Source of the DNA: Mesostigma viride
Taxonomy: Eukaryota; Streptophyta; Mesostigmatophyceae; Mesostigmatales; Mesostigmataceae
DNA length: 64,000 nucleotides
Direction of reading: 5' to 3'
NCBI GenBank assembly: GCA_009746045.1
Contig: RPFO01000814.1
Coordinates: 1-64,000, forward strand
Below the pieces are notes generated by a model. It saw only the letters and a program-made list of their open reading frames with translations. It was not told where the DNA came from and made no database searches. Of this stretch, positions 1 to 64,000 are shown one piece after another (within the stretch, counting starts at the first letter, position 1; each line of letters starts with the position of its first letter). Position numbers and translations under genes: made by a program.

Positions 1-1634
1 GGTAGGTAACCTTGGTACCGATGGCAGCGAAAAACTGCTGCCAAAAATCTGAGGTAAATAACTTATCCTTATCACTAATAAACTGCCTACTCAAACCATG
101 ATATCTGTATACATTATTGAGGTATAGGCGTGCGCAATCACGTGCTGTGAGTTCTAAAGGACACGGCACGAGATGGCACATACGAGTAAAACGATCTATG
201 AACACAAGGATCTGGGCATTGCCCCTATCATTCTTTCTAAAAGGTCCTACAAAATCCATCATGATAGAATCCCACGGCATGATGGGGTCAGGCAAGGTCC
301 TAGGTTCTGCTATCTGTCCTACGTTATTGGGTTTCATCTCCTGGCAAGATTGACAAGTTCTAACATACTCATCTACATCCTTATAAAGGGAAGGCCAATA
401 ATAAGAGCGGGCTACTAAGTCCCGTACCCGTTTACCACCCTGATGAGCAGCTAAGTCATGCAACTCAAAGAGCAAGGAGGAGCGACAGATAGGAGGGACA
501 TACAGGCGCCATTGAGGGGGAGAATCTGCTACCTGCACATATAAAAACCCACCTACAAATTTACAAGGGTGCTTGCCTAATTGTTGGGGATGTGCAGCAA
601 TGGCAGCTAATGCTTCCGGCTCAGTGGCCGTAAATCTACTAATAAGGCGTTCCAGATCAGAGGTAGGCATCGCTACAGAGGTATCCAGAACAGGTTTAAA
701 GAGATCTCCTACCGCCTTGCCAAAGAGAAGGGGAGGTCCTAGAGGGACTATGTTTTCATAAGACTTTCCTCACCTAGTCGCTATATGGCTAAGCGGTATA
801 GAAATTTTATTTTTCCCCTCCCCCCCCACCGAGGCCACGGGAAGGGCCTCACACGGGAGAGAGAGTCCTACGTGAGAAAGGAGATCAGGCATGCGAACAG
901 CTGTATGAAAGAGGTAGGCATAGGATTCATCATCAGGTAGTTCACCATAAGGGGTTACACCCAGAGTGGTAGGAACTAGAGTAGTATTGAGAACATCAAG
1001 GTCCTCGAAAAAGGAATAATCTGCACGACGAGAGAGTGCATCTGGTACTATGTTATCTACACCCTTAACATACTGAAGTTTAAAAGGGGAAAACTGTGCT
1101 AAAAACTCCATCCAGCGCGCTTGACGAGGGGTAAGGTTGGGTTGTGAGAGAAGATGGGTAAGAGGGCGGTGATCTGTCTGGATAACTAATCTATAAGGAT
1201 CAATCTCACAGGGTTCATTCAGACAAACATCAAATTGAGCACCTTTAAGGAAGTGCTGCCACGCGTGGCAACAATACACCACAGCTAATAGTTCTTGCTG
1301 GTGTACGGGATAGTTACGCTCCGCAGGAAGCATTGTCCTAGAGATATACTCGATTGGCTGTAAGCCCTGACCCTGATCCTGGAGAAGGACGCCCCCTATA
1401 GCTACCTTGCTAGCATCTGTAGCTACAACAAAGGGTTTAGTAGTATCCGGTAGGATGAGTACAGGAGGGGAGAGGAGTAGGGATTTTAGACACTGAAAAG
1501 CCGACTGACATTCACTACTCCAAACAAAGGGGATATCCTTCTTTAACAGATGATTAATAGGGGCTGCTATAGTTGCGAAACGCGGGATAAAACGCCTATA
1601 GTAAGAAGCAATTCCTAGAAAGCTACGTACACCT
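1..1634 (-). CDS. pol: Ty3/gypsy pol, C-terminal half: RNase H and integrase (partial, one in-frame TGA)
   Basis: The frame is open on the minus strand from 1634 to the left edge except for a TGA at 770-772. It starts with the RT thumb/RNase H junction (SFLGIASYYRRFIPRF), followed by the RNase H aspartate in TDASK, the QTDHRPL motif and VPDALSR. After the TGA the same frame continues with an integrase zinc finger (HD then H, later CQSCQ) and an integrase core beginning DFVGPF, with ISDKDKLF near the edge. RNase H removes the RNA template strand and integrase inserts the cDNA. The TGA replaces a residue between RNase H and integrase and could be a simple CGA-to-TGA change. The next half of pol lies beyond the insertion at 1639-3359. 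Confidence 0.85.
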
Positions 1635-1638
1635 TTAA

Positions 1639-3359
1639 CTCGTCGTCTGTCTCTGGTCCTCTACGGAGGACTGAGTTGAACTCAGTCCTCTCTAGAGGAC
1701 CGAGTTTTTGGGTTTCGTAGAAAATTCGCCCCGGTCAGAATGTTTGACAAAAAAATTCTCTCAAAATTTATTCAAATACTACGTGAAAAGATCTTTCTTG
1801 GACATATTTTTGGGCTTTTTTTGGATTTGGTATGAGCGGCTAAATGTACGGTCAAAGTACAGGTGGTAAGGGTACTTTTCCACGTGAAACGCGAGTTCCG
1901 GAAATGCACGACCTAGCCATGGCGGCTCGCGCCCATGCATGCAGTTTACGTTTGCGGACGAGTTAGCTGTCAAAACTCAGGAAATAGATTTAACATGCTC
2001 TAAAGATGATAAAAATCAATTTTTAGCTCGCGGGGATGCGATTTACCCGGTGTCGGCACTGTTCTTGCTGGAAAAAACTGCGATAAGGCAGGTTGACGGA
2101 ATTGATGACTGCGCTTGCTTTCCGGCGCAATTTCAATGGCTGATAGGTTTCTTTCTACATTTTAACATGCATTGTATTAGAATAAATTGAGTGACAGTAT
2201 AGATTTGATGATTTCGACCATTCTGTCACGTCATGGTCTATGTGCCGCAAAGTGCCACTTTTGCGGGCACCGCCTGGGCCAAGGTAACGCCAGCCGTGCC
2301 AGGTAAAGCCGGATAATCGTTGCCTCTTCGTTTCTTGATGTTCGTACATGAGTTTAAGCTTGCGAGGCGTTGTCAGGTTCAAGTCTTGATGCTCTTTCTT
2401 GACCGTTGCCTGCCCCTCTCTAAAACCCCCTTTTCAGATGATGTTAGCAGGCATTTGCCTTAACCCAGTGTAGTTGTGCAGGGTTTTAGGAGCTGTGCAG
2501 GTTTCAACACCTTCATAGATGTTAGTTATTCTTTTGCTACGTTCATACTGCATGATTGTGTGGCCACGGGCTGCGTCAAGGGTGCATTCAAGCTTTTACG
2601 GGTGAGTGAAAAGTCTTGGTGACAAACCACTGCCATCATGTGCCAGCAACTATGTTGGCCACATCATGGCAAGGAAAAACAGTTATAGCCATATCTATTG
2701 TTGTTAGAAACAGTGGAAATATGCTTAACCTACCCATTATATTGGTGGTTGACACTTATAACATAACCCTTTGTTGGTAGGTATCCAAGCCCATTCCCTA
2801 CATGGATGCATAGGCTCTCACTGCATGATAAGGTATGATATACCTGAAGTATGATGATGCAAGTGTGTTGTCCTGTAATGCTTGAAGGGAAATGAGTTGA
2901 TTGGGATGGTTGGTGGCCACGGTGATGTGTAGTATGACCGCACTCACATGCTAGCAAAGTTAGCAAAAGCCCCATTCCTCTCCTGAGGACTGAGAGTTTT
3001 TTAATTGTTTCAGGCAGTTGCAGTGGCCAAATCGAGCCCAGTTTTTTGCCACGTTTCAAGAACTATATTGTTTACATGCCTATATTTTTTCTTCATGCAC
3101 CAGGATTTGATTGAATTTTTCCCACTCGTTCTTATCCCGAAAAATGCAAATTCGCGAGGGGGTGCCCAACGTCCGTGTAATTTTCAGGTGTTCGGGTCAA
3201 GTTTTCACATATGCAGTATTTTTGCCAACAAAATGACATCTAGTACACCCCCGATCCACATCAAAACATTTGGGATGGACCCCCCACCTAGTCGCTACAC
3301 GCGGTTGAAAATTGTCAACTCAGTCCTCCTGTGAGGACTGAGTTGGGACAGACGACGAG
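1639..3359. mobile_element. Non-autonomous piggyBac-like element flanked by TTAA target duplications
   Basis: The 1721-bp insert starts with CTCGTCGTCTGTC (1639-1651) and ends with its exact reverse complement (3347-3359). TTAA lies immediately outside on both sides (1635-1638 and 3360-3363). Removing the insert with one TTAA brings the gypsy RT-to-RNase H reading frame back into register, so the insertion boundaries are exact. Both ends also carry hairpins built from GAGGACTGAGTT and its complement (about 1660-1685 and 3318-3346). TTAA duplication is the piggyBac signature. No transposase-like ORF was found inside, so it would depend on an enzyme made elsewhere. The TIR sequence itself was not matched to a known family. 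Confidence 0.85.
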
Positions 3360-4939
3360 TTAACGTCGGTAGGGGTAGGCCATTCCTGAATTGACTTAGT
3401 CTTGTCAGGGTCGGTAGCAACCCCGGCATCTGACAGGACGTGCCCTAAAAATGGGACACTCCTACCAGAACGAACTTTAGCACGGCGCGCCCATAAAGAA
3501 TTTTCAGCCATAATTTCTAGTACTTTCTTTAAATCACGTAGGTGCGTTTCAAAATCAGGAGAATAAATAAGGATATCATCTAAGTAAGCTTGAGCACAAG
3601 AACGGTCATGCTCAGATAAAGAAACAGAGGAGAAGGAAGGATCCTTTAAATCAGAGGACACTTGAGGAAGGTGGGAATTTCCCATAACAGGTCTAAGCAC
3701 TTCATTCATTAACATTTGGAAAGAGGCAGGAGAGTTACAGAGTCCCATAGCCGCTACTCTAAACTGGTAATGCCCAAAAGGGGTAGCAAAGGCGGTTTTG
3801 TGGCAATCCTCAGGAGCTATACGTAGTTGCCAAAAACCATCCGCACAATCTAGTACTGTGAAACAGGTAGAACCTTTAACCTTATTAAATATATCATCAA
3901 TACGAGGTAGAGGGTATTTAGACTTCACAGTAATATCGTTTAACTTCCTATAATCAGTAACTAGGCGAAACTTGCCATTTGGCTTAGGAACTAACAGGAC
4001 ACCAGCGGAGTAGGGGGAGTTACTAGGCTCTATCAATCCTGCTTCTAATAGTGATACTAAAATCTGTTTTAGTTCCTTTAATTCTGTAGGGCCCATTCTA
4101 TACATCGGAGAGTGCGTAGGAACTGCACCGTCCTTGATAACTACACGGTGTAAAACAGAACGAGGAGGAGGATAAGAAGGAGTCTTTTCTTCAAATACTT
4201 TTGAGGAATCTATCACAGCCATGTATCTTACTATTTCATTTTCAGTAAATCCCACTCCTATTGTATCCACTGTATTTACATCTATATCCACACTATTATT
4301 AGTGATAGGTATCTCTTGTACTTCTAACTGAAGGAACATACATAATAGGTATCCATATTCCTTTAGTTCAGATCGCAATTCGTCATTGGACATTAATACT
4401 TCAGGTATAGGTCTCACAGGAGGATCAACAGGTGTAGGAGGAGTAATATCTACCAAGGATAAATTTTCTAATCTATAATGACGTTCTGGTACCCAGTAAG
4501 AGCTATCTGGAAACCAAATGACCATAGTATCATAATTAATAGTGATTTTATTATCCTGGTGCCAATCTAATCCTAGTAATACATCAGCTGTAGTGATAGG
4601 GCCTATAGTGGCCGTCAGGTTGACCGTACGTCCTTGTATGACCAGGGGAAGGGACACCGTACCCGGGGAATGACTGGTGCGACCGTCAGCATAATGGACA
4701 GTGACAGTTTTTGTGTGAGGGGTAGGGACTAGTCCTAAACGCCTAACTAGGGCCTCGCTCACAAAGGAGCTAGCCGCACCGCTATCCACTAACACAGAGA
4801 CATTCAAGAGTTCATCAGCATGCAGGAAGGGGTCTACAACAGTATGAGGGACGGTTAAGCCACCATTCAAGAACATAAGAGGACGCACACGTAGTGGTAG
4901 GGATGATTCAGCTCCTACAGAGGTTATAAAAACAGGCAA
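3320..4939 (-). CDS. pol: Ty3/gypsy pol, N-terminal half: retropepsin and reverse transcriptase (interrupted)
   Basis: 539 codons from the first ATG, though the frame is open upstream to the gag stop. The retropepsin active site is VDSGAASSFV (about residue 51), with the partner LLGLDW near residue 121. The RT runs from about residue 240: LVTDYRKLND, VLDCADGFWQL (about 361), FGHYQFRVAAMGLCNSPASF and the catalytic YLDD (about 452). Between LRPVMG and AYLDD there is a serine-rich segment of about 30 residues that typical gypsy RTs lack. The last 15 or so codons (below 3364) are read from the TTAA insertion and are not native. The native frame resumes at 1634. Gag lies directly upstream in another frame, so pol is presumably made by frameshifting. 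Confidence 0.9.
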   Translation of the reverse strand: MPVFITSVGAESSLPLRVRPLMFLNGGLTVPHTVVDPFLHADELLNVSVLVDSGAASSFVSEALVRRLGLVPTPHTKTVTVHYADGRTSHSPGTVSLPLVIQGRTVNLTATIGPITTADVLLGLDWHQDNKITINYDTMVIWFPDSSYWVPERHYRLENLSLVDITPPTPVDPPVRPIPEVLMSNDELRSELKEYGYLLCMFLQLEVQEIPITNNSVDIDVNTVDTIGVGFTENEIVRYMAVIDSSKVFEEKTPSYPPPRSVLHRVVIKDGAVPTHSPMYRMGPTELKELKQILVSLLEAGLIEPSNSPYSAGVLLVPKPNGKFRLVTDYRKLNDITVKSKYPLPRIDDIFNKVKGSTCFTVLDCADGFWQLRIAPEDCHKTAFATPFGHYQFRVAAMGLCNSPASFQMLMNEVLRPVMGNSHLPQVSSDLKDPSFSSVSLSEHDRSCAQAYLDDILIYSPDFETHLRDLKKVLEIMAENSLWARRAKVRSGRSVPFLGHVLSDAGVATDPDKTKSIQEWPTPTDVNSSSVPTQSSQED

Positions 4940-4982
4940 GCAAAAATTATTATCTGGGGTACTATCTAAGGACCTGTCCAGG

Positions 4983-6731
4983 TTACCCCCGGCTGACAGG
5001 CCTACTGTTCCCCCTCCCCCCCAAATCCATAGGAACTAACCCCGAAGAAGACCCTGGCGGAAAAGCCACTGCTGGAGGGTCACGAGGGATTGAAGAGGGT
5101 GCGGGAGCCTGATTATCATAGGGGAACCCTGGGGATCCTGTCTGCACAGCATTCAGCCTACTAGGGGTAGCTGAAGGAATGCGTCCTGAAGTGGGACGAA
5201 TAGGAGCACGCTGAGGGGTACGAGGAGGGCGAGCGTCGGGATGAGGGGGAGCACCCGAAAGGAACTTGGGGCACTCACGTTTAAGATGACCTACTTCCTT
5301 ACAATGATAGCAGGTGATATGAGAGACATCCAGAGCTGAAAGGTCAGTCACACAAATATCTAATTCTTCTACATAGGAGTTCTCCTCCTCAGGGGTAAGG
5401 CTAATATTATTAATACGGGAACGGGTAGGAAGAGAAGGTGTGGAGAAGAAATCTGCTACTCGTAAAAGATGCTGGCGCACATGCTTGAGGGGCAGGTCAG
5501 TAAAACGGTAGGCAGAGAACTGGCGCTTGACTTCACGCAATAAGGGTCTACTGAGGCCCTGAAGGAAGCGAGCACGTACTTCTGCACCCGACAAATCCCT
5601 AATTCGTACCATCTGAGCATCAAACTCTTTCATATATTCTTTGAAGGACTTGGTACCCTGCTGCAAGGTGCCAAAGGATAATCTATCCTGCCAATCTGCA
5701 TCGGGAGGGACTAAATGGTTCTCTAAACGCTTGAACAATTCTGCTACAGAGTTTGGGTAGGCATGAGAGGCAAGAGACTCACACTGGATGAGGTTAGCAA
5801 GTTCAGGAGTAATGCAGGTAGTAAGATAATGAGGAACTAGTACAGCATCAGAGAGGCGCCACCTATTGTGGTTCTGCCAGGACTCTGTGTTCTGGGTGAG
5901 CAACATAATGAAGGTGAAAAACTGTTGAGGGGTAGACTTGACATCCAGCTTAGGAAGGTTGGCAAAGAGGGGAAGAGCAGGAGGCTTAGGGGGATTAGAA
6001 GAATCAGTTTTTCCCATAGGGCCACTATCTTCCACTGCTACATAAGCGGGATAGAAGGAAGGGATAGGAAAAGTCTTGGGTAGGGGTCTAGAGGGAGCCA
6101 CCGTTTCAGGATGGTGCCCATAGGAGAAGGGAACAGTATATTGCTCACGAAGAGAGGAGTAGGCAAAATGATCATAATTCCTATCATCTAGGGGCATGGT
6201 ACTGAAATCATTATTAACTTCTAAATCAGCCACACGGGTAGGGACCTGGGCAGCCTCATAGGCCGTCTCAGGGTAGGACCAGGAAGCAGGTGGGTAAAAG
6301 GGAACTGCACTAGGGCGCCCAGAAGGGCCGACAGGGGCCGAGGTACGACCCGTGTTAATAGCAGGCATTGAAGGCACAGGGTGGGAAGGAGGCCTAGAAG
6401 CATTGTTAGTGTGTGAGGACCTGCTGGAGGGGTGAGCCAAGGTTGCAGAAGGGGCAGGGGCCTGGTTCACAACAAAAGAAGGTTCATCACTAAATCTGAC
6501 TTGGGAAATACGTTGTTCATAGGTAGGTGGGGTAATTGAGGGACGACGGCGACCACCAGCAACAGGAGAAGGAGGTGAGGTACGCAGAATACCTTGAGGG
6601 GTAAGATGGTGTACCGTTTCCAAGGAGTCCCGTCGGTTACCACGAGTATTGTTATTGTTATTGTTATTAGTAGTAGTATTATTATTATTATTGGTAGGTA
6701 TAGGCGACATATCTCCACCCACTGGATCCAT
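4983..6731 (-). CDS. gag: Ty3/gypsy gag polyprotein with one zinc knuckle
   Basis: 582 aa, starting MDPVGGDMS. The N-terminal third is Asn-, Pro- and Ser-rich (an Asn run is encoded by a GTT/ATT repeat near 6650-6690). Residues about 250-440 form the retrotransposon gag domain, with hydrophobic helices and the stretch FKEYMKEFDAQMVRIRDL. A CCHC knuckle, CYHCKEVGHLKREC (C-x2-C-x4-H-x4-C), follows near residue 475, then a Pro-rich tail. Gag assembles the virus-like particle and binds the RNA. It lies between the viroplasmin-like ORF and pol. The stop comes just after a G7-A-G5 run, and pol is in the +1 frame. Confidence 0.9.
   Translation of the reverse strand: MDPVGGDMSPIPTNNNNNTTTNNNNNNNTRGNRRDSLETVHHLTPQGILRTSPPSPVAGGRRRPSITPPTYEQRISQVRFSDEPSFVVNQAPAPSATLAHPSSRSSHTNNASRPPSHPVPSMPAINTGRTSAPVGPSGRPSAVPFYPPASWSYPETAYEAAQVPTRVADLEVNNDFSTMPLDDRNYDHFAYSSLREQYTVPFSYGHHPETVAPSRPLPKTFPIPSFYPAYVAVEDSGPMGKTDSSNPPKPPALPLFANLPKLDVKSTPQQFFTFIMLLTQNTESWQNHNRWRLSDAVLVPHYLTTCITPELANLIQCESLASHAYPNSVAELFKRLENHLVPPDADWQDRLSFGTLQQGTKSFKEYMKEFDAQMVRIRDLSGAEVRARFLQGLSRPLLREVKRQFSAYRFTDLPLKHVRQHLLRVADFFSTPSLPTRSRINNISLTPEEENSYVEELDICVTDLSALDVSHITCYHCKEVGHLKRECPKFLSGAPPHPDARPPRTPQRAPIRPTSGRIPSATPSRLNAVQTGSPGFPYDNQAPAPSSIPRDPPAVAFPPGSSSGLVPMDLGGRGNSRPVSRG
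5010..5022 (-). promoter_or_regulatory. Candidate gag-pol frameshift site (G7-A-G5 run)
   Basis: The minus-strand sequence GGGGGGGAGGGGG lies nine codons before the gag stop. The pol frame (+1 relative to gag) is open across it and onward. Homopolymer slippage would connect the two frames. Alternatively the run length is a sequencing error and gag and pol are fused. Confidence 0.4.
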
Positions 6732-6822
6732 CTTTAATTACGTAAAGGAATAGGAATCTAGAAGAAAGCAACAAAGGAAAAAGGAAAAACCTTGAAGGTA
6801 TGCAGCAGGAACAAAATTAAAA

Positions 6823-7215
6823 TCAATCCTTTTTAACAACAGTAATGGATAGGGAACCAAACTCCAAAGTGAGAGGAGTATCTGAAGCAGATGCAGATGC
6901 AGCCCGTTTAGGGGGAGAAGAAGGAGGGGTAGCAAAGACTAGAGCTTCTACGGGAGGACGACCATGAGGAATAGGGCGTACATGCAGGCCTAAATCTGTT
7001 TGGCTATGATCTATAAGGAACTGCTGAGCTTCTTCGAAGGACATAAATTTCTTATACCTAATTACGTTGTATGCACGATTCTGAACGATCTTCCTAGCGT
7101 CGGACCAAGAAAGGAAAATGGAGGACCATTGAGGCGTAATCACTACGTAATATTTAGCTAGACTATTATCGCTAGAAGAATGGGAAGGAGCAGTAAAAGA
7201 TCGCCGTTGGCTCAT
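6823..7215 (-). CDS. Viroplasmin / RNase H1 N-terminal-domain-like protein encoded upstream of gypsy gag
   Basis: 130 aa, starting MSQRRSF. Residues about 20-70 read AKYYVVITPQ, then an aromatic W-S motif, RAYNVIRYKKF and SFEEAQQFL. This matches the pattern of the small domain shared by caulimovirus viroplasmin and the N terminus of eukaryotic RNase H1 (K-Y-Y-V-V, W, K-x-F, E-A-x-x-F-L), which binds RNA or RNA/DNA hybrids. The remainder is a Pro/Ser/Ala tail. It sits 91 bp upstream of gag on the same strand, where a 5' leader ORF would be. The domain call rests on pattern recognition only. A role in handling the RNA/DNA hybrid during reverse transcription is inference. Confidence 0.65.
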   Translation of the reverse strand: MSQRRSFTAPSHSSSDNSLAKYYVVITPQWSSIFLSWSDARKIVQNRAYNVIRYKKFMSFEEAQQFLIDHSQTDLGLHVRPIPHGRPPVEALVFATPPSSPPKRAASASASDTPLTLEFGSLSITVVKKD

Positions 7216-9600
7216 GGTAACGCACCTGGTAGGTCTTGAGTAGTCAAATGAGGAGAACGAGGAGAAGGCGACTTATCTCGTGTGTCTGAAACCGAACCAG
7301 ATTGACGACGCACGCAGGGACGAGGTTTCCAGCGCCAGGTGGTCGTAAGTATCCGGTTTCAAGAATTCTGCGTCCGGCGATGGGTCGTCTAAATACAAAG
7401 CAGGCAAGATGCAGAAAAAGTGTAATCTACGAGACGCTAGCCGTCTCTCTATCGTCGAACCAAAACCAGCAACTGTCTACGGCAGTAAACCACCTTTCTA
7501 AGGAAAACAAGACGAGGAAAAGGAGCTATCTACGAAAGGATTTTCCGCTTCGAGCAGGTCTATCTTCTAGGCAGGGCGTGTCCTGAATCAGGCAGCACTA
7601 CCCCCCCAGCTCACAGGCGACCCGCCCATTACCTGTCAAGTAGGTGTCGACTTCATTTTCCCAGCCGCGGAAGGGTTGATTCAATGACGTATGTTGCAAA
7701 GGATCGTCGTCTCGCTCTCTATCTAAACTACCTCCGAGTCCATTGTTACGCCGCAAGCCTCGGCCGCCACCTCTACCTCTACCTGTCCTGATACTACCTA
7801 AACTAGTGAGGCCGCTTCTATTTACACCCCTAGCGAAAGACGACCGAGACGAACCAGATCTCAATGCGTTTACATATGTACTACTGTAATATGCCATAGA
7901 CCATTTAATCAAACCCGTTTACTCCAGGAAAAGAGGAAGGAAACACAACTAAACTGCCGTGACCCAAGCCTAAATGTGTTAATTCATTTAACACACGCCG
8001 AGTGACCACACAAGGAGTGGAACGTGCATAAATGGTCACCAACGGTCCAACAGGCTCGGGCCGACCTGGCCCTCGCCTGCAGAAACACAGAAACACAAGC
8101 AGGTGCACAGATGCACGCCGGTCCACTACATTCTACCGAAGGATAAGGACCACTAATAAAGTACGCGGAGCGGCGCCCCGAAGGCACCCAATATACCACG
8201 GTACTGTTACGAGGACAATCAGGTCCCAACTAGAACTACACGTAAATCTAGGATCAACGGAGGCCAAGGACCTAATTTACGTCCGTAACTACAACGAATT
8301 GTTACGCGACGTAACAGCGCGCCCTTGTTCAGGTCGTGGCCGTGTGAATTTTTAGTGCTCATGCCGCGCAATCCCGCTACGGCCGTCAATGTGATTGCGA
8401 CGTCTTGAATCTTGCGTACCCTTCCCTAGCATGGATTAATTCTCCCTGTCCTGTTGATACCAAGGCTCGCTTTGTGTGCTTGATTTACAGGTTGAATAGG
8501 TAGCGGTTACTCATGGCGGTAAGGTGCCACTTTGAAAACTGCATGGCCGTAACGGGATGTCTGGTACTTGTGCATTTGCACGCCGGCAGCCCGGCCGACG
8601 ATGTACCGACTTGTATTGATTACGAGATTGTGTTATATCTGACGCTGCGATCATAAAGTGCAGAAAGGGCATCAACTGTTACTGCTAGAATTTCGTTTCC
8701 AGTTCGTCGTTATGTAACTTGTTATTATTTGATGTAGGCTGTTCGACCAAACTCTGGCAACTCTGGCATGCGTAAGTCTGGGAATTCCTCGCAACTGAAC
8801 AGTCCGACCATTCCGTGTATGAGTCTCTCCCAGTATCTATATCCAGCTACATGGCAGTATAGTCCCTCCTACTGTCTTACACACATCAAAGTGTACTAAG
8901 TCGGTGTCGGTGCGTTCACTCACGGCTTCTTGATCAGCTTTAGGCCGGCTTTAGCCGCTCGGCAAAGAGCCCCTCCGCAGCTCACGTTCCGCACAGACAA
9001 CTGGAACTAGGCAAGTTGCAAGCTCGCCCAGCTCCAGTACCCATAAGCGTTCTTGTCCATGTCAGTATGATCTACTCGGCTTTCTCGGCCCGGACATCGT
9101 TATGCGGGGCTCGTGACCTCATACGATTGTGAACCCATCATACGATTGCCGCGATACCTCATGATCATGGGCCACTCCACCGGTGAATCCTAGCTCCCCG
9201 CCCCGGCATTATTAATTAATTACATTGATTTCTTACACGTAGACGGACTGCGTCACGTGAGCCGCATATATATGTCCCCGATGTATAGAATATCGCGTAG
9301 GTCCATGCGTTCAGTTAGTACTCCGGCGCACATACCTCTAGTAGTGGTGAGTCATCTTCTATAGCAGCAATATCGGACATATTAGCAACCCTCTCCAGTA
9401 AAAAGGGTTTTCGCTGTTGGGCTGTTTCGTTACGTTAAGTGAGATGCCTTCGGATCAGTCAGGAGACTCACACAGCCACGAAATCATGCCAAAGGTCCTA
9501 TGTTCGATTCCTTGCGCTGGTAGCTTCTGGGCTTTCTTATTTTCTGTGTTCTGCGGAATCTCAGATTTGGGCCGCTAGCGTTTTCACGTTTGTTGTTGCT
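7216..9600. other. Spacer with no recognisable gene; should contain the gypsy 5' LTR
   Basis: This stretch follows the gypsy leader and precedes the virus remnant. A minus-strand Gly/Arg-rich ORF (7598-7912, 104 aa) is present but has no recognised domain. No tRNA, direct long repeat or coding pattern was recognised in 7913-9600. The gypsy LTR is expected here, but its boundaries cannot be set without the other copy. Confidence 0.5.
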
Positions 9601-11061
9601 TTAATTCTGACGACAAAACAGTGGTATATAACAAATCGTATACTGTCCTAAAGTGAAGCTCGTCATCTGAGTCAATTTGGAATTACCAGAGTCTGTAAAA
9701 GTGCCGACGCCGCGCCCGTTCTTGGCGTTCGATGTGTACGCCGGTCTGGCCGCGTCAGATCCAGAGTCGAAGTAGGAGGTGCCAACCTTGCTTTCGATCA
9801 GACGAACGGGCTGGGCGTTTGCAGTAACAGCTATCGTTTTCGCGCTGTCTTGGTACATCTTGGCCTTGTCATTGAAATCTAGCCACACTGACAGATTGGA
9901 TATGTCAGCGGGGCTCCATACAGGAGGAGTATACGTGAAGATCAGCGTATTCGAGGCAGCATTACTAGCCCCGCTGCCGCCAGTAACCGTTCCAGCTCCG
10001 ACAGTCACCCCCGTCTGCGAGTATGCTGTTGTAGGAGTGACAGTAAACGAATACGAGGCCCCGCTGCCGGTGAGAGTGGAAGCTGTTCCGTTCGTGACGA
10101 CGATATCGCCCAACGCAAACCCAGTAACCGATTCGCTAAACACGGCGTTCACAGTGATTGGGCTTGTGCTTGGGGTAGCGCCCGCTGCCGTTGATAGAGT
10201 GGTAGTGACTTGTGGAGGTGTGTAGGTGAACGCCAGGGTGTTTGATGATGCCGTGTTACTAGCCCCGCCGCCGCCAGTAACCGTGCCAGCTCCGACAGTC
10301 ACCCCTGTCTGCGAGTATGCTGTTGTAGGAGTGACAGTAAACGAATACGATGCCGCGCTGCCTGTGAGAGCGGAAGCTGTTCCGTTCGAGACGACGATAT
10401 CGCCCAATGCAAAACCAGTAACCGATTCGCTAAACACGGCGTTCACAGTGATTGGGCTTGTGCTCGGGGTAGCGCCCGCCGTCGTTGAGAGAGTGGCAGT
10501 GACTTGTGGAGGTGTGTAGGTGAACGTCAAGGTGTTAGACGCGGTGTTACTGACTCCAAAATCGTTTGCCACGGAGTCCTCCAATATCGTGACGGTTGTC
10601 GGCGTGTTTGCGGTAGTCGGCGTCACTGTGAAAGTGTATGAATCGTCGCTCCCAACGAGGCTTGATATAGATCCGTTTGTAACTCCGATGTCGCTTATAT
10701 CAAACAAATCAACCGGCTCGCTGAACGTGACATTCACGGTGACCGGACTAGTACTCGGAGTCGCTCCTGCTGTCGTTGAGATGGACACGGTGATCGGCGG
10801 CGGGGTGTAAGTGAACGTCAGCGCATTAGAAGCTGTGTTTCCGATGCCACTCTCGCTTGTCGCCGCATTAGATATCAAGCTCACCTCTGTCGGCGCGTAC
10901 GCTGTTGTAGGCGTGACTAGAAACGAGTAAGAAGCCCCGCTTCCTATCAGTTCAAAAGCCTCGCCGTTCAACACATTAATGTCGCCTATCAAAAAACCAG
11001 ACACTGGTTCACTAAACAAGGCATTGACTGTGATGAATGGCGTATCAGGGGCAACTCCGTC
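9601..11061 (-). pseudogene. Ig-like-repeat fibre or adhesin gene, main part (split by an LTR element)
   Basis: This part encodes about 480 residues. There are four-plus tandem domains of about 98 aa (DNA units near 9930-10225, 10226-10519, 10520-10815, 10816-11061), each with STTAGATPSTSP, then TVNVTFSEPV, then GDI..NG, then SYTFTVTPTTA and LTFTYTPP. This is a bacterial-Ig/cadherin-like beta-sandwich pattern common in phage and virus fibres. Two repeats are nearly identical in DNA, showing recent duplication. The C terminus starts a lectin/LamG-like fold (LSVWLDFNDKAKMYQDSAKT) but stops after about 100 residues, shorter than expected. The frame stays open through 11061, where the LTR element begins; the start-codon end lies at 18874-18975. 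A cell-attachment role is inference. Confidence 0.7.
11057..11061 (+). repeat. Target-site duplication CCGTC (left)
   Basis: CCGTC directly precedes the AGTT start of the element and is repeated at 18869-18873 after its AACT end. Confidence 0.9.
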
Positions 11062-11677
11062 AGTTAACGTAAAGGATTTACGTTAGATGGATAGAGATTG
11101 TTACGCTCTTTCCAACGGCACCTTGAACGCCTCATTTGGTTAAGGAACGTAAAAGTTATGACGTTTCCTAGGCTGTGCCGACAGTACCCGGCGCGCCACT
11201 GTGGGCGCGTACGGACACAGGATGTACAAGTGTCACTTTGATAGTCCGCAGGACGTTGACAGGACTTGTACAGGACTTGATGGTCAATTGATAGGTAGGG
11301 GCGCTGTAGCGCGCCAGGACCTATGAGACAATTGATGCTGAGCAGTGTACGGATAGGTCCACAGGACTAGCCGTATGGACAATTGATAGATCTGCGCGCC
11401 AAAGGCGTGCCAGAGTCTGTGTAATCAATTGATTGACAGTTCAGCTGTGACAGTGCAGCTGAATACTTGGACGCGTCCCTAACAACCTATATGTGTGACT
11501 TGGTCGCACCGGGACGCTAGTTCTTGCGTGCACGTTCTCTTGGCACTGCGACCCTGTCGCCTGTGCTGCGTGCAGTCTTGGAAGTGACGTGACTTACGTC
11601 TGTGTTCCTTATTCTTAATAAAGGCAACTTCCTGCAAGAACCATGGCGGAATTCAGGGCATTCACTCTCATACAACT
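11062..11677 (+). repeat. 5' LTR of element A
   Basis: It starts AGTTAACG and ends TACAACT, so the termini are AGTT/AACT rather than TG/CA. AATAAA at 11617-11622 is about 55 bases before the end and is a likely polyadenylation signal. The 3' LTR copy is 18252-18868. Confidence 0.93.
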
Positions 11678-11692
11678 CGTATTACACGCCTC
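11678..11692 (+). other. Candidate primer-binding region of element A
   Basis: The first bases after the 5' LTR are CGTATTACACGCC. Element B starts its internal region with CGTATTA as well (30805 downward, minus). The shared 7-mer at the primer-site position suggests priming by an internal part of a tRNA rather than its CCA end. The tRNA was not identified. Confidence 0.45.
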
Positions 11693-11701
11693 GTTCCAAA
11701 C

Positions 11702-12547
11702 ATGCCAAATTCTGAAGAATTCCGAATTCCCGGTGATGAGGAGGTAGCCGCTCCGCCGGCTGATCCTTACCAAGACCGGCTGCGCCATCGTGGCAACAAT
11801 TGCTTGACGAGGTCACGATATCGCTGGACGAACTTCATCGTCGGCAGCGCGCAGCTCTCCCATTGCTCGGGGATTTCCCCGAGGACCCCGTTTGCCGCAG
11901 CTGGTGCCGGCTATACGCGCGCCGTTGGACCAAATTCGCAACATTTGTCGCAATTTACGGTCCAGGTGCGTGGCGGTTTGCGGTCGGTGACCGAAGTCAC
12001 CACTGCTATCGAGGAGCTGGACAACGCCATCTCTTCGCTGACCGGCTACCAGAGAAATTTACAAAACTGGGCATCGTACGCACGGGGGGCGCGCCGGTGG
12101 TCTCGACAAACTTATTTCAAGACCTCGCATTGCTGTCGCTGCTCACACGCGGCGTACGCAGTCGCGAACGCCAGGTTCTCATTAACCTGGTGGCTTTTCT
12201 CGCAGCTTTGCGAGAGTGGATTCCCGCAGGTGGGAATTGTGTCATTTTTACTCATCCTCTGCGCCTCGTCGCGCGTCGGCGATCGCAACTTTCGCGCCGG
12301 GGAGCACACCGGTTTTGATACATACCGGCGCAGGTCCGGCACACACGCCGGATATGGAGGATCCAGTTCACCTATGAGTACTGTGATTTCCGGGGCCTCG
12401 ACTACTGAATCGGCCCGTTTTCCAGTACGTCGACATTTTGTCGATTTTTCAGCGGCGATTCGCGGGGGCGGCGGCGACACCGGCGCAGGCGGCAGTTGCG
12501 ACAATTTTGTACATACTTTATTCTGCTGCTTTGCTGAGGTGTTTTGA
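11702..12547 (+). CDS. Leader ORF of element A, unknown function, probably frameshifted
   Basis: 281 aa as read, starting MPNSEEFRIPG only 24 bases after the 5' LTR. Protein-like segments alternate between this frame and the one opened at 11800 (for example LLDEVTISLDELHRRQRAAL and TEVTTAIEELDNAISSL, both helical). That suggests a single longer protein broken by one-base shifts. No domain was recognised. Element B has an ORF in exactly the same place, so a leader protein upstream of gag looks like a family trait. It could be an N-terminal gag region or an accessory protein. Confidence 0.4.
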   Translation: MPNSEEFRIPGDEEVAAPPADPYQDRLRHRGNNCLTRSRYRWTNFIVGSAQLSHCSGISPRTPFAAAGAGYTRAVGPNSQHLSQFTVQVRGGLRSVTEVTTAIEELDNAISSLTGYQRNLQNWASYARGARRWSRQTYFKTSHCCRCSHAAYAVANARFSLTWWLFSQLCESGFPQVGIVSFLLILCASSRVGDRNFRAGEHTGFDTYRRRSGTHAGYGGSSSPMSTVISGASTTESARFPVRRHFVDFSAAIRGGGGDTGAGGSCDNFVHTLFCCFAEVF

Positions 12548-12564
12548 ATAGCTTGTAGTGCAGA

Positions 12565-13047
12565 ATGGCAGACGGGCGCCGTAGCAAAGGTGCCCCAGCC
12601 AGTGGGAATAATGGTGGTGCTGGTAGTGGGACAGCTCACGTAGATGACGTGGGTGTCACCGGGGAAATTACCAATGTTCATCACAACCCTAATAATACAC
12701 AAGCTGTTCTTGGTTATGATCTCACTACCCAGGGTTTGCTTATTGTGAATCAACTGCAACCTGTCACGTCAGACACAAAGCCCAAGCAGGCTGAGGAGTT
12801 TGTGGAGGGGCTAGAGGGGTTTCCAAGTTTGTACGGTGGTACAAACTATTACCAGATCTGGATAGGTAGCCAGACTTTTGGCAAGTGTACAGATCAGATA
12901 AAGGACCTCACTAGAGAGTGTAAGAAGGCCAACAAGGCCTGGTCCAGCTACGTGGCAGAGTTAAAGGAGCTGCTAGAGGATCAGAGGAAGAAAGTGGGGA
13001 TCCATTGGCAGGATAAATACCAGGGGTGGGAGGTCAAGGGGACCTGA
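12565..13047 (+). CDS. gag: Element A gag, N-terminal part
   Basis: 160 aa beginning MADGRRSKGAPASGNN, low-complexity at first, then a helical segment with KDLTRECKKANKAWSSYVAEL. The ORF ends at a stop produced by a frameshift near 13035. The next frame continues with a protein-like stretch (LIQNFLNYCKMVEEG), which a second shift near 13178 connects to the zinc-knuckle part at 13184-13681. Gag would form the particle. Assignment rests on position and on the downstream knuckle. Confidence 0.65.
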   Translation: MADGRRSKGAPASGNNGGAGSGTAHVDDVGVTGEITNVHHNPNNTQAVLGYDLTTQGLLIVNQLQPVTSDTKPKQAEEFVEGLEGFPSLYGGTNYYQIWIGSQTFGKCTDQIKDLTRECKKANKAWSSYVAELKELLEDQRKKVGIHWQDKYQGWEVKGT

Positions 13048-13183
13048 TCCAGAACTTCCTTAACTATTGTAAAATGGTTGAGGAGGGCAGGGCTCACGGC
13101 TTTAATGTTGCTGACAACATAGCCCTGACAAACTGGCTCAAGGTTTCTGGGCTGGACAAGGCTACACGTGGCTCTTAAAGGTC

Positions 13184-13681
13184 ATGTGTGCCCCACACTC
13201 AACCCTCAAGGCCTACAAGGTCATAATCAAACAAGCACTCGAGGCAGAGGAGCTGTTTGAGGGTGGAGTGCCAGCAGTGAAGGCTACCCAGGCAGGTGGG
13301 CGTACCCAGGGTGGCTCCAAATCGTCTGAGGCTGACCGAAGCCAAGGAGGGCGTAGGGGCAACCACAACAAGCGGAAGGCCAATCATTCACCCGACCCTG
13401 ACGGGAGGTCACACTCCAAGTCGGTGTTCAGGCGGGTGGGTGGTCAGCCCAAGCAGGGCAACGCGTCTGACAACGGGGGCAGTGGCCAGGGCAAGTCAAA
13501 GATACAATGCTACCTGTGCAAGGGGTGGGGGCACATCAAGAAGGAGTGTCCCAGCTTCAAGAAGACCCAGGGCCAGGGCAGCAACAAGAATAACAACAAC
13601 AACAAGAAGAAGAACAACAACAAGTCCCAGGCAGGCCAGCCTTCAAAGGGCAGTCAGCAAGAAGACAACAAGGAGCAGTGA
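13184..13681 (+). CDS. gag: Element A gag, C-terminal part with zinc knuckle
   Basis: 165 aa, rich in Gly, Gln, Asn and Lys. The CCHC knuckle CYLCKGWGHIKKEC is followed by an Asn/Lys tract and ends in GAG CAG then TGA CTG. The N-terminal portion belongs to the broken ORF at 12565-13047. The stop is UGA followed by CUG. Pol would follow after a further shift at a G7 run near 13720, so gag-stop-pol readthrough as in element B is plausible. Confidence 0.75.
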   Translation: MCAPHSTLKAYKVIIKQALEAEELFEGGVPAVKATQAGGRTQGGSKSSEADRSQGGRRGNHNKRKANHSPDPDGRSHSKSVFRRVGGQPKQGNASDNGGSGQGKSKIQCYLCKGWGHIKKECPSFKKTQGQGSNKNNNNNKKKNNNKSQAGQPSKGSQQEDNKEQ

Positions 13682-13682
13682 C

Positions 13683-16600
13683 TGTCTGAGGCAACCCCTA
13701 CACACCTTAATTCACCCAGGGGGGGCCAGGTGCTCCAATGCAGATTTTATATCTGGGCAACAAGAGGGTGATCTCCAGGTTCAGGGTGGCCCCAGGTCAC
13801 CTGGAGAGGTACAGGTTCCTATGAAGACGTCCTTGACAGCTGATGCAGCTGTAAGAATGTCTGACCCCATGCATCCTCGTGCTGGGCACGAGGGTGGACC
13901 TCTCATTTTGAGAGAAACCAATGTACAACCACAGAGGGGTGTGAAGGCCTCTGGTGGTATGCATGTGGTCCCTGCTGGCGGTCCAGGTGTTGGGCATGAG
14001 CAGGGTGACTCAGGCTCTGAGTCAGAACAGGATGGAAGTCAGCATGGTGATGCTGGACAACCTGACAGCACAGTCCTGACTGTGCCAGGGACTGCTTCCT
14101 CTGTGTACCAGGAGTTGGGTGCCCGAATCCACAACATGTTTGGGCATGCCACTTCTCTGTCAAACAACTTTGCCTTCCGTATGGGCAGGGCACCCCTTCT
14201 CAAGGCGTGTCAGCAAGCTGCCTCACGGTGTAAGTGCCAGTTGTCCTCCAACAAGCCCAGGAAATCACATGCCAAAGCTCTACCTCAGAGCATTGGTGAT
14301 CTGCAGTGTGATATCCAACACATCAGGGGCATGCAACTGTTGGTGTGCGTGGACAGGTACACAAAATACAAGGTGCTGGAGCATTTACCTTCTATGAAGA
14401 ACAGGTACTTGCTGGCTGCCCTGCAGAATGTAAGAGCCAAGTTTCCTACCACAAGGATCCAGGTGGACATGCAGTTTCAGCATCTCAAGGGTGATCCTAC
14501 CCTTCCTGAGTTGCTGGTTACACCTAGGGAGGCTCATGGGCAGCAGGGTGCTATCGAGAGGGCAATCCAGGAGGTCAAGAAATTGATCATCTCTGAAGAC
14601 TGGGTACCCTTGTCTGCACCTGCACTTGTCAGGAGTGCATGGCTGAGGAACGTGGAGCAGCAGCTGAACAGCAGGGTTAACTTCTACTATGATGGAGTTG
14701 CTGTCAGCCCAATGGGTCTATATCATGGCCTGTGCCCACCACATGTGCTGGAGGGCTGGAAACATGCTGCACATGTCACCTTTGCCAAGCTGAGGGAGAA
14801 GGACCGGGGTTGGAAGATGCTGGAGCCACAAGTGGGTCAGAAGGTCCTAGCTTGGAAGGAACCTAGCCTTTATGGCAAACGTGGTAGCTGGAGTCCTGGG
14901 GTGGTTACCCAGGTTGATGAAGCTAGCCACGCATGCTTGGTCAGCATGGAGGACGAACCAAAGCATGTGCACCGGCTGAGTTGGTCATATGTCAAGCCTA
15001 ACCTGATGAATGAGGGCAGTCAGGCACAAGGCTCACAGGATCTGCAGGATTTTCAGGTCCCAAGTGACATCACTGACGCAACGACCACATCTGTTGCAGG
15101 GGAATCTGTCAGCCCTGGCCAGGTTGCAGAGGTACTTGTTGAACAGGCTGCAAGGTCAACAGCTGGGGAGTCAACTGTCAAGCCCAAGGCACTAACCAAG
15201 CCCAGGGGGACAAGTTTGGCTGGATTGATTGGGGCTCTACAAAGAGCCAAGAAGCAGCCCAAGGTAGCCAAGCTCAGGTGGCATGGCAATCTGGGGCTGG
15301 ACACTGCCTTAGAGGTAGACACTAATTCTCAGGTTTCCATCATTGGGACCAGGGCTGCAGCAGGGTACAGCATGACTGAACCCAGCTATCAGTTTGTGTC
15401 TGACTTCAGTGGCGGGGTACACGTGAAGGTACTGGGTGAGGTATCTATTCCTATCCTTGGACAGGACACTGCATTTTGTGTCTTGGAGGGCTATCAGGGA
15501 CCTGCTCTTCTGGGGCAGAATTTCCTATGCCAGGATGGGGTAGTGATCACGTCCTCTCTCCTGACTAAGGAAGGGGCTGGTCAGGTCCCACTGATTAATT
15601 TCAGGACCACTCACCTATCACGTGCAGTAACCAGGACGGTTAAGCGTGTGCAAGTGTGCCAGGGGCAGGAGCCCTTGGTTGATGACCTCATATTGCCAGC
15701 TGCTAGTCATCCAAGCAGTTTGGGCATTGGTCCTCACTCACTTGCTGGACACAGCCCTATCAACTACCAAGGCCTGGTGAAGCTCATGTCCTCTCCCATT
15801 ATGTGTCCCCAGGTCACACTGGGTCTGATTAAATCTGGGGAGGACTGGATCTCCAAGAAATGCGTGGAACCTGTCAATGACCTGCCTCCTGCACGACGTC
15901 TACTCAAGCTCAAGTTTGTCATCAAGATGAAGGAGGTGGACGGGGTCAAGGTACCACATGTCAGGCCAGTGCTGAATGAGTTCAAGGGTACTGGTGAGTG
16001 CACTGCTGAGGAGTTGTATACCCCTGGCATGTTGCATGACACTTGGAGGCTGCTGCTGTGTGTATTTCTAGGCCTTCTCAACAAGGGCTTGGACTATGGC
16101 TCAGTGGTGGTAGACTTCAAGAGGGCATTTCTGGAGGGGGATGCAGATGTGGCACAGGAAAAGTGGGAGGGCAAGACGCCTTTCTATGTCAGGGTGCCTG
16201 CTGTATGGAAAAGGGACATTCACACTGAGTTCCTTAAAATCCTCAAGGGCCTGGAGGGCCTGAGGTCAAGTCCAATAATCTGGAGGGAGACTCTCAACCG
16301 TTTCCTGAAGGAGCATTGCAACTTGAAGGTCTCTCCTGTAGACCCCTGTCTGTTTCTGGGGCAATGGGAAGGCCTACCAGTGTATGCTTCGCTGCACGGG
16401 GATGACCTACATCTGATAGCTCCCACGTCGTGGCTTAAGGAGCTGATCTCCATCATTAAGTCCAAGTTTCCTCTGGGTAGGGAGCAATGGCAGGTGGAGA
16501 ATGAGCCTCTGCTGTTTGTGGGCATGGAGGCCACACTGGTGAAGAAGGGGGGGAGTGGCGTATGCTGCTGGTGGGGGGCAATGATTATCAAGAGACCCTC

Positions 16601-16703
16601 ATTAGCAAGCTTCCTCCAACCATCACACAGGCACTGTGTCCTATGGTCAGGGGCATGGTTGCTTGGGTGGCAGGCATTTCCAGGCCAGACCTTATGGTCA
16701 TAG
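13683..16703 (+). CDS. pol: Element A pol: integrase, retropepsin-like domain, RT (frameshifted before RNase H)
   Basis: The frame is open from about 13683. The integrase has HNMFGH, then a C-x-C pair, the first catalytic Asp in CDIQHIRG (about 14310), the second in VDMQF (about 14463) and Glu in AIERA (about 14553), giving D-x29-E rather than the usual 35 spacing. A retropepsin-like motif VDTNSQVSII (about 15318) with partner PALLGQNFL follows the integrase. The RT then has VVDFKRAFLEGD (about 16113) and ASLHGDDLHLI (about 16396), where HGDD replaces YxDD. A G7 run near 16550 breaks the frame; RNase H continues in 16562-17302. The protease lying between integrase and RT is not the textbook copia order. 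Confidence 0.85.
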   Translation, partial: CLRQPLHTLIHPGGARCSNADFISGQQEGDLQVQGGPRSPGEVQVPMKTSLTADAAVRMSDPMHPRAGHEGGPLILRETNVQPQRGVKASGGMHVVPAGGPGVGHEQGDSGSESEQDGSQHGDAGQPDSTVLTVPGTASSVYQELGARIHNMFGHATSLSNNFAFRMGRAPLLKACQQAASRCKCQLSSNKPRKSHAKALPQSIGDLQCDIQHIRGMQLLVCVDRYTKYKVLEHLPSMKNRYLLAALQNVRAKFPTTRIQVDMQFQHLKGDPTLPELLVTPREAHGQQGAIERAIQEVKKLIISEDWVPLSAPALVRSAWLRNVEQQLNSRVNFYYDGVAVSPMGLYHGLCPPHVLEGWKHAAHVTFAKLREKDRGWKMLEPQVGQKVLAWKEPSLYGKRGSWSPGVVTQVDEASHACLVSMEDEPKHVHRLSWSYVKPNLMNEGSQAQGSQDLQDFQVPSDITDATTTSVAGESVSPGQVAEVLVEQAARSTAGESTVKPKALTKPRGTSLAGLIGALQRAKKQPKVAKLRWHGNLGLDTALEVDTNSQVSIIGTRAAAGYSMTEPSYQFVSDFSGGVHVKVLGEVSIPILGQDTAFCVLEGYQGPALLGQNFLCQDGVVITSSLLTKEGAGQVPLINFRTTHLSRAVTRTVKRVQVCQGQEPLVDDLILPAASHPSSLGIGPHSLAGHSPINYQGLVKLMSSPIMCPQVTLGLIKSGEDWISKKCVEPVNDLPPARRLLKLKFVIKMKEVDGVKVPHVRPVLNEFKGTGECTAEELYTPGMLHDTWRLLLCVFLGLLNKGLDYGSVVVDFKRAFLEGDADVAQEKWEGKTPFYVRVPAVWKRDIHTEFLKILKGLEGLRSSPIIWRETLNRFLKEHCNLKVSPVDPCLFLGQWEGLPVYASLHGDDLHLIAPTSWLKELISIIKSKFPLGREQWQVENEPLLFVGMEATLVKKGGSGVCCWWGAMIIKRPSLASFLQPSHRHCVLWSGAWLLGWQAFPGQTLWS

Positions 16704-17302
16704 CCAGGTTGCCTGATGACATGCTGGTGGAGCTAGGGTCTGCCAAGGTGGCTGATCAGGTCAGGGCTTCATCTGGCATTCTGTTGTCTGCAGTGGATTT
16801 ATCACAACCCATTTGCATGGAGCTGTATGTGGATAGCTCAATGGACAGCAGGCAGGTCTCCAAGGTCAGGGGCAGGGCTGCAGGGCTCTTTGTGCTCAGA
16901 CAGGAAGGCCTGGGGAGTTTGGTGAGCTGGTTTAGTCGCCTGCACAAACGGGTGGCTGTCAGCAGTGATGTGGCAGAATGCAGGGCTATTTGTGAAGGCA
17001 TTCACACAAGCCTTTATCTGAAGGAGTTGCTTCATCAGATGACTTCTAACACTCCTTGGCCACTTCAGGTTACCACTCTTCTAAAAACAGACTCCATGGG
17101 GATGGTGCAGTTTGTGCACAGGCAGATGGCCAGAAGTAGGGACTTGGATTATCTCCTTCTAAAGTTGTCCTCCTTGGCCAATATTGAGCATATCCCTGGG
17201 GTTGACAATCCTGCTGATGCTTTGACCAAGCTAGTGCAGAAGGCAGCAGTGCAATACAAGGTTCTTCAGTCTCTGATGGACCCATCTCAGCAAGCTGTCT
17301 AA
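16562..17302 (+). CDS. pol: Element A pol C-terminus: RNase H
   Basis: 246 aa as read. The native part begins near 16560 and continues the RT connection domain (GISRPDLMVIARLPDD). RNase H motifs are LYVDSSMDSR (first Asp), DVAECRAICEG (Glu), LKTDSMGMVQF (Asp) and HIPGVDNPADALTKL (final Asp region), typical of copia C-termini. It is in a different frame from 13683-16703 because of the G run near 16550. It degrades template RNA during cDNA synthesis. Confidence 0.85.
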   Translation: MLLVGGNDYQETLISKLPPTITQALCPMVRGMVAWVAGISRPDLMVIARLPDDMLVELGSAKVADQVRASSGILLSAVDLSQPICMELYVDSSMDSRQVSKVRGRAAGLFVLRQEGLGSLVSWFSRLHKRVAVSSDVAECRAICEGIHTSLYLKELLHQMTSNTPWPLQVTTLLKTDSMGMVQFVHRQMARSRDLDYLLLKLSSLANIEHIPGVDNPADALTKLVQKAAVQYKVLQSLMDPSQQAV

Positions 17303-18251
17303 GCTGGTGCCTGGTTATAGGGCATTGGAGAGCAGATTGTGTGGTAGTGTCAGCATTGTGACTGGCATAATACCTGTATTTTAGTCTGTACTAAGGCTCA
17401 TGGACCATGGTACACTCACTCTGATTTTAATCAGGATACAGCCAGGTTTTGGCTGGGGTTCATGCTGTTGACTACACAAGGTTGACAGGTCCATTACAGA
17501 CCATGTATTCTATTTTAAAAGAAATGTATATTTGTACATACTCTCACAATGGTCTGGGAACCTTTATTCTGGGGTTTATAGGGCGGGGTTCGATTCCCTG
17601 GTATTATGTTTCTACAAGCTGGCCTGTTCAGGTGTTTGCCTGTTCAGACTTCCCTAGTTCCCCAGGGCAGGATTTAATTGTTGCCTATGTGTTTCATTTT
17701 GTCATTTGTTTGCTGTGGCAGTTTACCATCTGGCAAGTAGACGGGCGCCGTAAGACGGGCGCCAATAGACCCCTGTTGAGAGAATGACAGGCAAACTATT
17801 GTAATACGCCTTACTTTGTCAAGTGGTATTTTAATTGTCATGGATTTATTGTACTTATATTGAATATGTACTGGGTTTTATGGGATTAGTATCTGGGATT
17901 AATGTAACTCACCGCCAGAAGGTCATTGTACTGGAGGCTCTACCGAGGTGATGGGATTAATTCCTGGAGAAGACCTCATAGAATTAACCTGTATGTATTT
18001 AATTTTGTGTGCTTCTAATATCTGGTGGTACTCTGTAATGCCACTTCCATAGGTTTTTATCCATTTCTCATGGAATGGTTTTCCCTGTGGCAGATCTGTT
18101 TCTTTTCCAGTTCCTTAAAAGAAAAGGCTGGGGGAATGGCAATGGCCATTAAAGACATCTGTTCAAGCTTCAAGCTGGAGTGAAGGACATTTCAAGCTAC
18201 TTCAAGGGTCCCTGGCAGGGGATGTGATCCCTAAAGAAAAGAAGGGATTGG
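17303..18251 (+). other. 3' noncoding region and polypurine tract of element A
   Basis: There is no ORF with domain content. Two copies of GGGCGCC (17743-17749 and 17757-17763) stand out. The polypurine tract is 18233-18251 (AAAGAAAAGAAGGGATTGG), ending directly at the AGTT of the 3' LTR, where plus-strand synthesis would start. Confidence 0.75.
17740..17763 (+). repeat. Paired GGGCGCC motif in the element A 3' region
   Basis: AGACGGGCGCCGTA (17740-17753) also occurs at the gag start (12570-12583). A second GGGCGCC follows 14 bases after the first. Element B has the same pair in its 3' noncoding region. The GGCGCC core is self-complementary. Confidence 0.6.
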
Positions 18252-18868
18252 AGTTAACGTAAAGGATTTACGTTAGATGGATAGAGATTGTTACGCTCTT
18301 TCCAACGGCACCTTGAACGCCTCATTTGGTTAAGGAACGTAAAAGTTATGACGTTTCCTAGGCTGTGCCGACAGTACCCGGCGCGCCACTGTGGGCGCGT
18401 ACGGACACAGGATGTACAAGTGTCACTTTGATAGTCCGCAGGACGTTGACAGGACTTGTACAGGACTTGATGGTCAATTGATAGGTAGGGGCGCTGTAGC
18501 GCGCCAGGACCTATGAGACAATTGATGCTGAGCAGTGTACGGATAGGTCCACAGGACTAGCCGTATGGACAATTGATAGATCTGCGCGCCAAAGGCGTGC
18601 CAGAGTCTGTGTAATCAATTGATTGACAGTTCAGCTGTGACAGTGCAGCTGAATACTTGGACGCGTCCCTAACAACCTATATGTGTGACTTGGTCGCACC
18701 GGGACGCTAGTTCTTGCGTGCACGTTCTCTTGGCACTGCGACCCTGTCGCCTGTGCTGCGTGCAGTCTTGGAAGTGACGTGACTTACGTCTGTGTTCTTT
18801 ATTCTTAATAAAGGCAACATTCCTGCAAGAACCATGGTGGAATTCAGGGCATTCACTCTCATACAACT
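18252..18868 (+). repeat. 3' LTR of element A
   Basis: 617 bp, starts AGTTAACG and ends ACAACT. It differs from the 5' copy at about three sites near its end. It is followed by the CCGTC duplication at 18869-18873. Confidence 0.93.
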
Positions 18869-18873
18869 CCGTC

Positions 18874-18975
18874 AGTCGTCGACAAAACGACTGTGACGTC
18901 ATGTGCTTCCACCGCTTCTTCGTCTCGTCTCTTCCTCAGCAGACGGGGGCATATACCATAATCCCAGCGATTCAT
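18874..18975 (-). pseudogene. Fibre-like gene, 5' end separated by element A
   Basis: The frame begins at an ATG at 18973-18975, directly after an in-frame TAA. It runs through a charged segment (RKRRDEEAVEAHD) and enters the first Ig-like repeat (VTVVLSTTDG). The same repeat resumes in the same frame at 11061 on the other side of element A. About 35 residues are encoded here. It lies about 360 bp downstream of the capsid gene's stop with the intergenic stretch 18976-19201, and reads in the same direction. Confidence 0.7.
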
Positions 18976-19201
18976 TTAGATCGTATACACTATCGTGTCA
19001 TTTTTTTGCGTTCGGTAGAGGGTATTGAAACCTTGGCTCCGTTATAGTGGCCCTTTCCTAGCCGGCAACCCGATCGCCAGACCTTTATCAGTCATCGCAG
19101 GGGTATCGAAAATCAAGGTAACTCTACTAAACGGATTCGCTGTGTATCTCGGATCCTTAAGGTAGTCCATCGATCGCTATATGGTAACCACCAGAGATTT
19201 T

Positions 19202-20512
19202 TTACAGGTACACGGCCGCCTGCCGCCCGGCGCCGACGTCCATCTTAGCCTCGAGCTCGCAAAACAGATACGAAGTGCACGCCCCGCCCGCCCCGTCCAC
19301 ACGCAAGGTAACGACTGCCGCAGTCCCGCGCAGGTCGAGTCCGCTCTGGTACTCGTTACCGGCACATGGCATGTTCAGGTGACAGGCCATGACGAAATTC
19401 TTGTCTCTCCAATCAGCGGTCGTGATCCCGTTTTTGGCACATGACAGCGAGTTACCTTGGTCGTTGAACGCGCTCATCAGGTTGGTCCACGCCTCTGTCA
19501 CGCCAATGCGATACGCGGGAGACTGGTGCGAACCGTTGATGTCAAACTGGAACTGCATATCCTTGTGCATAGCGGTATGGTCGAACATGACATCACCAGC
19601 TCCGTTCGCGACGTCATTGTCCGAGTTGACCTGGATAGCGAGAAGCTTGCTCGCGGATGCCGAAGAAAGGGTCGCCTTGATACTGTATGGCGCGGCACTG
19701 GCCGACTGCTTGGTCGACTGCCACGTCTTCCAGCGGAACGGCAAGGTCCCTCCCTCGGCCAACCGAGACGCAAAAATCTGCCCCACCAAGTCCTCCTGGA
19801 AACGGTACGTATCGATCGAGAAGTGGATGTCATCCAGCTTGAACCCGGGTCCAGCACAGGCTGGGACGGCAGCGGCGGCGCCATCCGCGGCGACTGCCGC
19901 TCCAGGGATCATGACACTCCCGTCCATCAGCGTGATCCTGATCTCGATTGGAGGGAAGAGACTGAGATCAATCACACGGGGGTCGCCAGACAGGAATCCT
20001 AGCCAATTGTCTATAACTCCGGGAATATTCGTGTGCATGGCGACGGCATCCTCCGTCCTTTCGGTCAGCGCGACGGTTGTGGTGTCATTTCCGGACCACC
20101 CTGCCGGGGCCTGTGCGTTGTCATGACCGAGGCCGCCGTGAACGGTCAGAAGGGTGCGATATAGTTGGTGGTAGTCATTGATGGAATCTACTGACTGGCC
20201 ACCGACCAAAACCTCAAGACGCCTGATCAACGACGACGTATACCTTGGAAATCTGCATAAGCCAGTCGTCGCCGCCTGAGATGCCTTGAAGTACATGGCA
20301 AAACTATGGAGATCTGCGAACCCGCTCGTTGGCAGCCGGACAGCCACCACAGACCCTTGCTTGATACCGGTGTTTGCTGACAACGTCGAGAGCTGTACGC
20401 GGGACGTAGAGTGCTGACCGAGCGCCTTGACAATGTACTGCATAGACTTGGGAATGGCACGATTATACCAAGAACCGTCGGAAGCCATGATTGCGTTTGT
20501 ATACCCATCCAC
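19202..20512 (-). CDS. Major capsid protein, polinton-like virus / virophage type (double jelly-roll, putative)
   Basis: 436 aa, starting MDGYTNAIM. Residues 85-115 contain LCRFPRYTSSLIRRLEVLVGGQSV followed by DYHQLYRTLL. This is the segment I associate with polinton-like virus capsids: a short strand, an S-L-I-x-R-x-x-V turn, N/G-G-Q, then a Y-x-Q-x-Y helix. The rest is beta-rich with many small residues and no membrane segment, as expected of a jelly-roll capsid. It would form the pseudohexameric capsomers. It sits downstream of the minor capsid and small basic protein genes on the same strand, 17 bp after the latter. The reading frame is intact. Family identity is from pattern recognition and should be confirmed by profile or structure comparison. 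Confidence 0.65.
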   Translation of the reverse strand: MDGYTNAIMASDGSWYNRAIPKSMQYIVKALGQHSTSRVQLSTLSANTGIKQGSVVAVRLPTSGFADLHSFAMYFKASQAATTGLCRFPRYTSSLIRRLEVLVGGQSVDSINDYHQLYRTLLTVHGGLGHDNAQAPAGWSGNDTTTVALTERTEDAVAMHTNIPGVIDNWLGFLSGDPRVIDLSLFPPIEIRITLMDGSVMIPGAAVAADGAAAAVPACAGPGFKLDDIHFSIDTYRFQEDLVGQIFASRLAEGGTLPFRWKTWQSTKQSASAAPYSIKATLSSASASKLLAIQVNSDNDVANGAGDVMFDHTAMHKDMQFQFDINGSHQSPAYRIGVTEAWTNLMSAFNDQGNSLSCAKNGITTADWRDKNFVMACHLNMPCAGNEYQSGLDLRGTAAVVTLRVDGAGGACTSYLFCELEAKMDVGAGRQAAVYL

Positions 20513-20529
20513 TTAGATAAAAATCCTGC

Positions 20530-20814
20530 CTAGTGCAGGAACTGGCCTAAGAGAGGATTCGCCGCCTTGTGCGCGTCGACCTTGCGTTCGAGGGAAGACA
20601 GCGCGTCCAGTCCGGTTTTGGCGACACGGTAAGCCGTCCCTAGAACAGGAGAACTCTCGATCAACTTGCTCGGGACATGCCCGAGAGCCGCATCTGCAGC
20701 CCCAGCGGCCGCTTTGACAAACCGCGCGCCGTCGCCGACTTTTCTAATGGCGTCCCCCGCAACATGTCCGATTTTGTGCACGGTACTAACAACTTTTCCG
20801 AAGTTAAGCTTCAT
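20530..20814 (-). CDS. Small basic amphipathic virion-like protein (adenovirus pX/pVI-like in position)
   Basis: 94 aa from MKLNFGKVVSTVHKIG. The frame is open further upstream, but this ATG overlaps the stop of the minor capsid gene as ATGA, so I chose it. It is Ala-, Lys- and Val-rich, with an amphipathic helix (residues about 5-45) and no Cys. Small basic or membrane-active proteins next to capsid genes occur in adenovirus-related and polinton-like elements. That parallel is positional only, and no catalytic motif is visible. Confidence 0.5.
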   Translation of the reverse strand: MKLNFGKVVSTVHKIGHVAGDAIRKVGDGARFVKAAAGAADAALGHVPSKLIESSPVLGTAYRVAKTGLDALSSLERKVDAHKAANPLLGQFLH

Positions 20815-21665
20815 TCGTCGTCGACGTTTATATCTGAACGTTGAGATATTCTTCTGGCGGGCAGAGATTCCCCGCCCAGCGCCATGTATCTCAGCACGCT
20901 CCCGATCTTCCGCGCCTCCACACCCATGGCCTTCTGTGGCGAGATTCGGAAACTGAGCTGGACCACCCAATCGCTATACAATTGGATAGGCGAATCGTCC
21001 TCGTCTAACAGGCGGAGGCTGATGTACCGCGGAGAATCCCGCATGTGCTGCCATAACGGGGTCTGCGCCTGCCATACGATCGGTTCCAGGAACTTGCTCA
21101 GGTTAGGACAGCAGGCAAGCAGCCCACCATACACTGCCCCATTAGTCGCAGACACCACGTTCCCTCGCACGATGTCCGCGTACACATAGACGGCCCGCAG
21201 ACGTCCGTTAGTAGCTGGCCGGTTGCTGACAACCACGGACTGGTCATTGGACACGTGAACGCCCGGTGTCAGCCCCAGGACCCGCCCAACAGATTCGCCG
21301 ACTCGTAGCTGGAACGGAGAACTAGCAGCAAACGTGTACAGGCTGTTCGCGCGGTCGTACGTGACCACGAACGAGCTGTCGATAGTCTGCAATACTGTCT
21401 TGATATTGTGACGGTTCTCGATGGTCGTCCAAGACCCGAATGGCAGCGAGACGGTGTGCGTCGTCTGCATCGTGACCTCAAACGAACTGTTGTTTCGGTT
21501 GATGTGCGTCTGTTCAAACGGAATTGTCAGCAAGGTCAACCCAACATCGTGATAATCCTCTAGTAGACCGGCGGGGATGTCCCACACTGGATCATGGAGA
21601 TTGCCCCTCGTCCTGTTCTCGCTTCGTAGGGTCAGCGTCCGGCACTCCTGCACGTGGTCCCTCAT
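20811..21665 (-). CDS. Minor capsid (penton-like) protein, polinton-like virus type (putative)
   Basis: 284 aa, starting MRDHVQECRTL. Residues about 60-130 show an N-x-N-x-S-F-E-V strand, LPFGSWTTIENRHN, then FVVTYDRANSLYTF and VGRVLGLTPG. This resembles the helix-strand-G-x-L-G arrangement I associate with minor capsid/penton proteins of virophage and polinton-like viruses. VYVYADIV follows near residue 165. It would occupy capsid vertices. It overlaps the next gene by four bases and the preceding 101-aa ORF by 74 bases. The frame is intact. Confidence 0.6.
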   Translation of the reverse strand: MRDHVQECRTLTLRSENRTRGNLHDPVWDIPAGLLEDYHDVGLTLLTIPFEQTHINRNNSSFEVTMQTTHTVSLPFGSWTTIENRHNIKTVLQTIDSSFVVTYDRANSLYTFAASSPFQLRVGESVGRVLGLTPGVHVSNDQSVVVSNRPATNGRLRAVYVYADIVRGNVVSATNGAVYGGLLACCPNLSKFLEPIVWQAQTPLWQHMRDSPRYISLRLLDEDDSPIQLYSDWVVQLSFRISPQKAMGVEARKIGSVLRYMALGGESLPARRISQRSDINVDDE

Positions 21666-21897
21666 TCTCTGTTATAAGCTCGGATTTTATCTGATTACTG
21701 CCGTGAACAACGACCTTCCCCTCGCTGCCCGCGAGACCTCGTGCGCTACGTTTGAGCTGTCGCCTCTCCTTCCCAGTCAGCGGCCGACTCCGGCAATAGA
21801 GCATAGCAGACTCCAGAAATTCTCGCTGGACGTCGGGATACAGGATCATCCATTGGGCGATCTGCAGCATCTCGGCATCCGACAGTTCCATAGACAT
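21592..21897 (-). CDS. Hypothetical 101-aa protein in the virus remnant
   Basis: It starts MSMELSDAEMLQIAQW, has a helical N-terminal half with LYPDVQREFLESAM, and a charged C-terminal half rich in Lys, Arg and Glu. No domain was recognised. It overlaps the minor capsid gene start by 74 bases and lies 19 bp after the C2H2 fragment, so it fits the compact virus gene order. Confidence 0.45.
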   Translation of the reverse strand: MSMELSDAEMLQIAQWMILYPDVQREFLESAMLYCRSRPLTGKERRQLKRSARGLAGSEGKVVVHGSNQIKSELITENEGPRAGVPDADPTKREQDEGQSP

Positions 21898-21916
21898 TGA
21901 AATCGTTTATATTTGC

Positions 21917-22080
21917 TTAGAAAATTATCCGCGAGCTCGGACCAGCCCCTTTATCGCCCACAGGAACGCCTTCCGTCACGTGATGTTTGTCTCGCAAGTG
22001 GATATTCAGCCTTCGATCATTGACAAATGTGTTCTTGCAACCCGGGACCGTGCAGCTAACCCTGTCAGTCACGCTGGCTA
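21917..22080 (-). pseudogene. C2H2 zinc-finger protein, C-terminal fragment cut by an LTR
   Basis: The remaining 54 or so codons contain CTVPGCKNTF...HLRDKHH, a C-x4-C-x12-H-x4-H finger, and end GAGPSSRIIF. The frame runs into the LTR at 22081, which supplies no native start. The upstream half of the gene is not found beyond the LTR or the whole element. Small zinc-finger proteins are common in such viruses; DNA binding is inference. Confidence 0.55.
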
Positions 22081-22724
22081 AGTTAGAAAGAGCTCCCAAC
22101 GGGTGTGAGCTCTTGGTCTTTCACAGCGCGTCTTAGCCAATGTTGCAAGGCAGCAACCTTAAATCTGTTCACCAGGCCACGACCACAATGGGCACTTCCA
22201 CGACCAAGGTGGCACCCACGGTTCGTGCTTTCCGAGATAGCTGGTCATCCCCCATGACCAAGCTATATCCTTGCGTTGTTCCTCGTTCCCATCGGCATGA
22301 CGAGGCACGTGCAGGCGTGCAGGCAAATCCACAACGTCCACTGGCATCAGCGCAGAGCCAGGACGTACTGGATTTGCCTAGACTCTGCAACCTAGGAAGC
22401 ACAGGACCTGTCACAAGCCTGCAAGGCCTAGTATCCTTGCAGCCTTGTGCCAGTGCCAGTACCCTACTAGTCACAGGCTGCTGCTCCTCCTGGCCTACGT
22501 GGACCACAGTCACGTGATAGACAGGCTAAGCCTGTGCAGGCACGGCCTGCCACGTGTCCTGTCCACTACACCAGAGGACTGCACCCTAGTCGGCCACGGA
22601 TGGCTAGGACTTCGGGACTTGATATCTTTCTTGTCCCTTGTCTGTTTCAGGCGGTCAGCACGGCGTTGGAAAGGTCTTTCCAAACTGTATCCACTTAGCA
22701 TATTGGTTGCCCAAAATGCTAACT
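22081..22724 (-). repeat. 3' LTR of element B
   Basis: 644 bp, starting AGTTAG and ending CTAACT, so the ends are inverted copies of each other. It is matched by 30806-31453 with several substitutions and short indels. Confidence 0.9.
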
Positions 22725-22849
22725 CCAACCCTTTCTTCTTTTGGAGCTGGACCAGCTTGAAACAAGCCTAACCTTGCTTGTGCTCACTCAGCCACAGACC
22801 GCTTGGTCCCTTGGGATTGATCAGATCTGATAGGGCCCAGGGTCCTGCC

Positions 22850-23055
22850 AGTTACGTTAAATAGTGACGGAACCTTTTGCCGCCTGAGGCAAATCGGTCC
22901 GTAACACTATTTTGCCCGGAATAACCACTTCCGAGCACCCAAGTTAATTCGGCCGAATTAACTTGGGTGCTCGGAAGTGGTTATTCCGGGCAAAATAGTG
23001 TTACGGACCGATTTGCCTCAGGCGGCAAAAGGTTCCGTCACTATTTAACGTAACT
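22850..23055. repeat. Palindromic repeat P1
   Basis: A perfect 2 x 103-bp palindrome centred at 22952/22953 (TTCGG|CCGAA). It begins AGTTACG and ends CGTAACT. Confidence 0.9.
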
Positions 23056-23187
23056 AAAACCTGGCCTCGTGGAGGGGGGACGAAGAGCCCGAGACATCCG
23101 CCTAGGCCGCTGAGCACGCACCACTAAATGCGCCGGAGCTGCCTCAGTGAGGATTCGAACCCTTGACCTCCAAGGTGCACGGGTTTT

Positions 23188-23393
23188 AGTTACGTTAAAT
23201 AGTGACGGAACCTTTTGCCGCCTGAGGCAAATCGGTCCGTAACACTATTTTGCCCGGAATAACCACTTCCGAGCACCCAAGTTAATTCGGCCGAATTAAC
23301 TTGGGTGCTCGGAAGTGGTTATTCCGGGCAAAATAGTGTTACGGACCGATTTGCCTCAGGCGGCAAAAGGTTCCGTCACTATTTAACGTAACT
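23188..23393. repeat. Palindromic repeat P2
   Basis: The same 206-bp palindrome as P1, forming the centre of the composite inverted repeat. Confidence 0.9.
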
Positions 23394-23524
23394 AAAACCC
23401 GTGCACCTTGGAGGTCAGGGGTTCGAATCCTCACTGAGGCAGCTCCGGCGCATTTAGTGGTGCGTGCTCAGCGGCCTAGGCGGATGTCTCGGGCTCTTCG
23501 TCCCCCTCCACGAGGCCAGGTTTT
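23394..23524 (+). repeat. Spacer S' with a tRNA 3'-half-like sequence
   Basis: It contains GGGGTTCGAATCC (a T-arm/B-box match) followed by TCACTGAGGCA, the layout of a tRNA 3' half from T-stem to acceptor strand. The T-stem pairs at four of five positions. No 5' half with D-arm is present, so this is not a working tRNA gene. The reverse complement is at 23056-23187. It could be a captured tRNA fragment or a SINE-like piece. Confidence 0.5.
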
Positions 23525-23730
23525 AGTTACGTTAAATAGTGACGGAACCTTTTGCCGCCTGAGGCAAATCGGTCCGTAACACTATTTTGCCCGGAATAAC
23601 CACTTCCGAGCACCCAAGTTAATTCGGCCGAATTAACTTGGGTGCTCGGAAGTGGTTATTCCGGGCAAAATAGTGTTACGGACCGATTTGCCTCAGGCGG
23701 CAAAAGGTTCCGTCACTATTTAACGTAACT
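23525..23730. repeat. Palindromic repeat P3
   Basis: The third identical 206-bp palindrome. Its AACT end is followed directly by the CTGCC duplication. Confidence 0.9.
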
Positions 23731-23735
23731 CTGCC

Positions 23736-24615
23736 TCCTTTTGGGAAACAACATATACGCCCTTGGACCAGGCTAGGTGTTCTGGCCAGTGAATCAGAGG
23801 TCACCCCAGGTTATCCCCTGACCCCTTGGTCAGCTCCCAACCTTTCCTTGGGAACTTGGTGTTAGATTAAAGTCAAGGCACATTACCTAGTCCAATGGCT
23901 GGGATTAAAGGATGCCAAGAACGTATTATTGTGAGTTCCTGATCTTTCACAGTTATCACAGGCGCCCGTTCTTATGGCGCCCGCCTTGGCCAGCCTTTCC
24001 CTTTTTATGCTCAAAGAGACTCAGGTAGCACCTATACAAATACTGCCTCATTGGGGAGCCCATGTCTTCACTGGGTGTTAAGCCCAGGAATCACTCATGC
24101 CAGGCTGTGGCTCTGCTGGGGAATTGAACCCCACCCCAACCTCCAGGTTTATAGGTGACCTGGAACTTCACAAGAGAAACATTACAACCATGAAACAACA
24201 TGAGAGATGACATGATTATGTTTTATTCAAGCATTATATAACCCAGAATGTGGCTCCCTGGCAACCATGTTCCACATGGTCACACAACCAGGTTCTTTAT
24301 TAGCAACAGGTTGGAAACAAGCACTAGAAAACATATATACAGCAACCTGTAAGAACCAGCATTCGGGTTGCCCTTGCATGGCCTAACTGTTTGAGGCCAA
24401 AGGCGTCGACTTAAGTCCTGGCGACTCTTCTGAACCCCATGGGGAGGGCCAGGCATGATTCTCAGCTGGTAGGAGTGACATTCCACACCAACTCCTGTCC
24501 AGGAGGGTGTACCTAACCCTGAAGGACCGGCTGTCAACCAGTAAGCACCAGTCACCACTTGGTACTTTGGTCAAGCAGCCCACTGGGGCACCCAAGCTGA
24601 AGCAAGGCCTGGTCT
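23736..24615 (-). other. 3' noncoding region of element B
   Basis: No domain-bearing ORF was found. It contains the paired GGGCGCC motif (minus strand, 23961-23982) also found in element A. The rest shows no recognisable feature. Confidence 0.6.
23961..23982 (-). repeat. Paired GGGCGCC motif in the element B 3' region
   Basis: On the minus strand the two copies are separated by ATAAGAAC. Element A has the same pair separated by GTAAGAC. The similarity of both motif and spacing stands out against a diverged noncoding background. Confidence 0.55.
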
Positions 24616-27600
24616 CTATGGCCGCCCGTGTAAGGGGTCCATGAGCCCACGGAGCAGGGGGTACTGCCTCTCCGCCTTCTCCTCCAGCTTGGTGAGGGCA
24701 TCTGCAGGGTTGTCCACACCAGGCACATGTTCAATGTGAGCTAGGTAGGACATCTCCTTGAGCAACAAGTAGTCAAGGTCCCTGCTCCTGGCCAGCTGCC
24801 TGTGCACAAATTGCACCATGCCCATGCTATCAGTCCTCACCAGTGTGTGCAGCTGCAACCTACAGGAAGCCACTTGACATAGCTGGTAGAAGAGCTCCCT
24901 CAAGTAAAGAGCAGTATGCAGCCCTTCACAGATTGCCCTGCACTCAGCAATATCACTGCTGGGTGTAACCCTGTTCTGCAACCGACTGTACCAGGTAACA
25001 AGTGAGGTGTGATCTTGCTCCAGGGTAACTAATGCTGCTGCCCTGCCCCTGACCTCTGTGACCTTCCTATTATCCATAGAACTGTCCACATAGAGAACCA
25101 TGTCAAGGGGCTTGTACAAATCCACAGGACCCAGTATGAGAGGGGGAGACATCATGACAGCCTGCACCACACTCTCAGCACCCACCTCAACCAGCTGGGA
25201 ATCAGTAAGTCGACTCAGAACCAGCAAGTCAGGGGCACATATACTTGCAAGCCATGCCAGCATGCCCCTGATGGTAGCACACCTAGCCTGCGTGATGGGC
25301 TCCTGCAATGCATCTACAATCTGCTGTGGGTAGTCCTTACCACCCTCCATCCTGATGAACCACGAGCCCTTGGCTTGGAACAACGTAGCCTGCATGCCAC
25401 AGAAGACCATAGGCTCATTCTCCACCATGTGCTGTATCTTACCCAGCTCAAACCGCTTCTGGATCTTAGCCAAGACAGCCTCAACCCAGTCTGGTGGACC
25501 TATGAGATGCAGGTCATCACCATGCAGTGAGGCAAAGACAGGAAGGCCATTGTGGGACCCTTGGAACAAACAGGGATCCACTGGAGACACAGAAAACCCA
25601 CAAGTATTCTTCAAGAATTTCTCTAGGCTCTTTCTCCAGATAATGGGACTGGACCTGAGACCTTCCAACCCTTTCAGAATTCTCAGGTACCTGGCCTTTA
25701 TCTCTGCTCTCCATACAGCAGGTACAGTCACAAAGAAAGGAGGGATATCTCTCCAAGTCTGCCTAGCCTGATCTTGGTCACCCTTGAGAAAAGCCCTCTT
25801 GAAATCAATCAGCACAGAGCTATAGGGCACACCCTTAACCAGAAAAGACAGAAATATACACAGCAGAATCCTCCACGTGTCATGCAGCATCCCTGGAGTA
25901 TAGAGCTCCTCATCTAACAACTGGCCAGTGCCATGATACTCGGTTACAACTGGTCTGACATGTGGCACCTGGACACCATCTACCTCCTTGAGCTTGAGGA
26001 CAAACATCAATCTGAGCAGCTGGTGAACTTCTGGCAGCTCATCCACAGGTTCTGCACAGTTGGAAACTATCCACTCATGCCCAGAAGCAACAAAGCCAAG
26101 AGTCCATGCCTTAGCCATCTTGGGGCTCTGCATCATCTCGACTAGCTGGCGCCAGGGAATAGGACTGTGAGCAGCTATCTGGTACCTGTTTACCCCTAAC
26201 TGCCGTGGATCAAAGGTGGTTGGGATTATCAACAGGTCCTCAGCTATGGGCTCCTGACCTTGAGGACCCTCAGCTGGCTGACTCCTAACAGCCTTCACCG
26301 CCACTGCAAGACCCTGGGAATAGTGATATCTTTCAAGGGGGAGGCTGCCCCTGCCTTCTAGTGCCAACTCATCAGAGGTCAAAGTAACCCCTGGCATGCA
26401 CAAGAAGTTCTGACCCAGAATGGCAGGCCCCTGATAGCCCTCTACCACACAGAACGTGGTGGGCACCCCTAAGATAGGCACACTCACTTCCCCAAGGATC
26501 TTCATGGACACCTTTCCTGAGAAATCAGACACAGCAAGGCAACTGGGATGGGACATCTGTAAGCCTACAGCATCCTCTTCCCTGATGACAGACACCTGTG
26601 AGTTGGTATCTACCTCCATTGTAGCTGCCCAGCACGACCCCCACCCCGTGAGCTTGGATACCTTGGGATCATGTTTGCTGCGCATGAGTGCTCGGATGAC
26701 GTCCGCCATGAGAGGCCCCCGGGCCTTAGGTGGCTGCCCCGTCCCCTCTGGCCTTGTGACAGTTGCTTCAGCAGCCTCCTCCTGCTCGTCATCTTCCAGC
26801 AGGGACAGACCATCATCCACCACCAGAGGATTGTTAGCTGCTGCTGCCTGGCTCTGGCCTGGCTCCTCAACCCAGCTGGGAGGGCCTGGCCCGTCTGCAG
26901 GCCAGATTGCATGTGGCCTTCTTTCCTTGACATGAGCCCAGGACAACCTGTACACGTGCCTTGGATCCTTTTCCAAAGCCACCAGGCAAGATCTGTTAGC
27001 TTCTTCCACACGAGTGACAACCCCATCCTGCCACTTCCCCCGCTTGCCTGGAATAGATGGTTCCTTCCACATCCTGACCTTCAGCCCCACCTGAGGCCTC
27101 AGCACATTCCAGTTCTTGTCCTTACGTCTCAGCTGGGCAAATAACCTATCTGCCTTCCTAAGACTGGCCTGCACCACGTTCTCAGGCAACAAGCTATACT
27201 GCAGGGCCAGGGGAGAGACAGCCACACCATCAAAGTAATAGTTAACCCTGTGGTTCAGCTGCTCTTCTATCCCCTTACACCAGGCTGCCCTCTCTAAGGC
27301 AGATGCCACAAGTGGCACTGACTCTGCTGCTAGCACCACTGTCTTCACTTCACGTATGGATCTCTCTACAGCCCCTTGCTGCCCATGACTCTCCCTGGGG
27401 ACTACTACCAGCTTACAAGGCAGCTGGTCCTGATGCTTGAGCAAACAGTCAAACTGCAAGTCTGCCTGCACACTCTTGCACACCCCAAAGCCTGGGATCA
27501 GGGCCTTCATACCCAACAACAAGTGGTGCTCCTGCATACCAGGCAGAACGTCTATCAGCCTGTATCTGCTGAACCTGTCCACCCCCACCAATATATACAA

Positions 27601-28188
27601 GCCCCTGATATGCTGGATATCCATCTGGATGTCGCCACGCTCCCTAGCAGGCTCCCTAGCATGGGACTGAGGTGGGTGAACAGCATTCTCCTGGCAACCA
27701 CAGTTCTCAGCAGCAGCCTGGCAAGCCTCCCACAAAGGCTCCCTACCTAGCTTCCAAGCAAACATTGCTGCCTGCCCAGAATGCCCAAACATATGATGCA
27801 ATCTATGGCCAGCCTCAGCATAGCTCAGCACTCTGTCAGTACTGACCTGGCGAGACGTCTGAACCGTGTGTGGGGACACATGATCCACTCCTGAGGTTCC
27901 AGGGCTTCCCTGCAGGCCGTCCTGACGCCCCAAGTCAGGCCCTGCACCCTGGACCGCTCCAGGCCCTTCCAGCAAGGTCCCTTGGCCCTCCAGGCCAGCA
28001 CCTGCTGGAGACCCACCACCTGCATGAGGCATAGGGAATTCAGCTGCAGCATTGTTATTGCAATCCAGTGGAAGAACAACATCTTTACACCCTTGGTGCT
28101 GCACAAGGGGCACACCCCCGTCCTTATGTACATCCAGCACACCTTCCCCAAGGGGTGATTGACTATTTACAGGGGATGATGTAGCTAG
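24616..28188 (-). CDS. pol: Element B pol: integrase, retropepsin-like domain, RT, RNase H (intact frame)
   Basis: About 1190 codons without interruption from just after the gag UGA. The integrase has HHMFGH and a C-x-C pair, DIQHIRG, VQADLQF, and ESHGQQGAVER with a 29-residue Asp-Glu spacing. The retropepsin-like motif MEVDTNSQVSVI (near 26612) has partner PAILGQNFL. The RT has LIDFKRAFLKGD and ASLHGDDLHLIGP (HGDD, near 25520). RNase H has LYVDSSMDNRK, ECRAICEGLH, VRTDSMGMVQF and HVPGVDNPADALTKL. No protease motif lies upstream of the integrase. Being uninterrupted, it shows that the order integrase-protease-RT-RNase H is real and not an assembly product. Expression would require readthrough of the UGA at 28189-28191. 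Confidence 0.92.
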   Translation of the reverse strand, partial: LATSSPVNSQSPLGEGVLDVHKDGGVPLVQHQGCKDVVLPLDCNNNAAAEFPMPHAGGGSPAGAGLEGQGTLLEGPGAVQGAGPDLGRQDGLQGSPGTSGVDHVSPHTVQTSRQVSTDRVLSYAEAGHRLHHMFGHSGQAAMFAWKLGREPLWEACQAAAENCGCQENAVHPPQSHAREPARERGDIQMDIQHIRGLYILVGVDRFSRYRLIDVLPGMQEHHLLLGMKALIPGFGVCKSVQADLQFDCLLKHQDQLPCKLVVVPRESHGQQGAVERSIREVKTVVLAAESVPLVASALERAAWCKGIEEQLNHRVNYYFDGVAVSPLALQYSLLPENVVQASLRKADRLFAQLRRKDKNWNVLRPQVGLKVRMWKEPSIPGKRGKWQDGVVTRVEEANRSCLVALEKDPRHVYRLSWAHVKERRPHAIWPADGPGPPSWVEEPGQSQAAAANNPLVVDDGLSLLEDDEQEEAAEATVTRPEGTGQPPKARGPLMADVIRALMRSKHDPKVSKLTGWGSCWAATMEVDTNSQVSVIREEDAVGLQMSHPSCLAVSDFSGKVSMKILGEVSVPILGVPTTFCVVEGYQGPAILGQNFLCMPGVTLTSDELALEGRGSLPLERYHYSQGLAVAVKAVRSQPAEGPQGQEPIAEDLLIIPTTFDPRQLGVNRYQIAAHSPIPWRQLVEMMQSPKMAKAWTLGFVASGHEWIVSNCAEPVDELPEVHQLLRLMFVLKLKEVDGVQVPHVRPVVTEYHGTGQLLDEELYTPGMLHDTWRILLCIFLSFLVKGVPYSSVLIDFKRAFLKGDQDQARQTWRDIPPFFVTVPAVWRAEIKARYLRILKGLEGLRSSPIIWRKSLEKFLKNTCGFSVSPVDPCLFQGSHNGLPVFASLHGDDLHLIGPPDWVEAVLAKIQKRFELGKIQHMVENEPMVFCGMQATLFQAKGSWFIRMEGGKDYPQQIVDALQEPITQARCATIRGMLAWLASICAPDLLVLSRLTDSQLVEVGAESVVQAVMMSPPLILGPVDLYKPLDMVLYVDSSMDNRKVTEVRGRAAALVTLEQDHTSLVTWYSRLQNRVTPSSDIAECRAICEGLHTALYLRELFYQLCQVASCRLQLHTLVRTDSMGMVQFVHRQLARSRDLDYLLLKEMSYLAHIEHVPGVDNPADALTKLEEKAERQYPLLRGLMDPLHGRP

Positions 28189-28194
28189 TCACTG
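28185..28194 (-). promoter_or_regulatory. Candidate UGA readthrough site between gag and pol
   Basis: On the minus strand, the correct zinc-knuckle frame ends CAG CAG UGA CUA G, and pol continues in the same frame directly after the UGA. UGA followed by CUAG is an established leaky stop context in eukaryotes (known from alphavirus and some cellular readthrough genes). That gag and pol are in frame is seen directly; actual readthrough is inference. Confidence 0.65.
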
Positions 28195-29539
28195 CTGCCC
28201 AGACTGGCCTCCTGCCCCAGCAGGCTTGGCCTTCCTGTCAGGACACTCACGACGCCAGTGACCTTCCTTGCCACACACAAAGCATGCTCCACCCTTCTTC
28301 CCAGACCCAGCCCCACCCTTGCCAGGCTTCCCCTGGCCTCCCTGAGGCTGCCCACCCTGCTTGCCCTGGTTGCCTTGAGCTTGGCCCTTGCCTTGCCCTT
28401 GGCCACCCTTACCCTGCTGACCACCAGCTTGCTGGCCCCCAACCCCTCCTTGGGAACCTGCACCCTTGCCACCCTGAGCCCCTGCCTCTGGCGCCTGAAG
28501 CGCTTACGCTTGTTGGGCCTTGCCCCATCACGGGCTGGGTACCCGGGGACATCACCTTGGCCCTGCACAGCGGAGGTGGCATTGCTGCCATGGGACTGGA
28601 TAGCCTTGCAGGCAGGATCTGGCTTCCTTATGCTGAGGATTACAAGCTCCAGAGCACGCAAGGAGCCATCAGTCTGGTTAAGAAACATGCGGGCACCGTT
28701 CCTCCCATCCACACTCAAACCCATACGGTCCAGGAAATAGTCTGCCAAGGCCCTATCTGTGACCAGGAAGCCATACTTGGCCCCCTTGTCCCTGATACGG
28801 TTGAGCCTAGCCCATTCCTCTGCCACAGGGCCCACTATCTCAAAGGTGTCATACTGATGCTTGTAGTAGTTGGTGAGGTTGAGAACCTTGTCAGAGAACT
28901 CCTCCCTCAACCCATCCAGGAACTGTGCCCAGGTTAGCTTATCCTTGACAGCAGTCCTAGCCTTCTCCCTGACACGCTCTGACGAGTCCCTGTTGCACGT
29001 GGACGAGTGAAACACTTGCACTAGGTTGACAGTGGGGTCCACGGAGAACACAACAAGCTCCATGTCCTCTAGCCACTTGTCCAAAGCTTCCTGTGCTAGT
29101 GGTGGGTTAAGAGGCTTTTGTCCATTCATAACAGTGACAGCACTCATGTGAGGTCTCGACCCTGGCAGCGCCTTCACTGGCTCCACCACAGCGGGTGTCA
29201 CAACAACAGCACCACTTGGTCCAGCAGGCACAGGGGAGAGCACATCCACATGAGGCCTCTTACCATTGCCGTCAGCGGAGGGGTCCCTCTTACGCTTCTC
29301 CACGGCAGGTTGCCCATTCGCCACCGTTATTGCATCAGATGCCCCGCGCCCGCGCCTTGCGCGCCTCCTCCACCGAGTCTTCGTGTCGCCTCTTGCTCCC
29401 TGGTCGCTTTCCCCCATCGCCGTCGCTGGCTGGGATCGCCTCTCCCACCAGCGCCTCCTTGCCCTTCCCAGGCTCCTGGCTCTCCAGCCGGTGCCCCCTC
29501 CTCGCCCTTGTCGCCGTCGCCCGGTTTGCCACGAGGCAT
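28189..29539 (-). CDS. gag: Element B gag with zinc knuckle (apparent frameshifts)
   Basis: It probably starts MPRGKPGDGDKGEEG near 29539. The reading shifts frame near 29470 and 29345, runs through ANGQPAVEKRKRDPS and LDKWLEDMELVVFSVD, and continues as a helical gag domain (LTWAQFLDGLREEFSDKVLN, NRIRDKGAKYGFLVTDRALA). Near 28500 another shift leads into a Gly/Gln-rich stretch and the CCHC knuckle CFVCGKEGHWRREC, ending at the UGA 28189-28191. The element A gag has the same layout (Gly/Gln-rich region, then knuckle, then UGA-CU). Whether the shifts are real or sequencing errors is open; pol downstream is intact. Confidence 0.75.
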
Positions 29540-29592
29540 TATATACAAGTGGGGACACAACAATAAAGGCGAAGGAAAAAGGAAGAACTGAC

Positions 29593-30779
29593 TCAAGCAC
29601 TGGCGTCGCTGGGGGATGCCGTGGGCACCGTCCCAGCTACTGACTCAGCACCTGCTTGGTTCGCTGCCTCCAGCTCTCGCTCTTGAGCAGTGGCTGCGAT
29701 GGGCGTCTCTGGCCGCTCCTCGTCGCTGCCAGCGGCGTCCTCCCCGTCGGCGTAGGGTCCAAGCACTCTGCTAACGGGTCGCCCGTCTGCAGATTTCTCC
29801 ACTGGGATCCGGGGCTCGCTCCCACTCTGGCGATCCCACTCAAGGTTCTTCACCCACCGCGTTCCACCACCCCGCTTGTCGTTGCAGGCCCCACGACCAC
29901 CGTAGTCGTGTTCGGGCTCTTGCGGGACGTGCAGCTCAGCACGACGTCGTGCAGCGTACCCTTCTACGGTACCGTCGCCTTGTCTATCTGCTGAGATGAA
30001 CGTTCGATGATCCCCTCTGGCTGATCAACGAATTGGTAATGGAAGTCTTCTGGCGTTACCTCCCGACCCGTGATGACCTCGACCACTGGATCGTGTGCTT
30101 CTGGTTCCGCCGCCCGCGGTGTGTCGAGTGTTGACCAAATCCCAAATGGTCGTGTGGTTATCACCCACCGGTCTGCGTTGCCCCGTGACTCCTGCAAAAG
30201 AATGTTCACGAGGTGTTCGCACGTTTGGGAAACCACCTCTGCCGACGACCAGGGGTTGTCGACTTCGCGCGCCTGCGCTTGCCTGATCACGTCCGGGACT
30301 TCAACTCCCGCGCCCAGCACAGAAGTTGCCACCTGATGGTTGAACAGTCGCGCTGCTCCCAGTCCAATGGCCACTATCTGGCCCTGTGCCTCCCGCGCCA
30401 AATCCAGCTGCGACACGGTCACGTGCCCGCCCTGGTGAGCCACCTCCAGACCGTAAATCGTCGAGGACAGCTCGTCCCTTAGCGACACAAACTTTTCGAC
30501 GGCCTCTCGCGACAATTCGCCGGGAGCTGTCGAAGCCTCAATCTGCATCACAATGGGGTCGCTCGCCGCCGGCCCTGCTGCAGTTCCACAAACTGCCACC
30601 CAACCTTTCTTCGCCAGCCCCCTAGCCAGGTACGCCGCCTGGACGAAGGTTGATGCTGTGCTCGGATGAGCGTAGGGATGAAAAGGTCGTGTTCGCTCCG
30701 GGGCTCCTACCCGAAGCTGCGGCTGCGAGCTTTGGCTTTGCGAAGGCTCAATGGCCCGCTCCGTCGGCACGTTGGACAT
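29593..30779 (-). CDS. Leader ORF of element B, unknown function (one frameshift near 29966)
   Basis: It starts MSNVPTERAIEPSQSQ 26 bases after the 5' LTR and reads 271 aa to a stop at 29964. It has helical, Ala-rich segments such as LARGLAKKGWVAV and LDLAREAQGQIVAIGLGAARL. A protein-like continuation (VPQEPEHDYGGRGAC, then VKNLEWDRQSGSEP) runs in another frame to 29593, next to the gag start. So one protein of about 390 aa with a single shift is likely. No domain was recognised. Its position right behind the LTR and before gag is shared with element A. Unknown accessory protein or gag extension. Confidence 0.55.
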
Positions 30780-30805
30780 GAAGATGAAAAGGAGACAATA
30801 ATACG

Positions 30806-31453
30806 AGTTAGAAAGAGCTCCCAACGTATGTGAGCTCAGACTTGGTCTTTCACAGCGCGGCTTAGCCAATGTTGCAAGGCAGCAACCTTAAATCTGTTCA
30901 CCAGGCCACGACCACAATGGGCACTTCCACGACCAAGGTGCACCCACGGTTCGTGCTTTCCGAGATAGCTGGTCATCCCCCATGACCAAGCTATATCCTT
31001 TGCGTTGTTCCTCGTTCCCATCGGCATCACGAGGCACGTGCAGGCGTGCAAGCAAATCCACAACGTCCACTGGCATCAGTGCAGAGCCAGGACGTACTGG
31101 ATTTGCCTAGACTCTGCAACCTAGGAAGTACAGGACCTGTCACAAGCCTGCAAGGTCTAGTATCCTTGCAGCCCTGTGCCAGCTCCAGTACCCTACTAGT
31201 CACAGGCTGCTGCTCCTCCTGGTCTACGTGGACCACAGTCACGTGATAGACAGGCTAAGCCTGTGCAGGCACGGCCTGCCACGTGTCCTGTCCACTATAC
31301 CAGAGGACTGCACCCTAGTCGGCAACGGATGGCTAGGACTTCGAGACTTGATATCTTTCTCGTCCCTTGTCTGTTTCAGGCGGTCAGCACGGCGTTGGAA
31401 AGGTCTTTCCAAACTGTATCCACTTAGCATATTGGTTGCCCAAAATGCTAACT
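30806..31453 (-). repeat. 5' LTR of element B
   Basis: 648 bp with AGTTAG...CTAACT ends, matching 22081-22724 at roughly 97 percent. On its inner side the internal region begins CGTATTATTG on the minus strand, sharing CGTATTA with element A. Confidence 0.9.
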
Positions 31454-33670
31454 TCGTCAGGCGCGGGCGTGGGCTCCCAGCTGGCCCACGTCCTCCGACA
31501 GCTGCTCAAGGCGGACAAGCTCAAGGCGGCGGCAGCGGGGGGTGCGGCACAAGTCAGCCGCGTCATGCCAGATAAGTGCCCCACGGTTGTGACTGAAGCT
31601 CATGATGTTCCCTCTAGGCATATTGCGGCCATAGATACCATGGCAGGCGTGTCTATCACGAGCCCGGCGGCGGCCGAGGCCTATTACCCTTTGCTGCCCA
31701 GTAGTTGGAAGGAGGTTGCGGGGGTTGACGGGCAGCGGGCCTATAAGGTGGCTGGGCAGGTGCTCATCCCCATCCTAGGGGTAGATGTCCCTGTGCAAGT
31801 GCTAGAGGGTTACAAGGGTATCACCCTCATAGGTAACCCTTTTGTTTCCCTACCCGGGTTTTCTGTGTCAGCCGGCTTGGTGACCCTCGAGGGGGTGGGG
31901 AGCATAGGCTTGTACCAATATCACGTAGCGCTTGCAGCCCTCACGGGCCGGGGTCCCCCCGAGGCTATTAATCACCCTGAGGATTATGCCACTGCAGTAG
32001 GGGCCATTCGCGGGGCGGAATATACGGCAGAGCCGCTGGTAGCCGATGTCACGCAGCCGCATGCAGAAGTGTCACCCCAGCAGTCTTGGCATTTTTCCCT
32101 GGAGCATCGCCACTAAATCTCCTGTTAGTTATCCGCAGTTTAAGGAGGACTGCCGTGACCCTGTCAAGTTCCATAAGTGGCGCGCGGCTTTCTTGCGCGC
32201 GCAGCTGGAGTGGGCGATGTATGGGGTGTATGGGGAGTTGATGGAGGTGCCGCAAGGGGCGGTAAAGCTAAAATTGAAGTTTGTGCTCAAGTATAAGCAG
32301 GTCCTCCCCACTGACCCTGTCACATTTCATGTACGGCCCTGTGTCACGGAGTTTAGGGGCTCGTCTGAGTTGTCGGCGGAGGAATTGTTTACGCCCGGGC
32401 TGTCGCAGACCACTAGCCGGGTGTTAACCTCGGTGTTCTTGGGGCTGTTGGATCGGGGGTTGGACTATGCCATGGCCTGCTCAGATTTTCAGCGGGCCTT
32501 TCTCCATAGCGACCCGGCAGTGGCCGAGGAAGTGTGGCGTGGCACGGTGTATGTGGTCAAGGTCCCTTTGGTGTGGCGGGGGGAGCTGCGGTGTGTGTAC
32601 TTGCGGCTTCTCCTTGGTGTGGAGGGCCTGCAGTCTAGCCCCATCATCTTTCGCAAGACGGCTGAACGCATCTTTGCTAGCATGGGGGCGGTGTTTTCCC
32701 GCATCGATAGCAACCTCTTTCACATCCACACACCCAACCCACACGAGCCCGCGTTCATGCAATGGCATGGGGATGACTGGCGGCTTATTGGACCCCGGGC
32801 GTGGGTCCGGCAGTTCATAACCGCTGTGGCCAAGCTTTTGCCCACTAGCCGCACGTTGTGGCTGGACCCCGACACCCCCGTCCCTTTCTGTGGCCTAACC
32901 TACACTTTGCACCGCACACCGGTTGGCTGGTGCATTGACATGGCGGCCAAGCAGGAATACGCCGACAAGCTCGCGCAATCGCTGCCTGAGCGGCTGGATG
33001 CGTCCGCGGGACCGCAATTGCGCGGCCAGCTGGGGTGGCTCGCGGGCACGGTGCGACCCGACCTGTCCATCTACGCGCGTGCGCCCGACGCCGTGCTTGC
33101 GGGCATGGGAGCGCAGCATCTTCGGACGCAAGTCTTGGCGTCACCGGGCCTGCGCGTGTGGGGGGTGATATCACCCGCCCGGTGTCAATGACCATTTACT
33201 CTGACGCGAACCTGGAGTCGCGTACCATCACGCAGCTGCGCGCGCGGGAGGCGGCCATCTTTTTCTTGATAGCCCCACTGGGCGGCCCACTATTGTCGAC
33301 TGGTATAGCCGCATCCATCAGCGGGTAGTGGTAGACAGCAATCGCGCGGAGTGTCGCGCCTTCATTTCCGCTGTCGACCATGCGTGTTATCACGGTGCAG
33401 CATCTTTTGCAATGGATTGCGGATAAGGCCCGCGTGGCGCTGTCGCTCCGCATGCGGCTGTGCACAGATAGCAAGTCAATAATTGAGTTTCTGAATAACC
33501 CGCTCGCCTCCACCACCAAACTAGATTACCTTGTGTTGGCCGAGTCCGCCACGGTGTTGGATGAGCGGCGGTGGATCCCCGAGAGCGAGAATATTGCCGA
33601 TGCCTTGACCAAGCCAGCGATGCTGTCGGGGCCTCAGTACAAGCTGCTGCGGCAGCTCATGATGACATGA
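31454..33670 (+). pseudogene. Element D: broken pol (retropepsin-like, RT, RNase H) of the same copia-like family
   Basis: It begins abruptly at the end of the element B LTR. The retropepsin-like motif AIDTMAGVSI with ITLIGNPFVS comes first, then the RT with ACSDFQRAFLHSD and QWHGDDWRLIGP (HGDD), then RNase H with IYSDANLESRT, ECRAF, LCTDSKSIIEF and NIADALTKPA. Frame changes near 32090, 33170, 33280 and 33378 break it. It is closest to element C (same QRAFLHSD and WHGDD wording). Gag and integrase are missing from the left side, where sequence would be expected beyond element B but is the virus remnant instead. Confidence 0.85.
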
Positions 33671-34364
33671 GTTTTTTTTTACAGTGTGACCTGTCGTCTT
33701 TTTGCATGGGAATGGGCACTTCTTTCATCTGTGAATACATTTCCCTAGACCTGACAGGCGGCCAGTGTGCCTACTAATGATGCATGTGGTGCAGTTGCAC
33801 CCAAGTAGAAAAGGAGGCCGGGTCTGAGCAAAGCCCGGGTGTTTTTGGCGTGCTCAGATCCCAGCGTAGGGCACCCTCCTTGGAGTTTAGGATTTGGGGA
33901 CGGCCAGTGTGCCGTTACGTGTTTCTCTACTTGAACGTACGTAGGGTCAGTGCTACCCTATTGCCCCTCGCTTTAAATAATTTATGACAATTATTTGAAA
34001 AGAAAGTATGGGAGTTGTGCTCTCGAGTGGCATCTATCCGCTGGCCGGTAGTCGCCGGCCTGCATGGGCGCCTAGTCAGGTGGGCATCAAAGATTGGTGT
34101 CTAGATGCTAGTCGGTGCCTAAGCAAGGTACGGAAGCCAGTGCGCGCCGGGACGGTCAGAGAACCGTCGCCCTCGGTAGCACAGATCCGCTGAGTGCCGG
34201 TAGTCTCGGGTTAGAGGCTCAAGCATGCACTATCGGGTACGTAGCCTACCGGTAGTCTCGGGTTAGAGGCTCGAGCATGCCTTATCGGTTAGCGCCGCGC
34301 CGCTGAGCTCCTTGCGGCCTGGCCAGCTGCAAGGGTTCAATAGCAATCAGTGGCGGCTGCGGGC
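33671..34364 (+). other. 3' noncoding region after element D, with a candidate LTR start at 34014
   Basis: GAAAAGAAAGTATGGG directly precedes AGTTGTGCTC at 34014, resembling the polypurine tract and AGTT start of elements A-C. No second copy or end is available, so the LTR is only a candidate. A direct repeat of CGGTAGTCTCGGGTTAGAGG lies at 34198-34218 and 34251-34270. No gene is seen. Confidence 0.45.
34198..34287 (+). repeat. Short direct repeat, two copies
   Basis: Two copies of a 35-bp segment with core GGTTAGAGGCTC and GAGCATGC/AAGCATGC, spaced 53 bp. Confidence 0.7.
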
Positions 34365-35009
34365 TCAGCCTCCCACAATCGGTTCCCCAAACAACAAAAA
34401 TCCCGTCTCCATCGCCGGCGCGCTAGCCAGCGGTGAAGGGCATTCAACTGGTAACAGGATCTTGGGGGGGTCCACCCACAGCAGGTTGCCCAGCTTCCTG
34501 TTGACGATGAACCGAAGCTCACCCACCCCCTTGTTGGCCACTCCAAAGCAGCCATCCACCCACTTGGGCCGCCTCTCCCGGAACGCCACCATGCCCACGC
34601 CCGCTGCCCGGCTCATGAGCTTGCCCCATTCAGCCATGGAGCATCCCCGGCTGGGCTTGGGCACATTCCAATACTTTGAGCTCGCCACGACCGCTGGCTT
34701 GATGCAGTTCTCTTCGCTGGCATATATCTCCCGACAGCTCGGCCGCATAGCCAACAGGTCGAGCAGCCGTGCCTTCCCCGCCACCTCCGCCTTTGGTAGA
34801 CTCACCGCGTCCGCACGCAGTTGTTCATACTTATTCTGCTTCCCATATATTGCATCAGCACCTTCTTGCTCCTGGCCTGTCGCAACGCCCCCTACGCGGC
34901 GACTGTGCCAGGTGCAGTGCCTCTTGACCCTCGCAAGGGCCTCCTCCCTCTTCTTAGAGCACGCCCCTCTAGGGTTAGGAGGAGGGTCTTGCCCCCCCCC
35001 CACAGCCAA
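34365..35009 (-). CDS. Possible reverse transcriptase N-terminal fragment of an unrecognised element
   Basis: 214 aa. The segment KWVDGCFGVANKG followed by GELRFIVNRKLGNLLW has the shape of RT motif 1-2 (G-x-F-x-V-x-K, then L-R-x-I-V-x-R-x-x-N). No catalytic Asp pair follows before the stop, so at most the start of an RT is present. It lies 158 bp downstream of the 351-aa ORF on the same strand. The call is a weak pattern match. Confidence 0.35.
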   Translation of the reverse strand: MAVGGGQDPPPNPRGACSKKREEALARVKRHCTWHSRRVGGVATGQEQEGADAIYGKQNKYEQLRADAVSLPKAEVAGKARLLDLLAMRPSCREIYASEENCIKPAVVASSKYWNVPKPSRGCSMAEWGKLMSRAAGVGMVAFRERRPKWVDGCFGVANKGVGELRFIVNRKLGNLLWVDPPKILLPVECPSPLASAPAMETGFLLFGEPIVGG

Positions 35010-35167
35010 TTAAGCCAACGCACTACCTTGCATTGCAGTGTGTACTCGCGGTGGCGGCGCGTGGCACGCTGTCACCGGCGTGCCAATCTCACCCTGCCCC
35101 ACGCGGTGTACGCTGCATGGCCTAAGTGGTTATGGCAGCGGGAAAAGGGAGCGGTCCCGCTGGGATT

Positions 35168-36223
35168 CTATTTCCCTACTTGTTGAGCCTTGCTGAGCTT
35201 GTCCAAGAGGATCGCAGTTTGGAGAGCTGCCTTGACAGCCGGGGTGGCTGACAGTGCAGCCTCCTCCCCCAATGGCAGGAGGTGGCTGGCCACCTTCCAC
35301 CCCCCCCCTCCTTGCCCCTCCACCTGCAGCAAGGCCGCCACCACCCTCATTAGGTACTCCATGCCCACAAGCTCCCCGGCTGCTGAGCCCAGCTCCTTGA
35401 GAAGGGTGTCCATGGCCAATGCAATGTTCATGACAATTTTCCTGTTCTCCAGGTTCCGCCAATGTCCAGGCTTGACCGTCATGACCCACGACCGGATTCC
35501 CATCCCATTGTCGCTGGCGTCCTCCAACACCCCCGGCAGCACCTGCTCCGAAATCCGATATTTCACGCTCTTGGCTCGGCTTGGCAGCGCAACCCCTTTC
35601 GAGGCCTTGAAGTGGCTTCCCGCCCCCTCCATTCCTCCCAGCGCTGCCTTCAAACCTTGCATGAATTTCTCGACTGCGACCTCCCCCTCCTCGTCCTCCT
35701 CGTCGTCCTGATTTTTGGTTTCCGGAGGTGCCCCAACGAATGTCGCCAACCTCGCCCTCATTTCCTTTCCGACAGCCCCCCCACCTGCCGAAACCTTGGC
35801 CGCGCCTTTCGGCTTGGCCATTTTTCGCTGCGCAGGTGTCGTTGGTGGCAGCGCCTGATCCTCCTCCTCGTCCGCCGCGAGATCTGCCACGGCCAGCAGT
35901 TTTGCCACCAACGTTCCGTTTGGGTCACGTGCGTCCAACACGTCGGCAACATCAACGTGATCGGCCAGCAACTGCACGACAGACTTCAGTTGGCTCGAGC
36001 TCCACGAGCTGGCGTCCGTCACCCAGTCCTCGGCACCGAAGACCTGCTCGACTGCCCCCACCGCCTCTGCGGGGCTGATGCACTTGGCGAGTAGAGTGGC
36101 GAGCTGCTTCTTTTTGGCGCTGAAGGCGACTGGCGCGTGACTGGCGGCAGCAGCCCGCGGTGTGGGCGTCCCGTCCTCCCCGCGCGCTGCCTGCCCTGCT
36201 GTAGCCTTGCGCCCCTTAGGCAT
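35168..36223 (-). CDS. Hypothetical 351-aa protein, possibly gag-like
   Basis: It starts MPKGRKATAGQAARG with a basic N terminus, has an acidic stretch (QDDEEDEEGEVAVEKF) near the middle, and many helical Ala/Leu-rich segments (KQLATLLAKCISPAEAVGAVEQV; MNIALAMDTLLKELG). No zinc knuckle or known domain was found. The codon pattern looks coding over the whole length and there is no interruption. Together with the RT-like fragment downstream it may be the first ORF of a retroelement. A host gene cannot be excluded. Confidence 0.4.
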   Translation of the reverse strand: MPKGRKATAGQAARGEDGTPTPRAAAASHAPVAFSAKKKQLATLLAKCISPAEAVGAVEQVFGAEDWVTDASSWSSSQLKSVVQLLADHVDVADVLDARDPNGTLVAKLLAVADLAADEEEDQALPPTTPAQRKMAKPKGAAKVSAGGGAVGKEMRARLATFVGAPPETKNQDDEEDEEGEVAVEKFMQGLKAALGGMEGAGSHFKASKGVALPSRAKSVKYRISEQVLPGVLEDASDNGMGIRSWVMTVKPGHWRNLENRKIVMNIALAMDTLLKELGSAAGELVGMEYLMRVVAALLQVEGQGGGGWKVASHLLPLGEEAALSATPAVKAALQTAILLDKLSKAQQVGK

Positions 36224-36450
36224 TGCTGCTCAGGGCCAAAAACGGCTCCGACAGTACAGGTTCGTCAAACCAGAGGTTCGCTTCCCCTGGCTTGCTGTCG
36301 CCGCCCTCGTGAAAAGAAAAGAGGCCGACCTTAGCTAGGTGGGTTTGTTTTTGTCCTTTTTTGCGTGTCATGCGGCCTTGGCCCGGACGGCATTTTTTCG
36401 CCACGCAAATGTTGCGTCTGAACAAATGACGCAATGTGGCGTTCTAATTG

Positions 36451-36475
36451 CCGGCAGCTTACGTAAGGCTGCCGG
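36451..36475. repeat. Hairpin CCGGCAGC...GCTGCCGG
   Basis: An 8-bp perfect stem around a palindromic TTACGTAA-containing loop, upstream of the 351-aa ORF. It could be a terminal or subterminal structure of an element; nothing else supports this. Confidence 0.5.
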
Positions 36476-36479
36476 GGCT

Positions 36480-37680
36480 ATTAGGTCACATATTGCGTGA
36501 GAGAAAGAATCTAGATCTAGTTAATCACTACGCCATGAGCCAAGAAAACTAGACAGTGGCAGGTTTATATCTCAACGTAGCTCCTGCCACCTGGCCAAGA
36601 AAAACTGGCCAAAGTGTTGGCCACGACTGATCCGGATCAGGCCGCACCGGCCTCAAAAGGTATGTCACGTGAACCCAATAACCTAGCTATAGCGGCTGCC
36701 CTTCCATCTCGATCACTATAAAGAAACTATGTTCAGAGAACCACGATTGTCTATTTGGTGTTATCAACTGACCGTCCTTCATGACGTGCTTGTTCCCCTT
36801 TGATGTGTATCGCTGTGCAACCTTGTCTGTTACTGACCATACACTTGTAGGTGTTTACCTAGCCACGGGCGGCTTGAAGATTGATGTTCCTCAAGCGGCG
36901 GATGGAGAACTGAGTGCATTGAGTGTGACTTGCGATCGAAGAATGTGTTCCGCGATCGAGTGCAAATGCTGTTTTAAATCGTGCTCAATAAGTGGCCATA
37001 TGTGAATGGTCAACGTAGTGGGTTTCTTAGTAGTATGGGTTTCTCCATTAATTTGGATGATTGATAAGGGTTAATTCAACTAGTGTGTTTCTTAGTAGTA
37101 TAATGTGTTTCTTCATTAATTTGAATGATTGATAATTGATTAATTGATTTGAATTATTGCCACATGATGCATAACTTAAGCTTCTAATGTTTGCACAATT
37201 ATGTGGGTTTCCATGAAGTCAAATGACAATGCAAATCACAATACACTAGGTTGGACAAATCACAAGGTTGAATTGAATTGAATTGAATTGTAACATAATT
37301 CCGTTGGGAGTATATGTAGCACATAGCCCAGAGAAGGGGCATATGGCCTATCATACATTCTAAGCTACTTCCTGCAAGGGTGGGAATGTAAACAACACTT
37401 GCTCTAGGTGCACTAGGGCACCTGCACCACCCAGAGTTTCAGGCAACACCCAGCTACTAAGGGGAGCCTGTCATAGGTGGGGAAGATCAGCACAGCTATA
37501 CAAGAGCTAGGGCATGGCTTCTCAGCAGTGAGTGACCCCCTGCATGGGCACTGCATAATTAAATAAAGCTAGGCATCATCTGGAGGGTGGCTCATCATAG
37601 GCACACATGTACATGACTAAAAAGGCTAGGCCTCAGCTGGTATAGTGCCTGTAGTAGGCGGGCGTGTACAAGGCCACTGT
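36480..37680. other. AT-rich spacer with duplications and a pentanucleotide repeat
   Basis: A segment containing TTTCTTAGTAGTAT and CATTAATTTG is duplicated (about 37022-37066 and 37085-37130). A short TTGAA/GAATT repeat lies at 37266-37291. From there to 37680 is the likely 3' flank of the LINE-like ORF. No gene was recognised. Confidence 0.5.
37266..37291. repeat. (TTGAA)n microsatellite, candidate LINE 3' tail
   Basis: About five tandem copies of the 5-mer. It lies 390 bp downstream of the LINE-like ORF in that gene's direction. Simple repeats often mark LINE 3' ends. Confidence 0.5.
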
Positions 37681-38559
37681 CTAACTATTCCACACTACTG
37701 CTGCTGTATTCCCCCAGGCTGGGGCTGCTGGAGTCGCTGGGGCCGCGGTGGTCGAGGGGGTCACGTGCCAGGGCTTGTGGCCGACGTAGATGGCCGCCCC
37801 CTTCCAGTACACCGGCTGGCCCGCCTTGGTCGGCCGGAGCTGGAGGTAGGTCGGCCATAGCTCCCGTCGCCGTTGTTGCTGCGCCAGGGTCAAGTCGTCG
37901 TCCACGGTGAAGGGAGTGTTCTCGAGCCGCTTGCGGCGTCTGAGAAACGAAATATTGTCCGCTGGGCTATCAAAGATGAGAAGAAGCGGAGGCGCCCCTG
38001 CCTTACCCCGCGCGCGGGGGAGGCGGTGGGCGGTCAGCTTAATCTCACCAAGGAGGCCCGTGCGTGCAAGGATTTTGCTCTCAAATGCACGTGCAAGCTT
38101 CTCGGAATTCTCACCTTCCACCATGTCGAAGTTCTTGAGTATGGCGTTGAGGCTGCGCTTGGCGAGCTCGGCCTCCTCGCGGAGGTCAAGCGTCTGCCGC
38201 TGGAGCTGGGCTGCGACGGCGCAGGTGGTTGAGGTGGTATGTTGCTTAAGCATGTCCGCCCGGCAGGTCGTGATGGGAGGAGCATCGCCGGCCAGGCCAC
38301 TGGCCGGGGCTGGCTTGGCGGCAATGTCCTTCACTGCCTGGGCGGTGAGGCCTGCGGTGTTCTGCAGGACCTCGATAGCAATGGCATTATCCTTAAGACG
38401 CTGGTCGATGTCGCGGAGCTGGGCGGTGATGGAGTCGGTGGAGTCGGTGGAGGTGGAGGCAAGGAGGGTGGAGGTGGAGGTGACGGTGGTGGAAATGTTA
38501 GGGAGCTCAGCAGCCAGCGTGCCTCCCAATGCCGCCACATCTGTGGCAAGGGGGGTCAC
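37681..38559 (-). CDS. L1-type LINE ORF1 protein, partial (no ORF2 nearby)
   Basis: About 292 codons; the frame is open further upstream and the true ATG is uncertain (38559 is a GTG). The N-terminal half is helical and coiled-coil-like (ITAQLRDIDQRLKDNAIAI). The C-terminal half matches the L1 ORF1 RNA-binding region: AHRLPRARG, LLLIFDSPADN, FLRRRKRLENTPF, DDLTLAQQQRRRELWP and YWKGAAIYVG. ORF1p coats LINE RNA. The usual endonuclease/RT ORF2 does not follow; only about 400 bp of noncoding sequence and a short tandem repeat do. Confidence 0.75.
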   Translation of the reverse strand: MTPLATDVAALGGTLAAELPNISTTVTSTSTLLASTSTDSTDSITAQLRDIDQRLKDNAIAIEVLQNTAGLTAQAVKDIAAKPAPASGLAGDAPPITTCRADMLKQHTTSTTCAVAAQLQRQTLDLREEAELAKRSLNAILKNFDMVEGENSEKLARAFESKILARTGLLGEIKLTAHRLPRARGKAGAPPLLLIFDSPADNISFLRRRKRLENTPFTVDDDLTLAQQQRRRELWPTYLQLRPTKAGQPVYWKGAAIYVGHKPWHVTPSTTAAPATPAAPAWGNTAAVVWNS

Positions 38560-38702
38560 GTGCTGCTCGAAAGCTTCCGGAGGGTGCGGATGGTGGCTTC
38601 GGTGGGAAAGGTGTGGGGGGGCGGTGGGGAAGCCCAGATCGCGGTTTCGGAGCGTCCAAGGAGGGAGCAGAGGGCGAAGCGTTGGAGCTTGGGGCGTCGC
38701 AA

Positions 38703-39062
38703 ATCACAAGGTTACGGCCCGTATACTTGTCCAGTATACTGGCCGTAAACTTTCACTACCGTATACTTTTTTTCGTATACTGGCCGTAAACTTTTACTAC
38801 CGTATACTTTTTCTAGTATACTGGCCGTAAAATTTACTACCGTATACTTTTTCTAGTATACTGGCCGTAAAATTTACTACCGTATACTTTTCTCGTATAC
38901 TGGCCGTAAAATTTACTAGCGTAAACTTTACTACCGTATACGAGAAAAAGTATACAGTAGTAAAATTTACGGCCCGTATACGAGTGGCAAGTATACGCGT
39001 ACGGTTGCAAACTTTACGGCCCGTATGAATTTCCGTATACGATTACGGGCCGTAAATTTATA
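38703..39062. repeat. Tandem and inverted GTATAC / TTACGG hairpin array
   Basis: About five units of roughly 45-55 bp contain CCGTATACTTTTTC, GTATACTGGCCGTAAA and ATTTACTA. Orientation flips in the right third (GAGAAAAAGTATAC, TTTACGGCCCGTATAC). The edges TTACGGCCCGTATAC (left) and GTATACGATTACGGGCCGTAA (right) are inverted versions of each other, so the block can fold on itself. It looks like a foldback or MITE-type repeat. Element C is inserted at its right edge. Confidence 0.7.
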
Positions 39063-39067
39063 GTATA
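39063..39067 (+). repeat. Target-site duplication GTATA (left)
   Basis: GTATA directly before the AGTT of element C, repeated at 47511-47515 after AACT. Confidence 0.85.
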
Positions 39068-39412
39068 AGTTGAGTAACTCTAGAGCCCTAGGATCTGGCT
39101 CTGAGTTCCCCATGTCCGTCCGCACGCCTTCCGCTAGCGTCCGCTCAGCCGCCGGCTATAATCCGGCGGTCCGATGCGGGCGACCGGTCTAAGGGCGGCG
39201 CCTAGGGCCGGCGCCACCTAGGCCCCAGTCCGGGGCCTTATCCGGGTCAGTACGGACGGCTAGCTTGTCCTACGGTTACGGCTAACCGGATAGGCTTTGC
39301 TGGCTAAGACATAAACCAGTGGTTGGCCAGCTCCGACAGGAGTTCTCTGTGTTCACCTTATCCCAAGCTCAACGTGACCGACCGCCATAGCTCAGCCGGT
39401 CGGGGGCTTTAA
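39068..39412 (+). repeat. 5' LTR of element C
   Basis: 345 bp, starting AGTTGAGTAACTC and ending CTTTAA. The final CT present in the 3' copy is missing here. At 39149-39169 a 7-bp inverted repeat CCGCCGG/CCGGCGG encloses CTATAAT, a hairpin with a TATA-like loop. GGCGCC occurs twice near 39200. Confidence 0.92.
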
Positions 39413-41717
39413 GGCGACGCGGCGCGCCGAATTTTTTCCGCGCCAAAAAATTCGCGGTACCAGCCGTACCGTGAAAAGTGGGTGCACGGTGCGCGCTCCC
39501 CTTGCGGAAGTGGCCATGGCGACTGCGTTTAGGCGAAACTAGCAATGTAAGGCTAGAGAAATGCCAAAAAAATGCTCGAATGTTGAAGACGATGATTTAA
39601 TGATGTTGGTTTGTGGCGGCAAGTAGCTGATTTACAATATCGCTGCTTTATTTTACTGCCATCGGCATGGGGGGTAAACTGCATTTTTTCGTCGCGCGGA
39701 ATAAAATATAATTCGTGATAGCGGCTGTAAATTCGCAGTTTTCGGGGGCTTTTTGACCGCGAAGGATGAATTCGTATCGGTAGCATTGAATTCCAAACCG
39801 AACTGGTGCTTTTTGCTACATTTTCGGCCATTCTCGGTAAGTAATTCTTCAGGCCTCCGCAATGCATGTCGGAACCTTCCAGGGAAGAACGGCCGTTGTT
39901 GCGCGCCTGGGCGAGGGATCTGCGAGGTCAAGGTATAGATTTGTCGCGAATGTTCTGTGCTATCAGTTCTTTCTTCTATTAGCTCATCGTTCGAAGTTTT
40001 TTCCGTTCTTTTTGGGCAGTTTCCGCCAGCTAGCTCGCCGTTGCTTGCCGTGGTGTTGTCGAATACCTGGCAGCTTTAGATTGTTTTCGTTGATGTCGTG
40101 GTCAAGGCCGCTTCAGTCGAAGCCTATTGCTTCTCGGGAAGGTTTCAGGTATTTCATGAAACGTGTTCTGGCAAGGAGGTTGTGCTTATGGAAGCTTCTA
40201 GTTGTGTGAGAGTGACGCACCCTCTCTTCGCAGCGGCATCACAGCGCTCATGCGCTGGAGGCCCGCCAATGGTTTCTTTCCATTTTATCGTGCAGGGGAG
40301 GGTTTAGGGTTTTACTGACGATCATGTTGGAGATATTGCATTTGTGTGACTGCATGTAGATAGCTGCCACCATTGGTTTATTTGAGCTTACCCTTGATAT
40401 GATGATGTGAAAAGACTGCAATGTGCTGAGCCAGGCATGGTTGACATGGTTGACTGCATGCAAGCTTTGTATGCCATGATCTCCTTGGTTCCTTGCCCTC
40501 CATCGTTCCAGTTTGTTGCCCATCTCAGGTAGGGCATTTAAGGAGTCGCTGCAGTGTTGATTAGCTTGGTTGGCATAAACCTTAACACTCTAACCTGGGA
40601 GAAACATAGAAAATGCTGATTAGGCATTTTAGTGCCATCATCATTATTGCTATTCACATGCTTATAACTCTGGCCATGCTCGAGGGACGGTGAAGGGGTA
40701 TGAGGCGTGTGGCCACCCATTTGTATTTCATAACATATTCAGCATGCATTTGATGCATGTTGGATGGCAGCATGCAAAGTGTAATTGTGTTTCCTTGGTA
40801 ACTGAGTGGTCCTTAGCGCCTTGTCAGGTGGTCGTCTAGGAAACCCATCAGTGCGTGCCACAGTGACCCCCGACCTTGAGCATGTGTCGTCATCAGTGAG
40901 CAAGAGTTAGAGGTGCTTTTGGTCATAGATTTGCTGAGTTCTTGGCATGAAGTTTACAAGGTAACCTTGGGTTGAGTATAGTGTATGCTCTCTTGGCATG
41001 TATGGCGCCTAGCGATCGTGTTGCTATGCTTGCGCTGGCAAGGTTGGCCATGCCGAGGGCAGGTGAGGGCAGATGAGGTGCCTAGGCGTTTGCTTATGTT
41101 TTGTGATCGAGTAGGGCATGCTTTCAGGCTCTTTGGATGGAAAACATCGTGCCTAAGTGGCCTTGTACAAAGAAAAACCTTCTTTAGCGGTCGTGAGAGT
41201 GGCATCCGCCAAACGCAATAACTTGAGCTAGGGTTGTCCGATTGACCTCAAACTTGGACCGTGGCTGGGACCACCCGTGCCGAAATTTAATAGTGCTTTT
41301 TGGCTTGATCTGACAAGTTTATGAATTGTTTTATTTTTTTAAGTGAAAAAAAATCGCGTTTTTGGCGCCACGGGCTATTTTTTGAACGGCGGTGTCCTTA
41401 TGCCCCATGTAAGTTGCTGTTTGCGATGTGCCTGGAAGCAACTACGCGGCTTGTGCTTTTTGGGTCAACCTGTTTTGTGGATTGGCTGGGGCATAACCAG
41501 CCCTAGTTAGCGTCTTTTGCTATTTATAGCGCATTATTGGCGTATATATGGGGGTAGTACCCCCAAAAAGTGCATGGACAACTCACTAGAGATGTTATTT
41601 AGTGCCCCCAATCATAACTTAGCATTGTGCAAATGAATTTCAAGTGATATTAGCATATGTCAATTTTAAGGGTTTTGAGGTGCCACATCCCCTTAACTTG
41701 TATTCATAAAAATCCCG
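39413..41717 (+). other. Long leader of element C without a recognised gene
   Basis: The 2.3 kb between LTR and gag holds only short ORFs without domains (for example 39862-40209). A 15-bp palindrome GGGGGTAGTACCCCC lies at 41550-41564, close to a TATTTATAGC sequence. The AT-rich texture differs from the coding part. An old insertion or a genuine long leader are both possible. Confidence 0.5.
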
Positions 41718-44501
41718 ATGGCTTCCGGTACACGGAGCCGCACGGGCGAACACACAGATACGCCAAGTGGCGAGGCCGCAGGGTCCGTCCTGCCACGCTT
41801 TAGTGCGGACGAGGCCACGAGGTTGATGCAAACCCTCGTGGCGCAACCTGAACTGGCCAAGCAGTTCAAGCATTTGATGCTTGCTGCTGACGACGCACTG
41901 AATCGCGGCCCTCTCAAGCAAACGGAGGTGCCCGCTGATCTACCTGCCGACTATACGGCGGACGACGCAGCAGATTTTCTAGCTGCTCTTAAGCGTCTGC
42001 GCGATGGACGCGCAGACAAAGATTCGGAGCTGATTGGCAAGTTCCGTGCAGTATTCTGCAGTACAACCAAGCACCCAAACATTGCCAATCTAGTTCGCAT
42101 TGCGGACGACAACAAACAAACCTGGGAAGTTTTTTACAACGGTCTAGATGCCCACTTGTCGCGGTCTAAGGAAGAGGCCGACGAGCAAGCCTTCAATGAC
42201 TTCGAGGGCTATGCAGTTAATAAGGCAAATTTGCCCGGGGCTGCACGTGATTTCCAGGTCTTCGTGCACAAGCACAAGCTGCTAGATACTCTCAAGCCCA
42301 TTTTCCTGTGCAATCGATTTCTCAAGAAATGCGACCTGTCGTCGGATGTGCATCTGACCATAGCGACGGAACTCAAAAAGAAGAGTGCTGTCAGTTTCGA
42401 CGAGGGCATGCTGTATTTGATCTCATGCTTCAAGAGTGCGCAGTCCAAGCCGGCTGCCTCGGCTGCTCTGCCATCCCTGCGCAAGGTGGATACCGGCGCG
42501 TCTTCTTCTTCAGGCGCAGAGGCTCCAATTACGCGGTCGGAGCTTACGGCCATCCTGAAAAAGGTCGTCGGCCACGGCAACAACGGGGGCCAGCGAGGGC
42601 GCAAGCGCGGGCATGGTGGCGACGCCAAGCAGGGTGATAATCCCCCGGCCAAGCGGCAGCAGGGGGCGTCTACTGACCGCAAGCAACGCTGTGAGCGCTG
42701 CTTCGGACGTCGCCATGTCCGGGATGACTGCCGAGTTCGCCCGGACCTGGAGCTCGAGGACAACCTTTGCCGCAAGTGCCACGACGTTCTGCGTGGTCAC
42801 AGCGTGGAGGCGTGCAAGGCCAAGCGCATCGTCGTCCACGGCACACGCGAGGAGTGGGCAGAGCGACGGGCAGCACGAAAGTCAGGTGAGAGCACGCTCG
42901 ATACCCCTTCTTTTGCTCAATGCGTCACGCTGAACCGGGCCGTCGTAGAGCCTGACGTCGTTCCTAAAAGCAACGTGACTGCATCCTCTGTCTCATTCCG
43001 TGATGTGCTCACGCAATCCGTTGATGCTGCTCTGGCTCTGTCGCGCCAGGATCACGTGCTTCCTGAGCACGGGTCTACAATGCGTGACCTAAGCAATGTG
43101 GTGTCTTCTAGGTCGGGTGTGTACAACGCCGAGCGACCAAGCACTACTGCAGCACCCCAGCTAGATACTGGGGCGGTTGGGCCTATGAGGAATGTTGTGA
43201 CAGTGCAAGAGAATGCTGGGCGGGCAGATGTTCTCGGTACACACCACCCTAGTGTGGATCTTCACATTGGCAAGGTGCTCACACGGGCGGCCTTTCGTGC
43301 AGCCTCTGAAGCTGCCCAGTTAGCCAATGTCACTACCCCAGTAGTCACCCCACCTGTTGAGAATCCTGACAATGCCACTGCACCTCAGGCTGTCACCCTG
43401 AAACTGTTAGCATACCAGATGCACCGTGCATACGGGCATGAGGCCCAAGCCGAGGTAGAGGGGGCACACATGTTGGGGGCACCTTTATACAACGAGCTGA
43501 AGAATGTGCGTGCTCAGTGTCCTGCCTGCATCAAGATCAGGAAGAAGTCGCGTAGGCGGCATGCCAAGACTCCACCCTTGGAGCGAGGGTACCTTGTGGG
43601 GGATGTCATGCACATGGAAGGGGGGGACACCTATTTCATAGTCAAGGATAGGTTCAGCAAGGTCACCTACATTGAGCCGCTGCCCCACATGTTTGAGGCT
43701 GACCTGCACAGGGCTATCAAGATCAGCCTGGCTTTCTTTCATCCCGTAGTGGAGCTCATGCTAGACCAGCAGTTCCGCTGTGTGCAAGGTTTGCCGGGGA
43801 TGGAGGCCGTGGTCATCGTGGGGCGTGAGGATCACGGCAATATGGGCATGATAGATCGCACTGTAAGCTATGTCAAGACTGTGGCAGCCAAGCGACAGGA
43901 TAACCCACATGGCAAATCCTACGCGGTCAAGACGGCGTGGTGCAAGGAGCTCATGCATGTGTGCAACCATAGGCACGTGCTTGATGTCAAGGGCTTTGGG
44001 CTAGTCACGCCTCGGGGGCTGTCAGCGGGCACCTACTCACCCGAGGTAGTAGAGGCATACCAACAGCATCTACAGGATACCGCCGCCAAGCTGCGGCTCA
44101 AGGATGCCACGCTGCCTGATTTGTCTAGCGCTTTTGAGGTCGGGCAGTTGGTCATGTTCCACAAGGAGAGCTCGCCCAGCGGCAAACGGGGCACCATGCA
44201 GGGGCCTGGGGCCATCACAAAGTTAGACTGGCCGCTGCGGGTCATAGACATAGAGTGGAATGATCGGGTGTATAGGGTACCATGGGCATCGGTGGCAGGC
44301 TATAAGCAAGGGGATAGCATGGAGAGTGAGCTGGCAGCCAACAGGGCACTGGGGTGGGTAGTGAAGGATAATGCGCCTGTCGTAGCATCTGAGGTGGTAC
44401 CCCACGGGTCGCTCCCAGGGGCAGACACAGCTACACCCCCCCCTCCCCTGGGCCCCAATATGACCCCGTGGATGGGTGGGATGAGGATGGGGTGGGTTTG
44501 A
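41718..44501 (+). CDS. Element C ORF1: Gag fused to integrase
   Basis: 927 aa, starting MASGTRSRTGEHT. Residues 1-290 are a helical gag region. Two cysteine knuckles follow: CERCFGRRHVRDDC (about 324-337) and CRKCHDVLRGHSVEAC. After a linker of about 200 aa comes an integrase: H-x4-H in HRAYGH, QCPACI (about 600), first Asp in GDVMHMEG (about 628), second in LDQQF (about 679). The position normally held by the catalytic Glu is Asp (MIDRT, about 710), 29 residues after the second Asp. No convincing protease lies between the knuckles and integrase. The frame is intact, so the Gag-integrase fusion is genuine. Confidence 0.85.
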   Translation: MASGTRSRTGEHTDTPSGEAAGSVLPRFSADEATRLMQTLVAQPELAKQFKHLMLAADDALNRGPLKQTEVPADLPADYTADDAADFLAALKRLRDGRADKDSELIGKFRAVFCSTTKHPNIANLVRIADDNKQTWEVFYNGLDAHLSRSKEEADEQAFNDFEGYAVNKANLPGAARDFQVFVHKHKLLDTLKPIFLCNRFLKKCDLSSDVHLTIATELKKKSAVSFDEGMLYLISCFKSAQSKPAASAALPSLRKVDTGASSSSGAEAPITRSELTAILKKVVGHGNNGGQRGRKRGHGGDAKQGDNPPAKRQQGASTDRKQRCERCFGRRHVRDDCRVRPDLELEDNLCRKCHDVLRGHSVEACKAKRIVVHGTREEWAERRAARKSGESTLDTPSFAQCVTLNRAVVEPDVVPKSNVTASSVSFRDVLTQSVDAALALSRQDHVLPEHGSTMRDLSNVVSSRSGVYNAERPSTTAAPQLDTGAVGPMRNVVTVQENAGRADVLGTHHPSVDLHIGKVLTRAAFRAASEAAQLANVTTPVVTPPVENPDNATAPQAVTLKLLAYQMHRAYGHEAQAEVEGAHMLGAPLYNELKNVRAQCPACIKIRKKSRRRHAKTPPLERGYLVGDVMHMEGGDTYFIVKDRFSKVTYIEPLPHMFEADLHRAIKISLAFFHPVVELMLDQQFRCVQGLPGMEAVVIVGREDHGNMGMIDRTVSYVKTVAAKRQDNPHGKSYAVKTAWCKELMHVCNHRHVLDVKGFGLVTPRGLSAGTYSPEVVEAYQQHLQDTAAKLRLKDATLPDLSSAFEVGQLVMFHKESSPSGKRGTMQGPGAITKLDWPLRVIDIEWNDRVYRVPWASVAGYKQGDSMESELAANRALGWVVKDNAPVVASEVVPHGSLPGADTATPPPPLGPNMTPWMGGMRMGWV

Positions 44502-46786
44502 CGGGACCTAGTGCACGTAGTGACTCACCTCCTGTGCTAGCCACGGATAATGTGGGAGGCCCGCCTAGCGTGGCCTCGCCGGAGGGTCAGGGTCCTGCCC
44601 ATGCGCCTCGCCCACCTAGGGACCTGGCTTCAACGGTCACGGCCTTGTGGCGTGCTCAGGCGCTTAAAGCGAAAGCTGCATCAGGGGTGGCTCAGGTCAA
44701 AACTCTCTCACAGGGGGTCAGGCCGGTTAAGTCAGCCTTGTTTCCTACGTGTAGACCGTGGCAGCTGGTGGCTGTGGACACGCAAGCATCCGTGTCTATT
44801 ATCTCTCGTCGGGCAGCCACCCTGTATCCAGTGCTAGAGTCGCCGTACAAATCGGTGACCGACTTTGCAGGCACTTCGGCATATCAAGTTACCGGGATGG
44901 TGGTGCTGCCGGTGTTGGGCATTGACACGCCGTTTCACGTCGTGGATGGCTACGAGGATGTGGCCTTGCTGGGCGAACCTTTCGTATCATACCCGGGGTT
45001 CTCAGTGTCCGCTGACTTGCTGTCAGTCGCGGGGGTGGGCAGCATCCCGCTTCGCGAGTACCACGCTCCATTGGGGGTGGTGGTCGGGCAGCCCGGCGTC
45101 GTGCGGCGCTTACCGATGGCGGCGTTTTCCACACCGCCGCTCGTCCAGTCCATCATTCAGCCTCAGGATTGGCACCCGCGCAGCTTCGGCCTCCACTCAC
45201 ACTCACTGGCGGCGGATAGCCCTGTGACGTGGGAGCAACTTGTCCTGGACTGTCAAGATCCTCTCAAGTTTGCTTTGTGGCGCGACGCGTTCATTCGAGC
45301 CAAGGAGCAGTGGCGAGAGCGCGAGGTCTACCGAGGATTGGAGAGTGTGCCAGCCGGGGCCACGCGGTTGCGGTTGAAGTTCGTGCTCACCTACAAGCCG
45401 GACGAGACCAACTCTTCGGTGGTGTTCCGGGTAAGGCCCGTGGTCACGGAGACGAAGGGGTCCTCCCCGCTGGATGCCAAGGATCTTTATACCCCTGGGC
45501 TCAACCATGTTTCGCATCGGCTACTGACGGTCATCTACTTGGGCAAGCGGAACGCGGGCAAGGACTACGGGATGTGGTGCGGTGACTTTCAGCGGGCATT
45601 CCTCCACAGCGACGCTGGGGTCGCGCAGCAAACATGGCAAGGCACCCGCTACGTGGTGAAGGTCCCGGTGGTCTGGCAGGATGGCACCATTGGCAGCGAG
45701 TATATCGAGCTGTTGACAGGGGTGGAGGGGCTGCAGAGCTCTCCCATCATCTTCCGCATTTCCGCGGAGGAGGTCTTGCAGAGCTTAGGGGCCACGTACC
45801 ATCGCGCGGATCCTAACTTCTTTGTGGTCCCCACCGGCGTCCCTGGCGAGCCAGCCCTCTTCGTGTGGCATGGCGATGACTTCAAGCTGGTGGCACCTCG
45901 CACCTTTGCTACCCAGTTTCTTGCTGCAGTGGCGGCTAAGTTTCCCCTGGGCAGGGCGGTGGATCATGAGGAGGGTAAACCCGTGGTGTTTTGCGGCGTG
46001 CAGTCTACGTTGCAGCGGGATTCGCGTTCTGGCGAATGGGTCATGCACATGCAGGATAGCCGCAACTATGTGGTTGACCTGCTGGCCGACCTCCCGTCCC
46101 CGCTGTTGGCAACCCATGGGCCCTCGGTTAAGGGCAAGCTCGGGTGGTTGGCGGACACGGTGGCACCTGATTTGGCAGTGCTCGCTCGCCTGCCCGATGA
46201 TGTGCTGGAAGGACTAGGGTCCATTCATGTTCGGCGGCAGCTGGCCATGACGCCCGGCATTGTGCTTCGTGGGCTCGATTGCTCACAGCCGGTGCACCTC
46301 GAGATAGTGACGGATGCTAATCTAGAGACGCGCACAGTCAGCCAAGTGCGGGCCCGCATGGGGGCACTGTTCTTTATCAGCAATGAGGGCCAGCCTGGCA
46401 TGTTGTTAGATTGGTACTCGCGCTTGCACAGCCGCATTGCCACTAGCCCCAACACGGCTGAATGCCGGGGCATTGTTTCAGCTATCTCACATGGCATGTG
46501 GCTGCGGTACTTGCTGGGTTGGGTATTTGGCTCGTGTGGGTTCACTCTTCACTGGACTAGCACGGTGCACACTGACTCACAAAGTTGTTTGGCCTTCCTT
46601 GACAATCCCTATGCGCGGTCACAGGACGTTGATTACCTCGTACTCGCTGAGGCGGCCTCCTGCGTCACGCGTCTCCAGCACATCGCGGATGAACTCAATC
46701 CCGCGGATGCACTCACCAAGGAGGCGCGGGAGGCTGCCCCGCAGTACGCAGTGTTGCGCAAGCGCATGACGATGCAACACCCGTGA
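44468..46786 (+). CDS. pol: Element C ORF2: retropepsin-like domain, RT, RNase H
   Basis: 772 aa. Near residue 100 is VAVDTQASVSII with partner VALLGEPFVS about 70 residues on, a retropepsin-like pair. The RT has RLKFVLTYK, WCGDFQRAFLHSD (about 370), LTGVEGLQSSPIIF and VWHGDDFKLVAP (about 466, HGDD). RNase H has EIVTDANLETRTV (about 611), ECRGIVSAI, VHTDSQSCLAFL (about 697) and NPADALTKEA. It overlaps ORF1 by 34 bp in the -1 frame, so it could be made by frameshifting or re-initiation; the ATG at 44468 is inside the overlap. The frame is intact. Confidence 0.9.
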   Translation: MDGWDEDGVGLTGPSARSDSPPVLATDNVGGPPSVASPEGQGPAHAPRPPRDLASTVTALWRAQALKAKAASGVAQVKTLSQGVRPVKSALFPTCRPWQLVAVDTQASVSIISRRAATLYPVLESPYKSVTDFAGTSAYQVTGMVVLPVLGIDTPFHVVDGYEDVALLGEPFVSYPGFSVSADLLSVAGVGSIPLREYHAPLGVVVGQPGVVRRLPMAAFSTPPLVQSIIQPQDWHPRSFGLHSHSLAADSPVTWEQLVLDCQDPLKFALWRDAFIRAKEQWREREVYRGLESVPAGATRLRLKFVLTYKPDETNSSVVFRVRPVVTETKGSSPLDAKDLYTPGLNHVSHRLLTVIYLGKRNAGKDYGMWCGDFQRAFLHSDAGVAQQTWQGTRYVVKVPVVWQDGTIGSEYIELLTGVEGLQSSPIIFRISAEEVLQSLGATYHRADPNFFVVPTGVPGEPALFVWHGDDFKLVAPRTFATQFLAAVAAKFPLGRAVDHEEGKPVVFCGVQSTLQRDSRSGEWVMHMQDSRNYVVDLLADLPSPLLATHGPSVKGKLGWLADTVAPDLAVLARLPDDVLEGLGSIHVRRQLAMTPGIVLRGLDCSQPVHLEIVTDANLETRTVSQVRARMGALFFISNEGQPGMLLDWYSRLHSRIATSPNTAECRGIVSAISHGMWLRYLLGWVFGSCGFTLHWTSTVHTDSQSCLAFLDNPYARSQDVDYLVLAEAASCVTRLQHIADELNPADALTKEAREAAPQYAVLRKRMTMQHP

Positions 46787-47164
46787 GCCACACAGGGTTA
46801 CGGCTCGGGCGCTTTATGAATACAGCCATAACTCACCCTGTGTTGCTAGCATTCACGAATATCATGGTGGTAGTTTTTTTTGCTTGTCCTGACCATACCC
46901 TAGCCACGTTGGACGGTGCCTTGGGCCCGTCGGCGGGTCACTGGTCCTAATAAATGGGTCACCTTTTGTCTGGTGGCATAGTTGTTTTTTTCTCGATACT
47001 TATTACATCACTATTCATGTGTGATCACAAGGGCGCGGGTCGATACCGTGGTGATTTTGACGGCCTTGAGGCCCCCTTGAGTTCCCTACCTTAGAGGGTT
47101 TTGTATGGTCTGCATTTGATGTAATTATTTTGATAATTAATCAAAGAACAAAAGAGTATGTCGG
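46787..47164 (+). other. 3' noncoding region of element C with polypurine tract
   Basis: No gene is seen. A purine-rich stretch CAAAGAACAAAAGAGTATG precedes TCGG and the AGTT of the 3' LTR, in the place of the polypurine tract. Confidence 0.65.
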
Positions 47165-47510
47165 AGTTGAGTAACTCTAGAGCCCTAGGATCTGGCTCTG
47201 AGTTCCCCATGTCCGTCCGCACGCCTTCCGCTAGCGTCCGCTCAGCCGCCGGCTATAATCCGGCGGTCCGATGCGGGCGACCGGTCTAAGGGCGGCGCCT
47301 AGGGCCGGCGCCACCTAGGCCCCAGTCCGGGGCCTTATCCGGGTCAGTACGGACGGCTAGCTTGTCCCACGGTTACGGCTAACCGGATAGGGTTTGCTGG
47401 CTAAGACATAAACCAGTGGTGGCCAGCTCCGACAGCAGTTCTCTGTGTTCACCTTATCCCAAGCTCAACGTGACCGACCGCCATAGCTCAGCCGGTCGGG
47501 GGCTTTAACT
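47165..47510 (+). repeat. 3' LTR of element C
   Basis: 346 bp, AGTTGAG...TTTAACT, followed by GTATA (47511-47515). It has the full AACT end that the 5' copy lacks. Confidence 0.92.
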
Positions 47511-47515
47511 GTATA

Positions 47516-47715
47516 GTGGATGGATGGATGGATGGATGGATGGATGGATGGGTGGGTGGGTGGGTGGGTGGGTGGGTGGTGGGTGGGTGGGTGGGTGGGT
47601 GGGTGGGTGGACCGTGGGTGGGTGCCGGTGGGTGGGTGGGTGGGTGGGTGGGTGGGTCGGTGGATGGATGGATGGATGGATGGATGGATGGATGGATGGA
47701 TGGATGGATGGATGG

Positions 47716-47751
<36 letters not shown>

Positions 47752-47812
47752 ATGGATGGATGGATGGATGGATGGATGGATGGATGGATGGATGGATGGA
47801 TGGATGGATGGG
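47516..47812 (+). repeat. Tetranucleotide microsatellite (GGAT)n-(GGTG)n-(GGAT)n
   Basis: GGAT repeats, then GGTG repeats (about 47549-47662) with a few interruptions, then a longer GGAT tract to 47810. Open frames on both strands here are pure repeat. Confidence 0.97.
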
Positions 47813-48702
47813 GGCACACAATCCTACCGGTCTAATCTATCTACAACATCATGCCAACTCTATTCTAAGCTCTCTACCCTAGGGGTTCTGTATAGCGCGC
47901 TTCCCGCATGTTTGCAAACGCGGGCGCTTCCCCACGGGAGGGGGTTCGTTGTCCTCTATGACCTGGGCCCACTTGGCCTTGTCCATCATCTTGTTCCAAA
48001 TCACGGAGAGGCCTAGGCCCCCCATGTCCTCTACTACATAGCTAGCTGTTCTTTGAAGGTCCCATTGAAGACACCTTCAAGCCCGTGGGCCGTGATTTAT
48101 GTCAAGCACCATTCTGAAATCCGTTGGACGCATGACTACCGCCGGTTGATAAATAGCTGCGTTTAATTAACTAATTCATAAACTAGGTAGGTTTAATTAA
48201 CTAATTGATTCACCATGTAGGTAGATGGCTTTCTCCTTGACAAATTAATTAATACAAGTAATCTGGTTTTCTCTTTGATGTATGAATATGTAGTGGCAAT
48301 GGTAACGGCACTGTGGCAATGGTAAATTATTTGATGAATGTATAAGCATGCTGCTGTTGGGAAGACGTTGAGCACAGTAAGCATCATTGTAACACTATCT
48401 TACGCCGTTACACAAAGAGAATAAGGGGCAGGCAGGGGGACGCCTTGTGTGGCAATGGATAATAATGTCACACTTTGATCATCACTGGGACAAATTAATT
48501 AATTCATTATCACGTAGACTGAGTCACGCGGGTACCAATAAAGGAACTTTCATTCATTGGGACATATATTAAAAATATAATTACTTACAGCAGAGTGAAA
48601 TCACTCAAACCAAAGCAAACGCCCAGCTATAAACCTATATACAGAGCCATGTCAAAGCTCTATACTACGATAAGACCAATGGAAACGCCTAACGGGAGGA
48701 AC
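47813..48702. other. Spacer, probably including the 3' UTR of the R2-like element
   Basis: AT-rich. TTTAATTAACTAATT occurs twice (about 48162 and 48190). No coding pattern or RNA gene was recognised. The exact 3' end of the R2-like element was not found. Confidence 0.45.
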
Positions 48703-49092
48703 CTAATAGCCCTGCTGCACCGCAAAATCAGCCCGCGTACGGCGGAGCATGATGTCAGCCATGGCCCGAGTCAGCGCCACCGACAAGCGCTGACGCCAAT
48801 ATGACGTCCAGGTCCGCGCCGACCATGGGGCCCGCTGGCCCTCCAGGTCCAGCCGGTCCTCCCGGAGCCGGCAACACTCCTTGAAGAAGGCGGAGGTCAG
48901 GGGCCCCATGGCCCCAAACTCCTCCAGGACAAAGGGCACCACACGATGGTGCCCGACGTCGCCGTAGGCCAGGAGCTTGGCCCGCTCCGCCCGGTCCGCC
49001 GTGTAACCTGCCGTGAGGGAGGCCCCAGCCACGTGGCTAAGAGCCAAGGGCCGCGCCACCGAAACGTCAATAAGCAGATGCCGGCCACCCCC
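48703..49092 (-). CDS. R2-like ORF, C-terminal part of the restriction-like endonuclease
   Basis: After the C5 run the frame reads GRHLLIDVSVARPLAL, which supplies the second acidic strand of the PD-(D/E)xK core begun by RPDIVV. The C-terminal region then runs through GHHRVVPFVLEEFGAM and TRAMADIMLRRTRADF to a stop at 48703. In R2 elements this nuclease nicks the target to prime reverse transcription. Confidence 0.75.
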   Translation of the reverse strand, partial: GGGRHLLIDVSVARPLALSHVAGASLTAGYTADRAERAKLLAYGDVGHHRVVPFVLEEFGAMGPLTSAFFKECCRLREDRLDLEGQRAPWSARTWTSYWRQRLSVALTRAMADIMLRRTRADFAVQQGY

Positions 49093-50866
49093 TCAAAGTC
49101 CAGCACCACGATGTCAGGCCGGTGGTTGGGGGAATAGAAGGCAGCGCCATCCGCATCCTCGGACCGGATGTTCGCGTGGGGGAAAACCGACCGAATCATG
49201 GCGAGCACCACCGTCAGGAGGACAGTGTGCAAATACAAATACCAATTCTGATTCTGTTGGCCCCCCATGCAGGCAAGGTAGTGAGTCCCCGTGGGATCCA
49301 GCGGCTGCCCACAGCTACCACAAGGCCGCCCGGCCGGAACAAGAGGCTGCGGGGCAAATAGCTGGTGCCGGAGCGCCACCGAGTAGTGGCTGGGAGCCAA
49401 GGCGAATGGGGGGGCCATGGGAAGAGCACGAAGGTACGCCGAGCCCACACTCCGCAAGGAAAGCGAGAACAGCCACGCACGTCCCTGGGCGTTGAGGTCC
49501 GCGAAAAGAGCAATCCAATCAGCCGTGTGCAGAATACCCGCGTAGGTTTTCTGGTGTTTATCGATGACGCGAGCAGGGAATGCGGCGGGAGATTGAACGG
49601 AGGCGACCGAGGGAGTGCCGCGAGGGAGGTGGCGCTGTACCGCCTGAGCGGCACGGACGGGAGAACAGGCCTGCTGGATCTCAGCATAGGCCTCCTGGAT
49701 GGCGGTGACGAAGGGCAAAGGGCTGCTGGGGTCCAGGAGGTCAGGCGCTGCCGTTGCCAAAAGGGGCAGGAGCCGGCAGCTTTCCGCCCACGACTGAGCG
49801 ACGGAGCCCAAAAATGCTGCTGGGGCCAGCCGGGCGGCACGAGTCAGACCGCAGCCACCCATCCGTGCAGGCAGGGAGGCAATGCGAATAGCATGTGGCG
49901 GGAGGTCGGGGCCCGGGACCAGCTGCGCCAAGGCCGACTGGATGCGTTCGTCGTGGCCCTCGGCGGCCAGCCGGACCTGAGCCGGAAGAGCGCCCCGGAG
50001 CCAGTGAACGACGCGAGGGTGAGCGCAAAACCACAGAAGCAGACCCTTGGTCTGCGAATCATGAAGGCGCGCAATCAAGGGCAGTACCTCAGTGCGTGCC
50101 TCGAGGGCGGCCCGCAGAGCATCGATGACAAACGCGGGGTCGCCAACCGGAACGCCGAGGACATCCAACCCATGGAGGCGCTCGTCCCGGCCCAAGAGCT
50201 GGGGCGGAAAGCCGGAGCAATCACCTTGGGGCGAGTACACCGCGCACTTGGCCAGGGTCAACTGGAGGTTGATGTCGGCCACCGCGGTCTGCAGTGCCAG
50301 CAGAGCCGCGGTGGTGTCCGGCACAGGGCCCAGAAGGTAGATATCATCCAAGTAGGCCTGAATAGCGACCGCCGGGTGGGCAGCATGGACCGCTTGGAGG
50401 CAACCCTGGAGGGGGGCGGCAAAGTACAGGGGTCCCAGGGGGTCCCCTTGCTGGGTGCCCGACCGCGACAGCAGGCCGCCGCGAGTGCCGTCCTCCATGA
50501 TGTGAACCAGTTGGCCGGGCTGGCCGTAGCACACGGCTGTCCAAGCGTACAAGTCCTCGAAGGACTCCATGACGGCCGCAAACATGCTGGCGCGGGACAG
50601 ACTGTTGAACGCGTTGTGGCAGTCGACCTTGACGACAGCGTGGGTGGGGTGGGCCTCGAGGTAGGCCTGCACCGAATGGATGAGGATATCCGCCCCGCCT
50701 GGAGTCGTCACCCCCAGCTGGGCCGCCACCGAGGTCTCACCCGCTGCGAGGGGCGGGCAGAAAAAGGCACGGAGCTCGGGCGCCTTTTGGCGGCAGATCA
50801 CTTTGCCCACGAGCTTGCGGAGCACCTCACCGCAGGCGATCGGGCGCACCTTGCCCTCGGGGGGGG
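49093..50866 (-). CDS. R2-like ORF, reverse transcriptase and CCHC segment
   Basis: It begins APPEGKVRPIACGEVLRKLVG (RT motif 1-2), then VKVDCHNAFNSLSR (motif A), GTQQGDPLGPLYF (motif B) and AYLDDIYLLG (motif C, about 50343-50354). After the thumb comes CGSCGQPLDPTGTHYLAC (about 49267-49322, C-x2-C-x9-H-x3-C), then RPDIVVLDFEG, the first half of the endonuclease core. The frame breaks at the C5 run 49088-49092. This RT would copy its RNA at a nicked target. Confidence 0.88.
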
Positions 50867-52501
50867 CAAGACACCCTTGAGCAGAGCGAGGAGGCGAGCG
50901 CCCGCTAACCACTCGCGCGCAGCGGGAGGAACGCGACCAGCCGCCAGGTCAATGAGGGTGTCAAAGAGAATGTCCTCGCCCCCATGCCCCACCAGGACCT
51001 CCAAGTGCTCGTAGCGCCAGCCCGACGGCCCGGTAGAGGAAGCCCGCGGGACCGCACGCATCACCTCCAGGAAGCAGTCGCGGTCCAGCCGGAGGGGGGC
51101 CGGCAGGGGGTCCGGCACGGGCAGCTGGAATCCGGGCTCCGCAGGGTGAAGAGCCTCCAAGGCCGCCAGGGTAGCCGCATTGGCGGGGGCCAGCTTGGCC
51201 ATTTCCAAGCGGGTCATGGCCCGGCTGAGCTGCCCCTCGCGGACGAGGCGGATGACGTCGGCGGCCACCCGCTCGAAGTTGACCTCCCCCGACAGCCGGG
51301 CCGTGCGCGGGGGCGGCACGCCAAACAGCCCCTCCCAGTCCCCCTGCAGAAAGCGTCGGCAACGGGCAATAACCGCACCCTGGAGGCCGCGCACACCACG
51401 CCCGAGAGGGGTGAGGAGCAGGCGGGGGGTCACCATGTGCAGTTTAAAGCCCAGCGGGTCGTCCGGAGCGGCGTGCATGCGCCGGAGAGAAACGATTGCA
51501 CATTGCGCGAAAAGGCTACGCGCGCGGTGGGGGAGGTCGGTCAGGGTAGACGTCGGGTTGATGGCGCATGCATCCCAGGGAACCGTGTCAAGCCAACGCC
51601 AACTGGCCGAGTAGTCGGGCGGCGGGGGCTGGGAGCCGGTGGGAGCCGAGGCGGGAGGGGGGGAGGGGGCCGGGACTGCTGGCCGGTTGAGGGGCCGTTG
51701 AGCAACACAGGCGCGCGCGTGCTGAGCGCGCCCGTGAATGGAGTACACCCGCTGGCAGTGAGCTTCCGGGCACCGGTAACAGCTCATGGCCTGCAGATCC
51801 GCCGCGCCGAGATCGGGGTGCACAGCGCGAAGGTGCTGGCAGAGGAGGTTACGGTTGTGGAACACACCCGCACACGGGGACCCCGTGGGAAGCAGCACGG
51901 CACACCGGTGAAGGCCGTCGGCGGGCGCTGAGTGGCGGGGAGCGGCGCCAGCAAAGGCAGGACGTGGGGCCTGCGGCGTCTCCCCAGCCGGGCCGGCAGG
52001 CGCGCGCACCACGACCCGACCAGCGCCCGGCATGCCCGCCGGGGCCACGGAGGAGGCAGTGCCCACCGGGGAGACCCCCAGCGGAGGGGGATCGAGAACG
52101 CCGGCGCCCCTCCCAGGGGGACTCGCCAGCGCGCCCGCGACCACCCCAGGCCCCGGCAACGAGGCCGGGGGCGGCGGCCGAGGGGTCGGGGAGGCAGCTG
52201 GCCCCGGGGCCCGGTGGGGACCCGGCAGGGGACCCAGCGAGACCGGGGGCGGGCCGAGAGGAAGCGCAGTCCCAGGGGGCGGCACAACAGCCCGGCACAA
52301 CGGGCAGCGCGGCACGGAGTGGAGCAAGCTGCGCGCGATGCACGCTTGATGGAATGTGTGGCCGCACGCGGGCAGGCGACACAAGCCATCCCCCGGCCGG
52401 AAGGGCTCAAGGCAGATGGCACAGGAGCCCGACTCGGGGTCGTCCCCCTCCAGAAGGGACCGGACATGAGGGGGGGCGGGTCCCAGCCGGCCTCCCAGCA
52501 A
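50867..52501 (-). CDS. R2-like ORF, RING-H2 and C2H2 finger segment leading into RT
   Basis: The RING-H2 finger (about 52297-52424) reads CAICLEPF, then CGHTFHQAC, then CPLC, with the C3H2C3 spacing typical of E3 ubiquitin ligases. Two zinc-finger motifs follow: CAVLLPTGSPC...HLRAVH (about 51790-51905) and CYRCPEAHCQRVY...H. RT approach helices then follow to WLAGARLLALLKGVL. The frame breaks at the G8 run 50859-50866 and RT continues in the next segment. Ubiquitin ligase activity is inferred from the finger type. Confidence 0.75.
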
Positions 52502-53040
52502 CCCGGGAGAGCAGCAATCTGGGCGCGCGAGAGGATGCCGACCGGTTGGTCAGCCGCGGGGTGCCATTCGTGCGGGATGCCTGCCAACTCCAGGATGTCG
52601 TGGAGGAAGGCAGAAACAGGCGTCCCCGCGGTTAGGGGCTGGGCGCGCCCGGCCGAGTCCACCAAGATGGCCTGGCCGCCCTGAACCGCGATGGGGGCCC
52701 CGAACTCCACACGCAGCATGGCGGCCTGCGCCAGGCTGAGGGAGGTGATGAGAAAGCCCCCACTGGCAACCGGGCCGGGAGGCGGGGCCTGGGCGTCCAA
52801 GAAGAGGCGAAGCTGCCGCGGGGACATGAGGCCCAGGTCGGCGCCGCCCGCGAGGTAGGCCGCCCGCACCGAGACCTGTGCGTCTCGAGCCACCGCCGTG
52901 ACGAACTCGACCACCTCCTGACCCACCCGCTCGTCCAGGGAAAGCAGCTCTTCCTGCCGGGCGGCCGGGAGATGCCACGGCAGCCGGCAGCCGGCGTGAT
53001 ATCCTTCCAAGACATACCCCCAAAGAGTCGAGGCCGTCAC
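52478..53040 (-). CDS. R2-like ORF, second segment of unknown function
   Basis: It continues after the G6 run with ASTLWGYVLEGYHAG, ELLSLDERVGQEVVEFV and FLITSLSLAQAAMLRVEFGAP, ending near GCWEAGW before the G7 run at 52470. It looks coding, with mixed hydrophobic and charged residues and no low complexity, but no domain was recognised. The frame beyond 52470 is out of register; the RING segment continues. Confidence 0.55.
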
Positions 53041-53867
53041 CGGGGGGCGGCGGAAAGAAATGTCGCCCGCACCTGCGCAACTAGGGCCAGGAAGGCCGGG
53101 GGCCTAGGGAGCGAGGGGAAGGCGGCCTGGACCCGACCGCGTCCAGCAACAAAGGGCAGTACGCCCAAGAAAAGGTGGCGCGGCCCACCACGCCGACAAT
53201 GTGCGAGGGCGGCCACGAGGTGAACGCGTGGGCCCGGGGGCCGCCGTCCCACGCGGCAAGGACGGGGGTGGCGGCTGGGTGGCCAACCGCGGCCGGGGGA
53301 AGGGAGGCCAGAGCGTCGGGGAGCGAGGGGCCGGGGGCGGGCGCCGGGGTCGCCAGGCCCGCCGGGGGTCGGCCGGGCCAGCCCAGGCGACAGCGCCGCG
53401 CCCCCGTCGGCGGGGCCAGGCGACGGGTGGGGCCCCGGGGCCGAGGGCGCCAGGGCCCGAGCAACGGCGGCCCCATCGGGCAGGCCACGGCCCGCCCCGA
53501 GGGCCTCGGCAGGGGGGCACACGGGGCAGGGGGCCGGAGCACCCAGCGGGGAGGGCAGCCCGGGGGCCCGCCGGGGGGGACAGCGCGGGCACGTCCAGGA
53601 GCCCGGCGGGACCCGGTAGAGCCGGGGAGTAAGACACTGCAAGTGCCACCCGGAATTGCAAGCATCACAAACTAACATGTGGTGCCCGCGGTGCCCGCTC
53701 CGGCAGACCTCGCAGACCAAGGAGGGGGAGACCGGGGCGCCCGAGCCCCCCGCAGCCGGGTCGCCCACCTCCGCAAGAAGGGCCGCAAGCCGAGAGGACC
53801 GCCGAGGCGCCAACCGGGGAGCGGGGGAGCCGTTGGGCGAAGGGGGTCGTGGGTCGTCCATGAACAA
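53037..53867 (-). CDS. R2-like ORF, N-terminal segment with PHD finger
   Basis: 276 codons, starting MFMDDPRPPSPNG. A C4HC3 PHD finger (about 53570-53720) reads CEVC, then CDACNSGWHLQC, then CPRC, with the typical W two residues before the final CPRC. PHD fingers usually read histone H3 tails, which could guide target choice (inference). A Pro/Gly/Ala-rich stretch follows. The frame ends at the G6 run at 53042-53047; the protein continues in the next segment. Confidence 0.75.
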   Translation of the reverse strand: MFMDDPRPPSPNGSPAPRLAPRRSSRLAALLAEVGDPAAGGSGAPVSPSLVCEVCRSGHRGHHMLVCDACNSGWHLQCLTPRLYRVPPGSWTCPRCPPRRAPGLPSPLGAPAPCPVCPPAEALGAGRGLPDGAAVARALAPSAPGPHPSPGPADGGAALSPGLARPTPGGPGDPGARPRPLAPRRSGLPSPGRGWPPSRHPRPCRVGRRPPGPRVHLVAALAHCRRGGPRHLFLGVLPFVAGRGRVQAAFPSLPRPPAFLALVAQVRATFLSAAPR

Positions 53868-53975
53868 TCAGGGCAGGCGTGGCAGCCACCGAGGGGGGGG
53901 GCGGGGGGTGTGGGGGGCGGAGCCCCCCACGCGGGGGGTTTGGGGGGCGGCAGCCCCCCAACGCGCTGCGGTCGC
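53868..53975. other. G/C-rich inverted stretch between the R2-like ORF and the satellite
   Basis: G7-8 runs and GGGGGGC...GCCCCCC inverted pairs (about 53894-53965) could fold into stable hairpins. It is either the 5' UTR of the R2-like element or junction sequence. Confidence 0.5.
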
Positions 53976-56900
53976 GGTACCGCCTGCCGTCCGGCACTTT
54001 GAAGCCCGCCGGTGCTATAATTCCTATCGTCCACGCATGTTTTCCCCTGCCTCAAACCGCACGTTGCATTTAAATCTGGAGCCCAAAATTCACTGAAAAC
54101 GTGTGCCAGCCGGTAGCAAACTGGGCCAAGCTGCCACGGAATGGTGGTACCGCCTGCCGTCCGGCACTTTGAAGCCCGCCGGTGCTATAATTCCTATCGT
54201 CCACGCATGTTTTCCCCTGCCTCAAACCGCACGTTGCATTTAAATCTGGAGCCCAAAATTCACTGAAAACGTGTGCCAGCCGGTAGCAAACTGGGCCAAG
54301 CTGCCACGGAATGGTGGTACCGCCTGCCGTCCGGCACTTTGAAGCCCGCCGGTGCTATAATTCCTATCGTCCACGCATGTTTTCCCCTGCCTCAAACCGC
54401 ACGTTGCATTTAAATCTGGAGCCCAAAATTCACTGAAAACGTGTGCCAGCCGGTAGCAAACTGGGCCAAGCTGCCACGGAATGGTGGTACCGCCTGCCGT
54501 CCGGCACTTTGAAGCCCGCCGGTGCTATAATTCCTATCGTCCACGCATGTTTTCCCCTGCCTCAAACCGCACGTTGCATTTAAATCTGGAGCCCAAAATT
54601 CACTGAAAACGTGTGCCAGCCGGTAGCAAACTGGGCCAAGCTGCCACGGAATGGTGGTACCGCCTGCCGTCCGGCACTTTGAAGCCCGCCGGTGCTATAA
54701 TTCCTATCGTCCACGCATGTTTTCCCCTGCCTCAAACCGCACGTTGCATTTAAATCTGGAGCCCAAAATTCACTGAAAACGTGTGCCAGCCGGTAGCAAA
54801 CTGGGCCAAGCTGCCACGGAATGGTGGTACCGCCTGCCGTCCGGCACTTTGAAGCCCGCCGGTGCTATAATTCCTATCGTCCACGCATGTTTTCCCCTGC
54901 CTCAAACCGCACGTTGCATTTAAATCTGGAGCCCAAAATTCACTGAAAACGTGTGCCAGCCGGTAGCAAACTGGGCCAAGCTGCCACGGAATGGTGGTAC
55001 CGCCTGCCGTCCGGCACTTTGAAGCCCGCCGGTGCTATAATTCCTATCGTCCACGCATGTTTTCCCCTGCCTCAAACCGCACGTTGCATTTAAATCTGGA
55101 GCCCAAAATTCACTGAAAACGTGTGCCAGCCGGTAGCAAACTGGGCCAAGCTGCCACGGAATGGTGGTACCGCCTGCCGTCCGGCACTTTGAAGCCCGCC
55201 GGTGCTATAATTCCTATCGTCCACGCATGTTTTCCCCTGCCTCAAACCGCACGTTGCATTTAAATCTGGAGCCCAAAATTCACTGAAAACGTGTGCCAGC
55301 CGGTAGCAAACTGGGCCAAGCTGCCACGGAATGGTGGTACCGCCTGCCGTCCGGCACTTTGAAGCCCGCCGGTGCTATAATTCCTATCGTCCACGCATGT
55401 TTTCCCCTGCCTCAAACCGCACGTTGCATTTAAATCTGGAGCCCAAAATTCACTGAAAACGTGTGCCAGCCGGTAGCAAACTGGGCCAAGCTGCCACGGA
55501 ATGGTGGTACCGCCTGCCGTCCGGCACTTTGAAGCCCGCCGGTGCTATAATTCCTATCGTCCACGCATGTTTTCCCCTGCCTCAAACCGCACGTTGCATT
55601 TAAATCTGGAGCCCAAAATTCACTGAAAACGTGTGCCAGCCGGTAGCAAACTGGGCCAAGCTGCCACGGAATGGTGGTACCGCCTGCCGTCCGGCACTTT
55701 GAAGCCCGCCGGTGCTATAATTCCTATCGTCCACGCATGTTTTCCCCTGCCTCAAACCGCACGTTGCATTTAAATCTGGAGCCCAAAATTCACTGAAAAC
55801 GTGTGCCAGCCGGTAGCAAACTGGGCCAAGCTGCCACGGAATGGTGGTACCGCCTGCCGTCCGGCACTTTGAAGCCCGCCGGTGCTATAATTCCTATCGT
55901 CCACGCATGTTTTCCCCTGCCTCAAACCGCACGTTGCATTTAAATCTGGAGCCCAAAATTCACTGAAAACGTGTGCCAGCCGGTAGCAAACTGGGCCAAG
56001 CTGCCACGGAATGGTGGTACCGCCTGCCGTCCGGCACTTTGAAGCCCGCCGGTGCTATAATTCCTATCGTCCACGCATGTTTTCCCCTGCCTCAAACCGC
56101 ACGTTGCATTTAAATCTGGAGCCCAAAATTCACTGAAAACGTGTGCCAGCCGGTAGCAAACTGGGCCAAGCTGCCACGGAATGGTGGTACCGCCTGCCGT
56201 CCGGCACTTTGAAGCCCGCCGGTGCTATAATTCCTATCGTCCACGCATGTTTTCCCCTGCCTCAAACCGCACGTTGCATTTAAATCTGGAGCCCAAAATT
56301 CACTGAAAACGTGTGCCAGCCGGTAGCAAACTGGGCCAAGCTGCCACGGAATGGTGGTACCGCCTGCCGTCCGGCACTTTGAAGCCCGCCGGTGCTATAA
56401 TTCCTATCGTCCACGCATGTTTTCCCCTGCCTCAAACCGCACGTTGCATTTAAATCTGGAGCCCAAAATTCACTGAAAACGTGTGCCAGCCGGTAGCAAA
56501 CTGGGCCAAGCTGCCACGGAATGGTGGTACCGCCTGCCGTCCGGCACTTTGAAGCCCGCCGGTGCTATAATTCCTATCGTCCACGCATGTTTTCCCCTGC
56601 CTCAAACCGCACGTTGCATTTAAATCTGGAGCCCAAAATTCACTGAAAACGTGTGCCAGCCGGTAGCAAACTGGGCCAAGCTGCCACGGAATGGTGGTAC
56701 CGCCTGCCGTCCGGCACTTTGAAGCCCGCCGGTGCTATAATTCCTATCGTCCACGCATGTTTTCCCCTGCCTCAAACCGCACGTTGCATTTAAATCTGGA
56801 GCCCAAAATTCACTGAAAACGTGTGCCAGCCGGTAGCAAACTGGGCCAAGCTGCCACGGAATGGTGGTACCGCCTGCCGTCCGGCACTTTGAAGCCCGCC

Positions 56901-59900
56901 GGTGCTATAATTCCTATCGTCCACGCATGTTTTCCCCTGCCTCAAACCGCACGTTGCATTTAAATCTGGAGCCCAAAATTCACTGAAAACGTGTGCCAGC
57001 CGGTAGCAAACTGGGCCAAGCTGCCACGGAATGGTGGTACCGCCTGCCGTCCGGCACTTTGAAGCCCGCCGGTGCTATAATTCCTATCGTCCACGCATGT
57101 TTTCCCCTGCCTCAAACCGCACGTTGCATTTAAATCTGGAGCCCAAAATTCACTGAAAACGTGTGCCAGCCGGTAGCAAACTGGGCCAAGCTGCCACGGA
57201 ATGGTGGTACCGCCTGCCGTCCGGCACTTTGAAGCCCGCCGGTGCTATAATTCCTATCGTCCACGCATGTTTTCCCCTGCCTCAAACCGCACGTTGCATT
57301 TAAATCTGGAGCCCAAAATTCACTGAAAACGTGTGCCAGCCGGTAGCAAACTGGGCCAAGCTGCCACGGAATGGTGGTACCGCCTGCCGTCCGGCACTTT
57401 GAAGCCCGCCGGTGCTATAATTCCTATCGTCCACGCATGTTTTCCCCTGCCTCAAACCGCACGTTGCATTTAAATCTGGAGCCCAAAATTCACTGAAAAC
57501 GTGTGCCAGCCGGTAGCAAACTGGGCCAAGCTGCCACGGAATGGTGGTACCGCCTGCCGTCCGGCACTTTGAAGCCCGCCGGTGCTATAATTCCTATCGT
57601 CCACGCATGTTTTCCCCTGCCTCAAACCGCACGTTGCATTTAAATCTGGAGCCCAAAATTCACTGAAAACGTGTGCCAGCCGGTAGCAAACTGGGCCAAG
57701 CTGCCACGGAATGGTGGTACCGCCTGCCGTCCGGCACTTTGAAGCCCGCCGGTGCTATAATTCCTATCGTCCACGCATGTTTTCCCCTGCCTCAAACCGC
57801 ACGTTGCATTTAAATCTGGAGCCCAAAATTCACTGAAAACGTGTGCCAGCCGGTAGCAAACTGGGCCAAGCTGCCACGGAATGGTGGTACCGCCTGCCGT
57901 CCGGCACTTTGAAGCCCGCCGGTGCTATAATTCCTATCGTCCACGCATGTTTTCCCCTGCCTCAAACCGCACGTTGCATTTAAATCTGGAGCCCAAAATT
58001 CACTGAAAACGTGTGCCAGCCGGTAGCAAACTGGGCCAAGCTGCCACGGAATGGTGGTACCGCCTGCCGTCCGGCACTTTGAAGCCCGCCGGTGCTATAA
58101 TTCCTATCGTCCACGCATGTTTTCCCCTGCCTCAAACCGCACGTTGCATTTAAATCTGGAGCCCAAAATTCACTGAAAACGTGTGCCAGCCGGTAGCAAA
58201 CTGGGCCAAGCTGCCACGGAATGGTGGTACCGCCTGCCGTCCGGCACTTTGAAGCCCGCCGGTGCTATAATTCCTATCGTCCACGCATGTTTTCCCCTGC
58301 CTCAAACCGCACGTTGCATTTAAATCTGGAGCCCAAAATTCACTGAAAACGTGTGCCAGCCGGTAGCAAACTGGGCCAAGCTGCCACGGAATGGTGGTAC
58401 CGCCTGCCGTCCGGCACTTTGAAGCCCGCCGGTGCTATAATTCCTATCGTCCACGCATGTTTTCCCCTGCCTCAAACCGCACGTTGCATTTAAATCTGGA
58501 GCCCAAAATTCACTGAAAACGTGTGCCAGCCGGTAGCAAACTGGGCCAAGCTGCCACGGAATGGTGGTACCGCCTGCCGTCCGGCACTTTGAAGCCCGCC
58601 GGTGCTATAATTCCTATCGTCCACGCATGTTTTCCCCTGCCTCAAACCGCACGTTGCATTTAAATCTGGAGCCCAAAATTCACTGAAAACGTGTGCCAGC
58701 CGGTAGCAAACTGGGCCAAGCTGCCACGGAATGGTGGTACCGCCTGCCGTCCGGCACTTTGAAGCCCGCCGGTGCTATAATTCCTATCGTCCACGCATGT
58801 TTTCCCCTGCCTCAAACCGCACGTTGCATTTAAATCTGGAGCCCAAAATTCACTGAAAACGTGTGCCAGCCGGTAGCAAACTGGGCCAAGCTGCCACGGA
58901 ATGGTGGTACCGCCTGCCGTCCGGCACTTTGAAGCCCGCCGGTGCTATAATTCCTATCGTCCACGCATGTTTTCCCCTGCCTCAAACCGCACGTTGCATT
59001 TAAATCTGGAGCCCAAAATTCACTGAAAACGTGTGCCAGCCGGTAGCAAACTGGGCCAAGCTGCCACGGAATGGTGGTACCGCCTGCCGTCCGGCACTTT
59101 GAAGCCCGCCGGTGCTATAATTCCTATCGTCCACGCATGTTTTCCCCTGCCTCAAACCGCACGTTGCATTTAAATCTGGAGCCCAAAATTCACTGAAAAC
59201 GTGTGCCAGCCGGTAGCAAACTGGGCCAAGCTGCCACGGAATGGTGGTACCGCCTGCCGTCCGGCACTTTGAAGCCCGCCGGTGCTATAATTCCTATCGT
59301 CCACGCATGTTTTCCCCTGCCTCAAACCGCACGTTGCATTTAAATCTGGAGCCCAAAATTCACTGAAAACGTGTGCCAGCCGGTAGCAAACTGGGCCAAG
59401 CTGCCACGGAATGGTGGTACCGCCTGCCGTCCGGCACTTTGAAGCCCGCCGGTGCTATAATTCCTATCGTCCACGCATGTTTTCCCCTGCCTCAAACCGC
59501 ACGTTGCATTTAAATCTGGAGCCCAAAATTCACTGAAAACGTGTGCCAGCCGGTAGCAAACTGGGCCAAGCTGCCACGGAATGGTGGTACCGCCTGCCGT
59601 CCGGCACTTTGAAGCCCGCCGGTGCTATAATTCCTATCGTCCACGCATGTTTTCCCCTGCCTCAAACCGCACGTTGCATTTAAATCTGGAGCCCAAAATT
59701 CACTGAAAACGTGTGCCAGCCGGTAGCAAACTGGGCCAAGCTGCCACGGAATGGTGGTACCGCCTGCCGTCCGGCACTTTGAAGCCCGCCGGTGCTATAA
59801 TTCCTATCGTCCACGCATGTTTTCCCCTGCCTCAAACCGCACGTTGCATTTAAATCTGGAGCCCAAAATTCACTGAAAACGTGTGCCAGCCGGTAGCAAA

Positions 59901-60447
59901 CTGGGCCAAGCTGCCACGGAATGGTGGTACCGCCTGCCGTCCGGCACTTTGAAGCCCGCCGGTGCTATAATTCCTATCGTCCACGCATGTTTTCCCCTGC
60001 CTCAAACCGCACGTTGCATTTAAATCTGGAGCCCAAAATTCACTGAAAACGTGTGCCAGCCGGTAGCAAACTGGGCCAAGCTGCCACGGAATGGTGGTAC
60101 CGCCTGCCGTCCGGCACTTTGAAGCCCGCCGGTGCTATAATTCCTATCGTCCACGCATGTTTTCCCCTGCCTCAAACCGCACGTTGCATTTAAATCTGGA
60201 GCCCAAAATTCACTGAAAACGTGTGCCAGCCGGTAGCAAACTGGGCCAAGCTGCCACGGAATGGTGGTACCGCCTGCCGTCCGGCACTTTGAAGCCCGCC
60301 GGTGCTATAATTCCTATCGTCCACGCATGTTTTCCCCTGCCTCAAACCGCACGTTGCATTTAAATCTGGAGCCCAAAATTCACTGAAAACGTGTGCCAGC
60401 CGGTAGCAAACTGGGCCAAGCTGCCACGGAATGGTGGTACCGCCTGC
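53976..60447. repeat. 170-bp satellite array, 38 tandem copies
   Basis: The unit starts GGTACCGCCTGCCGTCC and recurs at exactly 170-bp steps from 53976 to 60436, which is 38 whole copies plus 12 bases. By eye the copies look identical. The unit length is close to a nucleosome repeat, as in many centromeric satellites. The unit contains TGCTATAATTCC and a TTTAAA, with no coding signal. The array is interrupted by a solo LTR and resumes at 60903. Confidence 0.97.
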
Positions 60448-60902
60448 AGTTGGATGGAGACTAGGGACGACGAACAACTGCGAAAGCTGAGAGCGAATGA
60501 TGATTGTATTACAATAATACAATGAGAGAGCGATGAAAGCTGAGGGCTCAGAATGGAACTGGGCAGACTCGGATGCTGTGGCACTCCCCAGTGCTACGCC
60601 TATATGCCTATGGCGGTGCTACCTGCAGCACACGACCAGTGGACAAGTGTACACCGCAATGCCATGCGACCACGTCACTAGCAACCAGCTAAGACTCGGC
60701 CCGTCAGGCCCGGCTACACCGGACCTGGCGGGTCGAGCTAGCACCTAGGAACAGTCTGGCACTAACCGCACATCGGTCCACATGACACCTCAGTACCGTA
60801 CACCCTGCCGTACTGTACTGAGGTGTCCCGCTCAGCCGCGGTAGGCAATACGCGGCGCGCAGGCCGGAAATCCGTGTGTCAGCCTAAGCATCTCATCTAA
60901 CT
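60448..60902. repeat. Solo LTR (AGTT...AACT family) inserted in the satellite
   Basis: 455 bp, starting AGTTGGATGG and ending CATCTAACT. CCTGC from the satellite is present on both sides (60443-60447 and 60903-60907), so the 5-bp duplication is perfect. Inside is a 12-bp hairpin stem ACACCTCAGTAC (60785-60796) / GTACTGAGGTGT (60815-60826). No internal region is present, as expected after LTR-LTR recombination. The orientation was not determined. Confidence 0.85.
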
Positions 60903-61278
60903 CCTGCCGTCCGGCACTTTGAAGCCCGCCGGTGCTATAATTCCTATCGTCCACGCATGTTTTCCCCTGCCTCAAACCGCACCTTGCATTTAAATCTGGA
61001 GCCCAAAATTCACTGAAAACGTGTGCCAGCCGGTAGCAAACTGGGCCAAGCTGCCACGGAATGGTGGTACCGCCTGCCGTCCGGCACTTTGAAGCCCGCC
61101 GGTGCTATAATTCCTATCGTCCACGCATGTTTTCCCCTGCCTCAAACCGCACGTTGCATTTAAATCTGGAGCCCAAAATTCACTGAAAACGTGTGCCAGC
61201 CGGTAGCAAACTGGGCCAAGCTGCCACGGAATGGTGGTACCGCCTGCCGTCCGGCACTTTGAAGCCCGCCGGTGCTAT
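60903..61278. repeat. 170-bp satellite array, continuation (about 2.2 copies)
   Basis: It resumes in phase after the solo LTR. The first copy has one substitution (CCTTGC for CGTTGC near 60982). The array is cut at 61278 by the start of the next LTR. Confidence 0.95.
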
Positions 61279-62086
61279 TGTTAGGGATATTATATCCACC
61301 TGGCCACAATATATCCCAGCCTGATTTATTTCTTGTTGGATTTATTCCATATGGACTGGGAATTTGATAGCTATGATGAGCTAGATGGAACAGGCTCAAT
61401 GAGCTGATCAATATTCATGTGCCATAGTCGTATACTTGGACATGGATGACTTGTAACCTGAGTCAGCCTAGTAGCATCACGTATTTGATTGACAAGTGGT
61501 GCTATGGCCTATTGGACAAGTGTTTGGTCCATGAGCTGACAAGTGTTGGAAGCTCATGATGACACATGTTATGACTTACATGATGACAAGTGGGTAGACT
61601 CATTGCATGACACTTGTCACTCCAAGGAGAAGAGATGTGTCACTTTATTAATCATGTTATGTGGCACATTATTACGTAGACACTTGGCATCTAGCTATTA
61701 TGCCAGCTCATTGGATCATGTCTAGAATGTTCTAGGAATGTTCTAAGAATATGCCAGGAATATTCCTGGAATATACTGAGAATATGCTGGGAATATGCTA
61801 GGAATATGCTAGGATGTTTCTACAAGCTTCTGTGATGATGTCATTGCTGATGTCATCCTTCCTAGCCTAAAAGGTATAAAAGTAAACTGCCCCCTAAGGG
61901 CAGGTACCTCCATTCAACCTCCATTCAAGCTCTTCTCCAACTATTATATTCTAATAAAGCCATTTATTCTTCCACGTAAATTGTCTTCAACCTCTCTTTC
62001 TTTCAGCACCTGCAAGGTGTGAGGGTAGCAAGGCCAAGCACAAGGCATTGTGTAAAACCCATTAGTCTCCTCTCCCAATCCAAACA
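61279..62086 (+). repeat. 5' LTR of element E
   Basis: About 808 bp, TGTT...AACA. The end is set by the tRNA primer site that follows. TATAAAA at 61875-61881 and AATAAA at 61953-61958 give a promoter and polyadenylation signal about 80 bases apart, consistent with a short R region. Confidence 0.8.
61875..61881 (+). promoter_or_regulatory. LTR TATA box
   Basis: TATAAAA in the LTR of element E, about 210 bases before the LTR end and upstream of AATAAA. Confidence 0.6.
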
Positions 62087-62098
62087 TGGTATCGGAGG
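62087..62098 (+). other. Primer-binding site of element E, tRNA-Met type
   Basis: TGGTATCGGAGG directly after the LTR. It matches the common plant-type initiator tRNA-Met site TGGTATCAGAGC at most positions. Confidence 0.8.
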
Positions 62099-62151
62099 TT
62101 TGTTACTGAGGAACAAGAAGACCACTGTGAACCCAGAGACATCCAGTTCCA

Positions 62152-63378
62152 TTGGCGACTGAAGACACCATGGCTACCAAGGAAGCGTGCTACAAGCAAT
62201 TCCGGGCAACAAGCAAGTCCATCACAACGTTTGATGGGCGGTCTCTGAGGAAATGGGAAGAAATCAAGGCTGTGTTGAAGGCCTTAGCATCGGCCTATTG
62301 TGACCTGGTCAAGGTCCTAACTGGAGAGGAGGATTCGCTAAAGGAGGTCAAGACTGCGCTGCTGGAGGCGGAGGAGCTACTGCACGGAAGGCGTTCTGCT
62401 CAAGCAAAGAAGGAGGGCTCCCCTAACGGCCAGGTTTTCCACACTACTACGAAGAAAAGTGGAGGAAAGAGGCGGTGCAATTACTGCAAGAAGGCCGGGC
62501 ACGTGGACACCCAGTGCTGGGAGAAGCATCCGGAGCTGAAGCAAGAACGCAAGAACAAGGCAACGCGACGGAACCAAGCGAGAAAGGAGCACTCACCAGG
62601 TGCCAGCGAGGCGCGTATCACCGAGGAGGCTGCGGAGCGGTCCGGCTTCGTCTTCGCCACCATCGCCGAGTCGCCATCGCCGTCGGATGCTGCTGCACTC
62701 ACGCAGTATGAAAAGAAAGCACCGACCAGCTGGGTGCTGGATTCCGCAGCGAGCTGTCACATGACGCCATGCCCGTCGGACTTCGTGTGCCTGCACCCTC
62801 ATGACAGGGAAATCGCCGGCTCAGGCGGCCAACTGAAGGCGACAGCCATCGGGACTGTCAAACTGAAGCTGCCGGGTCAGGACGCGGACGTGCACCTCCA
62901 AAACGCGCTGCTCGTTCCCAGGCTGAGCACCCGACTTCTATCAGTCGGCCAGCTCGTCAAGGATGGCCACAAGGTCGACCTCGCCAGCGGGTTGCTGTGC
63001 TGGACAGCAGGCACTGCAGCATCGGACGAGGAACAACACCTACTTTTTGCCCGCGCACGGTGCGGACGCAGCGATGGACGCCATCCCAGAGCTGAAATCG
63101 TCGGCGACGAGCTTCAAGAACGACGCTGCCTGTCAAGGGCAGAAAATGGCGAGCAGCGAGCGCAGCATCTCACGTGCCTCGGGACACGCGGCGGAGTGGC
63201 TGGCCGTGGGCCTAACGGTCATACTGGCCATGCTTGCCCGTGTATGCGGGATCGGGGGCGGCCTACTGGGCATTACTCGCACACTGCGTGGCTTTTTATA
63301 CTCTGCGCCGGCCCAGTGGAAGTTCACGCCAATTCGAGAAGTTTCCAGCGCAATGGAGAAGTCCGTGTCAGACGCTGA
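62152..63378 (+). CDS. Element E gag-protease (gag shortened, 3' part out of frame)
   Basis: It is open from MATEDTMATKEACY. FDGRSLRKWEEIK is followed within about 60 residues by the zinc knuckle CNYCKKAGHVDTQC, so most of the usual gag body of about 200 residues seems deleted. The protease SWVLDSAASCHMT (about residue 195) and LLSVGQL follow in normal copia order. After about residue 285 the frame no longer looks like pol; integrase-like sequence is in other frames. Confidence 0.8.
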   Translation: MATEDTMATKEACYKQFRATSKSITTFDGRSLRKWEEIKAVLKALASAYCDLVKVLTGEEDSLKEVKTALLEAEELLHGRRSAQAKKEGSPNGQVFHTTTKKSGGKRRCNYCKKAGHVDTQCWEKHPELKQERKNKATRRNQARKEHSPGASEARITEEAAERSGFVFATIAESPSPSDAAALTQYEKKAPTSWVLDSAASCHMTPCPSDFVCLHPHDREIAGSGGQLKATAIGTVKLKLPGQDADVHLQNALLVPRLSTRLLSVGQLVKDGHKVDLASGLLCWTAGTAASDEEQHLLFARARCGRSDGRHPRAEIVGDELQERRCLSRAENGEQRAQHLTCLGTRGGVAGRGPNGHTGHACPCMRDRGRPTGHYSHTAWLFILCAGPVEVHANSRSFQRNGEVRVRR

Positions 63379-63896
63379 AGTACTTCCAGAAACCGCGGTC
63401 CAGAACAGCCCAGTGCAGGCGGAGCGCGTTGTCGCCGCCAGCATACCAGGTGACACTGGTGCTAGTAATCAAAGTCCGGCGACCAGACCAAAGGCGCGGC
63501 GCATGAACGCTGCCAGCCTAACTGAGGGGGAACAAATTCGTGACGCAAGGGCGAAATCGACCAAGCTGCCAAATTTTTCCAAGTCCTGGACTGCCAAGTC
63601 CGGTGCTGGCGCGAGGCCTCGAGCGAGCCGACAACGACGTGGACAGCGACCTGTCAGCCAAAGTGTTGTCAAGCACCAACGGTCAACTCGGGTGCAAAAT
63701 GCTGCCAAGGCATCACGTCGGTCAGTTGACGGTGTTCGGCCAGGCCATGGCATTTGCAATTGCGCTAGCTGCAACGACCCTTGGAAATTGTCGCCCAGGA
63801 TGCACAGACCCCACTCCTCAAGGTTGCCCTAATGTTTTGTCTGTGGGAAATGAACTTGTATGTCGACTTTTGTGTCGTGTTTGCTGGAAATTGTGA
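63100..63896 (+). pseudogene. Degenerate integrase / pol remnant of element E
   Basis: In different frames, pieces of the copia integrase C-terminal half are visible, such as YWALLAHCVAFYTLRRPSG near 63265-63320. Other segments are basic and unrecognised. Several indels and a deletion are needed to explain it. No RT catalytic motif was found before the window end. Confidence 0.55.
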
Positions 63897-64000
63897 GGCG
63901 CCGTAAGAGTGCGTGTTCTGGTTCTTTCTTTGTGTTCTTCCAGCAATTATGTGCTTATTTTGCCATGCGTTCAGTGGCAATGGCCCACGCATTTGGGTAT

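Follow-up and report, generated by a model that had tools for sequence, protein, structure and literature searches.

Elements and flanking sequences

The window, a 64,000-nucleotide stretch of the Mesostigma viride contig RPFO01000814.1, contains three retrotransposons bounded by long terminal repeats (LTRs), designated A (11062-18869, forward strand), B (22081-31453, minus strand) and C (39068-47508, forward strand). The two LTRs are 99.5% identical in A (11062-11678 and 18252-18869), 96.6% in B (30806-31453 and 22081-22724) and 98.8% in C (39068-39412 and 47165-47508). A fragment with broken frames, D (31565-33667, forward strand), abuts the LTR of B, and a further element, E, encodes a copia-type protease (Pol_BBD, E = 2.2e-14). 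Reverse transcriptases of the RVT_1 type are also present, in a gypsy-type element (3320-6731, minus strand) that encodes a Gag with a zinc knuckle and has its protease and RVT_1 in a single ORF, and in a second ORF at 48897-50912 (minus strand; E = 5.4e-11).

The LTR termini of A and B are AGTT...AACT, not TG...CA; C also starts with AGTT, and AACT is reached by its 3′ LTR only and not by its 5′ LTR. The TG...CA ends, tested as a feature of Ty1/copia, were found in none of A, B and C, although they are not strict for Ty1/copia, since passages of PMC3601003 give alternative ends. The same passages describe LTRs that start with AGTTA instead of TG in the Zam clade of Drosophila errantiviruses; A and B likewise begin with AGTTA, but the Zam clade comprises gypsy-related animal elements and the likeness is confined to the LTR end. 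With the ends taken as AGTT...AACT, A carries CCGTC on both flanks as a 5-bp duplication, and GTATA is duplicated at both flanks of C if the 3′ LTR is extended to AACT; comparison of the flanks of B gave no matching target duplication, so that 5-bp duplications are present in two of the three elements.

Directly after the 5′ LTR of both A (11679-11685) and B (30799-30805, minus strand) lies CGTATTA, a candidate primer binding site, and purine-rich stretches are found ahead of the 3′ LTRs of these two elements. Nested perfect palindromes occupy positions 22850-23730 of element B, between the coding part and the LTR, and a TGGA microsatellite of 73.8 copies (47517-47811) is located just beyond the 3′ LTR of C.

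Order of the Pol domains

An earlier, sequence-only reading had proposed that a retropepsin-like segment follows the integrase and precedes the reverse transcriptase (RT) in A, B and C, and this was borne out by tblastn, alignment and hidden Markov models (HMMs). In A, gag occupies 12559-13678 in two frames (12559-13044 and 13115-13678), the second of which contains a zinc knuckle (zf-CCHC, E = 0.0013, slightly under the Pfam cut-off). It is followed by integrase at 14115-14993 (tblastn with the C integrase, E = 1.8e-29; rve, E = 0.033), protease at 15225-15671, RT at 15876-16469 and, in a frame different from that of RT, RNase H at 16556-17284, located by tblastn with B. One open frame (13281-16700) spans integrase through RT, and RNase H has a frame of its own (16505-17299). 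Element B, on the minus strand, has a gag frame at 28188-29636 that is 17% identical to the gag of A (E = 1.3e-4) and, in another frame, a zinc knuckle at 28192-28503 (zf-CCHC, E = 5.6e-7). Its integrase (26929-27858; tblastn with the C integrase, E = 2.2e-27), protease (26269-26706, the stretch modelled), RT (25435-26040) and RNase H (24634-25362; tblastn between A and B) all lie in a single open frame, 24619-28188. Upstream of gag, further open frames are found in B (29967-30887, minus strand) and A (11588-12544), between which no similarity was detected.

In C, a Gag-integrase ORF (41718-44501, forward strand) has its integrase at 43377-44294, identified by the fold matches of a model of 42795-44498; this frame stops at 44498, and the protease (44759-45067) and the RT and RNase H (45320-46768, RNase H from approximately 46037; tblastn with A and B, and alignment) follow in a different frame, 44393-46783, so that the integrase is encoded by the neighbouring upstream ORF. 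The claim that both B and C have uninterrupted frames over this part therefore holds for B, and in C for the protease-RT-RNase H frame only. A database protein, P0010, covers both frames of C in one reading (90% identity over 50 residues and 100% over 118), which indicates that a copy reading across the junction exists. The proposed protease-RT order of D was corroborated by protease HMM and tblastn (protease 31625-31933, RT approximately 32073-33164, RNase H 33161-33667); no D integrase was detected within the window by tblastn, and D is therefore uninformative on the position of that domain. Frames are broken within the window in A, C and D.

The order integrase-protease-RT-RNase H is found in A, B and the database protein P0006, as shown by tblastn among the elements and by aligning B and A with P0006 and C. 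P0006 (ENA, from a 6224-base contig) is an independent protein whose identity to B is 42% according to the search table, or 46% when taken from the alignment. The order protease-integrase-RT-RNase H, tested as a Ty1/copia feature, was found in none of A, B, C and P0006, for which reason the elements are not filed as canonical Ty1/copia. Element E had been cited as an example of the canonical order within the window, which it does not provide: its protease is present, and no integrase was detected before the window end by Pfam or by tblastn with copia proteins. The canonical order can be seen in P0016 and P0017, where Pol_BBD is followed by gag_pre-integrase, rve and RVT_2.

P0007 and P0008, both labelled eukprot jgi/Mesvir1, which is presumably Mesostigma viride, correspond to C (99.5% over 629 residues) and D (98.2% over 166, 99.2% over 368 and 74.6% over 177 aligned residues), respectively. 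Two proteins are labelled Prorocentrum lima. P0010, compared against 44319-44791, is near-identical to C, which suggests that it is probably contamination between public data sets; P0009, 43% identical to C, may or may not be a genuine dinoflagellate sequence. Searches of viral and genome contigs gave no confirmed further locus. Protein searches returned one protein with P0001, six with alignment A2 (up to E = 10), and P0006 itself plus five weak copia-type proteins with P0006; these searches are incomplete, since A2 did not recover P0006, one of its own rows. The elements A, B and C form two divergent subgroups with approximately 35% identity.

Protease and integrase

An HMM built from the proteases of A, B and P0006 recovers those of C (E = 1.9e-24) and D (E = 3.5e-20), and one built from C and D recovers those of A (E = 4.4e-22, at 15312-15608) and B (E = 9.1e-21). 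In both cases the search covered 1327 six-frame segments of at least 30 amino acids, among which the next matches had E-values of 1.8 and 4.2; a chance motif is ruled out by these reciprocal matches. Whether the segment is a retropepsin had been set beforehand as a matter for structure prediction, and the AlphaFold model of the B stretch (six sequences, mean pLDDT 60.2 overall), together with its fold matches, predicts a retropepsin-like fold. The sequence-only reading had also paired a DTN or DTQ motif with a later hydrophobic-LLG/ILG motif, and this pair is confirmed with retropepsin-like spacing: [IL][IL]G was found by script 63-64 residues past the motif aspartate in B, C, D and P0006, and in A, for which the script had halted at an earlier ILG, LLGQNF is seen in the alignment.

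The catalytic motif departs from the D-T/S-G form, in that aspartate and threonine are invariant and the glycine is missing in all five distinct sequences (DTN in A, 15318-15326, B, 26602-26610, and P0006; DTQ in C, 44777-44785; DTM in D); activity of the protease is therefore not assured. Foamy virus is a lead for a retropepsin motif lacking the glycine, for which no supporting paper was found. Pfam recognizes the segment poorly, the best model being gag-asp_proteas, with E = 0.0032 in P0006 and 0.07 in B, both under the Pfam cut-offs, followed by Asp_protease_2 in P0006 at 0.17; no Pfam protease match was obtained in A, C or D, and the copia Pol_BBD model matched none of the family proteases. 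When P0001 and alignment A3 were searched against PDB sequences, the only matches were ones that look unrelated (four and five sequences, up to E = 10). Between A and B, amino-acid identity is 59% in the protease (107 codons) and 60% in RT (243 codons), compared with 44% in the N-terminal part and core of the integrase (196 codons) and 28% in the integrase-protease linker (74 codons), and identity at protease codon positions 1, 2 and 3 is 0.63, 0.71 and 0.39, a pattern which, as judged from the sequences, fits purifying selection on the protease.

A protease upstream of the integrase, the other outcome named beforehand as refuting the proposal, was sought and not found by Pfam, HMMs or the model of the C linker. 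The Gag-integrase stretches tested contain no Pfam protease family up to E = 10 and no match with the HMMs of the family or canonical copia proteases, and the C linker model shows no strands, at low confidence (residues 32-199, pLDDT below 50). The canonical copia HMMs that recovered E had E among their members, and an HMM of P0013 to P0015 gave no match up to E = 5, so that these are weak controls for absence. Two DTGA strings occur ahead of the integrase in C. That at approximately residue 483 of P0003, between Gag and integrase, was rejected: the next LG follows approximately 30 residues later, against a family spacing of 63-64, Pfam gives no match to it, it lies in the strandless stretch of the model with pLDDT below 50, and it is absent from A, B and P0006. 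The other, at approximately residue 258, was likewise rejected; it lies inside Gag before a cysteine-rich stretch and is not matched by the protease HMMs, and P0003 as a whole has no Pfam match up to E = 10.

The integrase model of C (four sequences, mean pLDDT 50.6 overall) has fold matches to an HHCC domain, a D-D-E core and an SH3-like C-terminal domain. Both aspartates of the core are invariant in the four aligned rows, the third catalytic residue is glutamate in A, B and P0006 and aspartate in C, and CxC replaces CxxC in the integrases of A, B and P0006.

Affinities and origin of the order

The description of the family as copia-like stands as a remote relationship only. RVT_2 matches were obtained with A (E = 6e-6), B (1.6e-4), P0006 (0.014) and P0009 (6.9e-6), all under the Pfam cut-off, and none with C or P0008; RVT_1 matched none of A, B and C. 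The RT-RNase H of the family is matched in tblastn by the canonical copia proteins P0013 to P0016, with a best E of 3.2e-13 for P0015 on B, the E-values referring to the 64-kb window alone. An RT tree, for which the root is not established, was built from 15 rows (seven from the family, seven copia proteins and one gypsy RT); in it the family is a clade (support 97/99) on a stem of 3.38 changes per column, apart from the copia and gypsy rows; the program flagged the gypsy row, P0011 and P0012 as long branches.

Similarities to Ty1/copia (Pseudoviridae) are the integrase upstream of RT-RNase H, the remote RT-RNase H similarity, the LTRs and the 5-bp duplications in two of three elements, whereas the protease following the integrase, its DTN/DTQ/DTM motif, its invisibility to Pol_BBD and an RT under the RVT_2 cut-off are differences. 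In B, A, P0006 and C, as aligned, the RT motif reads HGDD, another difference from Ty1/copia, whose usual form is YVDD. With Ty3/gypsy, BEL and retroviruses (PR-RT-RH-IN) the family shares a protease immediately before RT-RNase H, and its retropepsin and its integrase resemble those of retroviruses in predicted fold, but the integrase lies ahead of this block and not behind it, and RVT_1 misses A, B and C. Conserved order of the Pol domains has been tied to superfamilies (parts of PMC12440569). Integrase ahead of RT and RNase H has been reported for Copia/Ty1 and for rGmr1 of the Metaviridae (sections of PMC3601003), the order of Gmr1 being copia-like (sections of PMC2774666). The Gmr1 lineage of Ty3/gypsy is thus alike in having a published altered Pol order, with integrase before RT, and differs in being a gypsy family with the copia-like order; no protease after integrase is described for it in those sections of the two papers. 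Titles and the starts of abstracts in the open-licence literature yielded no copia-like element with protease after integrase, which is not proof of novelty, and a full-text search of that literature for the order abbreviations yielded no paper.

The integrase-before-protease order is real and unusual. An artefact, whether mis-assembly, nested insertion or a chance motif, is extremely improbable: the presence of several broken frames in the window and the adjacency of the elements could suggest one, but the order recurs in A, B and C, which fall into two divergent subgroups, and in P0006, B has one open frame over the four domains and the HMMs are reciprocal. The preferred reading, to which a probability of about 85% is given, places A, B, C and D in a deep lineage of LTR retrotransposons that is related to copia and has Gag upstream and the Pol order integrase-retropepsin-RT-RNase H. 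Its basis is the order itself, the two predicted folds, the LTRs, the conservation pattern and the same order in P0006.

The sequence-only reading described the protease as moved; the altered order stands, and the protease as mover is not established, a moved integrase explaining the order equally. Relocation within Ty1/copia, in which the protease of a canonical PR-IN-RT-RH element was shifted to between integrase and RT, is possible if somewhat doubtful. It agrees with the tblastn matches of the copia proteins and with an RT tree that does not resolve the family against the seven copia rows, but the stem of the family is very long, there is no supported nesting within any copia subgroup, and forcing the seven copia rows together costs just 0.23 log-likelihood units (p-AU 0.296, not rejected); grouping of the family with P0013 to P0017 is not rejected either (p-AU 0.081). 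A one-step permutation of PR-RT-RH-IN, in which protease, RT and RNase H stayed together as in gypsy, BEL and retroviruses and the integrase came to lie ahead of them, is somewhat unlikely, even though the protease sits immediately before RT as in the gypsy element of the window, with the integrase ahead of both, and the weak Pfam matches are to gag-asp_proteas, which also matches that gypsy protease, and not to Pol_BBD. Those same matches would suit a replacement, with the copia protease lost and a foreign retropepsin, for example of gypsy type, gained between integrase and RT, which is considered unlikely. The Pfam scores are below the cut-offs, and comparison by hhalign and hmmsearch with one gypsy and seven copia-type proteases gave weak scores throughout (in the protease HMM search, 4.4 bits for E and 4.1 for gypsy) that did not separate the sources, the best profile comparisons, also weak, falling to other sets; these comparisons, and an RT tree whose root is not established, count against the moved integrase as well. 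A bolder combination, in which a deep lineage not described before is the sister group of all known copia-like elements and kept the protease-RT-RNase H block of gypsy and retroviruses with integrase in front, with a retropepsin that functions in the absence of the motif glycine, is unlikely; if true, it would add a third basic Pol order (IN-PR-RT-RH), possibly intermediate between PR-RT-RH-IN and PR-IN-RT-RH.

Under the preferred reading of a deep copia-related lineage, the elements most likely function as copia elements do, and we infer that they replicate like other LTR retrotransposons. A transcript driven by the LTR would give Gag and Gag-Pol, and the protease would dimerize inside the particle and release its N-terminal neighbour, integrase, and its C-terminal neighbour, RT-RNase H, unless it stayed fused to RT; the cDNA would then be inserted with 5-bp duplications. 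The cuts would fall at Gag/integrase, integrase/protease and protease/RT, as against Gag/protease, protease/integrase and integrase/RT in copia.

Superfamilies of LTR retrotransposons are distinguished by, among other characters, the order of their Pol domains, and a family with integrase before protease departs from both standard orders and provides a concrete case for testing Pol rearrangement. Wide interest hinges on deciding whether the protease was moved, the protease was replaced or the integrase was moved. The DTN, DTQ and DTM proteases constitute a natural test of the need for the motif glycine, and annotation at Pfam thresholds overlooks elements of this kind: RVT_2 matches the RT of A and that of B under its cut-off and leaves that of C unmatched.

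Elsewhere in the window are a repeat protein with Big_12 domains (9601-11019, minus strand), an ORF with a RING finger (50798-52501, minus strand) and a 170-bp satellite, present as 38.1 copies at 100% matches (53976-60447) and as a second block of 2.2 copies (60903-61278).
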